Source: Sipunculus nudus (Eukaryota; Annelida; Sipuncula; Golfingiida; Sipunculidae). From it: a DNA stretch of 64,000 bases. Position numbers and translations under genes: made by a program. Shown here in pieces: positions 1-64,000 of this stretch (positions are counted from its first letter, which is position 1; the number at the start of each line of letters is the position of its first letter). The notes under the pieces were generated by a model. The model was not told where the DNA came from. It searched no databases and saw nothing but the letters and a program-made list of their open reading frames with translations. The stretch is from contig CM049309.1 in the NCBI GenBank assembly GCA_026874595.1, positions 26,663,033-26,727,032 of the forward strand. Reading direction: 5' to 3'.

Positions 1-680
1 AAGTTAGTGCAACTAATGTTAGTAACTTATTAAGACACTACTGAACAGAAACACAGGTTCAGTTGAACACATTCAAACACAATATACTATATTAAACTGT
101 TAAACCTAATGAGTGCAATGCATGCTTCACTTCAGAATTAACTGGTTTCTGGAGATGCTAAATATCTCCTTTCCTTCAAACTGAAGAGTGATCAGGGTAA
201 ACCAGTTATGAAAGGACACCTTTACTAGTTTACTTGACAAAAGGCAGCTGGCTCTGAAAGGTAAAGGGCACAATGCTAGTTTACAGAGTTTCAGTTTATA
301 ACCCAAAACACACGGGTAAAGGACCACACAAACACACCCCTGTGAGGCTGTGACAGCAGTGGGCCAACACTGCCATGAGGTAGGACACAAAGTTACCTGG
401 CAAACCATTGATATCTTGACAAGTGAAACACTTGCATGGAGGAGAAAGATACATCAATGAAAATCCAGGCACAGGCCCCACACTTAATCTTGATTCTGGT
501 TAGGAACTTCCACCCATATAAAACCTCTTGTCAAGTGACCAAACAATTAAACTTGATGACACATGACATGGGCCCTTAGGTCTTCACCAAGGTGATGTTG
601 CCTATCAAAGGCTCTTGTAGGAATATTTAACATCCAAATTCCTTAACCGCAAAAAAAAACAAAAAAAAAAAACCAAAAAC
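1..680. other. Unassigned sequence, no gene recognised
   Basis: AT-rich sequence with two overlapping minus-strand open frames of 93 and 61 codons that match no family I recognise. One reading frame ends at a GT that could act as a donor (CCAG|GTAACT near 395-403), but no convincing acceptor or SMAP-like peptide goes with it. An A-rich run at about 650-680 leads into a degraded family-A start. Confidence 0.4.
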
Positions 681-1190
681 AAGAGACCCATGGGTCATGG
701 CGATCAGCAAACTTTGTAAAATTTTAGCTGATGCAAAATGTACTATTTTTTATATATAAGCATTAAAAAAGCTAAGAGGAAATGGCCCTGCTATTTGGTG
801 ATAATAAAATACTAAAATATGAACGCAAGATAAATACTGTATGTGTACTTTTATGGTCAACATCAAAGCTGCAGAAGTCTCTCATGATCATTCATTTGTA
901 AAACTATCAGTGTTTCAACTATGTGAGAGTATTTTGTGTTCAAAATACCCACTGGAAACATATGAAACCCTGTAAAATAATAAATAAGGAATAAAGTGGA
1001 GATGAGTGGTTGTAAAATAATACAGTTTATTAACTAAAATAATATGCTTTTAATAAAAATTAAAATTGTACATTTTCAAATGAGCATAAACTTAATCTAA
1101 TAAGCATATATTGTCCTCTGTTATATATGAAAATTTTGGCCTGAAACCATTGAATCATGCAATAAGGGGAAAAAGGTGATGGGCATGAGA
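681..1190 (+). mobile_element. Family-A element, degraded 5' part
   Basis: It starts with ACAAGAGACCCATGGGTCAT, a variant of the family-A start with the GACCCATGGGTC palindrome kept. The following sequence shares blocks such as GCTAAGAGGAAA with the copies at 19148, about 41930 and 63192. No 3' tail hairpin is present, so the copy is truncated before the next family-A start at 1219. Confidence 0.55.
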
Positions 1191-1218
1191 GTTATACGAA
1201 AGGATATATTGATAAACA

Positions 1219-2112
1219 AACAAGGGACCTGTGGGTCACGGCGCTCAGCTGATATTGACTGAGAATATTTTTACAAGGGACCCATGGGTCAAGGCGCTCA
1301 GCTGTTATTTATGATCATAAAATATGATTTTGAAGAAGGGGTAGACATGTAGTTTTGTGTGGTAATATAAGCTGATTTATGAGGATGATGGTGTTTAGCT
1401 CAAGTTATGTAAAGATTTTGATAATTGCAATTAATGGGCCAAATATATTTTAATTAAAAATTACTAATAGCATCATCTAAATTTTTTTAAAATAATATAA
1501 TTGAAATAAATGATTATTAAAATAATATCATAAATGCATTCATGAATGCATTCATGAATACATTTTAAAAGTATTTACACTTGCATTCAAATACTCTCTT
1601 TTTACATGTATTAGTATTTGTATTCATTTTCATGATGGAACTATTGAATATTTGTATTTATATTCAAATACAACTATAAAGTATATACTCAAGGTCTTGT
1701 ATTTATACAGTTTCAGTCAACTGAAACCTTTTGAGAATCCAGGATATACAAATTTCACAAATTTAAATAATGATTTAAATAAAGTACCTGGTTTTATAGC
1801 TTTAATTTATGAAAAAAAAAGATATTACATTCACCTTTGAATACTCTCACGTCACTGTCTACACACTCAACATAGCAGGACACTTATGAAAATTATTAAC
1901 ATTATAGACATCATAATGAAAACTTGTCTAAGATTTGATTTTTTTTATCACATTTGAATTTTTTTTAATATGTATCAGAAAAAAAAGAAAAGTGATCTCA
2001 GCTATCGAACTAATACATGTGTTAAAAATAACCCAAGGATCAAAACACCCAATACATTATACAAGGAGCAATCTGGATTGGGTATGTTTAATTTTATTAA
2101 CTGAAATAAAGG
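1219..2112 (+). mobile_element. Family-A element, 2.65-kb subfamily, two stacked starts, truncated
   Basis: Two family-A starts lie about 55 bp apart (1219 and 1273), each with the palindrome and CGCTCAGCTG arm. The body after the second start aligns by eye with the copies at 13660, 25221 and 45818, and with 44990-45660 further on. It carries the perfect 22-bp palindrome at 1538-1559. The 3' tail is missing; the copy ends where a Tigger-like end begins. Confidence 0.6.
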
Positions 2113-2117
2113 AATCA

Positions 2118-2330
2118 GTACAGTGAAACCCCACGCTGTGGACACCCGTCTGGGGCGGACACCCCGCCTAATGGAGAGTTTTTGGGCCGACCAAGCGTTT
2201 CTTCTTTTTTAAGAACCCCTCTGGGGCAGACACCCAGCTATTCAGGACAACAGACACTTTTTGTCCGCCCAATGGCTAAAATTACTCAGGCTAACGGACA
2301 CCCAAGCAGCCGCAACGATCATTGTCAGCA
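2118..2330 (+). mobile_element. Tigger/pogo-like DNA transposon end
   Basis: The sequence starts TA-CAGTGAAACCCCACGC and continues with repeated GGACACCC and GGCGGACACCCC blocks and a CAGACACTTTTTGTCC stretch. This is the usual form of Tigger/pogo-type (Tc1-mariner superfamily) termini, which use TA target sites. I did not find the matching inverted end downstream, so this looks like a solo end or an element broken by later insertions. Superfamily assignment is from recalled end sequences. Confidence 0.5.
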
Positions 2331-3238
2331 GAAATATTTTTAAAAAATTGCAAATATAGTCTGTGTCCGGTATGCCTTAAATCACTTAAATGTTCATATT
2401 ATTTAGGCATATATTGCCAAGACTATAAGACCAGGGATAGTTTTACTCAACATACATTATTTTTCAGCTGGATCATTTAAAAATATTTATCCTTTTATCC
2501 ATAGCAGTGCCCACATAATGACAGAATTCACGGATTTATTCATTCAGAATTCTGGCCACATTATTCTAACATAGGCCCAGGAGCGAGGATAATGTTGAAT
2601 ATCTGTTACCGGCCGGACAATACAAGTCACGGGTCACGACCTCTTGCCTGGACGGGGGCTCAGTTAGGTTTTCAGATCAAAGATGATCAAAGACGTTTAT
2701 AATGCACCTGTTTTGTGACTTGAGTGTTCAGTCATTGCTCAAAATGATTTAACTCACAATAATACACCCAGACGATTACTGTCACAGGTCTTGACCTCTC
2801 ACCTGGACCGGGAGCCCATCCCTGATCCTGAAACATTTGCCTCACAGAAATGAGTCCCACCTACCAATCATAAGGCCCATATGATATCTAACATTTATTT
2901 ATCACATTTGCTTATGACGCCAAGGATTTTTAACAGAACCTGAACAATATGTCGGGAATTCAATTTATTCCATAAGTGATTTTAATAACGGAAAGAGTGA
3001 GTAATTAAGAAATTTTATGGACCTAGTGCAGAAATACCCTGAGATGCCTACGAGTAAGTCCAGTCAATGTGGTCAATGTCAGAATATTATTTTCTCACAA
3101 TTAATGACGATAATGTTCAAGTTAATAATAGAAGCCTCATTTGAGAATAAAAATAAAACACAACAACTGGTTGCAATAAACTTTATACACATATAACATA
3201 TATGTAAGATAAATATTAGATAAAAAATAACAGTTTTC
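2331..3238. other. Unassigned sequence with a degenerate GC-rich repeat
   Basis: No gene recognised. Two similar blocks, about 2622-2660 and 2785-2820, share GTC(A/T)(C/T)GACCTC(T)-GCCTGGAC-GGGGGC-type sequence about 160 bp apart. They may be remnants of the same element that supplied the flanking Tigger-like end or the reverse transcriptase relic. Confidence 0.3.
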
Positions 3239-3595
3239 ATGGTTGTTTTAGTCCTATACTTGGTCTCAACCGGTACTCCTGGGCCTGACCCCCTCTGGGG
3301 CAAAACCAGAGGCCGGACAGGTGAAGGTGGTCCTAATGAGCCCCCCAGCCTTAAAGGGACACACCTGTGTAAATCTCGACTGGGGCAGTCTGAAAGAAGG
3401 AAATACTCTGACTTAGAAAACTTACCGAACGCCATGGGCGCAGCACCCAGATTAGATCCCCCTTTGGGATGTGAGTGGAGGTAGGGTGAGACGACAGATG
3501 TAGCTGATGTTACCAGAAGAGCATTTGTAACGGAAGTAGTGGGAGAGGGCTGTACGGTATGAAGGTCGACACCAAGGTGAGGTTGCCTAGGACAA
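3239..3595. other. GC-rich stretch beside the RT relic
   Basis: This block is clearly richer in G+C than its surroundings and open on both strands over about 80 codons (plus strand 3239-3484; minus strand 3079-3435). Neither translation is a family I can name. It directly follows the 3' end of the minus-strand reverse transcriptase relic, so it may be the next portion of the same retroelement after frameshifts. Confidence 0.35.
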
Positions 3596-4225
3596 TCAAA
3601 GCAAGACTGGTAGAAAAAACTTGGAGATGCAGGGCGAATGAGACAGTCTGGGCAATCTTGGTGACCGCCTCTGGAGGTAACCTGGGGGGCCCTCCGCTAA
3701 TTCTAACAGGACGCCCAATAATTGAATCGATTGATTGAGCTCTAACTGGGATTTCTCAGAGTTGATCATGAAACCCAGCACCTGAACTTAGCATAACACA
3801 ACCGACCTCTGAGCTAAGAAAACCGACCAATTTTGATGGTGTACCAACCAGTCGTCTAGATACGGGATAACTGAGATACCAAGGGAGCGCAAATGGACAG
3901 AGACTGTTTCTACCAGCTGTGTGAATATCCAGGAGGCAGGGCTGAGCCAAAAGGTTAGCATCTGAAACTGATATATGCGACCCTGGTAAGTGAATCGCAG
4001 AAAGGGTCATTTGGCAGGATGCACTGGAACGTGAAAATAAGCGTCCTTGAGGTTGAGTGTAAACGTCCAGTCGCAGTGTCAAACCATACCAAGTACCGAC
4101 TGGACATGAAACATCGGAAAATGAGGTGTGATGACTCTCTTGTTGAGAGATTTGAGGTCTATGGTATGACGCAACTGACCGTTTGATTTCTTTATCAGAA
4201 AAAGGTGAGAATAACAAGGGACCCA
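3596..4225 (-). pseudogene. Broken DIRS-like reverse transcriptase
   Basis: The minus strand carries ordered reverse transcriptase landmarks: KKSNGQLR and IDLKSLN near 4143-4193, NLKDAYFHVPVHP near 4009-4054, the catalytic block YLDDWLV at 3842-3862, and LGFMINSEKSQL near 3745-3780. The DLKDAYFHVP and PYLDDWLV wording is typical of DIRS-type (tyrosine-recombinase) retrotransposons, while gypsy types usually have Y(I/V)DDIL. The reading frame shifts between the first two blocks. In-frame stops lie after the HPAK segment and between the YLDD block and the LGFMINSEK block, so it is not functional. The upstream part is cut off by a family-A element starting at 4213. Recombinase and RNase H were not identified. 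Confidence 0.8.
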
Positions 4226-4849
4226 TCAGTCACAGCTGATTGTGATTGGACTATGAATGTATCACAATGGTGATACTATATCAAGTCAATAAAGCTTATA
4301 AATATAATAAAAATGTTGGGCTATTATAAAAGAATATAATGTAATATGTGAGTAAATGATATATGAAATAACCTGACTTTTGGATTAATAGAGTAAAATA
4401 TAGTGGTCTATTTTTAATTTATTTAGGAGGGACTGAAAAAGCAATATATTTGAGCAAATATGAATGCCATAACAGCAGTAATAAACAGTAGTAGAATGAT
4501 GATAAGGCTATTTGTTGAAGGATCTATAGTGTACTGAAGTCTGCAAGATTTCAATTTGACAGAAATGATCAGTGTTATGATTAACTATGCTGATGAGGGG
4601 ATTTATGAATTTGTGACTGTATGACACAATATCTCTTCAGTCTTGACAAGGTACATTATTTTGATGCTCACTACGTCTACATATTACACAATATTGACAT
4701 AAATTCTGGCATGTACATAGGTACCTATGGATAAATAGTTATACAAAATATAAAAGTATGAATATATCTGATTCATCTTGTTTTTGTTTACTGAGGCTGA
4801 AATTGGGATGGGGTTTGGAGAAGGTAACAGTGAGGGCAGCAAGGAGGTG

Positions 4850-4854
<5 letters not shown>

Positions 4855-4893
<39 letters not shown>
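4855..4893. repeat. (GA)n microsatellite
   Basis: A nearly pure GAGAGA run inside a family-A copy. The paralogous copy has the same motif at 43497-43542, with different length and interruptions. Confidence 0.95.
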
Positions 4894-4897
<4 letters not shown>

Positions 4898-5732
4898 ATT
4901 CAACAGCACTTAAACACCTGGAAGGTTAAAATCTAAAATATTATGAAAAGTAGATAAGTTCTGATTGGAAGAGGTAATCTTGGCCATGGTTGGTTGATAT
5001 GATTGAAGAAATTGTTGCAAATGATATTTTGAGATCTGACCAAGTATTTCCATTGGTTACCTTTTTGATAAGCTGTTGACAGTTCAAAAGTTTACACATT
5101 TGTCTAATGAGATCCAATTTTGTAATAAATCTATTTTTCTATATTATCATATGTATACAGTAGCCATAAAGTCCCCACTGAACAGGTGGAAGGACTTGAT
5201 GGGGGGGAGGGGGTTATGATGGGAGTTACAACACCTCAGTCTCTCTATGTATTATCTTTAATTATTAAATTTTATGGAATAGCAATACAACTGTTGTTCA
5301 CAGTGCCAAAGAGCAAGGACTCAGTGGAATGGGGGAAGGGGATGGTGGGAGTTACAACACTCTTGCATATACATACAGGATATGAAATTTAATTCAACAG
5401 TGCTTACAGGGAAAAAAGTTTATTCATAATTATTAAATATTAAAGCTGGCAGAAAGGTGGAGAAACAAAGCAAATAATTTTAATTCCCATTCTTCTGAGC
5501 AAGGAAAAAATTAACAATATTTGCTTATTCCTTTTTTTTTCAATACATCATTTTTTTCCAGGTTTAAAAATGTAACTATACATTTACAGTATGACATATA
5601 TATATGAATATTTCAATTGATTCACATTTCTAAACTGCTTCAATATTTATAGCTTATTATCTGGTTTATAGTACCTGTCAACAGAATGGGGAGCAGGGAG
5701 GAAGGAAGGCTTAAGGATGAGAGAGAATTGGA

Positions 5733-5802
5733 GAGAAAGAGAGAGAGAAAGAGAGAGACAGCAAGCTAGACTGTCATGGAGAGAGAGAGAGAGAGAGAGA
5801 GG
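5733..5802. repeat. (GA)n microsatellite, interrupted
   Basis: GA-rich tract broken by GACAGCAAGCTAGACTGTCATG, present in the paralogous position at 44417-44577 in a longer form. Confidence 0.9.
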
Positions 5803-6277
5803 CTCTCTGGTAATTACTGGTTGACCCAGCCTGACCCAGACAATCAGAGAGGCAGTATCTAGGCCAGGAGTTGAACGGGTATGTAACACTGCCTAGCATA
5901 CTGCATTTCTCTGACTTGATGTAAACAATCAAGACATGGTGCATGAAAACTTGAATGAAATCTACAGTTTTTGATCAATTGGTTTCAAATTTCAGATATT
6001 AATAGATGAAATACTTATGTGTACATGCTGTGAAAATTAAATCCACAGCACTAACAGGAAAAGAAATGTCCATTGTAAGTCATGTTAATTATCATGCATG
6101 CTTTATATAAAGCAGTTAACTGTTATTCAATAATTACAGGTTGCACATAACCAAAAGTACCACTAGCACAAATGATATGAGAATGAACTATTCATTAAAA
6201 AATTAATTGCAATTATAGGGCAAAACATAATTTTAATTAAAAAATATTAAAAGTATCATCTGAAAATATTTTTTTAA

Positions 6278-8355
6278 CTAGACATTTCTTGGCACTGCAG
6301 GTGCCAGAGTATCCCTAGACATAGTACGCCCCCCCCCCCCCCCCCCTTTAAGAATAGGCCCCCATTTTTAGCAGCATATACTGACACTTGGCAAGCAATT
6401 ATTGTTTCTTCATCTACCAATCCACAATCTTTTTAAAAGTTGTTGTTCCTGTGACCTTGACCTTTTGGCACATCACAAGGCTATCCAAGATCTTCTGTCA
6501 CCTTGATTTTGGGACCAATCCATGCAAATGATCTTGAGATACCCTAAATTGATATTGATCATCCACTTTTTTATATAAATCAATAGAGGTCTAGATTTAT
6601 TGATGGGTTTGAAATCCATGTATTAATCCAAGCTTGAATTATCATCTCGGGATCTAATTTTTGGACAGATGGCTCCTGTGACCTTCACCTTTGACCTTGT
6701 GACCTCACAGTTGACAGGCGTCTTCCTCTATTGGCAGGGGAACTGTATGTGCAAGATGAAATGTCTGAGATGAAATGTTTGGCTGAAAATGCATCCACAA
6801 TCTTTTTAAAGATGTATCCTGTGACCTTGACCTTTGACCTCATGACCCCAAAATCAATTTGGGTCTTGCTTTTCCAATGGGACATATACAAGTCAAGTTT
6901 GAAATCTATACATCAATAAAAGCAGGAATTTTCATCCAGAACTAATTTTTGGACAGATGTCTCCTGTGACCTTCACCTTTGACCTTGTGACCTCAAAATT
7001 GATAGGGTTCTTCCTCTCTTGGCAGGTGAACTATATGTGCAAGATGAAAGATCTGACATGAAATGTTTGGCTGGAAATGCATCCACAATCTTTTTAAAGA
7101 TGTGTCCTGTGACCTTGACCTTTGACCTCATGACCCCAAAATCAATTCGGGTCTTGCTTTTCCAATGGGACATATACAAGTCAAGTTTGAAATCCATACA
7201 TCAATAAAAGCAGGAATTATCATCCAGAAACTAATTTTGGACAGATGGCTCCTGTGACCTTCACCTTTGACCTTGTGACCTCAAAATTGATAGGGGTCTT
7301 CCTCTATTGGCAGATGAACTATATGTGCAAGATGAAAGATCTGAGATGAAATGTTTGGCTGAAAATGCATCCACAATCTTTTTAAAGATGTGTCCTGTGA
7401 CCTTGACCTTTGACCTCATGACCCCAAAATCAATTGGAGTCTTGCTTTTTCAATGGGACATATATAAGTCAAGTTTAGAAACAATACATCAATAAAAGCA
7501 GGATTTATCATCCAGAAACTAATTTTTTGACAGATAGCTCCTGTGGCCTTGACCTTTGACCTTGTGACCCCAAAATTGATATGGATCATCCACTATTGGC
7601 AAGTAAGCTATATATTCAAGATGGAAGACCTGGGATGAAAGTTTGGCTTAAAATGCATCCACAGTATCTTTTAAGATGCGAGTCCAGTGACCTTGACCTT
7701 TGACCTCATGACCCTATAACCTATAGGGTTCTTACTTTAGTGGTGAGTCATACAAAAGTCACGTTTGAAATCCATATGGCTATCAACACTGGAGATATCA
7801 TAAGAGGTGTTTGATTTTCACTGAATATGGTCACATTAAAGGTCAAGGCCACTCTCATGGTAAAGGTCATGACCCAAATGTAAATAGACCTCATCCCATA
7901 ACCCATCTCTCTACATGTGCATAATATAAAAGAAATCTGTCCATTAGTTTTTGACTTATAATGCTTACTGTCAAGTGGCAATTATGGGGGTATTAAAAGG
8001 CGTAAAAACAAGAAAAGGATAATTGGTGGCGCCACCGGTTTCCGGTATATCACAAGGCTATCCAAGATCTTCGGTCACCATGATTTTTGGACCAGTCCAT
8101 GCAAGCTTACTTGAGATATTTAAGAATTTGTGTTATTTTCAGCAAAAATGGACCTATTAAAGGTCAAGGTCACTCTCCTAGCATAGGTCATTACCACATT
8201 TTAAATAGGCTTCTTCCCCTTACCTATATCTATACAAATGTAATGTTTGAAAAAGATCAGTGGAATATATTTGAGTTATCCCACTCACAAGGTTTTTCTG
8301 CGGTGGCGGCGGGACCGTCGTGAAACCATAGTATCCCGACTTTGTCTGGGGATAC
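6278..8355 (+). mobile_element. Family-C element, copy 1 (full length)
   Basis: The 5' end is CTAGACATTTCTTGGCACTG with a GGCACTGCAGGTGCC hairpin, then the arm GTATCCCTAGACA and a C15-18 run. The 3' end is a hairpin (8331-8355) closing with CTGGGGATAC, the inverted repeat of the 5' arm. Between them lies a tandem array of 288-bp units and unique sequence with a GGTGGCGCCACC palindrome at 8025. There is no coding capacity beyond short repeat frames, so it is non-autonomous. It sits inside a family-A copy whose undisturbed equivalents show no long target duplication. I infer a Helitron2/Helentron-like element. Confidence 0.75.
6657..7545 (+). repeat. 288-bp tandem array in C copy 1
   Basis: Three successive units repeat at exactly 288 bp (the same open frame begins at 6731, 7019 and 7307), followed by a more diverged unit. 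Each unit has two clusters of TGACCT half-sites: TGACCTTCACCTTTGACCT, and TGACCTTGACCTTTGACCT at 6822, 7110, 7398 and 7688. The 62-codon frames in each unit exist because 288 is a multiple of three; they are not genes. Confidence 0.92.
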
Positions 8356-8540
8356 AATAATATAACTGAAATAAATAATTATTAAAATATTATTAAAAAT
8401 ATATTCATGAATGTATTAATGAATACATTTTGAAAGTATTTGCACTCAAATGCTTTCTTTTTACATGTATTAGTATTTTTATTAATTTTCATTATCAAAC
8501 TATTGAATATTTGTAATCATATTTGAATACAATTACACTG
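8356..8540 (+). mobile_element. Family-A element, right part resumed after family C
   Basis: The sequence picks up at AATAATATAACTGAAATAAAT, matching what follows the same point in the uninterrupted copies near 1490 and 45045. It includes a decayed form of the 22-bp palindrome (ATTCATGAATGTATTAATGAAT would be its place, about 8403-8424). Confidence 0.65.
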
Positions 8541-9590
8541 AAAGCACATGTACAAATGGACGCAACTGCAAAACGATTGCAGATGGCACCACCAGTCTTG
8601 AGTAAAAGATGATGGAGTGCAAAATCTATGGATAGGCACAATTTCAGGCCAATAGGACAAATCACTCCTCAGAAAAGGCCATTAATTTATTCTACATGAA
8701 CGGGAAGGTAAGTGGCGCCACCTGTCTGGTTTACGAGAAAACTTTCCAAGATGGATGGACATGTCATATTTCCGACCAATACCTTGAACCAATCCGGAGA
8801 TATGAGCAATTTATACCCAAAGCACATGTACAGATGGACGCCACCGCAAACAATGTACATGCACAATTTCAGCCCAACCTGTCCATAAGATTTAGGCAGT
8901 ACTGTCAAGTGGCAATGATGGGGAATTAAAAGGCACAAAAACAAGAGAAAGACAGAAGGTGGCGCCACCTGTCTTCCGCAAAAGACAAAACTATTCAAGA
9001 TCTTTTGGTCAATTTGATTTTTGGACCAATTCATGCATCCCTTATTAAGATATTTATGATTTTGTGTGATGTTTACCATATATGGCAATATTCAAGGTCA
9101 AGGCCACCCTCAAAGAAAAGGTCATGACCCCAATTTAAAAATACATCATCCCATAACCAATGACTATGTATATATTCATTATACGAAAGAAATCTGTCCA
9201 ATAGTTTTTGACTTATAACGCTCACAGTATTGTTAAGTGGTTATGAAGGGGGTATTAAACGGCACAAAAACTAGAAAAGGATAACAGGTGGAGCCACCAG
9301 TTTTCGGTTCATGACAACACTATCCAAGATCTTCAGTCAATTGATTTTTGGATCAATCCATGCAAGATTTCTGAGATATTTAAGAATTTGTGTGATTTTC
9401 CCAAAAAATGGACCTGTTCAAGGTCAAGGTCACTCTCCTAGTAAAGGTCATGACCCCATTTTAAATAGGCTGTGTCCTCTCACCTATATCTATGCACATG
9501 TCAAGTTTGGTAAAGATCTGTGAAATATTTTTTTAGTTATCTCATCCAAATGAAATCTCTGCGGCAGCTGCGAAAATGATGCAACCGTGC
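8541..9590 (+). mobile_element. Family-C-related fragment without ends
   Basis: It contains GCACATGTACAGATGGACGC, TGGCGCCACC (8711, 8958), and two diverged copies of the ..TTCAAGGTCAAGGyCACTCTC.. block (about 9090 and 9418) also seen near the 3' end of both full C copies. Neither terminal hairpin is present. The tail GCGGCAGCTGCG at about 9560 corresponds to the GCGGCGGCGGGACC just before the C 3' hairpin. Confidence 0.55.
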
Positions 9591-10962
9591 TTAAAGACCG
9601 AGTGCCACTATAAATACCAGGGGGCGTTACTGGGCAACATGGAGTTTAACATAATATCTGCAACTGTTCACTTGGGCTCTGACTGTAATCTGAATATTTG
9701 CTAGGAAGAAAGATGTGACCAGAGCTGTATTTTGGCAGACATGTTCCTAGTGCTGCAAGTAACTGAAATAAATTATCATTTCTAGGTCAATTTATGTGGT
9801 TTCTGCAGGAAAATGAATTATATGTGCCCATGCTAGTCCCAGTTCAAATTTAGCGGGGGAGGTGCACAGCCACAGCAGGAGCCAATCAGTTAGCAGCCAT
9901 GATGTGTATAAACAACAGCACGTGGCTTTGTGCACAAGCAGGCCTGCAATGTCATTAGTCAGTGACTGACTTTGTTCCAAATACTGGTACTCACCAGAAC
10001 AAGCTCTGCTGAAACTCCATTCACCATACAAATCCATATTGGGATTTAAATGTTAACTTTATAAGCCCAGTTTAAATCAATTAAACCTTGATGAACAGGA
10101 TGATAGTACACACTACACAGTCACATGAACATATACACCAAGTTTCTGAGTGAAGCTGTGGCTTGGCTGAATAAAAATTCTGGGTCAGTTTATTGCTAGG
10201 CCATGGACAGGAAACATGAACCACATTGGGTTACTTCAATAATGTTAGAAATTTCTCATTTACTAAGGGAAACAGACAGCAACATTTGTTGAATAGATTT
10301 TAGTGAGTCAACTTGAGATGAAGCTGAAGTATTTTAAAGCCTGTATGATGGTGAGAAAAACCTCTTTTGGAGTTATTGTTAACAGAAGAAAACTCAAATT
10401 AATAGCAGGCAAAATGAATTGGAAAATATGCATGAAAAATACATTTAACCACATAATTTTCTTGTGATGCCTCTGAAACATGCTTTCCAGATTCCAGCTT
10501 GTATACGTCTTACAATCAAGCCATTCATCTTGATTTACCCTTGGAGTTCTGAGCTAGCAAGGTGACAGGCACAGGGGGATTTCTGCAATGTGTAATGTCA
10601 CATACACAGGCAACCCTCAGTAAGAGGGTATCTGTTGGTATCTGTTCATTACTATCATCTTCCTCGGGTTACTCAAAAGCATATATATATATATGATAAA
10701 ACAGGGTTCATATTCATGTATTGTCCCATGTCATTATTGAAATGATTATACATTAATTGGGACCCAGGGAGACATGAAGATATTTACTGATTCACACCCA
10801 TACACAGCTAACCAGCACAGAAGGATACACTACATGTATACATGTCAGCAGTAAGCCACGTGCTCAGGCTGATGTCTGTATATGATAAGCTTGCCTCTGG
10901 CTGTCAGTCACAGTCACATGACTCCAAAGCGAACCGGATGGTTCAAGAACTCAGCCTTTAAA

Positions 10963-10965
<3 letters not shown>
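9591..10965. other. Unassigned sequence, no gene recognised
   Basis: Mostly non-repetitive within this window. An 81-codon minus-strand frame at 9792-10037 matches nothing I recognise and lacks splice or start context. A short (AT)n run is at about 10680-10694. No SMAP-like Met/Gln/Pro-rich exon was found on the minus strand here. Confidence 0.45.

Positions 10966-11010
<45 letters not shown>
10966..11010. repeat. (AT)n microsatellite
   Basis: About 40 bp of AT dinucleotides with one TTT interruption, directly against a family-C 3' end. Confidence 0.95.
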
Positions 11011-11011
<1 letters not shown>

Positions 11012-11041
11012 GTATCTCCAGACTTTGTCTGGCGATACAAT
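11011..11041 (+). mobile_element. Family-C 3' terminus, solo
   Basis: GTATCTCC and GGCGATAC arms around GACTTTGTCT form the same terminal hairpin as at 8331-8355 and 25078-25104, here with one change in each arm. No C body or 5' end lies upstream; an (AT)n run stands in its place. Confidence 0.7.
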
Positions 11042-11505
11042 GATGTTATATCCCTGAAAAAAAGTATTTAGCTTCAACCATTCTTATGTTAAGTGAGTAA
11101 ATATAATTCCTGATTTATATAAGTTGCATTATGTTTGGGCCCTAAACTTCCACAAATTCTGACCTACTGACCTAATTTTTGGTATGTACATAGGAAATGT
11201 ATGGAAGAATATGCATATTTACAATGATCAAATTCAGATCAGTGGTTTTGATATTAGGCAGTCTTAAGGTGTAACAGTGGTTTTATTAAGGAAAATGGAG
11301 GTTTTTTCTTAATATCTCGAAGGAACAAAGGCCTAATGACCCAATTTTCAGTATGGTAGGAGATTTTGGAGACATCTAACTGTATGCCATATTTCAGATA
11401 TATAGGTCCAACGGTTTCAAAACATGCCAGTTTAACAGATGGTCGGACAGACAGACAGACATCCAATGGACAAGGGACCACGATTATAGCTCAGATGACT
11501 TATGA
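11042..11505 (+). mobile_element. Family-A tail fragment
   Basis: It shares the family-A 3' body (TTATATCCCTGAAAAAA, CATTATGTTTGGGCCC, GACATCTAACTGTATGCC, CAAAACrTGCCAGT) and the GGACAGACAGACAG microsatellite, then CACGATTATAGCTCAGATGA. The terminal hairpin decays after TGACTTATGATCTGA, so this end is degenerate. Confidence 0.65.
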
Positions 11506-11760
11506 TCTGAATCGCAACCCTTTTGGAACATCTTTAGCATCTCTTGTGCTAACGCAGTGTGTTTCAGCAGACAAACTGGAGTGCCTATTATCTCATTAGC
11601 AATAAAGGATCTAAATTACGGAAGGGAACACTGTGCCGGGTACTTACCAAGGCTTGGCTTGAGGCTGATCTGAAGACAGCTACCAACCACGTCTACTCAT
11701 AAGAGCGACACGTGAAAAAGTGAATATGGCAGCTAACCACTAACAGGAAGTAGCCAAGGG
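11506..11760. other. Unassigned sequence with an orphan splice-like pair
   Basis: Non-repetitive in this window. On the minus strand, TAGCTGTCTTCAG followed 22 bp later by GTAAGTA (11641-11670) makes a strong-looking acceptor and donor. The enclosed 22 bases show no SMAP-like peptide. No gene is called. Confidence 0.3.
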
Positions 11761-12091
11761 GTCGCCCTAGCACTGACCTAATTTTCACTGTGTCAGGGAA
11801 AATTCCATGGGTAAAAGTATAAGCTACCTGCATTCCTGGTACAATCTAAGTCCACGTAATGAAACATTGGGTCTTTAATGGAAAACGGATGTTTTTCCTT
11901 AATAACTCGAAGGAATGAAGTTCTAGTGACCCAATTTTTGGCATGGTAGGTGATTTTGGGGACACCCAACAGTATGAAAAATTTTGGAATTGTAGGTCCA
12001 ACAGTTTCAAAACGTGCCCTGTTAACAGACTGCTGGATGACGGACAAAGGGCCATGACTATAGATGACTTATAGTCAGCTCACCTAAAAAC
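11761..12091 (+). mobile_element. Family-A tail fragment
   Basis: Family-A 3' segment ending GACTATAGATGACTTATAGTCAGCTCACCTAAAAA. The AGCTCAG left arm of the terminal hairpin is shortened and the right arm changed to GCTCACC. A family-B body follows directly. Confidence 0.65.
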
Positions 12092-13659
12092 AGGTTGATG
12101 TAGGTGGTACCTCAAAAACTGCAATTTAAAAAATGAGTCAGGTGACCAACATTTGCACAAAACTTGATGATGCTAGCTCGTGTTGATTCTGAGTTTGTTA
12201 TGTCAGTATGCTTACTTGGACAAATGACCAAGTTCAAATTCCTGTAACTCTGCCAAAATTCATCAAACCAAAACCATTTGAACATACTTGAGAGAGCTTA
12301 TCTCTGGGATCATTTCTGTGAATATTGAACCATTTGGCTGTATGATTTCAGAGAAGTAGATTTCAAATGTTCTTCGGCTTTTCTCCGTAAAATGTAAGTT
12401 ACCGTATTCATGCATGTATAAGACGACCCTGTGTATAGGACGACCCAATGCTGAGCCTCAAATTTTGGTTCAAATTATTTTCAGCATCTTAGGTTGGAGC
12501 TGCCAGCTACTGAGGATCACTTTGTCTGCATAATGATCACTTAAACACTGATGATTGAAATGGGATTTTATAATTTTTTATTCATAAAATGGTCAGTGGT
12601 ATATTTTTTTATGATGCTACAAGTGAAAACAGGAAAGTAATACAGGAAGGTATGGAGCAGACCAAAACAGAATTAATTAAACATATCAAAGAATGAGTAT
12701 TATGCAACAATTCAAATTAATATCATAAGAGACATCAAAGGGTCAATTTTAGTGCCCAAATTTGGGTAATAAATTATTATCCAGGAGATGGCATCCACTA
12801 AGAATAAACATGTCAAGAGAATATGCATTACAGGGCATTGACCCCTTTCCTTAAAAAAGATAAATTTATTTCAAAGAAATGTCAGTCTTCTGCATAATTT
12901 GAGGGAGATCACCCCAAACACCACTGCATATCAGCGTCCACATCCACAAGTGGCTTAAGGTAGACAAGTGACAGCGCACGAAACCAAGGCTTCCATGATG
13001 CTCTACTTATCTAGGCTTCCTCATTTATTATTATGTGTTAATCTTAAACTATTGAAAAATTACATTTTCCTGGCCTGTCCACAACCATGTCACAGTCACC
13101 AAATTTTCCCCCCAAAAATATTACGTTTGCGTAAACGACGTCGGACAGGTTCGAATTTATTCTGTTGTACCAGTGAGGAAGGAAAAACGTAATTAGGTAA
13201 TGACCCAGTAGGACTTTTGTGAACTACGTTATTTTATGACATTGAACTGTGTGCAAGTTCAATACTACCTTGTAGAAACCAGGGTTTCCATTCAGTTACT
13301 ATTTAATAGATCATTTCCCAAGAGGATATATGCACCAAATCTGGGGTTTCGTTATTTGTGAGGAAATTCGTCATATTTATATCCCGCGGAAACTCGGTCC
13401 CTTTCTTGAACTTTGTTGGCCCATTATAATACATTCATTTCTTGACGTAGTCCAATAATATGAGCTTGACAAACATTGAATTTCGCGTCACCAGAGGAAA
13501 GGCCCCTTCATATTTATAATTATAACGCGCTACTGGTTGTCTTGTAATCGAAGTGCCATGTGCGAGTCTCCGTGCATGTCAGTGTGCAAGCCAGCTGACA
13601 GCGTCCGCATTCACTGGACTCGTGAACATTTTATGTGGTAAATACGGCACCATATGAAA

Positions 13660-16313
13660 AACAAGGGACCTATGGGTCACGACGCTCAGCTGTTATATAT
13701 GATAAAAAAATATTATTTAGAAATGAGGCACATGCTGGTTTTGTGTGGTAATAAATATAAGCTGTATTATGAGTTTTTGTTGTTTAGCTTATGTATGATT
13801 TTGATAGTACCTTTGGAGACAGGGAAGAGGATTGATTTCATTTATTTTATTAACAAATGGAGTACTATTGTCACACAGATTTTGACTTGGCCATATAACT
13901 TATAAGCAGAACATATAATATAAGAGTTTAACTATTTATTAAAAAAAATTACAAATATTGTCCCAAATATAATTTTTATAAAAAATAATAAGAGAATCAT
14001 ATGATTTTTTTAAAATGAAATATAACTGATATGATTATTAAAATAATATTAAAGAATATATTCATGAATGCATTCATGAATACATTTTGAAAGTATTTGC
14101 ACGAGTATTCATATACTTTCATTTTTACCTGAATTCCTATTCTTTATGCAAGAAATTTAATAATGGAGTACATAATCATATTCGTATTTAAATACAATTA
14201 CAAAGTATTCGCACCATGTCTGGTATTTATTCAGTTTCACCAACCAATGATGTTGAGAATCCAGAATATACAAAATTCACACATTTGAATAATGATCATA
14301 AGTACCTGGTTTTATGGCTTTTATTTATATTAAAAAATAACTGTAAAAAATTCATTTTGGACTAATTTCACATCAATGTACACACTAGACACAGTAGGAA
14401 TCTAGATTAATATTATCAACTGCATCTTTGTCTATCATTAATTTCCTTCATATGATCCCTAATGATTAGTAATGAATAATGATTTACTTCTTTATCATTA
14501 AAATTGAACTGAAAAATGCCATAGGTGACTGCATGGTGTTATTTGGAATATGTGACATTCTACCCATCGATACAAGATTCTTATATCATCAGTAACTGCA
14601 AGTTAATTTCCTGTTATTATAAACTAACAAATTCCTTTTCTATTTTTCTTTAATTTGTTATTAAAAACCAATAAAAAATTATTAATTTATTGTTTATTGT
14701 TATGTTGTTGGTTAAAACTACTAGATGAGTTGGGTTGGACACCTGGATCAACTGTGGCTGGCCATAAGCTGCCTGGATTCCTGTATGCCTCGCCTCAAGC
14801 GTGCATAATTTGATGAAAGGTCAACAAGGTCAACATACAGGTGACTCAAGAGGGGCTGGAGAGAGCCTAAGTCTGACATGGTCTCATAAAAAACATTAAT
14901 AAAAGCTACAATTTTTGGCCAATTTCTTTCAGCTTTCTAAACTAAAAAGCTGAAATCCTAATGTGTGCATGATATGAAAATTATATCAACAGTGCTCACA
15001 GGACACAAACGTGCCATGGTCACAGTTGGGCAAAATTTAAGGTACTAATTTTATATTTATACTAATAACTTATAAAATTTGAAAAATTCAGAACTAATTT
15101 TGGGTATTCAATTGAATCTTGATTAAATAATGTTACATCCCTGACAAAAAAATCTCTAGCTTCAGCAATGCCCTTGTTAAGGGAGTAAATATATTTCTTG
15201 ATTTTTTACAAAGTGCATTATGTTTGGGCCCATAACTTAAAACAATTATGCAATACTGACATCATTCTGGCATGTGCATAGAGAATGAAAAATATGTATA
15301 TTATTTATGATTAAAGTCAGATCAGTGGTTTTGATATTAGGCAGTCATGAAGTGTAACAATGGGTTTTTAATGGAAAAATGAAGTTTTTCATTAATATCT
15401 CGAAGGTATTAAGTCCTAGTGACCAAATTCTTGGCATGGTAGGGGATTTTGGAGACATCTAACTGTATGCCGAATTTAAGGAACTAAGAGCTGAAGCTGG
15501 GGAGCTGAGCTCTTGCAAACTGCATAACACTAGCTTGATGTAAACAATATGTTACATGGTGCTTGAAAACTTATTTAAATCTACAGTTTTTGATCAACTG
15601 GTTTCAAATTTTTGGTGTTAACAGTTGAAATGCTAACAAAAACATGCTGTGAAAATTAAATCCACAGTACTTACAGGAAAAAAACGTGCCATGGTCAAAG
15701 TTGGGCAAAATTTAAGGTACCAATTTTTTATTTTTATTAATATTTTAGAAAATTTAAAAGATTTTCATCTAATTTTGGGTATACAATTAAATTTTGATTA
15801 ATTAAAGTTATATTACTGGAAAAAAGGTCGATAGCTTTAACATTTTTGTGTTAAGTGATCAAATATCTTTCCTGATTTTTTACAAAATGCATTATGTTTG
15901 GGCCCATAACTTTTTTAAATTAAATAATACAGACATAATTTCTGGCATGTACATAGGAACTATATAGAGGAATATTTATGGTAAATATGAGGAAAAACAG
16001 ATGAGTGGTTTTGATATTAGGCAGTCCTGAAGTGTGAAAATAGGTTTTTAATAAAAAATTGAGGTTTTTCCTTAATTTCTCAAAGGAACAAAGTTGCAAA
16101 GACCCAGTTTTCGGCTTGGTAGGAGATATTGGGGACATCTAACATTATGCTGAATTTTGGATTCCTAGGTCTTACGGTTTCAAAACGTGCCACATCTACG
16201 GACGGACGGACGGACGGACGGACGGACGGACGGACGGACGGACAGACGGACGGACGACGGACAATGGACCACGACTATAGCTCAGATGACTTATAGTCAG
16301 CTGAGCTAAAAAT
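13660..16313 (+). mobile_element. Family-A element, 2.65-kb subfamily, copy 1 (complete)
   Basis: It begins AACAAGGGACCTATGGGTCA and CGCTCAGCTG, and ends with the 29-nt hairpin at 16279-16307 (arms AGCTCAG and CTGAGCT, inner arms TGACT and AGTCA) followed by AAAAA. Copies 2 (25221) and 3 (45818) match it across the length by eye. It contains the perfect 22-bp palindrome at 14060-14081 and an ACGG/GACG run at 16198-16256 just before the end. The 83-codon frame at 13654-13905 recurs in the other copies with substitutions but has no recognisable domain. Non-autonomous. Confidence 0.78.
16198..16256. repeat. (GACG)n microsatellite at a family-A tail
   Basis: A run of GGAC/GACG tetramers between the CAAAACGTGCCACAT block and ACAATGGACCACGACTATAG. 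Every family-A tail has a tetramer run at this place with a different length (for example 27745-27775, 38744-38790, 39365-39400, 48418-48450, 49176-49235). Confidence 0.93.
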
Positions 16314-17863
16314 CATCCTTGTATAAATATGCATTTTACGTGCTACTGGATGGCATTAGCAAGTTCCCAGCATCCCTTGCGCGAGCACTGTACTCTTGGA
16401 TCTTGAGTACATGGGTAAGCCCCACATGCTGCAAGCTGATAGCAGCATCGACAATTATACCACTGCGTACCTGTTTAAAGTGAATTACCAAGATATTTTT
16501 GGCCAAATATACTTTAAAACTTATATATATTTTTAGGATTTGGAATTTCGTTTCGGTCTGTCAGTTCCATGATTCCATCTGCGAATGCGGGAAATCACTG
16601 GCTCTACTGTCAGAAGTGCTTTCATATATTGATTCCATTAAAATTCCTGTGTCAATGCGGCAAGAGCAAACCTTTTCTTAACAATTATTTAACTATGTGC
16701 GAATGTAAATCTGATGTATAAACAGTAAATCTAAGCACGAACAAAGCACTGTCATGTTCTTTATTGAGTGTACATTACCACCATACAGACATGATCACCG
16801 ATATTCACGCCCTCCAATTCTACCGACGTAATAATGCTGATTGCTGTAAATTTTTTTGGCAGCCCTGAGGACGCTGAAAAAATTGTACCCGTGTATAAGA
16901 CGGCCCCCCTTCTTTGCCAAATATTTTAAAGATAAAATTTGTCGTCCTGTACACGAACAAATACGGTAATGCAAGTGGTGCCACAAACACTCAATCCCAC
17001 AACATTTGATATGTGACAGATTTTTGCATAAATTTTGTGGATGCTAGCTCCTACTATTCCTGAGAAATTATGGGATAATGTACTAATGATTGATGACCCT
17101 CGTACAGAAAAGGTTGATGCAGAAGGCATCACCAATACCTGTCATGTGACCAATATTTGCTTAAAATTTGGTGAAGATAGCTCCAGCCATTTTTGATTTT
17201 GTAATTTTAGATCCTTTTTGGCCAAATGACAAGGTTCAGCCTCCTATATATACTTGGCCAAAATTCACCGAACTGGAACCATTTGAACAAACTTGAGAGA
17301 GATTGTTCCTGAGAATGCAGAATGATTCCAGAGAAGAAGATTTTCAAAGGTTTTTAGACTTTTCCTTATAAAATCTAAGTATATGCAGAAAGCAAAAAAA
17401 ATAGGCAAAAAATCGGATAGAGCTGTTAAGATGACTGATTTTTTTGCATAAAATTTGGTGATGCTAGCTCCAACCGTTTTGAGATAGCATGGGTTAACCT
17501 ACGAACAACAGCAGACAGCAGATGGATGACGCTGCACCATCACATAAGCTCACTGGTTCCCTAACATTTTTGCATGACAGTTTCAGAGAAGAAGATTTAA
17601 AAATTTTTTTTTCACCTTTCCCTTTGGAATCTAAATAAATGCAGATAGCAAATAAATAAGCAAAATTGGATAATTTTTTTATGACTAATTTTTTTGCATA
17701 AAATTTGGTGATAAAAGCTCCTGCCATTTTAAGATAGTATGGGTTAACGTTCAGATAACGGATGACGCAACACCATCGCATAAGCTCACAGGTTTGCTAA
17801 AAATATTGAGTGGTTCAAAAGTATATAAGAAATGACAAAGACGATGACAATTACAGATGCCAG

Positions 17864-18935
17864 TGCACCATGGGAGGGCAGCCATAATTGCTCAAGTTAA
17901 TGTCTCCCAATATTTGAGAGCAGATATAATTACTCAGGTTAATGTCTCCTACAATGGGGTCAGACACATAATTGCTCAGGCATATGTCTCCTACCATGGG
18001 AGGGGAGACATAATTGCTCAGGTTAAGGTCTCCTACAATGGGAGGGGAGACATAATTGCTCAGGTGAATGTCTCCTACCATGGGAGGGGAGACATAATTG
18101 CTCAGGCGAATGGCTCCTACCACGGGAAGGGAGACATAATTGCTCAGGTGAATGTCTCCTACCATGGGAGGGGAGACATAATTGCTCAGGTTAATGTCTC
18201 CTACCATGGGAGGGGAGACATAATAGCTCAGGTTAATGTCTCCTACCATGGGAAGGGAGACATAATTGCTCAGGTGAATGTCTCCTACCATGGGAAGGGA
18301 GACATAATTGCTCAGGTGAATGTCTCCTACCATGGGAAGGGAGACATAATTGCTCAGGTGAATGTCTCCTACCATGGGAGGGGAGACATAATTGCTCAGG
18401 TTAATGTCTCCTACCATGGGAGGGGAGACATAATTGCTCAGGTGAATGTCTCCTACCATGGGAAGGGAGACATAATTGCTCAGATTAATGTCTCCTACCA
18501 TGGGAAGGGAGACATAATTGCTCAGGTTAATGTCTCCCAATATTGGAGAGCAGACATAATTGCTCAGGTTAATGTCTCCTACCATGGGAAGGGAGACATA
18601 ATTGCTAAGGTGAATGTCTCCTACCATGGGAAGGGGAGACATAATTGCTCAGGTTAATGTGTCCTACCATGGAAGGGGAGACATAACTGCTCAGGTTAAT
18701 GTCACCTACCATGGAAGGGGAGACATAATTGCTCAGTTTAATGTCTGCTACCATGGGAAGGGTTACATAATTGCTCAGGCATATGTCTCCTACAATGGAA
18801 GGGGAGACATAATTGCTCAGGTTTAGGTCTCCTACCATGGGAGGGGAGACATAATTGCTCAGGTTAATGTCTCCTACCATGGGAAGGGAGACATAATTGC
18901 TCAGGTTAAAGTCTCCCACCAAAGGAGGGTGACAC
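17864..18935. repeat. 42-bp tandem satellite, about 25 copies
   Basis: The unit is 42 bp and holds GACATAATTGCTCAGGTTA, then ATGTCTCC, TACCATGGGAGG and GGAGACAT. ATGTCTCC and GGAGACAT are inverted repeats around CCATGG, so each unit can form a hairpin. Because 42 is divisible by three, long frames are open on both strands (period GDIIAQVNVSYHGR on plus; MVGDINLSNYVSLP on minus). A single inserted G near 18637 shifts the phase of both frames, which speaks against coding. Units alternate AAGGG and AGGGG in the centre. Confidence 0.93.
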
Positions 18936-19147
18936 AATTGTTCAGGATAGTGCCCTGAAAGGCATGTTTGACTTATATAATTCACATCTGTTTCAATGTC
19001 ATAGGTTATTGTCTTTCAGTGATGGCCAAACTGGAATGATGCATCACATTCACACATTCATAGCTACATAAAACAGTCTTAGTACTTTGCGGTCTTCATA
19101 AGTACCATTTGCCAGTGTAGTGATACACATGCTTGTTATGGTAGGTA
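18936..19147. other. Unassigned spacer
   Basis: No gene or repeat recognised between the 42-bp satellite and the next family-A copy. Confidence 0.4.
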
Positions 19148-21006
19148 AAACGGACCCATGGGTCACCGCGCTCAGCTGAAGTTTGAAATTTTTGCAAATG
19201 CAAAATATGCAAAATATTCTATTGTAATGTTTTTCATTTATACAAGCATATGAGAAGCTTAGAGGAAAGGGGCCCTCCTACTTGGTTATAGCAAAGTTTT
19301 AAATATATGATTGCAAAACTAATACTCTGACAAGACTGTCATGAAAAAAAAAACAGTAACAGATACTGTGATGCATATGTAAAATTTACAGATGGACAGG
19401 CAAGTGGACAGAATGGACTTATACCTTTATTTCACTTTCAAGGGAATAATGCATTTAAGTTTATATTTAAGCCTATTTTTTTTAGCATATCCACTGTTTC
19501 AATTAACAGTTTTTATCGAATTCATTTTTAATTTATTTACAAATTTTATAAATTTGCAATAAAAAAATCTGAAAATATAAGTTAAAATATCAGAATTCTA
19601 AGTTGCAATCATTATTTATTTATCCAGAGTGTAGCTTATATTGGGTCATATTATGCATACACATATATTTTATTATTTTTAAATCACAAATGTTCAAAGT
19701 GAATTTAAAGAAAATAATGCCACAACATGGTGTCTTCAAGATTATTCCTTGAATCACTATTGAAAAGTTTTGTACATTTGAGCTTTCAGTACATGCTTAA
19801 TTTTATTCACCAAAATAAAAGATTCAGTATACACACTGTTAGTTGAATCAGGGACAAACATCATCATTGTGCTAATTACTATCTCAGCTGTAATTTTTTA
19901 CTGGAATTAATAGTCAATTTCACACCTGGTGAAGTTTTTACTCTTCTGAAGTAAAGAATTACTTATCTGATGAACTTCCACACTTTCATATAGCAATACA
20001 CCACTTTGTGGACACAATTAAATGTGTACTTTAATCATTGTAACCCTGGTGGTACACTAGAAAATCTAAAATATAGCACAGCCTAGAATAAGAATGAATC
20101 AAATACAGAAAATTATAACATTCATCTAGTTTATGCACCAGCTGGGGGAGGAAGGGGGGAGTGCAGGGCAGAGGGGAAGCCTGCTAGTAGTGGCCAAGCT
20201 GAGCCAAGGCAAGCTGCATGGAGAGGGTTACATAATACAAGTGAAGCCTGTACTGCTAGGTGGGCCTGATGTAAACAACACTTGACATGGTGTATGGAAA
20301 CTTGAATAAAAGCTTCTCTTTTCAATCAATTCCTTTGAAATTTCAGATTTTAAAAGATTAAATCCTTATGTATATATGCTGTGAAAATTAAATCAACAGT
20401 GCTTACAGGAGAAAAACGTGCCATAACCAAAGTTGGTCAAAATTTAAGGTATTTATTTTTTATTTATGCTAATAACTTAAAAAATTTGCAAAATTCAGAT
20501 CTAATTTTGGGTTAACAATGGAATCTTGATTTAATAAATTTATATCCCTGGAAAAAGTCTCCAGCTTCAGCAATTCTCATGTTCAAAGAGTAAATATATT
20601 CCTGATTTTTAAAAAATTGCATTATATTTGGACCTATAATTTCACAACAATATTCAATACTGACCTAATTTTTGGTATGTAAATAGAAAATGTATAGAAG
20701 AATACTAAATATAATCAAAAACAGACAAGTCGTTTCGATATTAGGCAGCCTTGAAGTGTAACAATGGCTTTTTTTTATGCAAAAATGGAGGTTTTTCCTT
20801 AATATTTCGAAGGAATGAAGTCCTAGTGACCCAATTTTTGGTATGGTAGGAGATTTTGGGGACATCTAACTGTATGTAATATTTTGGATTCATAGGTCCA
20901 AGGGTCTAAAAACGTGCCCTGTTAACGGACGTCCGGCCGACCGGACAGAAGACGGACAAAGGACCACGACTATACCTCAGATGACTTCTAGTCAACTGAG
21001 CTAATA
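19148..21006 (+). mobile_element. Family-A element, 1.86-kb subfamily
   Basis: It starts with a worn GGACCCATGGGTCACCGCGC and CTCAGCTG arm and ends CTCAGATGACTTCTAGTCAA then CTGAGCTAATAAA. The first part (AGAAGCTTAGAGGAAAGGGG) matches copies at about 41930 and 63192; the last 600 bp are the common family-A tail. Its tetramer run is short. It lies between the satellite and the degenerate repeat near 21340. Confidence 0.7.
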
Positions 21007-22285
21007 AACCTATAAAGCTAAGCTTCCTTATGTACGGAATATGGAATGCAGAATGTGGCAAGCAGAATGAGCATTGAGAGATTTCAAATTTTTACCTGCA
21101 CGGTAAAATGCACATCTTTCTATGTGTCGCTCTGGGATACCACACAGAACCAGCAAAAATTGATACATGTAGTGATTTCTTATGCCAGATCTGCCTATAA
21201 GGAATCTCAGCTTAAACCTAGTTACTTATAGTTCCATATCAACTGAACATAATTTGTTTTTAGTTATAGATGTCACTTAGTCAAGTTCCTAAACCTATTT
21301 ATCATGCAGCACTTAAATGCTTACGATACAACTTAAAAACAAGAGCACCGCACACTTGCATAATACACCTGTTGTGTATCTGGTGACCAAGGTGCCTCCA
21401 AAGTTTGGTGACCTCTGACCTCATTAAATACATGTGAATTTTGTTGAAAATGTAAATAAGGTGAGAAAGTCTACTGGTAAATATGAATAATCAGTTTCAT
21501 GGAAAATCCATAGGATTTTTGGTAAGTCACCAAGGCGCCTCTAAAGTGTGGTGACCTCTGACCTCATTAAATATGCTTGGATTTTGCTGGACTTCGTACA
21601 TAGGTGAGATATTTTATTGATTAATATTTCTGATGAGTTTTATCAAAATCCTTCATATTAGTTATTGCGGTGACACCACAATGTAGCTGAGTGACCCATG
21701 ATCTTATAAAATATGCGTGGACATTGCCAATAATCGAACTTTGGGGAGATAATCTGTTGGTAACTACTTATGGCGAGTTTCGCAAAAATCCATCAAAGCC
21801 TTGGTAAGTTACTGCGGTGACACTGAAAGTTACAGACGGATGGTGGGTATACCATAATACTCCTGTCATAAGACGGGCATATAAAAAGTTTGAATTCATC
21901 ACACTGTTTGAATCTTTGATGTTTATGAGACCTTACCATTGTGTCACATGTGAACAGACAAGACAACCTTGTTTAGACACACAACAGATTTACCAAATAC
22001 TGAACACTACTCTAGTCAGTGTCTGGGCAGGTCAGCAAACTCTCAATAGACAAATCCTCTGTGAATGCCATGATGCTGCTCTTCTGTCATTTAATATTAC
22101 AATATTTTTTTTTCAAATTCTGAACAGCTAAACCCGTAAGTTACTTTATAGAACAATTTATTCCTGTTCTGGCCATATCTTAGTGATGTTACTCATTGGT
22201 GTAATGATAGGTTTATCTATTGAGAACTTGTTATGTACATGGATAACCAAAGGAGAAGCATGCATGACCACTGACATCAGCTTAC
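21007..22285. other. Intergenic or intronic, with degenerate 140-bp repeats
   Basis: From about 21385 to 21830 there are four diverged units of roughly 135-142 bp (near 21385, 21527, 21662 and 21803), with the theme GGTGACCTCTGACCTCATTAAATA(T/C)G and TCCATxxxxxTTGGTAAGT. An ACAAGAGCACCGCACACTTG start-like block precedes them at 21340. A 104-codon plus-strand frame at 21817-22131 starts in the repeat and has no recognisable domain. The stretch lies downstream of the last visible SMAP exon, so it is probably still intron. Confidence 0.5.
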
Positions 22286-22410
22286 CTGCATCCCGGGAAT
22301 CATGTTACCTCCCTGCATGTTTGTCTGCATCCCCATTCCACCTGGTATCATACCCGGCGCCACCATTCCTCCTCCTGACTGGGGAGGCTGACTTGGCAGG
22401 TACATACCAC
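22286..22410 (-). CDS. SMAP1/SMAP2-like: SMAP1/SMAP2-type ArfGAP, Met/Gly/Pro-rich exon
   Basis: A 125-bp internal exon (phase 1 in, phase 0 out). The acceptor is ATCTTTTGTCAG and the donor GTAAGC. Joined to the previous exon's last G it reads GGMYLPSQPPQSGGGMVAPG, then MIPGGMGMQTNMQGGNMIPG and MQ. SMAP1 and SMAP2 have the same kind of Met/Gly/Pro/Gln-rich C-terminal region directly after the ILxLYG block, a region linked to CALM binding in SMAP2. The frame continues without interruption from FGVPG in the 34771 exon. There is no stop codon, so at least one more exon must follow. I found none between 1 and 22285, so the gene probably runs on below position 1. A family-B repeat starts 147 bp upstream of the acceptor. 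Confidence 0.85.
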
Positions 22411-22556
22411 CTGACAAAAGATGTCACAAACTTATAATAAAACATGGGTGTTAATATGAGAATATCAACAACAATGATGGCAGACAGTTTTCATTGAAAA
22501 TGAAAGTCATCCAAACATGGGCGACATAAAATGTTGGTATCAACGTAATACTATAA

Positions 22557-22797
22557 AACAAGGCTAACGAGCCTTATGCAAACCTGTGCAATGGGATATA
22601 CATCAGGCATAATGCTTCAATGATAACATGCTTCACCATTACTTTTCAAGTACTAAACATTTTGACCTGACACAACACAAAACTAGACATTTATGGGCAC
22701 CACATGATTAAGATTATTAAAGTAATGTAGGTGTGGAGTTCTGGAATAAATCAGACAAAACCATATATGATTTGTTCAAAGATATGTATAAGAATAA
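22557..22797 (+). mobile_element. Family-B element, 5' fragment
   Basis: AACAAGGCTAACGAGCCTTA (hairpin arms AGGCT/AGCCT) followed by the arm GCAAACCTGTGC, then a CATCAGGCATAATGCTTCAAT block as in 51693 and 60357. It is cut by C copy 2 at 22798 and lies in the SMAP intron next to the 22286-22410 exon. Confidence 0.65.
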
Positions 22798-25104
22798 CTA
22801 GACATTTCTTGGCACCGCAGGTGCCAGAGTATCCCCAGACATAGTAGCCCCCCCCCCCCCCCCTTTAAGAATAGGCCCCTATTTTTAGCAGCATATACTG
22901 ACACTTGGCATATTTATTGTTTCTTCCATCTATCAATCCACAATCTTGTTGAAGATGTTGGTCCTGTGACCTTGATCTTTTTAAAGATGTGTCGTGTGAC
23001 CTTGACCTTTGACCTCATGACCCAAAAATCAATTTGGGTCTTGCTTTTCCAATGGGACATATACAAGTCAAGTTTGAAATCTATACATCAATAAAGCAGG
23101 AATTATCATCCAGAAACTAATTTTTGGACAGATGGCTCCTGTGACCTTAACCTTTGACCTTGTGACCTCAAATTTGATAGGGTTCTTCCTCTCTTGGCAG
23201 GTGAACTATATGTGCAAGATGAAAGATCTGAGATGAAATGTTTGGCTGAAAATGCATCCACATCTTTTTGAAGATGTGTCCTGTGACCTTGACCTTTGAA
23301 CTCATGACCCCAAAATTAATTTGGGTCTTGCTTTTCCTATGGAACATATAAAAGTCAAGTTTGAAATCCATACATCAATAAAAGCAGGAATTATCATCTA
23401 GAAACAAATTTTTGGATAGATGGCTCCTGTGACCTTCACCTTCGACCTTGTGACCTCAAAATTGATAGGGGTCTTCCACTCTTGGCAGGTGAACTATATG
23501 TGCAAGATGAAACATCTGAGATGAATTGTTTAACTGAAAATGCATCCACAATCTTTTTAAATAGGTTTCCTGTGACCTTGACCTTTGACCCCCAAATCAA
23601 TTCTGGTCTTGCTTTTCCAATGGGTCAAATACAAGTCAAGTTTGAAATCCATACATCAATAAAAGAAGGAATTATCATCCAGAAACTAATTTTTGGACAG
23701 ATGGCTCCTGTGACCTTCACCTTTGACCTAGTGACCTCAAAATTGATAGGGTTCTTCCTCTCTTGGCAGGTGAACTATATGTGCAAGATGAAAGATCTGA
23801 GATGAAATGTTTGGCTGAAAATGCATCCACATCTTTTTAAAGATGTGTCCTGTGACCTTGACCTTTGACCTCATGACCCCAAAATCAATTTGGGTCTTGC
23901 TTTTCCAACGGGACATATACAAGTCAAGTTTGAAATCCATACACTAATAAAAGCAGAAATTATCATCCAGAAACTAATTTTAGGACAGATGGCTCCTGTG
24001 ACCTTCACCTTTGACCTTGTGACCTCAAAATTGATAGGGGTCTTCCACTCTTGGCAGGTGAACTATATGTGCAAGATGAAAGATCTGAGATGAATTGTTT
24101 GGCTGAAAATGCATCCACAATCTTTTTAAAGATGTTTCTTGTGAACTTGACATTTGACCTCATGACCCCAAAATCAATTGGAGTCTTGCTTTTTCAATGG
24201 GACATATATAAGTCAAGTTTGAAATCAATACATCAATAAAAGCAGGAATTATCATCCAGAAACTAATTTTTGGACAGACAGCTCCTGTGGCCTTGACCTT
24301 TGGCCTTGTGACCCCAAAATTGATATGGATCATCCACTATTGGCAAGTGAGCTATATATTCAAGATGAAAGACCTGGGATGAAAGTTTGGCTTAAAATGC
24401 ATCCACAGTATCTTTTAAGATGCCAGTCCAGTGACCTTGACCTTTGACCTCATGACCCTATAACCTATAGGGTTCTTACTTTAGTGGTGGACTATACATA
24501 AGTCATGTTTGAAATCCATATGGCTATCAACACTGGAGATATCATAAGAGGTGTGTGATTTTCACCATATATGGCAATATTAAAGGTCAAGGCCACTCTC
24601 ATAGGAAAGGTCATGACCCCAATTTAAATAAACTTCATCCCATAACCCATACCTATGTATATGCATAATATAAAAGAAATCTGTCCATTAGTTTTTGACT
24701 TGTAATGCTCACAGTTCTGTAAGGTGGCAATTTTGGGGGTATTAAACAGCACGAAAACAAGTAAAGAATAATAGGTGGCGCCACCAGTTTCTTGAACATG
24801 ACAACCCTATCCATGATCTTCCATCAACTTGATTTTGGGATAAATCCATGCAAAATTTGAGATATTAAAGAATTTGTGTGATTTTCCCCAAAACTGGACC
24901 TATTCAAGGTCAAGGACACTCTCCTAGTAAAGGTCATGACCTCATTTTAAATAGGCGTCGTCCTCTTACCCATATCTATACATATACTAAGTTTGGTAAA
25001 GTTCCGTGAAATATTTTTTGGGTTATCGCGCCAACAAGATTTATATGCGGCGGCGGCGGGACCAGTATGAAAACATAGTATCCCCCGACTTTGTCTGGGG
25101 ATAC
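22798..25104 (+). mobile_element. Family-C element, copy 2 (full length, 2.3 kb)
   Basis: The 5' end is CTAGACATTTCTTGGCACCG with the perfect GGCACC/GGTGCC hairpin, then GTATCCCCAGACA. The 3' end is the 27-nt hairpin at 25078-25104, which is the perfect inverted partner of that 13-nt arm. A C-run at 22848-22862, a 288-bp array, two GGTCAAGGyCACTCTC blocks and GGTGGCGCCACC (24774-24785) lie between. It is collinear with copy 1 but with more array units. It is non-coding and lies inside the 12.4-kb SMAP intron. Confidence 0.78.
22975..24290 (+). repeat. About 288-bp tandem array in C copy 2
   Basis: The GGACAGATGGCTCCTG landmark recurs at about 23126, 23413, 23695, 23984 and 24272 (spacing 282-289 bp). 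Each unit has two TGACCT half-site clusters; perfect TGACCTTGACCTTTGACCT occurs at 22997, 23862 and 24432 (the last just past the array), with single-base variants in others. About 4.5 units, against about 3.5 in copy 1. Confidence 0.9.
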
Positions 25105-25220
25105 AATAATTGTATATATAACATGAAATATTATTTTTATTTCTAATATGGATCAAATTGCTATATCCTACCTGTTCTGGAAAACTAATAAAGATCAGGT
25201 GAACTTCAAAGAACGGTGAA

Positions 25221-27831
25221 AACAAGGGACCTATGGGTCACGGCGCTCAGCTGTTATATATGATAAAAAAATATGATTTAGAAATGAGGCACATGCTGGT
25301 TTTGTGTGGTAAAATATATAAGCTGTATTATGAGTTGTTGTTGTTTAGCTTATGTATGATTTTGATAGTACCTTTGGAGACAAGGAAGAGGATTGATTTC
25401 ATTTATTTTATTTACAAATGGAGTACTATTGTCACACAGACTTTGACTTGGCCATATAACTTATAAGCAGAACATATAATATAAGAGCTTAACTATTTAT
25501 TTAAAAAATTACAAATATTGTCCCAAATATAATTGTTATTAAAAATAATCAGAGAATGTATGATTTTTTAAAATAAGATATAATTGAAATGATTATTAAA
25601 ATAATATTAAAGAATATATTCATGAATGCATTCATGAATACATTTTGAAAGTATTTGCACTGGTATTCATATACTTTCATTTTTAGCTGAACTCCCATTC
25701 TTTATGCAAGAAATTTTATAATGGAGTACATATGCATATTCCTATTTAAATACAATTGCAAAGTATTTGCACCATGTCTGGTATTTATTCAGTTTTCACC
25801 AAACAATGATGTTGAGAATCCAGAATATACAAAATTCACACATTTAAATAATGATCGTAAGTACCTGGTTTTATGGCTTTTATTTATATTAAAAAAAAAT
25901 TAATGTTATATATTCATTTTGGACTAATTTCACATCAATGTACACACTAGACACAGTAGGAATCTAGATTAATATTATCAACTGCATCTTTGTCTATCAT
26001 TAATTTCCTTCATATGATCCCTAATGATTAGTAATGAATAATATGATTTACTTTTTTTATCATTAAAATTGAACTGAAAAATACCATAGGTGACTGCATG
26101 GTGTTATTTGGAATACGTAACATTCTATCCATCGATACAAGATTCTTATATCATCAGTAACTGCAAGTTAATTTCCTGTTATTATAAACTAACAAATTCC
26201 TTTTCTATTTTTCTTTAATTTGTTATTAAAACCGATAAAAATTTATTAATTTATTATTTATTGTTGGTTAAAACTACTAGATGAGTTGGGTTGGACACGT
26301 GGATCAACTGTGGCTGGCCATAAGCTGCCTGGCTGCCCAAGTGAATGCCTCGCCTCAAGCATGCATAATCTGCTGAAAGTTCATCATGGTCAACATACAG
26401 GTGACTCAAGAGGGGCTGGAGAGAGCCAAGGTCTGACATAGTCTCATAAAAACATTAATAAAAGCTACAATTTTTGGCCAATTTCTTTCAGCTTTCTAAT
26501 CTAAAAAGCTGAAATCATTATGTGTGCATAATATGAAAATTATATCAACAGTGCTCATAGGAAACAAACGTGCCATGGTCAAAGTTGGGCAAAATTTAAG
26601 GTACTAATTTTATATTTATACAAATAACTTATAAAATTTGAAAAATTCAGAACTAATTATGGGTATTCAATTGAATCTTGATTAAAAATTGTTACATCAT
26701 TGACAAAAAATCTCTAGCTTCAGCAATGCCCTTGTTAAGGGAGTAAATATATTTCTTGATTTTTTACAAAGAGCATTATGTTTGGGCCCATAACTTAAAA
26801 CAATTACGCAATACTGACATCATTTCTGGCATGTGCATAGAGAATGTATAGAAAAATATGTATATTATATATGATTGATATTAGGTAGTCTTGAAGTGTA
26901 GCAATGGGTTTTTTAATGGAAAAATTAAGTTTTTCATTAATATCTCGAAGGTATTAAGTCCTAGTGACCAAATTCTTGGCATGGTAGGGGATTTTGGAGA
27001 CATCTAATTGTATGCCAAATTTTTGGAACTGAAAGCTGAAGCTAGGGAGCTAGGCTCTTTCAAACTGCATAACCCTAGCTTGATGTACATAATATGTTAC
27101 ATGGTGCTTGAAAACTTGAATAACATCTACAGTTTTTGATCAACTGGTTTCAAATTTTTGGTGTTAACAGACAAAATGCTAACAAAAACATGCTGTGAAA
27201 ATTAAATCCGCAGTATTTACAGGAAAAAAAGTGCCATGGTCAAAGTTGGGCAAAATTTAAGGTACAAATTTTTATTTTTGTTAATATTTTAAAAAATTGA
27301 AAAGATTTTGATCTAATTTTGGGTATACAATTTAATTTTGATTAATTAAAGTTATATTACTGGAAAAAAAGTTCATAGCTTCAATATGTTTTGTGTTAAG
27401 TGATCAAATATCTTTCCTGATTTTTTACAAAATGCATTATGTTTGGGCCCATAACTTTTTTAAATTATACAATACAAACATAATTTCTGGCATGTACATA
27501 GGAAATATATAGAGGAATATATATGGTAAATATGAGGAAAAACAGATGAGTGGTTTTGATATTAGGCAGTCCTGAAGTGTGAAAATAGGTTTTTAATAAA
27601 AAAAATTGAGGTTTTTCCTTAATTTCTCAAAGGAACGAAGTCGCAAAGACCCAGTTTTTGGCTTGGTAGGAGATCTTGGGGACATCTAACATTATGCTGA
27701 ATTTTGGATTCCTAGGTCTAACGGTTTCAAAACGTGCCACATCGACGGACGGACAGACAGACAGACGGACAGACGATGGACAATGGACCATGACTATAGC
27801 TTAGATCACTTATAGTCAGCTGAGCTAGAAA
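25221..27831 (+). mobile_element. Family-A element, 2.65-kb subfamily, copy 2 (complete)
   Basis: Same start, body and tail as copy 1, including the 22-bp palindrome (25618-25639) and a tetramer run at about 27745-27775. The tail ends CTTAGATCACTTATAGTCAG then CTGAGCTAGAAA, so two bases of the terminal hairpin have changed. It lies in the 12.4-kb SMAP intron. Confidence 0.78.
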
Positions 27832-27956
27832 AGACACATTCACAGATTTACTCATGAAATATGTATAAAACAATGGAAAATCGCCAGAAATCTAACAGAA
27901 TGGTAAAATCTAACATTTTAACGTGTTTTCCCACCTTTGTAATGTTTATTTAGATT

Positions 27957-28077
27957 GTTTTGGTACTCCTGTTAAAGCATGTTGTCCCTTTTTGTTGTTG
28001 GGGACAGAATGTCAGGGAACCTCTGTCGCATTGCATTACGGTTATCCAGTGTCAAAACAATGTCAGACGTCTTTTTT
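27957..28077 (+). repeat. 120-bp inverted repeat, left copy
   Basis: TTTTGGTACTCC at the outer end through CAGTGTCAAAACAATGTCAG and ACGTCTTTTT at the inner end. The reverse complement of 34311-34426 aligns with it along its length, with mismatches and a few short gaps. The pair points toward each other across 6.2 kb. Confidence 0.75.
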
Positions 28078-28616
28078 ATCTTAAGACATAAGCAAAAATT
28101 CTTGAATTTGAGTAACTAAAGTTTATTGAAAATTATTTCATATTTATTTTGTTCAAAACATAACCTGAAAGTTGTCAAAGCATGTTGTCTCTATCAAGGA
28201 GCAAGTTTGATAGCCACCATCTTGAAAATTGATGACATCGCTAACCTCTATAACAGGCAACATAAACATAGAAAATGTCTCAAGGAATGAGAAATATTCA
28301 CATTTTAAGTACAAAATGATAATAATTAAGATATATACCAATCTTTTGTGGAAATTTGGTATGGTTTATTGTCATTACAATGTGGCATGGTCAGTCCAAA
28401 GATTGCTTTTGTTTACATCCTGGGTGTCAGTTTCCAACGTCACTCAACTAATCGGCTATCCAACAGTCTAAATTAGAATTTTATGAATATTTATGAGAAT
28501 TTCCCAGGTAAATGAATAAATAATTATCAACTTTACGATGGGGTAAACATGAAGAAAAACAGATGAGTGGTTTTGATATTATGCAGTCCTGAAGTGTGAA
28601 AATAGGTTTTTAATTA
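28078..28616. other. Unassigned, ending in a family-A scrap
   Basis: No gene recognised. Overlapping open frames of 62 and 80 codons (28153-28341 minus, 28229-28471 plus) match nothing known to me. From about 28550 the sequence GAAAAACAGATGAGTGGTTT and ATAGGTTTTTAAT is a 70-bp piece of the family-A tail, followed at once by a family-B start. Confidence 0.4.
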
Positions 28617-29554
28617 ACAAGGCCTACAGGCCTAATGCAAACCTGTGCAAAGTTTGGGAGGATGAATGGAGGTTTATTTTTAAAATTTAATAGTGTTCCT
28701 TTTAAGTCCTGCATATCTACCTTAGTCATTATGATTTCAGCAAAATGGACATTTCGGACCTGCAAAGTTTCAGACTAGGACATTTTAAAACTAGAATATG
28801 GGCAGTCTACAAGCGACTATGTGTATTCACAGAAATCAGAGTCGGACGGGTGAAGTGAGGCATGGATTAAGTGGCAAGGGGAATAGAGTGAGGTGTGTTG
28901 CATATTAGCATGGATGTCTGCAGCGTAAACGTGAATGTAGGTGGTGCCACCTGTCATAAAATCGAGAAAATTGTCCAGGATGTATAAACCTGCAAAATTT
29001 CAGGTGGATAAGTCAAACCACTGCTGAGATATGAGTGATTTTATCCCAAGGCAGATGAACAGATGGACGCTGTGCATAAGTGGTTGCATGTGGCGCCACC
29101 AGTTTTGCTTTAGATGAAAAGCTATGTGAGATCTATACACAAGCAAAATTTTGGCCCAATCAGTCAAACGGTTCCCGAGATATGAGCTTGGATGTCTGCA
29201 GAGTAAAGGTGAATGTAGGTGGCGCCACTCGTCATAAAATTGAGAAAGCTGTCCAGGATGTATAAACCTTCAAAATTTCAGGTGGATAAGTCAAACCACT
29301 GCTGAGATATGAGTGATATTATACCAAGGCAGATGAACAGATAGACGCTGTGCTTAAATGGTTGCAGGTGGTGCCACCATTTTTAGTGTATGTTATAAAG
29401 CTACGAAAGGGCTACATTTGTGCAAAATTTTTAGCCTGATCGGTCAAATGGTTCCCGAGATATGTGGGTTTATGTGTAAAAACAGATGCACAAATGGATG
29501 CTGGGCAGCGAGGAAAGGTCAGTTAAAATGACTTATAGTCAGCTGAGCTAAAAA
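28617..29554 (+). mobile_element. Chimeric element: family-B start, family-A end
   Basis: It starts AACAAGGCCTACAGGCCTAA then GCAAACCTGTGC, has two units of the family-B tandem repeat, follows family B as far as CAGCGAGGAAAGGTCAG, then switches to ATGACTTATAGTCAGCTGAG then CTAAAAA, the family-A terminus. In complete family-B copies the same point continues AGGTCAACCAAAAATGA. Confidence 0.7.
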
Positions 29555-30266
29555 TTGGCCTAAGTGACATATGAAAGGATACATTTCATAAACAAAAGTG
29601 TGAATTTAATTGAGTTTTCAATAGTTAAATATATGGTCATATGAGCTAAAATCTAATAAAATATAAGTTTGCCCAATATTCTTGATTAACTTAAAGTTTA
29701 ACAGTGATATTCAAACTAAGGCCCAGCCAACTTAAAGAGATCTGAATGAAATGCTACAAAGTATTTATATCTTATTAAATCTTAACATGTCATAAAGCAT
29801 TAGATCCTAACATTTTATCATATTTGAATATTAGGATTCAAATCCTGAAAATTATTTGGTTTAAAAATTCACTTGAAAATTTGAGGTGGGTCTCTGTGGT
29901 TACTGCTTGTTGCTGAAAAAAATGTGAAATTATAAGATTCATCTTGTTTTTAGCAAAGTCCTATCAACAGAATGGAGTGGGGTTGAGGGGGGGGGGGGGG
30001 AGAGAGAGAGAGAGAGAGAGGGCCTGACCCAGATCACCTAGACAGAGCTGGCCATGAGTGAAGATATTACATAACACCCTGCCCGGCTGAGAGCTGGCTG
30101 GAGTACACTGCATACTAATGGCTTGATGTAAACAATACTACTTGACATGGTGTTTGAAAACTTGAATAAAATCTAGTTTTTGATAAATTGGTTTCAACTT
30201 TCAGATCTTAACAGCTAATATACTAATGTGAACATACTGTGAAATTAAATCCACAGCACTTACAGG
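29555..30266. other. Intronic sequence with GA run
   Basis: No gene recognised. G-run and (GA)n at 29978-30020, followed by TTGATGTAAACAATACT and CTTGACATGGTGTTTGAAAA, phrases that recur at 5920, 15540, 20270 and 44680 and belong to family-A-type bodies. Confidence 0.5.
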
Positions 30267-30884
30267 AACAAGTGACCCATGGGTCATGACGCTCAGCTGC
30301 CAAGCATGACCTGTGACATCATGGGCTGAGATTCACAACTTCCAGTCAAATTTTGAAGAACCAATTTGCCAATTTGTTGAAATTTTCTACGACAACAGAA
30401 ACATATATCACCTATGTCTGGTTAAAACACAGTGAATTGATGGTCTGAGGAAAATGTATGATTGTTAAGGTATCCAGAACTATTCCCATAGCTTACTTGA
30501 TACCTGACAGTCTCAAAAGGAACACCACAAAAGGCAAATATAAGATCAAAATATAAAGCAAAAAATCAAGGAAATCCATGCAAGAATTATTGAGAAACAG
30601 GTGCTTCTGTATGAATTTTTATTTAATACAAGCCAACTGTGCTGCACTTTCATATATGATGATAATATTTATTAAGAAATATTTGACCCAATCCTTTGCA
30701 AGATTACATTAATATACGTCCGACTGCCTTCACTTTAACAGTTCTTGAGATAATATGATCAAAAGGAATTTAAAGATGGTTGCCTGGTGGCCATTTTGGA
30801 CTTCTGACAGGTCTGAAATCAGACAACAACCATTCTCTAAATCGGACCAAAAATTGAAGGTAAATTACTGAAACTGCACTGAAC
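30267..30884 (+). mobile_element. Family-A-like start, 3' part replaced
   Basis: It starts AACAAGTGACCCATGGGTCA and GACGCTCAGCTG. The body is unlike the other family-A copies. It has no family-A tail; family E begins at about 30885. Confidence 0.5.
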
Positions 30885-31917
30885 TAGAATATCAGCAGAA
30901 GCTGACAAAAGCCCTCAGCCAAAAGAACAGTGTTTAGAGGTGGTTACAGTAAAAAGTACTAAATATCTGTTCTCACATGGATGTATATCTGTACATGTCT
31001 CAGTTATAAATTTAAAATGGAGAGGTATGTACCATGATTCATAACAACCCACCAAATGCTTCCTGAAAAATAAGCTTCTAAGTTTTATTCTATTATAAGC
31101 TCTGTGAACTTGAAAAGTAGGTCAAGGTCACCCATCTTTGAACTTGACCGAGATTTTGTCGATATACATCTTCACCAAAGAAATAAAATTCCTATTGTGA
31201 ATACTTTTAGAGATATTCCACTCACAAGGCCAAAATTGAAAAATCTAAGAAAAATTCATTAAAAATCAGAAATTGCAGGTGGTGCCCCAAAACTTGTGCA
31301 GTAGTTACAGACTATCAGTCCCTACAATCATAGTAAGTATTGTGAAAATCCAGCCTATGGTTCCAGAGAAATAAGCTTCGAAATTTTTCCATAATTAGCT
31401 CCAAAACGTAGAAAAAAGGTCAAGGTCACCCATCTTCGAACTTGACCGAGATTTTGTCAATATCCATCTTCACCGAAAAAATAAAATTCCTGCGATGAAT
31501 TCTTTTAGAGATATCCCGCTCACAAGCCCAAAGTTGAAAAATCCGATAAAAATTCATTAAAAATCAGAAATTGTAGGTGGCGCCACCAAACTTGTGTAGC
31601 AGGTACAGACTATCAGTCTGAATAATCATAGTAAGTTTTGTGAAAATCCACCAAATGGTTCCTGAGTAATAAGCATCTAAGTGTTTTTCTATAATCAGCT
31701 CTAAAATGTAGAAAAGTAGGTCAAGGTCACCCATCTTCGAACTTGACCGAGATTTTGTCGATATACATCTTTACCGAGGAAATGAAATTCTGACGGCGAA
31801 TCCTTTTCAAGGTATCCTGCTCACAAGGTAAAAGTTAACGGACGCCGGACGGACGGACTGACGGACAGCTTGGGTGACGACAATAGCCCATCAGCCTAAA
31901 GGCTGAGGGCTAAAAAA
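30885..31917 (+). mobile_element. Family-E element
   Basis: The 5' end has a TCAGC/GCTGA hairpin (TCAGCAGAAGCTGA) and the arm AGCCCTCAGCC at about 30911. The 3' end has TAGCCC-A-TCAGCC-TAAA-GGCTGA-GGGCTA, a 12-bp stem with one bulged base, then AAAAAA; GGCTGAGGGCT is the inverted partner of the 5' arm. Inside are three units of about 290 bp (AGGTCAAGGTCACCCATCTT at about 31120, 31418 and 31719) and GGTGGCGCCACC at 31576. An ACGGACGG run precedes the end. It is non-coding. Confidence 0.65.
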
Positions 31918-32630
31918 GGATTTCTAAGGTGGCTAACTGACAGACATAATGGATTTCTGACAAGTCTGACATTTGATATCACACATCCTCCAACAAGAGA
32001 CCAAACTTGGGGCAAATTCTCCAAATGATGTTACAGTAATGAATGTCCAAAACAATTCAAAAGGCATGTTCAGGCGCTCATATCAGATTTATAGATATGC
32101 AAATGTAAAAGTGTAGGTCCAATATTTTTTATTATCACTCTGCTTTTCAATGGGGTAAGCAGGGTTGGTAAACTGCAAAACCTGAAAGAATAGAAATGCA
32201 GAAAGCATGGCTAAGAGTCTTGTAATAAAATAAAGCCATCCTAAATCAAGTACACATCCACATATTATGAGAACAAACACTTGCTTTTATATGTGGTGAT
32301 TTATAAAAAACTATTCAGATCTAGGAAACTAAGTTTATTGCTATGATTCCATAAAATAAACTGCAAAATCTTCCCATCATCTTATAAATCAGTAGCTAAA
32401 CCTTAATACTATACTCTCATAGTGTTAATTCCTGGCTGAAGTATTCCAACAACAGTGTTTTTTTAATGCAGTAACGAGGTACTTATCACTCAGCCTTATC
32501 ACTTAATAGCCTGATACAAAAGGGAGTCATATGTCACCAGTGTCACTCACAATTACAGCCACACGGTGAGATGTACCAGCTGGAGTGCAAGCTTATATAT
32601 ACAAGAAAAATAGAGATGGTCTACAAAATA
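31918..32630. other. Intronic, no feature recognised
   Basis: AT-rich sequence without the repeat landmarks used here. A 63-codon minus-strand frame at 32089-32280 is hydrophobic but has no supporting context. Confidence 0.4.
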
Positions 32631-33480
32631 AGTTGACCTGACCTATGACCTTGGCCTTTTGCCCACATATCAACTGGATTCTTTCTAAATGATGGGTAAC
32701 TACTAACCAATTACATCTGGCCGTGTGTAATTACTTGGCAACCAATGAGTGAATAACTTAGACCTGCAACCTTTAACCTCCTGACCAGCTGACCTCAAAA
32801 TCAATTAGTTTTTTCTTCATGCAAAAAGACCCATAAATATGAAGTTTGAATCACATTCAGTGATGCATAGATGTGGCATATGTGAAAGACTGAAGGTTTG
32901 GGTTGAACAGTTTCACTTGAAATATGTTCACAAGCATTTAGAACAATATTGTGACCTTGACCTTTGACCTTTTGAACTCAACATCAGTAGGCTTCTTCCC
33001 CTATTGGTAGGTAAGCCATATATGACAGATGGAAAGTATAGATTGAAAAGTTTGCCTGAAAATGACTCCACGCAAGAAGAGGGTGCTGTGAACTTGACCT
33101 TTGACCTCAAAATCAATAGGTCTTTTCCCCTGTTGGCAGAGAAGCGATATCAGTGCTGAAAGGTTTGGAATGAAAGGTCTAGCTTGAAATGTGTCCACAA
33201 CCTTTTCAAAGAAGTGGATCCTGTGACCCTGACCTATGACCTTGTGACCTCAACATCTATAGGATTCTTCTCCCACTTAGTAGGTGAGCTATATGTGAAA
33301 GATCAAAGAATTGGGATGAAAGGTTTGGCTTAAAATGCATCCACAAACTTTTCAAAGAAGTAGGTACTGTGACCTTGACCTCTGACCTTGTGACCTCAAA
33401 ATAATTATGGTTCTTCCCATGTTGGTAGGTGAGCTGTATGTGAAAGATGGAAGGTTTGGGATGAAAATTTTGGCTAAAAG
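32631..33480 (+). repeat. Diverged TGACCT-rich repeats, family-C type
   Basis: Several units of roughly 130-150 bp repeat the theme TGTGACCTTGACCTTTGACC, TCTTCCC-x-TTGGTAGGTGAGC, TATATGTGAAAGAT. One perfect TGACCTTGACCTTTGACCT is at 32952-32970. The order of blocks matches half of the 288-bp unit in family C, but divergence is much higher, suggesting an older relative. No C ends are present. Confidence 0.65.
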
Positions 33481-34310
33481 AATTATTTCTGGGGGGTGCA
33501 AACACACCCCATAACTTCGAGAATATAGGTCGCAGTGACCTAATTTCAGGTTTGCAAGGAGATCTTTTAGAACCTCTAAGACTGCATAGGGTTCATGGCC
33601 CTAGCTCCTACGGTTATGATTTGTGCCCTGCTAACGGACGGCCAGACGGACAGACGGAAGGACGACGGACAAAGACCCATCGCTATAGCCCAGCATGACT
33701 GAAAGTCAGCTGAGCTAAAAAACGTACCATGGTCAAATTTGGGCAAAATTTGAGGTACTGATTTTATATTTTTGTGAATAACTTGTATAATTTGTAATAT
33801 CCAGATCTAATTTTCAGTATACAACTGAATCTTGATTTAATGAAGTTATATCCCTGAAAATAGTCTCTAGCTCCAGCAATTCTTGTGTTAAGTGAGTTAA
33901 TATATTTCCTGATTTTTTACAAGGTACATTATGTTCGGGCCCATAACTTCAACAAAATACACATACTGACCTTATTTTACATATGTACATAGGAAATGTA
34001 TGGAAGAATATGCATACTGAATATGATCAAAAACAGATCAGTAATATTGATATTAGGCAGTCTTGAAGTGTAACAATGGGTTTTTAATGGAAAACAGAGG
34101 TTTTTCCTTAATATCTCGAAGGGACAAAGTCCTAGTGACCCAATTTTTCGTATGGTAGGAGATTTTGGGGATATCTAACTGTATGCAAAATTTTGGATTC
34201 ATAGGTCCAATGGTTTTAAAATGTGCCCTGTTAACGGACGGACAGACGGACGGACAAAGGACAAAGACTATAGCTCAGATGACTTATAGTCAATCGAGCT
34301 AAAAAGACGT
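33481..34310 (+). mobile_element. Two consecutive family-A tails
   Basis: The first tail ends at about 33720 (GACTGAAAGTCAGCTGAGCT then AAAAA, hairpin partly lost). The second begins ACGTACCATGGTCAAATTTG and ends at 34309 (GACTTATAGTCAATCGAGCT then AAAAA). The right copy of the 120-bp inverted repeat follows immediately. Confidence 0.65.
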
Positions 34311-34426
34311 CTGACATTGTTTTGACACTGGGTAACCATAATGCAATGCGTCGGGGATTCCCCTGCACTTTCTGTCACGTGCAACAAAAAAAGGGATATA
34401 TACTTAATGGGAGTACCAAAACATTG
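34311..34426 (-). repeat. 120-bp inverted repeat, right copy
   Basis: The inverted partner of 27957-28077. It starts AAAAAGACGTCTGACATTG directly at the CTAAAAA end of a family-A tail and runs to GAGTACCAAAACATTG. Better than 80 % identical by eye. It could be the terminal repeat of a large element spanning 27957-34426 or an older inverted duplication; no transposase is visible between. Confidence 0.7.
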
Positions 34427-34770
34427 ATGTTTGGGGTCTCCGGGAACTAACAAGCTGTTCCAGTGTCACACCAAAGGGGGTGGGGTGGGGGGGGACTCTC
34501 ACGCTATATCAATTAGCGCTGGGCTTATCAGTGGCATCTCTGTGTGCCTTTGTGAGTGAGTTTTATGACCCCCATTAGCAACATTCGACACAGCCAGACT
34601 CTCAGTTGATACTCCAGTCTGTAAACTCCTTCGTCTCAGTATTACTACCCAGAGCTTGATAGTGCAAATTGCCATATAAGGATATTTGATATGATGTTCC
34701 ATTTTACACTGAATGCCACATTGTTGAGGTCTGACTTTACTTCAATAGCTCAGTTTAAGTGTGTACTCAC
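34427..34770 (-). other. SMAP intron, exon-proximal part
   Basis: A G-rich run (34477-34494) and no repeat family. It is the downstream flank of the 34771-35019 exon. A 67-codon minus-strand frame here has no SMAP-like character. Confidence 0.5.
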
Positions 34771-35019
34771 CTGGAACACCAAATGTAGCCTGCTGGGTAC
34801 CTGATCCATACAGGGCTAATATACTCTCTTTAGTAGATTTTTCTTTGTTGGTTGAGCCATTCTCTCCCAGTAAAGACAGGTCATCACTTGCTCCTGGCTG
34901 ACCAGAGCCAGACAGTTCATTGGCTGGTGCTGTGGCTGTTTGACTTACTGGCTGGATAGTGGGGCCCCCAAGGAAGTCCCCAAATGGGTCACCATCATTG
35001 TTGCTGGGTGCAGGAGTAT
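34771..35019 (-). CDS. SMAP1/SMAP2-like: SMAP1/SMAP2-type ArfGAP, exon with DPF and ALYG motifs
   Basis: A 249-bp internal exon (phase 1 in, phase 1 out). The acceptor is TTTTCTGTATATGACAG and the donor GTGAGT. After the split Asp it reads TPAPSNNDGDPFGDFLGG, then a low-complexity stretch of Ser, Gly and Thr, then STKESILALYGSGTQQ and ATFGVP, ending with one base of a Gly codon. The K-(E/D)-S-I-L-x-L-Y-G block matches the conserved segment of SMAP1 (KDSILSLYG). DPF is a short motif used by endocytic proteins to bind the AP-2 appendage; its use here is inferred. The apparent Met start within this open frame is intronic (ATG of TATATGACAG), so it is not a real start. The exon lies between introns of 22.0 and 12.4 kb. 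Confidence 0.9.
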
Positions 35020-36058
35020 CTGTCATATACAGAAAATGTCTTACACTTTACAAAGTACTGTGGCTCTTAGCTAAGTGAAGGCATACATGATATATTCTGT
35101 TGTGTAAGACACCGGTGAAGGCACAATTTCACCATGCTCTACTGAATTTTACCAAACTTGCTTACAAAAGTATGGTTGTTCTTTGACATTTTCGTGAAAA
35201 ACCGTGACCTTATAGTTGTTTGTTATATCTATCTTGTCACTAAAACACTTTCCTGGTGTTACATTGTATCCACTGGAAAAATAAGCATTTTAATTCAGAT
35301 GTCAACCCCACTTGGGTTGTATACAGGACCACCGTCAGCTCGGCGAGAACCAACAGGGTATTCGATTGCTTATTGGTTAACTATTTTCAAGCGGTGCATG
35401 GCCCATCTTTGAATGACAGGCGTGCGGAAGCTGCTGGTCAGTCAGCCGGGACTGTGCTTATCTTTATTACCGGCACTTGATAACTGACACTAATTACTGC
35501 AAACACTTCCCTCTGTACTCTTACCCCTGATCTATTATGCAGATCGTAGACTTTTGTTTAGGTCTGTGTCACTGCCCAAAATCACGTCAGGGCCTTCCTA
35601 AATGGGTAAACATCGTGGTTTAGCAAGAACATGTCATAATATATGAAATTGCTGCTTGTTATTTCAGTAAACTTTACGTACTTGCAAGGGCTTATAACTA
35701 TTTCACCCATGTTATTATCTTGTCTTATGTTTTGCTCAATATGTCTATGTATTCTGAATATATTCAAAAGCTGGTTTTAAATATTTTCGTTTCATGACGT
35801 AGCCGAATACTACAAACCGGTAAATATTGCAATGCTTGGCACTCGCCACTTCTTATGTATAATTATTACACTGTACTGTTTGTCCTGTAAGCGTGCGTGT
35901 GTCAGTGTACATCTCTGTGAAAGCCAGCTAACAGCGTCGACATTCACTGAAATCGTTAATATTTTACGCGGTAAATATGGCACCTTGTGAAAAAGTCACC
36001 CTTGTTTTAATATTCATATTACTTGCTGCTGGATGGCTTATAGCACTGTATAATACAT
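35020..36058. other. SMAP intron with a relic of the CCGTATT element
   Basis: The first part shows nothing notable. From about 35830 to 36050, blocks such as GTGTCAGTGTACATCTCTGT, AGCCAGCTAACAGCGTC, CATTCACTGAAATCG and GGTAAATATGGCACC match 13510-13650 and the following CTGCTGGATGGC matches 16345, that is the interior of the TA element at 12402-16966 with the family-A insertion absent. I see no CCGTATT ends here, so this is a fragment. Confidence 0.5.
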
Positions 36059-36933
36059 CAGGGTTCATACACTTATCATGAGAAAAATTTCAAGCACTTT
36101 TCAAGGAACTGAAAAGTTTTTTCCAAGGACATCAAAATTTATGGAAGAACAGTGCTCCTTCACCCATGCATGTTGCTGACATCAAAAGTCTTGTAACACA
36201 TAATAGAAAATAACATTTATAATGAGGAGATGGACCATATAGTGTGATAAAAAGGATAGGAAAGGTAAAATAAGTAATAATTATAAGGAAATGACTCAGG
36301 AAAAGTAACAAATTTAACCGAAAACTATACTAATAGCAATTGAAGTGCCTGTGATTTACCCTTCGTTATATAGCCAGTCTTGGTTTAATACACAACGGCC
36401 CATTGTTTTAACTTTACATTCAAAATGATCACTCATCTTTGGCATGACCTTGACAGTTTTAACTAATCTGATAACGAGGGTCTAAAACCTATAATATCTT
36501 GAATGGGGCTCTGTGATTCGCCGACTAGCTCAAACTTTAGCAAATTATAAGTTCGGCAGAAGGGGTGCCGAAAAACTACGACAGTTTGGCAATCGACAAT
36601 TTGGGGATATTCATTCAAGTTTTCAAATACAAAAAAAAATCAATAAAAGCCTGTAAAATGTTACCCTTATACGATATTTGGGTATACTATTATGAAATTT
36701 TACAAAACAATACAAAAGTCAAACCTCGTATCAGCACGTTAAATATAACGACCTTGTCCTGCACGAGATTTCTGCCGTTTACCGCCAAGACAACTGCGGC
36801 ACGTGTCAAACAAATGCCCGGACAACACCTGTGAAGGTCGTTATCTAACAATCACAGGCGCAGCCAGAATTCTATTCAAACCTGTCCAATATTTCATTAA
36901 AACTTACAGTGTGAAATCTTATTGAAAAAAAAA

Positions 36934-38843
36934 AACAAGGGACCTATGGGTCACTGTGCTCAGCTGACGTTAACCTTGAAGATAAAAATCTAAAATAATA
37001 TCAAATGGAGATAAAGTGTAAGAGGAAGAGGTAATAAAGGCCATGGTTGGTTTATATGATTGGTTTGTATTGATGAGCAAGAAATTGTTGCAAAAAATAT
37101 TTTGTGACCTGACCATGTGTTTCCTAATGTTGAAACTAAAGCATGTGAGCAGTTTGTGAACAAATGATCTGTACTATTACCATGATCATTAGTTGGTTTT
37201 TCGATTAACTGTTGACATTTCAGTAGTTTACACATTTGTTAAATTGAATCTATTTTTTTGTATAATATATATTATTAAATATATATGTATTTTTTAATGA
37301 AATGTATACAGTTGAAATATAGCTAATTAACAACATAAAACAGGGCAAACAAAGCCTGATCTCAAATTCTGCTGAGGCAGGAAAATAATGAACAAATGTT
37401 TGTATTAAATCCTCATTTTTTTATCACATCAATTATTTTCTAATTTAAGTTTATATTTCTATACATTTCCAATTTAACATATATATCTGAATATAAAAGT
37501 TGATTCATAATTCTCAATTGCATCATCATAAATCTCAATCTTGTCAGATAACACCACATCATGCATACAAATGTTTATTATTATTTTTTACCACAAAAAT
37601 ATATCTTTTAAATCTGCAAAACAATAAATATCTAAAAATAATACTTGATTTAGATTTCACAATTTTTAATTGTGTCTTTATTTATCCATAATGTGCTTCA
37701 TATTTTATAATAATTTAAGCATACTGATGGGTTCAATTATATTTGTTAAAATCATTTAATAGAAAACTGATTTCTTTAAAAATGCTACATTACACAACAT
37801 TGCATCTTCTGGATTACACCTTGAATTATTTTTTCAAGGAAAGTTTTTGCATATCGGAGTGGAAACAGCATTACAATTAAGGAGATACAGTGAAAACAAT
37901 AACAATTAATGCATAACACTTGGTGGGTTGGGTTTGCCGGGGGGGGGGGGGGGGGTGGGGGGGTGGTGATATGAGAATAACTGTACACCTGTCACAGCGG
38001 GGGATCTCCCCCAGTGACTGTAACAAATTAGAAACCCTGGCACAGCTGACTTCCAGTGACCTGGAGTGGGACCCTGCATCTGAAATCAAAGCAAGTGACT
38101 ACAGAAAAAAAAATCAATAACTAGCTTAATTTTCAAGCTTTTATTTTCAAATTTCAGATTTAGACAAACTAAATATTTATGTTAACATGCTGTGAAAATT
38201 AAATCAATGGTGCTTACAGGAAAAAAACGTGCCATGGTCAAAGTTGGGCAAAATTTAAGGTACTGATTTTTTTTTATGCTAATAACTTAAAAAATTTACA
38301 AAATTCAGATCTAATTTTGGGTAAACAATTGAATCTTAATTAAACATAGTTATATATTTGAGAAAATAGACTCTAGTTTCAAAATATTTCATGTTATGTG
38401 AGTTAATATTTTTCTTGATTTTTTAAAAAGTCCATTATGTTTGGGCCCATAACTTAAAGAATTTAGACTTTACAGACTTAATTTCTGGCATGTACATAGG
38501 AACTATATAGAGGAATATTTATGGTAAATATGAGGAGAAACAGATGAGTGGTTTTGATATTAGGCAGTCCTGAAGTTTGAAAATAGGATTTTAATAAATA
38601 ATTGAGGTTTTTCCTATATTTCTCAAAGGAACGAAGTCGCAAAGACCCAGTTTTCGGCTTGGTAGGAGATCTTGGGGACATCTAACATTATGCTGAATTT
38701 TGGATTCCTAGGTCTTACGGTTTCAAAACGTGCCACATCTACGGACAGACGGCCGGACAGACGGCCGGACGCACAGACCGACGGACGACGGACAATGGAC
38801 CACGACTATAGCTCAGATGACTTATAGTCACCTGAGCTAAAAA
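36934..38843 (+). mobile_element. Family-A element, 1.9 kb (complete)
   Basis: It starts AACAAGGGACCTATGGGTCA and GTGCTCAGCTG and ends CTCAGATGACTTATAGTCAC then CTGAGCTAAAAA. It contains a G-rich tract at 37938-37970 and a tetramer run at 38744-38790. It is inserted in the hAT-like element. Confidence 0.72.
37938..37970 (+). repeat. G-run with quadruplex potential
   Basis: An almost pure run of G broken by single T bases on the plus strand. Several G-runs in close order could form a G-quadruplex. Confidence 0.85.
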
Positions 38844-39453
38844 ACGTGCCATGGTCAAACTTGGGCAAAATTTAAGGTACCAATTTTATATTTTTGCCAA
38901 TATTTAAAAAAATTTAACAGATTTTGATCTAATTTTTGGTATAAAATTTAATTTTGATCAATTAAAGTTGTATTACTGAAAAAAAGTCCCTACCTTTGAC
39001 ACTTTTGGTCTTAAGTGACCAAATATCTTCCTGATTTTTTACAAAGTCCATTATGTTTGGGCCCATAACTTTTTTAAATTAAATAATACTGTTTTAATTT
39101 CTGGCATGTACATAGGAACTATATAGTGGAATATTTATGGTAAATATGAAGAAAACCAGATGAGTGGTTTTGATATTAGGCAGTCCTGAAGTGTGAAAAT
39201 AGATTTCTAATAAAAAATTGAGGTTTTTCCTTAATATCTCAAAGAAAAGTCCCATTGACCCAATTTTCGGCATGGTAGGAGATTTTGGGGACATCTAACT
39301 GTATGGAGAATTTCAGATTCGTAGGTCCAATGGTGTCGAAACGTGCCAGTCTTACGGATGGACATCCGGACAGACGGACGGACGGACGGACAGACAGACG
39401 GACAATGGACCACGACTATAGCTCAGATGACTTATAGTCAGCTGAGCTAAAAA
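38844..39453 (+). mobile_element. Family-A tail, tandem second copy
   Basis: Starts ACGTGCCATGGTCAAACTTG exactly where the preceding element ends and repeats its last 600 bp to a complete terminal hairpin and AAAAA. The same phrase occurs inside the preceding element at 38227, so the tail region is present twice in direct order. Confidence 0.72.
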
Positions 39454-40325
39454 ATTTACCTATTTCGGACAAACAGTATTTATCTTTAATTGGATTGACC
39501 CGCGTTAAAACTGTATTTAGCTGGTCTTAGTGAGCTAACAAAGACAATCACAGTGCGTACACATGAAACGCGCATGTACCAAGAAAAAAAAGCGCAACCG
39601 GTGGGTAAACTTAAAAACCATTAACCAAAACAAAGTCGGCTGGGGTTCGTTGGGGTAATATGACCCCTCTGATACCAATGTAAAATGTAAAGTAATCTTG
39701 ATTTAAACAACATATTCTACTGAGCGAATTATAGTTTTATATTATTATCAGCCCTCACATTTGAATTGTTCCCAACCTGTATTTTTCACACATTTTATTC
39801 CCCTGGTTTGTTCCCAGATAATTATTTCATTTGGACAATTCTTCTCAATAGCTATATTAATAATCTCTGTAGTATTACATTTCAATTTAAATTATAAATC
39901 TTGCAAAATACTTCCGTGAACTCGCCTAGCATGTAGTGAGTTTTCAATTAAAGAGCATTTATACGTATCTCAGGGGAAATCTCCACGATCTTTACAGTAA
40001 AGCAGCTCAATTACTATTTGATAAGAAGCATGGTTATAACTCTCGTATGTTAACTTGTAACATCGTCACTTTGACCTCCCAGTCTCATTATCATCCACGA
40101 TTGGGTTCATTCAATTTCATACATTTGATTGACGTTGAAATACCCGAAAGTCCATATTAAAATACCAGGTATGCATAAACACAACATACACCAAACTCTT
40201 TCACAAAATTTTATTTTTTCAAGCACTTTTCCAAACCACTCTCTCTTTTTAAGCACTTTTCAGGCCCTTGAAATTGAAATGACTAAATTCAAGCACTTTT
40301 CAAGGTGCGTACGAACCCTGTACAT

Positions 40326-41287
40326 AAAACCAGTTCAGATCTTGTTGGCGAACTCTGTCAATCAACATCGGAATTCAATGATTTGTTTTTACATTATAAA
40401 CCATATTTAAGTCTGGATACAGTTTTATATTATTAAGATGTCATTTAAAAACTTTAAGAAAAAAATAAACTATTTAATGCTTAATATGCCTATTCAATAT
40501 TCGGTAATCTATAGGTTTCATCATTTAGGATGATATCGGTTTCATGTTCAATTATGATTCTGAGTAGGGGATACGTTGGCATTTCGAATGTTTGCTCATA
40601 GTGATAAGAGTAATTGTTGCTAATCAGTCACTTCACACCTGACGCGTGTCCCGGCACGGTGGCCCATGACCTAATTACTGATGACCAGCCACTTGGAGCA
40701 GTAAGCTCCGCCTACTTCTGTTTGACAGTTCTTGAGATGTCATTTCGTGATAAAATTTCGTCTTTTTCACCATGAGAAACTATTTAATTTTCAATTTTTT
40801 TTTTATCGAAACCAGTTCATATTAGAATATATAATGAAAATATAAAACTGTCACTTGCGCTGATACTCCTGTTTTCGGTTCAAAACGAAATTTCTCTTCC
40901 CAAACAAGTTTTGGCCTTTTTCTCAAAACAACAAATCAACAGACTGCATGGTCTGCAACGCGATATATCTCAAAAACCAAAAAACAGTGTTTTCAAATTT
41001 TGCATATAGGTAAGTTGAGATGTAATCTAAAATGCGTTTTTTTCTTTTGTTGATATCTGTTTTAGTTTAGCAGTTATACACCATTTAAAAAAAAATATGC
41101 ATTGTTTGTATCATAAATTTTTTTAAAATTGAAAATTCAATAGGAAAAAAAGATTATAAACATACAAAAAAAATGCCTGAAGATATTCGTATGTACTTCC
41201 ATGTAATACTATTTTTACATACACATTCTTTGCCAAATGTGAGATATATCGCATTAAAAAAAATATAAAATCAATAATTTAAAGTTT
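40326..41287. other. SMAP intron, no feature recognised
   Basis: Non-repetitive within this window; AT-rich with many A and T runs. No open frame of note. Confidence 0.45.
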
Positions 41288-43492
41288 AACAAGGGACCCA
41301 TGGGTCACAGCGCTCAGCTGATTGTGATTTGACTATAAATGTTTCTCCACTGTGATACTATATCAAGTCGATAAAGCTTATGAATATCATGGACATGTTG
41401 GGCGATTATAAAGGAATGTAATGTATAATGTGAGTAAATGATAAATGAAATTACCTGACTGATGGGTTAATAGAGTCAAATATAGTGGTTTATTTTTTAT
41501 TTATTTAGGAGGGGTTGAAAATTGTGATATATTTGAGCAAATATGAATGCAATGACAGCAGTAATAAGCAGTAGTAGAATGATGATAAGGCTATTTGTTG
41601 AAGGATCTAAAGTGTATGGTAGTCAATTAGACAGATATGATGTTATGATTAACTATGCTGATGATGTGATTTATGAATTTGTGACTGTATGACACAATAT
41701 CTCTTTAGTCTTGACAAGGTACATTATTGTGATGCCCACTATGTCTACATATTACACAATATTGACATAATTTCTGGCATGTACATAGGTACCTATGGAC
41801 AAATAGTTATACAAAATATTAAAGTATGAATATATCTGATTCATCTTGTTCTTGCTTACTGAGGCTGACTTTGGGATGGGGTTCGGAGAAGGGAAAAGTG
41901 AGGGCAGCATGAAGGTGGATGTAGAAATATTCTATTGTAATGTTTTTCATTTACATAAGAATATGAAAAGCTAAGAGGAAAGGGGCCCTCCTACTTGGTT
42001 ATAGTAAAGTTCTAAATATATGATTGCAAACTAATACTCTGACAAGACTGTCATGAAGAAAAACAGTAAAATTTTGAGATACTGTGATGCATATGAAAAT
42101 TTACAGATGGACAGGCAAGTGGACAGAATGGACTAATACCTTAATTTCACTTTCAAGGGAATAATGCATTTAAGTTTATATATAATCATATTTTTCTTAA
42201 GCATATCCATTTTTTCCATTAAGAAGTTTTTATCTGAATCATTTTTTTATTTACAGGTTTTATAAATTTTTAATAAAAAAAAAAACCTGAAAATATAAGT
42301 TAAAATATTAGAATTGTTGCAAAAGTTGCAATCATTATATATACAGAGTAAAAAACTGAAACTATAAGTTAAAATTTTAGAATTGTTGCAAAAGTTGCAA
42401 TCATCATATATCCAGAGTGTAGCTCATATTGGGTCATATTATGCATACACATATATTCTATTATTTTTAAATCATAAATGTTTAAACTGAATTTAAAAGA
42501 AAATAATGCCACAACATGGCATCTGCAAGAATATTCCTTGAATCACTATTAAAAAGTTTTGCACATTGGAGTTTTCAGTACATGCTTAATTTTATTCACC
42601 AAAATAAAATAAAAGTAAATTTGATAAAATAAAACATCTTTTCAAATAAAGTATACACACTGTTGGTTGAATGAGGGACAAACAATATCATTGTGCTAAT
42701 TACTATCCCAGTTTTAATTTATTACTGGAATTAATAGTCAATTTCACACCTGGTGAAGTTTTTACTCTTGTATGAAAACATGAACAAAAGCTATTCTTTC
42801 CAATCAATTTCTTTGAAATTTTAGATTTTAAAAGATTAAATCCTTATGTATATATGCTGTGAAAATTAAATCAACAGTGCCAAAGTTGGACAAAATTTAA
42901 GGTATTGATTTTTTATTTATGCTAATAACTTGAAAAATTTGCAAAATTCAGATCTAATTTTGGGTAAACAATTGAATCTTGATTAAATAAAGTTATATTC
43001 TTGAAAAAAAGTCTCTAGGTTCAGCAATTCTCATGTTAGGTGAGTAAATATATTTCCTGATTTTTTTAAAAAATTGCATTATGTTTTGGCCCATAACTTC
43101 AAAATAATACCCAATACTATTTTATTATTTATTTATTTAGGAGGGGTTGAAAATTGCGATATATTTGAGCAAATATGAATGCAATGACAGCAGTAATAAG
43201 CAGAAGTAGAATTATGATAAGGCTATTTGTTGAAGGATCTAAAGTGTATGGAAGTCTGCAAGATTTCAATTTGACAGATATGATGTTATGATTACATTAT
43301 TGTGTTGCCCACTATGTCCACATATTACACAATATTGACATAATTTCTGGCATGTACATAGGTACCTATGGACGAATAGTTATACAAAATATTAAAATAT
43401 GAATATATCTGATTCATCTTGTTCTTGTTTACTGAGGCTGACTTTGGGATGGGGTTCGGAGAAGGGAAAAGTGAGGACAGCACAGAGGTGGA

Positions 43493-43495
43493 TGT

Positions 43496-43561
<66 letters not shown>

Positions 43562-43580
43562 TGAGAGACAGAGAGAGGGG
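43493..43580. repeat. (GA)n and (GACA)n microsatellite
   Basis: GA run followed by GACA repeats. Open frames here encode only Ser/Leu repeats. Confidence 0.95.
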
Positions 43581-44416
43581 ATGGAGCATTGAACAGTACT
43601 TAAAACACCTGGAAGGTTAAAATCTAAAATATTATGAAAAATAGATCAAGTCTGATCGGAAAAGGTAATCTTGGCCATGGTTGGTTGATATGATTGAAGA
43701 AATTGTTGCAAATAATATTTTGAGATCCGACCATGTGTTTCCAATGGTTACCTTTTTGATAAGCTGTTGACAGTTCAACAGTTTACAGATTTGTCTAATT
43801 TTTTTTATTTTTTAATAAACCTATTTTTCTATTTTATCATATGTATACATTAGCCATAAAGTCCCCACTTAAAAGGTGGAAGGATTGATGGGGGGGGGGG
43901 GGGGTGAGGGGGCTATGATGGGAGTTACAATGCATAAGTCTCTCTGTATATATTATCTTTAATTGTTAAATTTTATGGAATAGCATTAGAACTATTGTTC
44001 ACAGTGCCAAAAAGCAAGGACTCTGTGGGGTGGGGGAAGGGAATGGTGGGAGTTACAGCGCCCTTGCATATTCATACAGGATATGAAATTTAATTTCAAG
44101 TGCTTACAGGGAAAAAAAGTTTATTCATAATTTAAAATATTTAAGCAGGCAGAAAGGTGGAGAAAAAATTTAAAGCAAATCATTTTAATTCCCATTCTAC
44201 TGAGCCAGGAAAAAATTAACATTAAATGCCTTAATTCCTTTTTTCCCAATAAATAATTTTTTCCAGGTTGAAAAATGTAACTATACATTTACAGTATAAC
44301 ATACATATATGAATATTTCAGTTGATTCACATTTCTAAATTGCTTCAACATTCACAGCTAATTAAACTGGTTTATGGTACCTGTCAACAGAATGGGGTGT
44401 AGGGAGGATGGGAGGC

Positions 44417-44486
44417 TGAGGGGTGAGAGAGAATGGGAGAGGAAGAGAGAGAGAGAGCAAGAGAGAGTGAGCTAGACTGTCATGGG

Positions 44487-44549
<63 letters not shown>

Positions 44550-44578
44550 GAGCTAGATTACCAGAGAGAGAGAGAGGC
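44417..44578. repeat. Long interrupted (GA)n microsatellite
   Basis: About 160 bp dominated by GA, with short interruptions such as GTGAGCTAGACTGTCATGG and GTGAGCTAGATTACC. It is the expanded equivalent of the tract at 5733-5802. Confidence 0.95.
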
Positions 44579-45817
44579 TCTCTGGTAATTACGGCCTGAC
44601 CCAGCCTGACCCAGACAATCACAGATTGAACAAGTTGAAACTGTTATGTAACACTGCCTAGCACACATTTCACTGACTTGATGTAAACAATCAAGACATG
44701 GTGCTTGAAAACTTGAATGAAATCTACAGTTTTTGATCAACTGGTTTCAATTTTCAGATTTTAACAGATGAAATTCTTATGTGTACATGCTGTGAAAATT
44801 AAATCCACAGCACTAACACTAGTAACAGGAAATAAATGTCCACTGTAAGTCATGTTAATTATCATGCATGCTTTTTACAAAGGAGTTAACTTTTATTCAA
44901 TAATTTCAGGTTGCCCATAGCCAAAAGTACAACTAGCTCAAATGATATGAGAGTTAAACTATTCATTAAAAAATAATTTGAATTATTGGGCAAAATATAA
45001 TTTTAATTAAAAAATATTAACAGTAACATTTGAAAAGATTTCTTTTAATAATATAAATGAAATAAATGATTAAAATAAAATTATAAAATATATTCATGAA
45101 TGCATTAATGAATACATTTTTAAAGTATTTGCACTCAAATTCTTTCTTTTTACCTGTATTAGTATTTGTATTAATTTTCATTATTGAACTATTGAATTTT
45201 TTTTAATCATATTTGAATACAATTATTAAGTATTCTCTCGAGATCTCATATTTATTCAGTTTCAGTCAAACAAAACTGTTGAGAATCCAGAATATACAAA
45301 TTTCACAAATTTAAATAATGATTGTAACTACCTGGTTTTATGGCTTTAATTTATTAAAAAAATTAATATTCACTTTTGAATACTTTCACATCACTGTCAA
45401 GACACTTATGACAATTATTAACATTATAGACATCATAATGAGAACTTGTCTTTAAGACCTAATTTTTTTTTTTTATCACATTTAAAAAATTTTATTAATT
45501 TTTTTAATTTGTATCAGAAAAAAAGAAAATAATCTCTACTATGAAACTAATACATGTGTTAAAAATAACCCAAGGATAAAAACAAACCAATATATTTTAC
45601 AAGGAGCAAACTGGAGTTGGGAATGTTTAATTTTATAAACTGAAACAAAGTTATCAGAAATATAAATTTTAATTACTTACCCAGTATCATGTAAATCTGA
45701 TACAGCCATGAGTCTGAATGTTATTATTCAAACATATTGACATCTTTAATGAGCACTTGTCTTAGTAATTTTTAAAAATTTTTGACATATTTCATTTTTT
45801 TAAAATTTTGTAATAAA

Positions 45818-48504
45818 AACAAGGGACCTATGGGTCACGGCGCTCAGCTGTTATACATGATAAAAAAATATGATTTAGAAATGAGGCACATGCTGGTTTT
45901 ATGTGGTAATAAAAATAAGCTGTATTATGAGTTGTTGTTGTTCAGCTTATGTATGATTTTGATAGTACCTTTGGAGACAGGGAAGAGGATTGATTTCATT
46001 TATTTTATTAACAAATGAAGTGCTTTTGTCACACAGATTTTGACTTGGCCATATAACTTATAAGCAGAACATATAATATAAGAGTTAAACTATTTATTAA
46101 AAATAATTACAAATTTTCCCAAATACAATTTTTATTAAAAATAATAAGTTTATCAAAATTACAAATATTGTCCCAAATATAATTTTTATAAAAAATAATA
46201 AGAGAATTGTATGATTTTTTAAAATAAGATATAACTGAAATGATTATTAAAATAATATTAAAGAATATATTCATGAATGCATTCATGAATACATTTTGAA
46301 AGTATTTGCACTGGTATTCATATACTTTCATTTTTACCTGAATTCCCATTCTTATGAAAGAAATTTTATAATGGAGTACATATTCATATTCGTATTTAAA
46401 TACAATTGCAAAGTATTCGCACCATGTCTGGTATTTATTCAGTTTTCGCCAAACAATGATGTTGAGAATCCAGAATATACACAATTCACACATTTAAATA
46501 ATGATCATAAGTTCCTGGTTTTATGGCTTTTATTTATATTATAAAAAAATAAATGTAATATATTCATTTTGTACTAATTTCACATCAATGTACACACTAG
46601 ACACAGTAGGAATCTAGATTAATATTATCAACTGCATCTTCCTCTATCATTAATTTCCTTCATATGATCCCTAATGATTAGTAATGAATAATATGATTTA
46701 CTTTTTTATCATTAAAATTTAACTGAAAAATACCATTGGTGACTGCATGGTGTTATATGTGACATTCTATCTATAGATACAAGATTCTTATATCATCAGT
46801 AACTGCAAGTTAATTTCCTGTTATTATCAACTAACAAATTCCTTTTCTATTTTTCTTTAATTTGTTATTAAAAACCAATAAAAATTTATTAATTTATTGT
46901 TTATTGTCATGTTGTTGGTTAAAACTACTAGATGAGTTGGGTTGGACACCTGGATCAACTGTGGCTGGCCATAAGCTGCCTGGATGCCCCAGTTTACGCT
47001 GCCTCAAGCATGCATAATTTGCTGAAAGTTCAACAAGGTCAACATACAGGTGACTCAAGAGGGGCTAGAGAGAGCCAAGGTCTGACATGGTCTCATAAAA
47101 ACATTAATAAAAGCTACAATTTTTGGCCAATTTCTTTCAACTTTCTAAACTAAAAAGCTGAAATCCTTATAATTATGTGTGCATGATATGAAAATCATAT
47201 CAACAGTGCTCACAGGAAACAAACATGCCATGGTCAAAGTTGGGCAAAATTTAAGGTACTAATTTTATATTAATACTAATAACTTATAAAATTTGAAAAA
47301 TTCAGAACTAATTTTGGGTATTCAATTGAATCTTGATTAAATGTTACATCCCTGACAAAAAATCTCTAGCTTCAGCAATCCTCTTGTTAAGGGAGTAAAT
47401 ATATTTATTGATTTTTTACAAAGTGCATTATGTTTTGGCCCATAACTTAAAACAATTACCCAATACTGACATCATTTCTTGCATGTGCATAGAGAATGTA
47501 TAGAAAAATATGTATAATATATATGATTAAAGTCAGATCAGTGGTTTAGATATCAGGCAGTCTTGAAGTGTAACAATGGATTTTTAATGGAAAAATGAAG
47601 TTTTTCATTAATATCTCGAAGGTATTAAGTACTAGTGACCAAATTCTTGGCATGGTCGGGGGATTTTTGAGACATCTAAGTGTATGCCAAATTTTAGGAA
47701 TTGAGAGCTGAAGCTGGGGAGCTCAGCTCTTGCAAACCGCATGACACTAACTTGATGTAAACAATATGTTACATGGTGCTTGAAAACTTGAATAAAATCT
47801 ACAGTTTTTGATCAACTGGTTTCAAATTTTTGGTGTTAACAGTTGAAATGTTAACAAAAACATGCTGTGAAAATTAAATCCACAGTACTTACAGGAAAAA
47901 AACGTGCCATGGTCAAATTTGGGCAAAATTTAAGGTACAAATTTTTTATTTTTATTAATATTTTAAAAAATTTAAAAGATTTTCATCTAATTTTTGGTAT
48001 ACAATTTAATTTTGATTAATTAAAATTATATTACTGGAAAAAAGGTCCATAGCTTTAACATTTTTTGTGTTAAGTGATCAAATATCTTTCCTGAATTTTT
48101 AAAAAATGCATTATGTTTGGGCCCATAACTTTTTTAAATTAAATAATACAGACATAATTTCTGGCATGTACATAGGAACTATATAGAGGAATATTTATGG
48201 TTAATATGAGGAAAAACAGATAAGTGGTTTGATATTAGGCAGTCCTGAAGTGTGAAAATAGGTTTTTAATAAAAAATTGAGGTTTTTCCTAAATTTCTCA
48301 AAGGAACGAAGTTGCAAAAACCCAGTTTTCGGCTTGGTAGGAGATCTTGGGGACATCTAACACTATGCCGAATTTTGGATTCCTAGGTCTTACGGTTTCA
48401 AAACGTGCCACATCTACGGACGGACGGACGGCACGACAGACGGACGGACGACGGACAATGGACCACGACTATAGCTCAGATAACTAATAGTCAGCTGAGC
48501 TAAT
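45818..48504 (+). mobile_element. Family-A element, 2.65-kb subfamily, copy 3
   Basis: Same structure as copies 1 and 2: AACAAGGGACCTATGGGTCA start, 22-bp palindrome at 46269-46290, tetramer run, and terminal CTCAGATAACTAATAGTCAG then CTGAGCTAATAAAAAA (two changes in the hairpin loop and stem). Confidence 0.77.
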
Positions 48505-48733
48505 AAAAAATTGAGGTTTTTCCTTAATTTCTCAAAGGAACGAAGTCTCAAAGACCCAGTTTTTCGGCTTGGTAGGAGATCTTGGGGACATCTAACATTA
48601 TGCCAAATTTTGGATTCCTAGGTCTTACGGTTTCAAAACGTGCCACATCTACGGACGGACGGACAGATGGACGGACGACGGACAATGGACCACGACTATA
48701 GCTCAGATGACTTATAGTCAGCTGAGCTAAAAA
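48505..48733 (+). repeat. Direct duplication of the family-A tail
   Basis: TTGAGGTTTTTCCTTAATTT to GACTTATAGTCAGCTGAGCT AAAAA repeats the final 230 bp of copy 3 immediately downstream, this time with an intact terminal hairpin. Confidence 0.85.
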
Positions 48734-49306
48734 CCAACAAATTAAACACCTGAAAAAGACCTGGAAATTTAGAATATTTAATATGATCAAATGCATCCTT
48801 AACTATCATTAACTTGCTTCACATAATCCCTTATAGTAAACAACAATTTTATTTAATTATTTATTTTTCATTTTTATGATTGAAATTAAAAAATACCCAA
48901 TGGTGAGTGCATGGTGTCATTTGAAATATATTTTCAGCAATCCATGAAAGATCCATAAAACATCAGTAATTGCAAGGTCCCTGTTACTCATTAACCATAA
49001 AATTCCTTTTCCATTTATTTTTCTTAAAGTTGTTATTGTAAACCAATTATTTTTTAAAATTATTGTTTATTGTTATGTTTTTGGCCAAACAATTACAAGA
49101 GGAGGGGGGTTGAATAGCTATATATCCAGCTGAGGCCACCCAAGAGCTGGCTGGCTGCAGTATATGCCAGTTTAACGGACGGACGGACGAACAGACGGAC
49201 GGACGGATGGACGGACAGAGGGACGGAGGGACAGCCGACGGACAAAGTACCACGACTATAGCTCAGATGACTTATAGTCAGCTGAGCTAAAAATTGTAAA
49301 AAATAA
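48734..49306 (+). mobile_element. Family-A remnant with tail
   Basis: The first 350 bp resemble the middle of the 2.65-kb subfamily (TCATTAACTTGCTTCACATA and ATCCCTTATAGTAA). The rest is a tetramer run (49176-49235) and a complete tail hairpin ending at about 49293. The central part is deleted. Confidence 0.55.
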
Positions 49307-49599
49307 AACAAGGCCTACAGGCCTAATGCGAACCTGTGCAAAGTTTGGGAGTATGAATGGAGGTTTATTTTTAAAATTTCAGATTGATCCTCTTAAGTCC
49401 TGCATATATACCTTAGTCTTTATGATTTCAGCAAAATGGACGTTTCAGACCTACAAGTTTCAGACTAGGACATTTTAAAACTAGAATATGGGTAGTCGAC
49501 AAGCGACTGTGTATCCGCAGAAATCAGACTGGGACGGGTGAAGTGAGGCATGGATTTAGTGGCAATGGGAATAGAGTTAGGTGTGTTGCATATTAGCAT

Positions 49600-50700
49600 G
49601 GATGTCTGCAGCGTAAACATGAATGTAGGTGGTGCCACCTGTCATAAAATCGAGAAAATTGTCCAGGATGTATAAACCTTCAAAATTTCAGGTAGATAAG
49701 TCAAACCACTGCTGAGATATGAATGATTTTATCCCAAGGCAGATGAACAGATGGACGCTGTGCATAGGTGGTTGCAGTTGGCGCCACCAGTTTTGCCTAT
49801 GATGAAGAGCTATGTGAGATCTATACACAAGTAAAATTTTGGCCCTAACAGTTCCGGAGATATTAGCTTGGATGTCTGCTGAATAAACCTGAATGTAGGT
49901 GGCACCACCTGTCATAAAATTAAGAGAGCTGTCCAGGATGTATAAACCTGCAAAATTTCAGGTGGATAAGTCAAACCACTGCTGAGATATCAGTGATTTT
50001 ATCCCAAGGCAGATGAACAGATGGACGCTGTGCATAAATGGTTGCAGGTGGCGCCACCAGTTTTGCCTATGATGAAGAGCTATGCGAGATCTATACACAT
50101 GCACAATTGGTCAAACGGTTCCGGAGATATGAGCTTGGATGTCTGCAGAGTAAACCTGAATGTAGGTGGCACCACCTGTCATAAAATTAAAAGGGCTGTT
50201 CAGGATGTATAAACCTGCAAAATTTCAAGTGGATAAGTCAAACCACTGCTGAGATATCAGTGATTTTATCCCAAGGCAGATGAACAGATGGACGCTGTGC
50301 ATAAATGGTTGCAGGTGGCGCCACTAGTTTCGCCTATGATGAAGAGCTATGTGAGATCTATACACATGCAAAATGTTGGCCCAATCAGTCAAACTGTTCC
50401 CGAGATATGAGCTTGGATGTCTGCAGCTTAAACGTGAATGAAGGGGGTGCCACCTGTCATAAAATCAAGAAAGCTGTCCAGGATGTATAAACCTGCAAAA
50501 TTTCTGGTGGAAAAGTCAAACCACTGCTGAGATATGAGTGATTTTATCCCAAGGCAGATGAACAGATGGACGCTGTCCAAAAATGGTTGCAGGTAGCACC
50601 ACCATTTTCAGTGTATGTTATAAAGCTATCAAAGGGCTACATTTGAGCAAAACTTTAAGCCTGATCGGTCAAACAGTTCCTGAGATATGTGGGTTTATGT
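49600..50700 (+). repeat. About 280-bp tandem array in family B
   Basis: The landmark GGATGTCTGCAG occurs at about 49600, 49870, 50140 and 50420 (spacing about 266-284 bp), each followed by GTAGGTGG(C/T)(A/G)CCACCTGTC and later GGTTGCAGGTGGCGCCACCA. Short frames in each unit are a by-product of the repeat. Confidence 0.85.
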
Positions 50701-50905
50701 GTGGAAACAGACGCACAAATAGACGCTGGGCAGCGAGGAAAGGTCAGAGGTCAACCAAAAATGAGGGCGCAGCAGTTCACATGTGACCTGATGATAAACC
50801 CAATTCACTTAAATGGAAACCAAGTTTTTTCAATCAGTTGGAAGATATAGTTCCAATAATCTGGGAATTCTGCATCTAGACACTGTGTCTAGACGTGTAG
50901 ACGCT

Positions 50906-50925
50906 GTGTCTAGACGTCTAGACAC
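50906..50925. repeat. 20-bp perfect palindrome
   Basis: GTGTCTAGACGTCTAGACAC reads the same on both strands. It lies among further TCTAGAC and GTCTAGAC copies between 50876 and 50936. A decayed relative is at about 62815-62835 in another family-B copy. Confidence 0.95.
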
Positions 50926-53040
50926 ATTGTCTAGACACCTGCCAGAGCCAGGTCAGTTGCCATGGTGATGTCTGGACCCCACCTGTTTGTACTGAGTGAC
51001 CTCTTGACTTGGCTGCTGAAACTCAGCATTTTGTCAAATCTTTTTTCAAACACAGAAATCCTTTTTCAATTGGCTACAATGCTTTTTTAAAGCTGTACTT
51101 ACCCAATCTATTCTTATAAAACTGGCAGAACCCTACCATAGAATAATTCTTGTAAAGTTTAAACTAATCAGCTTAACAGTTTCATCATAAATCAGTGTAT
51201 AAGCTAGAAGAGTTTAAAATTACATTTTCTCTTGTAAAAAAACATCAATGTAGGTGGCGCCACCAATACCTCAATATCAGATATGACTCATGTGACAAAT
51301 ATTGGCATAAAACTTGGTGATGATAGCTCCAGCCGTTTAGTATGCTTTTTTGGACAGATGACTAAGTTCAACTTTTTGTAACTCGGCCAAAAATCACGGA
51401 ACTTAAACCATTCAAATAAACTTGAGAAAGATTGTTCCAGGAATCATTTCTATGAAATATTGGCCAATTTGGCTGCACAGTTTCGGAGAAGAAGAATTTT
51501 TTAGCTTTTTCCCTATAAAATCTAAGAAAATGCAGTTAGCCAAAAAATAAGCTAAATCCGATAGGGTTTTTAGATGACTAATATTTTGCATAAAATTTCG
51601 TGGTGCTAACTCTTGCCATTTTCAAGATAGTATGGGTTAACGTACAGACGACGGATGACGCCACACCATCGCATAAGCTCACGGGTTTGCTAAACAAGGC
51701 CTACAGGCCTAATGCGAACCTGTGCATTGGGAAATACACCAGGTATAATGCTTCAATGCTGAACCATTACTTTTCATGTATATGAACAATGCAAGTACTA
51801 AACATTTTGAATAAGAAACAATTTCACAAACATCACAGCTGAAATTCTGGCATGGGTGCACAAAACACAAAAACGATTGTAGCTGGCACCACCAGTCTTG
51901 TATACAACAAAGCTATCAGAGATATACACATATGCCAAATTTCAGACTGATATATCAAACCTCTCCTAAGAAATAAGCAGGGACACACATTGTGCAAAAA
52001 TTATTGTAGATGGCACCACCAGTCTTGTAAAAGACAAAGCTATTCAATATGTATAAATATGCCCAATTTCAGGCTGATATATCAAATTCCTCTGTAGAAA
52101 TAAGCAAGCACATACACTGTGCAAAAGTCAATGTACGTGGCACAACCTGTCTTGTAAATGAGAATACCATCAAAGACACATAGACAGGTCAAAATATCAG
52201 TCCAATACATCAAGCTTCCCCAGAGTTTGATGCACTGGACTGACATGGCTTAGGTGAGTAAGGCAGTTGCCCCCGAGTGACCTGTGACAGATTGCTGCCT
52301 CAAGCTACTGCACTGAGTGAACTCTTGTTCTGCACCTGGCTAGACTGAGTGAACTTTTGACCTATACCTGGCTGCACTGAATGAACTTTTGACCTATACC
52401 TGGCTGCACTTCTTCCAATCCTGGCACTGTGCAAATACTATTTATAGAGCTGACATCATCTTGGCTAATGGCCAACATAAAGGCACTGGCAATCTGCCAA
52501 TGGTAAACCAAGTGCTGCCATCTGAACACAAAAGTGGTCCCTACTTGAAATAACTTTGAAATTTATTTTCCCAATACAAAATGCTTTTCAGCTGACTTTT
52601 TATAAAAAAGAAATCAGGAATATATGTAAAATTATTACAGATGCATACTGAATGCAAAATTAAAATACAGATATATCTCACTGATGGCAAATTCTTGAAT
52701 TAAGTTGAGTAGGGATACCATTAATTTAAAATCCACATACAGATGTCTTTATATAGCCACAGAGAGCTGAATATTCATGATTGTAACATTGCCTGGTATG
52801 ATGAATGACTTAAATAATAAATCTAAATTTTTTAAAAGCTTTTAAAATAACTTTCTTGTCAATATTAACCAAAGATAAACTGAAATCTAAATGTCTGGTG
52901 GCATGATGTAATAGATGCTGATAAACTGGTGCCAGGCTAGATGCAACAGCATCACACAGCTAACGTATATGGTAAAATGACTCAATTCAATCTCCATAAT
53001 TCAGCCAAAATCATTCATGTGGAACAATAAATGACAATTA

Positions 53041-54077
53041 CCGTATTTATTCCAATTTGGTGATCCCTCTTATTTCTCGACCCCAAAAAATATTTTGAAA
53101 GCATAATTTCTATAATGACTCTAATTTCGCGACTGCCGACGATGTTTTCTGTTGAGGATGATTCGGTGAAATGCCTCCGTCTGTCGCGGGCTCCGCAGTT
53201 TGTATCTGACTAGATTCTTATTACACTGAGGATCCACATCAAACTTGTTTGCAATAAAAAATTTTTGAAGATACAAAGATGCGGTTTTCATTATTTATAT
53301 ATAAACATGATAAAGCGTTCAAGTTCCAAATGGGTGTCCGTGACGAAGCAAACTTGTATACCATTCCTGGCACGCACGTGCCTCGTGTGCAATTCACGAG
53401 GGATATTTAGCAAGAATTACAAAATACGGGAAGGTACACGTGGTGGAACAACTGGGACATAGTTGAAACTGTCATCTTAGTTAAGCTCAAACGATGCCGG
53501 TTAGCTTTTGGATGGGTGACCACACGTACAAGACAGGGCCCGATCGAGGACACGGGAGCTAGGACCATTTCCGGTCGTATGTAATTTAACGCGTTATCTG
53601 ATTATAGGTAGTTATTTTAATAAAATCTTCTTCCAATTTCCGTGCAGCTGCTTGTCCCTTTTCAGCCTGCTGATATCGCCGCCTGATGGGTAAACTTGAA
53701 ACAACTTGTAGTTACATGAGTTGCCGTCTTAAGTCAAGCGAATACCTGTACGCGAAGTACTGATCATTTTGTAAATTGACTGAGCTCAGTTTGATTAATG
53801 ATTGGCGGACTCCGTATTTTTCATGTGACTGTTGGAAGCCCGTTTGTAGGAAATTAACAAAACAAACTTATAAACACCCATATTATCACTCAATCCATAT
53901 GACCGTTCCACTGTCAGAGCGGCTCGGGTTCTCTTTGGAAGGTTATCCCACCGCATGCCTCTAAAATCTCAACCACCACAAATTCTGCAGGAAGATAATT
54001 TTCAAATATCCTCCATTATCTTGACCTCTGGGAAAATTAATTATTTTTAAGTGGTCGCCAAATTAGAATAAATACGG
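53041..54077. mobile_element. TA-target DNA transposon (non-autonomous), 1.04 kb
   Basis: The left end CCGTATTTATTCCAATTTGG and the inverted right end CCGTATTTATTCTAATTTGG differ by one base over 20, and both are flanked by TA (53039-53040 and 54078-54079). This fits a Tc1/mariner-pogo-type target site. No transposase is present. It contains a 5S rRNA-like segment and is related in end sequence to 12402-16966. Confidence 0.78.
53478..53524 (+). pseudogene. 5S rRNA-like fragment inside the TA element
   Basis: TTAAGC, 12 bases, GGTTAGCTTTTGGATGGGTG then ACC copies the spacing and wording of the 5S rRNA internal promoter: (A/C)TAAGC of box A, 12 bases, then GGTTAGTACTTGGATGGGTG then ACC of box C (22 of 24 by my recall in the last part). 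The first 45 or so bases and the 3' third of 5S rRNA are not recognisable, so it is a fragment rather than a gene. SINE3-type elements use such a 5S-derived promoter; I see no tRNA- or LINE-like tail here. Confidence 0.65.
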
Positions 54078-55040
54078 TATTATAAGAATTATTGTAGGAA
54101 TTATTCTTGTAAAGTATTTAACAAACTGGCTCCAGTGGCATCAGTCGAAAAACATTTCGCAGGTTTTTAACTCGTACAGGATGATACAGCAAACTGGCTA
54201 AGTTCAGCTTCCCGTAACTCAGCCAAAAAACACTGAACCAAAACCATTTGAACAAACTTGAATTATCAACATCTGAGGATAATTAATGTGTGAGATTTAA
54301 AAATTGGGCCCAGTGGTTTTTGAGAAGAAGATCTTTGTAGCCACTGAGCTAAAATGGGCTGTTATGGCATATGACTAAATTCAGCTTCCCATAACTTAGC
54401 CAAAAGTCACTGAAAAGAGACCATTTGAACAAAATTCAGAAAGCACTACCCTAGGATCATTTCTGTGCGATATTAAACATTTTGGCCATATGGTTTCAGA
54501 GAAGAAGTTTTTTGTAGCCCTCAGTGTGATACAGGCACTGATGACCCTGTACAAAAAAAGGCCAATGCAGGTGGCGCCACCAATACCTCAATTTCAGATA
54601 TGACCTATGTGACCAACATTGGCATAAAATTTGGTGATGATAGCTACAGCTGTTTCTGAGATTTAAATTTTAATATGCTTTTTTGCACAGTTAACAAAGT
54701 TCAACCTCCTGTATCTCTGCCAAAAATCACCGAACTGGAACCATTCGAACAAACTTGAGAAAGATTGTTCCAGGGATCATTTCTGTGAAATATTGGACAA
54801 TTTGGCTGGACATTTTCGGAGAAGAAGATTTTTAAAGCTTTTTTAGCTTTTTCCCTATAAAATCTAAGAAAATGCAGTTAGATAAAAATAAACAAAATAT
54901 AGTTTTTTGGATGACTGATTATTTGCAAAAAATTTGGTGATGCTAGCTCCTGCCGTTTTTGAGATAGCTATGGTTAACGTACAGACGACGCACGACGGAC
55001 GACGCTGCACCATCGCATAAGCTCACAGGTTCGCTAAAAA

Positions 55041-56070
55041 CAGATAAGTGGTTTTGTTATTAGGCAGTCCTGGAGTGTGATAATAGGTTTTTAATTGAAA
55101 TTTGAGGTTTTTCCCAAATATCTCAAAAGAACGAAGTCCTAATGACCCAATTTTTGGTATGGTAGGAGATTTTGGGGACATCTAACAGTATGCCGAATTG
55201 TGGATTTGTAGATCTGATGGTTTCAAAATGTGCCAGTCTACCGGACAGACAGTTTGACAGCTAGACGGATGGAAGGATGACGGACAATGGACCACAACTA
55301 TAGCTCAGATGACTTATAGTCAGCTGAGCTAAAAAACAGCTGCTTTCAGGTTAATGGTATCCATTTATTTGCCTCCTTCACTATTCAAAACTGAAATAAA
55401 TTTGATTCAGTTACTGTGACAGAAAGAGTAAGACTTGTAAGGCCTATCCTCTATAAATGTAAGAAAAGTAACACTTTTTAAGGCCTTATTTTTGCAAAAT
55501 GAAAAGTAAGAATTTGAAAGACCGCACACGAACCCTGTTGAAGGTTTATAAGCTTTTTCCATATAAAAATGTAAATGCAGATAGCCGAAAAATAAACAAA
55601 ATCCAATGGTTTTTTTAGATGACTGATGTTTTGCATAAAGTTTGGTGATGCTAGCTGATGCCATTATCAAAATAGTATGGGTTAACGTACAGACAACGGA
55701 CAATGACGCAACATCGAAAAAGCTCACAGGTTTGCTATAAACAGATAAGTGCTTTTGATATCAGGCAGTCCTGAAGTGTGATTATAGGGTTTTAATGGAA
55801 ATTTGAGGTTTTACCTTAATTTCTTAAAGGAACGAAGTTGTAGTGACCAAGTTTTTGGTTTGGTAGGAGATTTTTGGGACATCTAACAGTATGCCGAATT
55901 TTGGATTTGTAGATCTAATGGTTTCAAAATGTGCCAATCTAACAGACGGACAGATGGACAATGGACCACGCGACTATAGCTAAGATGACTTATAATCAGC
56001 TGAGCTAAAAATACAAAGCAAACCACATTTTGATAACAGAAAACACTTTTAGATTTACCCTGATGAATGA
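55041..56070 (+). mobile_element. Family-A and family-B tails with a hAT-like end
   Basis: Family-A tail 55041-55335 (complete terminal hairpin, then AAAAAA). From about 55440 to 55543 is a hAT-like end (CTTTTTAAGGCC, GAAAGACCGCACACGAACCC then TG) with no partner found nearby. A family-B tail follows (GATGCTAGCTGATGCC, ends GCTCACAGGTTTGCTATAAA at about 55741), then a second family-A tail to about 56012 with a one-base change in the hairpin. Confidence 0.6.
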
Positions 56071-56313
56071 AACAAGGCCTACAGGCCTAATGCAAACCTG
56101 TGCAATGGAATATACAAGCCTTAATTAAGTTTCTGAAGGTTTAAGCGGTCTTAACCATCATATCACCCCCTGAACCCTACTAGTTTACTGTGTGGCCGTG
56201 CCCTTAAACAGTTTCAAAACATGCCAGTCTAACAGACAGACGGGCGGCATGATAGACAGACAGAGGGACCATGACTATAGCTCAGATGACTTATAATCAG
56301 CTCAGCTAAAAAT
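56071..56313 (+). mobile_element. Family-B start joined to a family-A tail
   Basis: AACAAGGCCTACAGGCCTAA and GCAAACCTGTGC (56071-56110), then unassigned sequence, then from about 56205 a family-A tail ending GACTTATAATCAGCTCAGCT AAAAA. A second example of a B start with an A end, here very short (243 bp). Confidence 0.55.
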
Positions 56314-57048
56314 ATAACCTAGTTTCAAATTTCCAAGGAGATTTATCCTGGATGTTATGTAAGAAGATTTCAGGGCTAACAGATACAATTTGTGTCCTGT
56401 CTGCCTATCTGGGTGCTCAAAGTCACCATGATATAGTTTCAGGTTGTGAAAAACATTTGTCCAGATGTTGTCCCTAGATGTTGGGCAAGGAGATTCAATG
56501 CCTCATGGACAGAATTTGTGCCCATGTAACATTCAGGGTGCTCAAATTATGTTTCCTCCTACAGCTCACAGAATATATAGGTCACAGTAACCTAATTTCA
56601 AGGATATTTGCCCAGGACCTCACTGAATGTTACAATAGAGGATTCTAGGCCTAATGGGTACAATCTGTGGTGTGTCTGTTTGTGTGGGTGTTTTTGGCCA
56701 ACAGCCAGCAGAATATAGGTCACATGACCATATTTCAAGTTTTCAAAAAGATTTACCCAGGAACTCCCTGGATATCTAGTTAGAAGTTTCTAGGTCTAAT
56801 TGTTACTATTTGTGCGTTATTACTGAATATTCAGCCGGCCGGACAAGGGACAAAGGGTGATTGCTATAGCTCATATGCCTTACAGTCATCTATCTGAACT
56901 GATAACCAGAAGCAAATTACTTTTATGTTGTGCTTTGTAGCAAACAAGTCTTGTGGGCTGAGACCATTTAGGACGAGGGGGGGGGGGGATGTCCCACAAG
57001 CTAACAAAATAAGTGATCTCAATAACTGGTGTAAAACCTTTTACTCAC
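56314..57048. other. SMAP intron with another degenerate repeat
   Basis: Three or four diverged units share CTAATTTCAA, AGATTTxxCCAGGA, and (C/T)TAGGxCTAATxGGTACAATTTGTG, ending GGACAAGGGACAAAGGGTGA then TTGCTATAGCTCATATG at about 56870. It resembles a further relative of family A. A G-run lies at about 56977-56988. The last 170 bp flank the 57049-57157 exon. Confidence 0.45.
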
Positions 57049-57157
57049 CAAGACCTAATAAATCTGCAGATGCAGGGACAGGAGCTGGAGCTGGTTTTTC
57101 TGGTGGTTTGTCAGCCATTCTTTCCAGCTTTCGAGTTTCTTGTGGTGATCTCTTTGG
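57049..57157 (-). CDS. SMAP1/SMAP2-like: SMAP1/SMAP2-type ArfGAP, exon ending in the clathrin box
   Basis: A 109-bp internal exon. The acceptor is TTGTTGTCTTGACAG and the donor GTGAGT. In phase 0 it reads PKRSPQETRKLERMADKPPE, continues KPAPAPVPASADLLGL, and leaves one base (G). The next exon begins AT, so the junction codon is GAT (Asp), completing LLGLD. LLGLD is the clathrin-box motif of SMAP1 and SMAP2, which are Arf GTPase-activating proteins acting in clathrin-dependent endosomal and trans-Golgi traffic. The Lys/Pro-rich lead-in is also typical of the family. The catalytic zinc-finger ArfGAP domain is not here and should lie on upstream exons beyond 64000. The downstream intron is about 22.0 kb. 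Identity is from recalled family motifs; no search was run. Confidence 0.88.
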
Positions 57158-58413
57158 CTGTCAAGACAACAATTAATCTTACATTACAATTTAAAACCCG
57201 ACACCTATCACAGAGCAATGTTCATATGAATCAACTTGCAAGATTAAAAGTTCAGATGTTATTGCCCGCAGCACTATCTGAAAGAAATATCTGATCCAGA
57301 TGAAGTTAAAGTAAATGAAAATTAACTGCATGCCAAACTGATGTGGGAACAAGAATATATTAACCATATAGTTAAAGATGTCTCTTTTATTGTATGTGTA
57401 TGTGCAGCACTAGCACTGGCCGTCCCCATGACAGCATGGCCCGGCCCTTGCGTTGGGTCTAAAGTGTAAACAGCGGTCATGGTAGTCTGGGGTTTTCTCA
57501 CCTGGCAGAGCCAGGCCAGCCCACATGTGAACCCTCATATGCAGAAACACAGTGATGTTGTTCTAGATGTTTCCTGTAATGAGTGTGTATTGTGTATCAT
57601 AATAGGTTCTTTGGATTATTGGAGAAATGAAAAGTTCTCGGCTTGGGGTGAGAAGTTATTTAATAAATAAGGGGCTGTGTTTTAGAGCCAGGAGGAGGGA
57701 GAGAAATATTCCAGCGGACACAGAAGCATGTAAGTCAGTTGTAGACCTTTTCCTATAAGTGCGGCAATTATAGATTATCTTCTAAATTTGTGACGGATTT
57801 TATATAGTCTTCAGTTTGCCTTTCGGATCACTGCCAGGATTTCATTTAGGATTACAGTAGATTGATTTTTGTGATTACATTGGACTGTTATTCTCTGAGA
57901 AGATCTGTGTGAACTGTTCATCCAGCTGATACATTTTTAAAGGACTTGTGGCTGTGACAGTGGTGGTATCCAGGTACTGTGCACTTTGTTTATTATGCTG
58001 TGTGATTATATTGATTAGCTGTTATACTGTTGTTGTACTGTGTAATTGTATTCATTTAGTGTATTGTAATGTTAGGGTTGTTATAGGAACAAATTATAGT
58101 TATTTGTTAACAAAAAACCACTGACTTCTTTTTTCATTCCCCTAGACATTTCACGCTGCCTAGTGTTACAGAATCTGATTTTTTTTATCTCCATGACAAA
58201 GTTTATGTTCGTCAGGCATACATGATCTGTTGATATTAGGTTCCGTAACAATATGTATTGCAAATTTTCATATATATATATATATATATTCAATGTTTCT
58301 GGAAATTAATTCTATGAAACTCAAGAAGGGGGTATTATCACTTGTCTTGCCATTTCACATTTGTTTTGCCACATCAGTGTTTGTGTTACAAGCATTTTGA
58401 TCTAAAAACTCAC
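57158..58413 (-). other. SMAP intron, about 1.26 kb, mostly non-repetitive
   Basis: The intron lies between the probable basic-linker exon and the clathrin-box exon. It contains a short (AT)n run near 58270-58289 and otherwise none of the repeat families seen elsewhere. Two bordering stretches with open frames (57479-57670, 58081-58293) show no recognisable protein and are treated as chance. Repeat-poor sequence here contrasts with the neighbouring 22-kb intron. Confidence 0.6.
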
Positions 58414-58485
58414 AGTTGTAAGTTGTATTGTGGAACTAGGCTTTGGTCTGGCTCTCTTCTTTTCTTTCTTCTCTTCAACGACAGC
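58414..58485 (-). CDS. SMAP-type ArfGAP gene, probable basic-linker exon
   Basis: A 72-bp (24-codon) probable internal exon. The minus strand reads AVVEEKKEKKRARPKPSS followed by TIQLTT. A GTGAGT donor follows directly, and an AG acceptor precedes it within TTCAGCAG, a tandem NAGNAG site that could add one Gln. The Lys/Glu/Arg-rich composition is what SMAP1/SMAP2 carry between the ArfGAP domain and the clathrin box. It ends in phase 0, matching the phase-0 start of the next exon at 57157 across a 1.26-kb intron. A second frame is also open (RLSLKRRKKRREPDQ) but reaches a stop at the donor. The exon has no domain signature of its own, so the call rests on splice sites, phase and position. A family-B repeat begins about 20 bp upstream of the acceptor. 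Confidence 0.5.
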
Positions 58486-58507
58486 CTGCTGAAGTATGAG
58501 GTATCAT

Positions 58508-58823
58508 TGACAAGGCCTACAGGCGAACATGTGCAGTGGCATATACACCAGGTATAATGCTTCATTGCTGAACCATTACATTTCAAAGATGTGTTATATG
58601 TACATGAACAATGCAAATACTAAACAATTTAAACAAATACCAATTACACAAACATCACTAATGAAATACTGGCATGGGTGCACACAACACAAAAATGTTT
58701 GGATGTGGCGCCACCAGTCTTGTATACAAAAAACAATCTGAATTGTATAAACGTATGTGCATATTTAGGTTGATATATTAAACCTCTCCTGAGATATAAG
58801 CAAGGACATACACTGTGCAAAAA
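58508..58823 (+). mobile_element. Family-B element, 5' fragment
   Basis: GACAAGGCCTACAGGCGAAC and ATGTGCAGTGGCATATACACC start (hairpin shortened to AGGCCTACAGG), then CCAGGTATAATGCTTCATTG and the TGGCGCCACCAGTCTTGTAT block. Cut by a family-C start at 58824. It lies immediately upstream of the probable SMAP exon at 58414-58485. Confidence 0.6.
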
Positions 58824-59745
58824 CTAGATATTTCTTGGCCCCGCAGGTACCATAGTGTCCCCAGACAAATAACCCCCCCCCGCCCCCCTCTTCAGCAGCA
58901 TACACTGACACTTAGCAAGCGACTATGGTTTCTTAAATCTATCAACCTGAGAAACAATTTTTTCACCAAACATTGGGGCCAATACGGTGAATTACTCTTG
59001 AGAAAAGAGTATTAATTTATTTTACGAAAACAGGAAGGTAAGTGGCGCCACCTGTCTGGTTTACGAGAAAATTTTCCAAGATGGATAGACATGCCAAATT
59101 TAAGACCATTACCTTGAACTACTGTGGAGATATGAGCAATTTTCACCCAAAGCACATGTACAGATCGATGCCATAGGGACACAATTGCAGATGGCACCGC
59201 TGTTCTTGAGTACAAGATGGAGGAGTCCAAGATCTATGGATATGCACAATTTCAGGCCAATAGGGCAAATCACTCCTGAGAAAAGAGCATTAATTTATTC
59301 TACAAAAACAGGAAGGTAGGTGGCATCACCTGTCTGGTTTATGAGAAAACTTTCCAAGATGGATAGACAAGCCATATTTCAGACCAATACCTTGAAACAC
59401 TACGGAGATAGGAGCAATTTTCACCCAAAGCACATGTACATATTGACAACATGCCAAAACAATTGCAGATACTCCACCAGTCTTGAGTACAAGATGGAGA
59501 GGTCCAAGATCTAAGGATATGCCGCTTTCAGGCAAATAGAGCAAATCACTCCTCAGAAAAGGGCTATAATTTATTCTACATAAACGGATAAGTAGATGGC
59601 ACCACCTGTCCTGAATACAAGATGGAGGTATCCAAGATCAATGGACATGCACAATTTCAGCCCAATCTATCTATTATTTTAGACTAATAATGCTCACAGT
59701 ACTGTCAAGTGGCAATTTTGAGTTATTAATGGGCGCGAAAACAAT
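58824..59745 (+). mobile_element. Family-C element, diverged, no 3' end
   Basis: CTAGATATTTCTTGGCCCCG, then GGTACC (hairpin arms damaged), GTGTCCCCAGACA and a C-run at 58870-58887. The body holds two units with AAAACAGGAAGGTAAGTGGC (about 59028 and 59305, 277 bp apart) rather than the 288-bp TGACCT unit. The C 3' hairpin is absent. Confidence 0.55.
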
Positions 59746-60338
59746 GTTTTGGGATGGCCCATAGGGGGGAGACAGAGAACAGTTTTGCACTGCAGAAACA
59801 AAGCAATTCTAGTTTCAAATTTTTTACACATTTTAACATCTTTTTTTGAGAACTTCAAATGAAGCAGTTGTCCATTAACAGGACACAAATCATGAGTGTT
59901 GGACCTAGAATCTTCTAACTTGATATCCTTGGAGTTCAATAAAAAATCTTTGGAAACTTGAAACTAGGTCATGGTTAACTATATTTTGCAAATTAGGGGA
60001 GAAAACATGATTTTTAAGCACCAAATGAGTCAGAGTTTTATCCATTTGACCTAAAATCCTCATACATGACTTTCAGGGAGGTCCCTAAAAATCTCCTTGA
60101 AACCCTGAAATGTCACTCTGACCCATTTTCTGCAAGCTGTGTAAAAGAACTTGATTTTTACACTTAATTAGTCTGGTAGGCACAAATGGTAGCAGCTGCA
60201 TGTAGAATAAGGTCACTGTAACCTATATCTAAGGGCTGTTTGGCAGTGATTTTGAACACTCTGGGAGTCTTTTGCCCAGTTTTCAAGGCTCGATGAATTC
60301 AGCTGAGCGTCATGGCCCATGGGCCACTTGTTACAAAT
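59746..60338 (-). mobile_element. Family-A-like element, reversed, 5' part
   Basis: Read on the minus strand it begins AACAAGTGGCCCATGGGCCA then TGACGCTCAGCTGAATTC (palindrome TGGCCCATGGGCCA), the only clear family-A-type start in this window on the minus strand. The rest is AGTTTCAAG and CTGACTC-like intron sequence without a tail. Confidence 0.55.
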
Positions 60339-60356
60339 TTATAAAACTTTTAAATA

Positions 60357-61223
60357 ACAAGGCCTACAGGCCTAATGCGAACCTGTGCATATGGATATAC
60401 ACCAGGTATAATGCTTCAATGCTGAACCACTACTTTTCATATATATGAACAATGCAAGTACTTAACATTTTGAACAAGAAACAATACACAAACATCACTG
60501 CTGAAATTCTGGCATGGGTGCAAACAACACAAAAGTTATTGTAGGTGGCACCACCAGTCTTGTATACGACAAAGCTATTTGACATGTATAAATATGCCCA
60601 ATTTCAGGCTGATATATCAAATTCTTCCGTAGAATTAAGCAGGCACATACACTTTGCAAAAGTCATTGTAGATGGCAACACCTGTCTTGTGAATGAGAAA
60701 GCCATTAAAGACACATAAACAGGCAGAATATCAGCCAATACATCAAACTTACCTTGAGTCTGATGCACTGGGCTGACCAGGCTTAGGTGAGAAAGGCTGT
60801 TGCCCCGAGTGTACTATGACAAATTACTGGCTCAGGCTACTGCACTGAGTGAACTCTTGACCTGCACCTGGCTAGACTGAGTGAACTTTTGACCTGTACC
60901 TGGCTGCACTGAATGAACATGAGGTGATCACATGATACTCATGAGGTGATCACATGCTACCCATGAAATGATCACATGCTGCCCATGAGGTGATCACATG
61001 CCTTGTGCTTGGCTGCACTGACTGAACTCTTGACCTAAATCTGGCTGCACTGAATGAACTCTTGATCTGTTGCCAAATCTGAAACAGTTGGCAGTTTCTC
61101 AACCTATTCAAGAAACATACACAATCTTGGCCTGTTATGTAACTCTGCTAAAATTTATCCAACACAAACCATTTGAACAAATTTGAGAAGGCTCACCTCT
61201 GGGATCATTTCTGTAAAATATTG
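60357..61223 (+). mobile_element. Family-B element, truncated by the next copy
   Basis: Starts AACAAGGCCTACAGGCCTAA then GCGAACCTGTGC, parallels 51692 onward (CACCAGGTATAATGCTTCAA; CACCACCAGTCTTGTATAC; ACTGAGTGAACTCTTGACCT units), then changes to the family-B 3'-half phrase CTAAAATTTATCC-AACACAAACCATTTGAAC and stops at 61223 in ATATTGAACAAGG where another family-B copy starts. Confidence 0.65.
60918..61005. repeat. 22-bp tandem repeat, four copies
   Basis: The unit is CATGAGGTGATCACATGCTA plus two bases; four copies in a row, each with a GTGATCAC-type palindrome (one copy has AATGATCAC). It lies among 32-bp ACTGAATGAACTCTTGACCT units inside a family-B copy. The equivalent place in the copy at 51692 (about 52380) has no such expansion. 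Confidence 0.92.
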
Positions 61224-63191
61224 AACAAGGCCTACAGGCCTAATGTGAACCTGTGCAAAGTTAAGGAGTATGAATGGAGGTTAATTTTTTAAAATTTAAT
61301 ATTGATCCTGCATATCTACTTTAGTCTTTTTGATTTCAGCAAAATGGACGTTTCTGACCTGCAAGTTTCGGACTAGGACATTTTAAAACCAGAATATTGG
61401 TAGGCGACAAGCCACTATGTGTATCCACAGAAATCAGAGTGGGACGGGTGAAGTGAGGCATGGATTAAATGGCATGGGGAATAGAGCGTGGTGTGTTGCA
61501 TATTAGCATGGATGTCTGCAGCTTAAACGTGAATGTAGGTGGTGCCATCTGTCATAAAATCGAGAAAGCTGTCAAGGATGTAAAATACCTGCAAAATTTC
61601 AGGTGGATAAGTCAAACCACTGCTGAGATATGAGTGATTTTAACCTAAGGCAGATGAACAGATGGATGGTGTGCATAAATGGTTGCAGGTGGCACCACCA
61701 GTTTTCCCTATGATGAAGAGCTATAAGAGATCTATACACATGCAAAATTTTGGCCTAATCGGTCAAACCGTTCCTGAGATATGAGCTTGGATGTCTGCAG
61801 AGTAAATGTGAATGTAGGTGGAACCACCTGTCATTAAATCGAGAAACCTGTCCATGATGTATAAACCTGCAAAATTTCAGGTGGATAAGTCAAAACCACT
61901 GCTGAGATATGAGTGATTTTAACCTAAGGAAGATGAACAGATGGACGCTGTGCATAAGTGGTTGCAGATGGCGCCACCAGTTTTGCCTATGATGAAGAGC
62001 TATGTGAGATCTATACACATGCAAACTTTTTGCCCAATCAGTCATATGGTTCCTGATATAAGAGCTTGGATGTCTGCAGAGTAAACGTGAATGTAGGTGG
62101 TGCCACCTGTCATAAATCGAGAAAGCTGTCCAGGATGTATAAACCTGCAAAATTTCAGGGGGATAAGTCAAACCACTGCTGAGATATGAGTGATTTTAAC
62201 CTAAGGCAGATGAACAGATGGATGCTGTGCATAAATGGTTGCAGGTGGCACCACCAGTTTTCCCTATGATGAAGAGTTATGTGAGATCTATACACATGCA
62301 AAATTTTGGCCTAATCGGTCAAACGGTTCCCGAGATATGAGCTTGGATGTCTACAGAGTAAATGTGAATGTAGGTGGCGCCACCTGTCATAAAATCGAGA
62401 AAGCTGTCCAGGATGTATAAACCTGCAAAATTTCAAGTGGATAAGTCAAACCACTGCTGAGATATGAGTAATATTATCCCAAGGTAGATGAACAGATGGA
62501 TGCTGTGCAAAAATGGTTGCAGGTGGCGCCACCATTTTTAGTGTAAGTTATAAAGCTATCAAAGGGCTACATTTGTGCAAAATTTTTAGCCTGATCGGTC
62601 AAACGGTTCCCGAGATATGTGGGTTTATGTGTGGAAACAGACGCACAAATGGACACTGGGCAGCAAGGAAAGGTCAGAGGTCAACCAAAAATGAAGGCGC
62701 AGCAGTTCACATGTGACCTGATGATAAACCCAATTCGCTTAAAATGCAAACAAAGTTTTTTCAAACAGTTGAAAGATATAGTTCCAATAATCTGGGAATT
62801 CTGCATCTAAACATTGTGTCCAGACGTCTAGACGCTTTATCTCAGATGACTAAGTTCAACTTTTTGTAACTCGGCCAAAAATCACGGAACTTAAACCATT
62901 CAAATAAACTTGAGAAAGATTGTTCCAGGAATCATTTCTGTGAAATATTGGCCAATTTGGCTGCACAGTTTCAGAGAAGAAGATTTTTAAAGTTTTTTAG
63001 CTTTTTCCCTATAAAATCTAAGAAAATGCAGTTAGCCAAAAAATAAGCAAAATCTGATACAGTTTTTCAGATAACTAATTTTTTGCATAAAATTTCGTTA
63101 TGCTAACGCTTGCCGTTTTCAAGATAGTATGGGTTAACGTACAGACGACGGACGACGCCACACCATCGCATAAGCTCACAGGTTCGCTAAA
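61224..63191 (+). mobile_element. Family-B element (complete, 1.97 kb)
   Basis: Starts AACAAGGCCTACAGGCCTAA then GTGAACCTGTGC and ends CATCGCATAAGCTCACAGGT then TCGCTAAAA. It has about four tandem units of 280 bp (61500-62600) with GGTGGCGCCACC at 62373 and 62522. Frame coincidences give short open frames in each unit. A family-A element begins at its last A residues. Confidence 0.75.
61500..62600 (+). repeat. About 280-bp tandem array in family B
   Basis: Landmark GGATGTCTGCAG recurs at about 61510, 61789, 62068 and 62347 (in the last as GGATGTCTACAG), spacing about 279 bp. Units resemble those at 49600-50700 and 28910-29500. Confidence 0.87.
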
Positions 63192-64000
63192 AACAAGGGA
63201 CCCATGGGTCACGGCGCTCAGCTTAAGTTTGAAAAATTTTTGCAAATGCAAATTATGCAAAATATTCTATTGTAATGTTTTTCATTTATATAAGCGTATG
63301 AGAAGCTAAGAGGAAAGGGGCCCTCCTACTTGGTTATAGTAAAGTTCTAAATATATGATTGCAAACTAATACTCTGACAAAACTGTCATGAAGAAAAACA
63401 GTAACAGTTTTTAGATACTGTGATGCATATGAAAAATTTACAGACGGACAGGCAAGTGGACAGAATGGACTAATACTTTTATTTCACTTTCAAGAGAATA
63501 ATGCATTTAAGTTTATATATAAGCCTATTTTTTTAGCATATCCACTTTTTCCATTAATAGTTATATCTGATTCATTTTTTTTATTTACAAGTTTTATAAA
63601 TTTGTAATAAAAAAACTAAAAATATAAGTTAAAATATTAGAATTCTAAGTTGCAATCATGATATATCCAGAGTGTAGCTCATATTGAGCCATATTATGCA
63701 TACACATATATTTAATTATTTTTAAATCAAAATGTTTAAACTGAATTTAAAAGAAAATAATGCCAAAACATGGCATCTACAAGATTATTCCTGGAATCAC
63801 TATTAAAAAGTTTTGCACATTGGAGTTTTCAGTACATGCTTAATTTTATTCACTGAATTGAAATAAAAGATTCAGTAAATTTGATAAAATAAAAACATCT
63901 TTTCAAATAAAGTATATACCCTGTTGGTTGAATGAGGGACAAACAATATCACTGTGCTAATTACTATCTCAGCTATGATTTATTACTGGAATTAATAGTC
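63192..64000 (+). mobile_element. Family-A element, 5' part, runs off the window
   Basis: AACAAGGGACCCATGGGTCA then CGGCGCTCAGCTTAAGTTTG, the best-preserved start of the 19148/41930 subfamily. Follows family B with no spacer. Its tail would lie beyond 64000. Confidence 0.72.

Follow-up and report, generated by a model that had tools for sequence, protein, structure and literature searches.

Five repeat families of Sipunculus nudus (A, B, C, E, and F) are very probably non-autonomous Helentrons of the HINE/DINE-1 type, mobilized by the Rep/helicase/endonuclease proteins of Helentrons at other loci in the genome. The design of their ends is already published for elements of the Helentron kind; what is unexpected is their coherent orientation. 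An earlier note on the 64,000-nucleotide stretch analyzed here (the window) had described hairpins and complementary arms at the ends of families A, B, C, and E. These proved real: each of the twelve motifs that it quoted had at least one exact occurrence in the window, with 11 and 9 exact plus-strand occurrences of the A arms CAGCTGAGC and GCTCAGCTG, six occurrences of the B hairpin, and one or two of each C and E motif. In a scan of the window that tolerated up to 20% errors in eight end modules, 45 of the 46 modules found were on the minus strand and one on the plus strand, and a reversed, uncomplemented control at a looser threshold of 33% gave 0 to 5 matches per module. The elements lie on the minus strand, and the 5' and 3' labels of the note were exchanged: its "5' hairpin" is the 3' palindrome, and its "switchable 3' arm" is the 5' subTIR.

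Read on the minus strand, the modules follow the order 5' subTIR, local inverted repeat (IR), GTCC-type microsatellite, body, 3' subTIR, palindrome, and CTTG or CTAG. We refer to the module with the 5' subTIR as LF and to that with the 3' subTIR, palindrome, and CTTG/CTAG as RF (Table 1). The 5' modules start with TTAGC or TTGTAT. Among RF modules found at up to 27% errors, 22 of 25 ended in CT[TA]GTT and two more in CTTGT, with the terminus CTAG in C and E and CTTG in A and B. Arrays of ACGG/GTCC and arrays with a period of 127-298 bp adjoin the LF in families A and E and also occur in the bodies of B and C; a short CGG tract lies at the LF in family C. The subTIRs measure 11 bp in B, 13 bp in C, 11 bp in E, and 12 bp in F, compared to a usual HINE range of approximately 11-15 bp; that of family A is only 9 bp, below the usual length. 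A structural finder recovered this design with 10 matches, compared to one in the reversed control, and added F (L011:7053-8508) as a fifth family. Three of the 10 matches, all at locus L022, resemble A/T-rich chance pairs.

Table 1. Elements and host exons, with end modules, basis of the call, and comparison with insertion sites. Positions are those of the window unless a contig is named.
Feature	Positions	Strand	Modules or boundaries	Basis	Empty sites and remarks
Family C HINE	6276..8357	-	RF 6276-6324, LF 8326-8357	module scan	10 alignments to uninterrupted repeat copies
Family A HINE	13660..16309	-	LF 16266-16309 (5' subTIR GCTCAGCTG, local IR, then GTCC-type microsatellite); RF 13660-13692 (3' subTIR, palindrome, CTTGTT)	module scan	one diverged (82%) paralogous empty site, window 36045-35916
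Family A HINE	19147..21004	-	RF 19147-19178, LF 20961-21004	module scan	no empty site found
Probable host exon	22283..22412	-	frame open, AG and GT at or near its ends		same gene as the host exons below
Family C HINE	22796..25106	-	RF 22796-22844, LF 25074-25106	exact motifs, module scan	hairpin z -5.6; no empty site found
Family A HINE	25221..27827	-	RF 25221-25253, LF 27785-27827	module scan	no empty site found; sequence in common with copies at 13657 and 45815
Mixed-end copy	28616..29551	-	B-type RF and body, about 30 nt of A-type LF	module scan	
Family A HINE	30267..33718	-	RF 30267-30299, LF 33674-33718	module scan	nested E element inside; 23 alignments to uninterrupted repeat copies spanning the T-run target
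Family E HINE	30882..31913	-	LF 31876-31913 (AGCCCTCAGCC, one-bulge local hairpin, z -4.9); RF 30882-30924 (perfect arm, palindrome, CTAGTT)	exact motifs, module scan	empty sites in L024 (91%) and L025 (84%)
Host exon	34771..35019	-	AG/GT bounded		same strand as elements; presumably SMAP-like gene
Family A HINE	36934..39450	-	two LF copies, 38797-38840 and 39407-39450	module scan	no empty site found with either LF taken as the end
Family A HINE	45818..48503	-	RF 45818-45850, LF 48460-48503	module scan	no empty site found
Family B HINE	49307..51693	-	RF 49307-49340, LF 51664-51693	module scan	no empty site found
Family B HINE	51693..55037	-	RF 51693-51726, LF 55008-55037	module scan	no empty site found
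Mixed-end copy	56071..56309	-	B-type RF and A-type LF, about 240 bp	module scan	
Host exon	57049..57162	-	acceptor AG just inside 5' end		same strand as elements; presumably SMAP-like gene
Family B HINE	61224..63190	-	RF 61224-61257, LF 63161-63190	module scan	no local 5' hairpin (z +1.3); no empty site found; abuts family A RF at 63192-63223
ArfGap exon	C4:26795708-26795854	-			presumably same gene as exon 34771..35019

Empty sites fixed the ends of two A insertions, one C, and one E. Their targets were T-runs or TT, with one to a few variable Ts, and apart from these Ts no clear target duplication was seen in the A, C, and E comparisons. No empty site was found for family B or for most of the other candidate spans tested. 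Because B has neither an empty site nor a 5' hairpin, it is the least certain HINE member, and its membership is provisional.

The genome contains at least 143 Rep matches; among the matches listed, seven lie in open frames of more than 2,200 aa, and none falls in the window. On contigs C8 and C17, Rep, PIF1, and Exo_endo_phos domains share one frame, with open frames of 2,250 and 2,342 aa, respectively (summed from stretches); the C17 Exo_endo_phos score is just under the curated cut-off. Together with the empty sites, these frames bear out the proposal of several non-autonomous Helentron/Helitron2 lineages. The note had recommended looking for an autonomous Rep/helicase element with the same ends. 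An A-type RF lies approximately 1 kb downstream of the C17 frame on the same strand, and no A-type LF was detected in locus L053 or the next 0.45 kb upstream, an interval that did not reach the 5' end. The link between family A and this element is suggestive only, as the RF could be a chance neighbor. The C8 locus was rejected as an autonomous partner after no matching ends were found in approximately 9.6 kb of its flanks.

The architecture agrees with HINE ends as presented in parts of four papers (PMC2374699, PMC4067079, PMC7492417, PMC3627910). Described HINE/DINE-1 elements, including Cg_HINE of Crassostrea gigas, have in common with ours the 5' subTIR, partial local IR, GTCY/GTCC microsatellite, tandem-repeat core, 3' subTIR, palindrome, and T-rich target; family B differs in having no local IR. 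Sections of Bao and Jurka 2013 (PMC3627910) describe a Helitron2 group with ATIRs, a 5' hairpin formed by the 5' ATIR and downstream bases, a 3' hairpin, and a proposed pairing switch, all of which recur here. There are two differences from that group: an endonuclease domain of the Helentron type in both Rep loci that we examined, and no 5' hairpin in B.

The RF termini resemble Helitron 3' ends, and CTTG occurs with Helraiser variants (PMC4778049, in part), as might be expected of canonical Helitron1 elements (5' TC, 3' CTRR, target between A and T) with incidental inverted repeats. However, the empty sites lie at T-runs or TT and not between A and T, the 5' TC is missing, the 5' end has a subTIR plus IR, and the two Rep loci examined encode the endonuclease, so that we regard this assignment as very improbable. 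The inverted subterminal arms would also suit cut-and-paste MITEs with terminal inverted repeats, the class in which DINE-1 and Pearl were formerly placed (parts of PMC2374699 and PMC7492417). This is hardly credible for elements with asymmetric ends, a palindrome at one end only, and no clear duplication in the empty-site comparisons beyond one to a few Ts. Equally hard to credit is the idea that the hairpins are meaningless products of repeat bodies rich in palindromes. Taken by themselves, the 3' palindromes of A and B are indeed not strong folds, but the same module order recurs in five different sequences, control scans were nearly empty, and genome-wide end patterns were abundant (25,265 matches for A 5' and 29,045 for A 3', with 0 in reversed controls). 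Viral contigs scanned for the A end gave no match.

DNA folding supported the note's distinction between families with and without a local hairpin beside the terminal (5') arm: it was clear in A (z -3.1), C (z -5.6), and E (z -4.9), weak in F (z -1.5), and absent from the LF of B (z +1.3). A 3' palindrome is present downstream of the 3' subTIR in all five families; it folded clearly in C (z -2.7), E (z -2.2), and F (z -4.6), whereas in A and B (z -0.9 and -0.8) the fold did not exceed that of shuffled sequences. ATIRs with hairpins at both ends, a Helitron2 trait, occur in A, C, E, and F (the F 5' hairpin being weak) and not in B. In five of five families, the matched 5'/3' arm duplex was more stable than every mismatched one (-13.0 to -17.2 compared to -3.8 to -12.9 kcal/mol), by only 0.1 kcal/mol over the best mismatched duplex in family A. 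The far arm in A, C, and E is perfectly complementary, whereas local pairing is interrupted by a single mismatch or bulge. Both alternative pairings claimed in the note occur in these families, and both had already been described by Bao and Jurka (PMC3627910, in part). Its suggested covariation check did not bear fruit in the A, B, and C copies examined, in which compensatory change was nearly absent. Among changed pair cells, those that were compensatory numbered one of 25 in the A palindromes (25 copies), none of 32 in a further 55 copies of these, none of 12 in the A 5' hairpins (21 copies), one of three in the B palindromes (11 copies), and none of one in the C palindromes (six copies). 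Because copies decay after insertion, this within-family test has little power and was counted neither for nor against pairing.

We propose that Rep would nick the T-flanked 5' end, recognized with the subTIR and, where present, the hairpin, and that the helicase would peel away the sense strand. The 3' palindrome directly before CTTG or CTAG would presumably act as terminator, and the strand would be joined into a T-run without clear target duplication. The assignment of proteins to the families that they move is our inference. By pairing with the 5' arm, the 3' arm may open the imperfect 5' hairpin and mark the end point, as proposed by Bao and Jurka (PMC3627910, in part); we give this about an even chance. 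Somewhat behind it stands the reading that these are HINEs whose 5'/3' complementarity is no switch, with one Rep surface binding the same short sequence inverted at both ends and the hairpins serving only as protein landing sites. Family B, which retains the arms and 3' palindrome without any 5' hairpin and is yet widespread (2,529 exact 5' ends in the genome), favors such binding, as does the scarcity of compensatory change. The binding model fits less well with the 5' arm also pairing locally in A, C, E, and F (weakly in F), and with both pairings persisting in families whose sequences differ. The lack of a 5' hairpin in family B means that the switch cannot be universal. Mixed-end copies were not accepted as evidence that elements can do without arm pairing; for the one at 28616-29551, a genome search allowing two mismatches gave a single instance of the junction, so this copy need never have moved.

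The coherent orientation extends beyond the window. Over 1.08 Mb of contig C1, 67 of the 69 family A 5' ends were minus, after which the sign flips, and the orientations of unrelated families tend to agree up to approximately 100 kb. In repeat-masked DNA, the element-sense strand is G+T rich. We found no report of coherence over such distances for HINE/DINE-1 elements in the literature searched. Target supply was rejected as its cause, with 614 T5+ and 623 A5+ runs on the sense strand of nine oriented stretches. Head-to-tail self-insertion was likewise rejected; it accounts for abutting pairs but not for the common direction of different families separated by tens of kb.

The polarity of replication or transcription in the host is a possible determinant of the insertion strand, which was read here from Helentron ends. 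A tentative version is that host replication dictates it: the transposed single strand would join T-runs exposed on the lagging-strand template at forks, and old copies, numbering tens of thousands, would preserve in their orientation a fossil map of fork direction. IS200/IS605 elements likewise transpose as single strands, in an orientation that follows host replication (PMC5371812, in part), but they are bacterial and use TnpA. If forks run outward at chromosome ends, elements should be minus at left ends and plus at right ends. With up to 22% errors allowed, 10 samples from right ends (two partly N) yielded five modules in four samples from three contigs, all plus, and one weaker module, also plus; 10 left-end samples yielded four minus and three plus. 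In a separate scan, the C1 left end was minus. The prediction was not confirmed in these 20 samples.

Collectively, these findings add HINE families from the Sipunculus nudus genome, and one widespread family, B, apparently spread without a recognizable 5' hairpin, limiting how widely the published pairing switch can apply. The source of single-stranded DNA for Helitron-type transposases is an open question, for which the Helraiser authors offered two possibilities, lagging-strand replication and negative supercoiling (PMC4778049, in part). If orientation is coherent genome-wide, old insertions would make this question testable from sequence alone.

The motifs quoted in the earlier note for repeat families A, B, C and E were all found in the window. 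We scanned it with eight end modules, the 5' (LF) and 3' (RF) module of each family. In a tolerant scan allowing up to 20% errors, 45 of 46 modules lay on the minus strand; most plus-strand matches in a looser scan mirrored better minus-strand 5' hairpins, and a few others stood at the threshold. Read in the minus sense, the elements consist of TT, 5' subTIR, local inverted repeat (except in B), microsatellite where present and body, followed by 3' subTIR, palindrome, CTTG or CTAG, and TT. This is the published module order of DINE-1/HINE elements, for which the available text of Yang and Barbash (2008, PMC2374699) lists subTIRs of 13 bp, a further inverted repeat that partly complements the 5' one, a microsatellite rich in GTCY and a stem-loop at the 3' end. 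These elements are assigned to Helentrons in the accessible part of Thomas et al. (2014, PMC4067079), and an equal set of parts is described, in the portion available, for 11 oyster elements (Vojvoda Zeljko et al. 2020, PMC7492417). Because the module orders agree, the 5' and 3' labels of the earlier note must be exchanged. Neighbouring elements also occur head to tail at T-runs, the 3' end of one lying directly against the 5' end of another or at most 16 bases from it.

The earlier note proposed that one terminal arm switches between two partners. The core of this idea is already in print: for Helitron2, the available text of Bao and Jurka (2013, PMC3627910) describes a hairpin formed by the 5' ATIR and its downstream bases, and suggests that ATIR-ATIR pairing destroys this hairpin and sets the point where replication ends. 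The local partner of the arm has one mismatch or bulge in A, C and E, while the far partner is perfect. The mismatch in A is a C opposite T, a position at which 24 copies have T (21), C (2), A (1) and G (0). In F, a fifth family of similar design, our own reading of the sequence places a G-T position at the corresponding place, and folding allowed the 3' arm to pair around F's own palindrome as well. Matched-arm DNA duplex energies were -13.0 to -17.2 kcal/mol, with no penalty for the distance between ends, and those of local 5' hairpins were -4.0 to -11.2 kcal/mol in A, C, E and F. As the earlier note had observed, B has no local hairpin: its local inverted repeat is missing and the local energy is only -0.8 kcal/mol.

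Between families, arms and palindromes differ in sequence with complementarity kept. Compensatory changes within A, B and C were almost absent. In a first set, limited to copies of equal match length and with 4 gapped A copies dropped, 25 of 175 pair cells had changed in 25 A palindromes (one of seven counted pairs being unpaired in the consensus), 1 of them compensatory. The corresponding counts were 12/231 with 0 compensatory for the A 5' hairpin (21 copies), 3/66 with 1 for the B palindrome (11 copies) and 1/42 with 0 for the C palindrome (6 copies). Among 55 further A palindromes, those with letters shown out of 100 listed places, 32/330 cells had changed, with 0 compensatory.

Joined flanks of 18 candidate spans, some of them different end choices for the same element, were compared with the collected sequence. 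Uninterrupted paralogous sites were found for one E insertion (two paralogs, at 91% and 84% identity), one A insertion (23 alignments) and one C insertion (10 alignments), each in a T-run or at TT and differing by one to a few Ts gained or lost. A second A site matched a single diverged paralog (82%). Alignments for two B spans were rejected as empty sites, being the elements' own or related ends, and the remaining spans had no uninterrupted site among the sequence compared.

The S. nudus genome (1.43 Gb, 153 contigs) contains at least 143 matches to the Helitron-like N-terminal family, a lower bound from 150 scored of 195 candidates; none of those listed falls in the window. Two Rep loci, C8 and C17, were read in part. 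Each frame ends in a PIF1 helicase and Exo_endo_phos, the C17 endonuclease scoring just under the curated cut-off; the stretches read share the frame of the Rep match, and summing from their ends gives the full frame lengths. The earlier note suggested looking for an autonomous Rep/helicase element with matching ends. A family A 3' end lies about 1 kb past the C17 frame on the same strand (4 errors in 33), but no A 5' end was found in the readable upstream stretch, where an F element is inserted. The A 3' pattern has 29,045 matches genome-wide, and its chance occurrence beside one locus is estimated at a few percent. As two loci were examined, the C17 frame is only a lead as the partner of family A.

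Unexpectedly, Helentron-type insertions of different families point the same way over distances ranging from tens of kb up to about 1 Mb. Coherent orientation with sharp sign changes was seen in C1:96416-2318523 and in 10-kb samples of C4, and throughout the window. Twenty C4 samples comprised 7 without a module, 5 with one and 8 with two or more; in these 8, 41 of 42 modules matched the sample majority (minus in six, plus in two). On C1, the first 69 A 5' ends among the matches listed (96 kb-1.175 Mb) were 67 minus and 2 plus. The 9 that follow (1.250-1.469 Mb) were all plus, after which the sign changed several times; genome totals were balanced (12,539 and 12,726). The listed A 3' ends concur, with 78 on minus and 2 on plus as far as 1.095 Mb, counted within the range covered for both strands since the plus matches reached further; other end counts may cover the strands unequally near their limits.

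B and C have end sequences that differ from those of A; 11/11 B and 5/5 C ends matched the prevailing sign of the nearest A ends up to 100 kb away. For C1 pairs under 30 kb apart, agreement was 9/9 for B-B, 13/13 for C-C (some belonging to one tandem duplication) and 9/12 for B-C, the last becoming 24/30 at 30-100 kb, 12/26 at 100-200 kb and 19/41 at 200-400 kb. A-B pairs at 3-10 kb agreed in only 7/10. Tested alone, runs were strong for A (0 of 20,000 shuffles with as few) and weak for B and C (917 and 2,028). Among the results listed by a literature search, with most subscription journals outside its coverage, no title or abstract dealt with long-range Helitron or Helentron orientation. The available text on the oyster elements reports integration in both orientations and nothing further on the subject (PMC7492417), what Thomas et al. 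write on orientation concerns coding direction (PMC4067079), and the part seen of a review couples IS200/IS605 orientation to replication (PMC5371812).

Features in the window (plain positions) and in other S. nudus sequence
Feature	Position	Strand	Remarks
Probable exon with splice signals	22283-22412	minus, as elements	
Exon with splice signals	34771-35019	minus, as elements	
Exon with splice signals	57049-57162	minus, as elements	
ArfGap exon	C4:26795708-26795854	minus	
Two adjoining long open stretches	3079-4229	minus	205 and 157 aa
42-bp minisatellite	17867-18946		~26 units; long open frame on both strands
Head-to-tail elements	49290-49307; 51693; 63190-63192		
Mixed copy, B-type 3' and A-type 5' end	28616-29551		junction occurs once in genome
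Mixed copy, B-type 3' and A-type 5' end	56071-56309		
Four C-type 3' ends	C1:63713992-63743308		spacing 9,760-9,762 bases; probably tandem duplication
N-terminal part of Helentron frame	L053:2-1027	minus	Herpes_teg_N match
N-terminal part of Helentron frame	L029:4099-5499		DUF6570 match

T-run supply was rejected as the cause of the orientation, being symmetrical (614 versus 623). We measured base skew in nine oriented stretches (the window, L013, L017, L018, L020, L022, L024, L025 and L026; 40,836 bases, 15,876 from the window) with repeats within the collected sequence masked. Averaged over the stretches, the element-sense strand of the masked DNA was rich in G+T, with a GC skew of +0.034 (s.e. 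0.008) and a TA skew of +0.021 (s.e. 0.006), both by simple counting error, positive in 7/9 and 8/9 stretches, respectively. Unmasked GC skew was negative in 7/9, so leftover element sequence would oppose the masked sign. In other animals, G+T excess marks the leading strand and also the coding strand.

The window lies within a gene whose strand is that of the elements; this gene would span ~110 kb if the window exons and the ArfGap exon belong together. Around it, element signs vary: the single module at 26.50 Mb is plus, the three at 26.60 Mb and the one at 26.80 Mb are minus, and 7 of the 8 at 26.90 Mb are plus. Transcription thus accounts for the window no less well than replication, and is a possible determinant of insertion strand, second in our ranking; chromosome-end samples did not discriminate between the two. 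Another cause, such as shared selection or undetected duplication history, seems less likely than either. The 1.08-Mb C1 stretch of one orientation fits replication better, unless it holds one very large gene or a series of genes on one strand. We tentatively place host replication first, by a narrow margin, as what may set the insertion strand.
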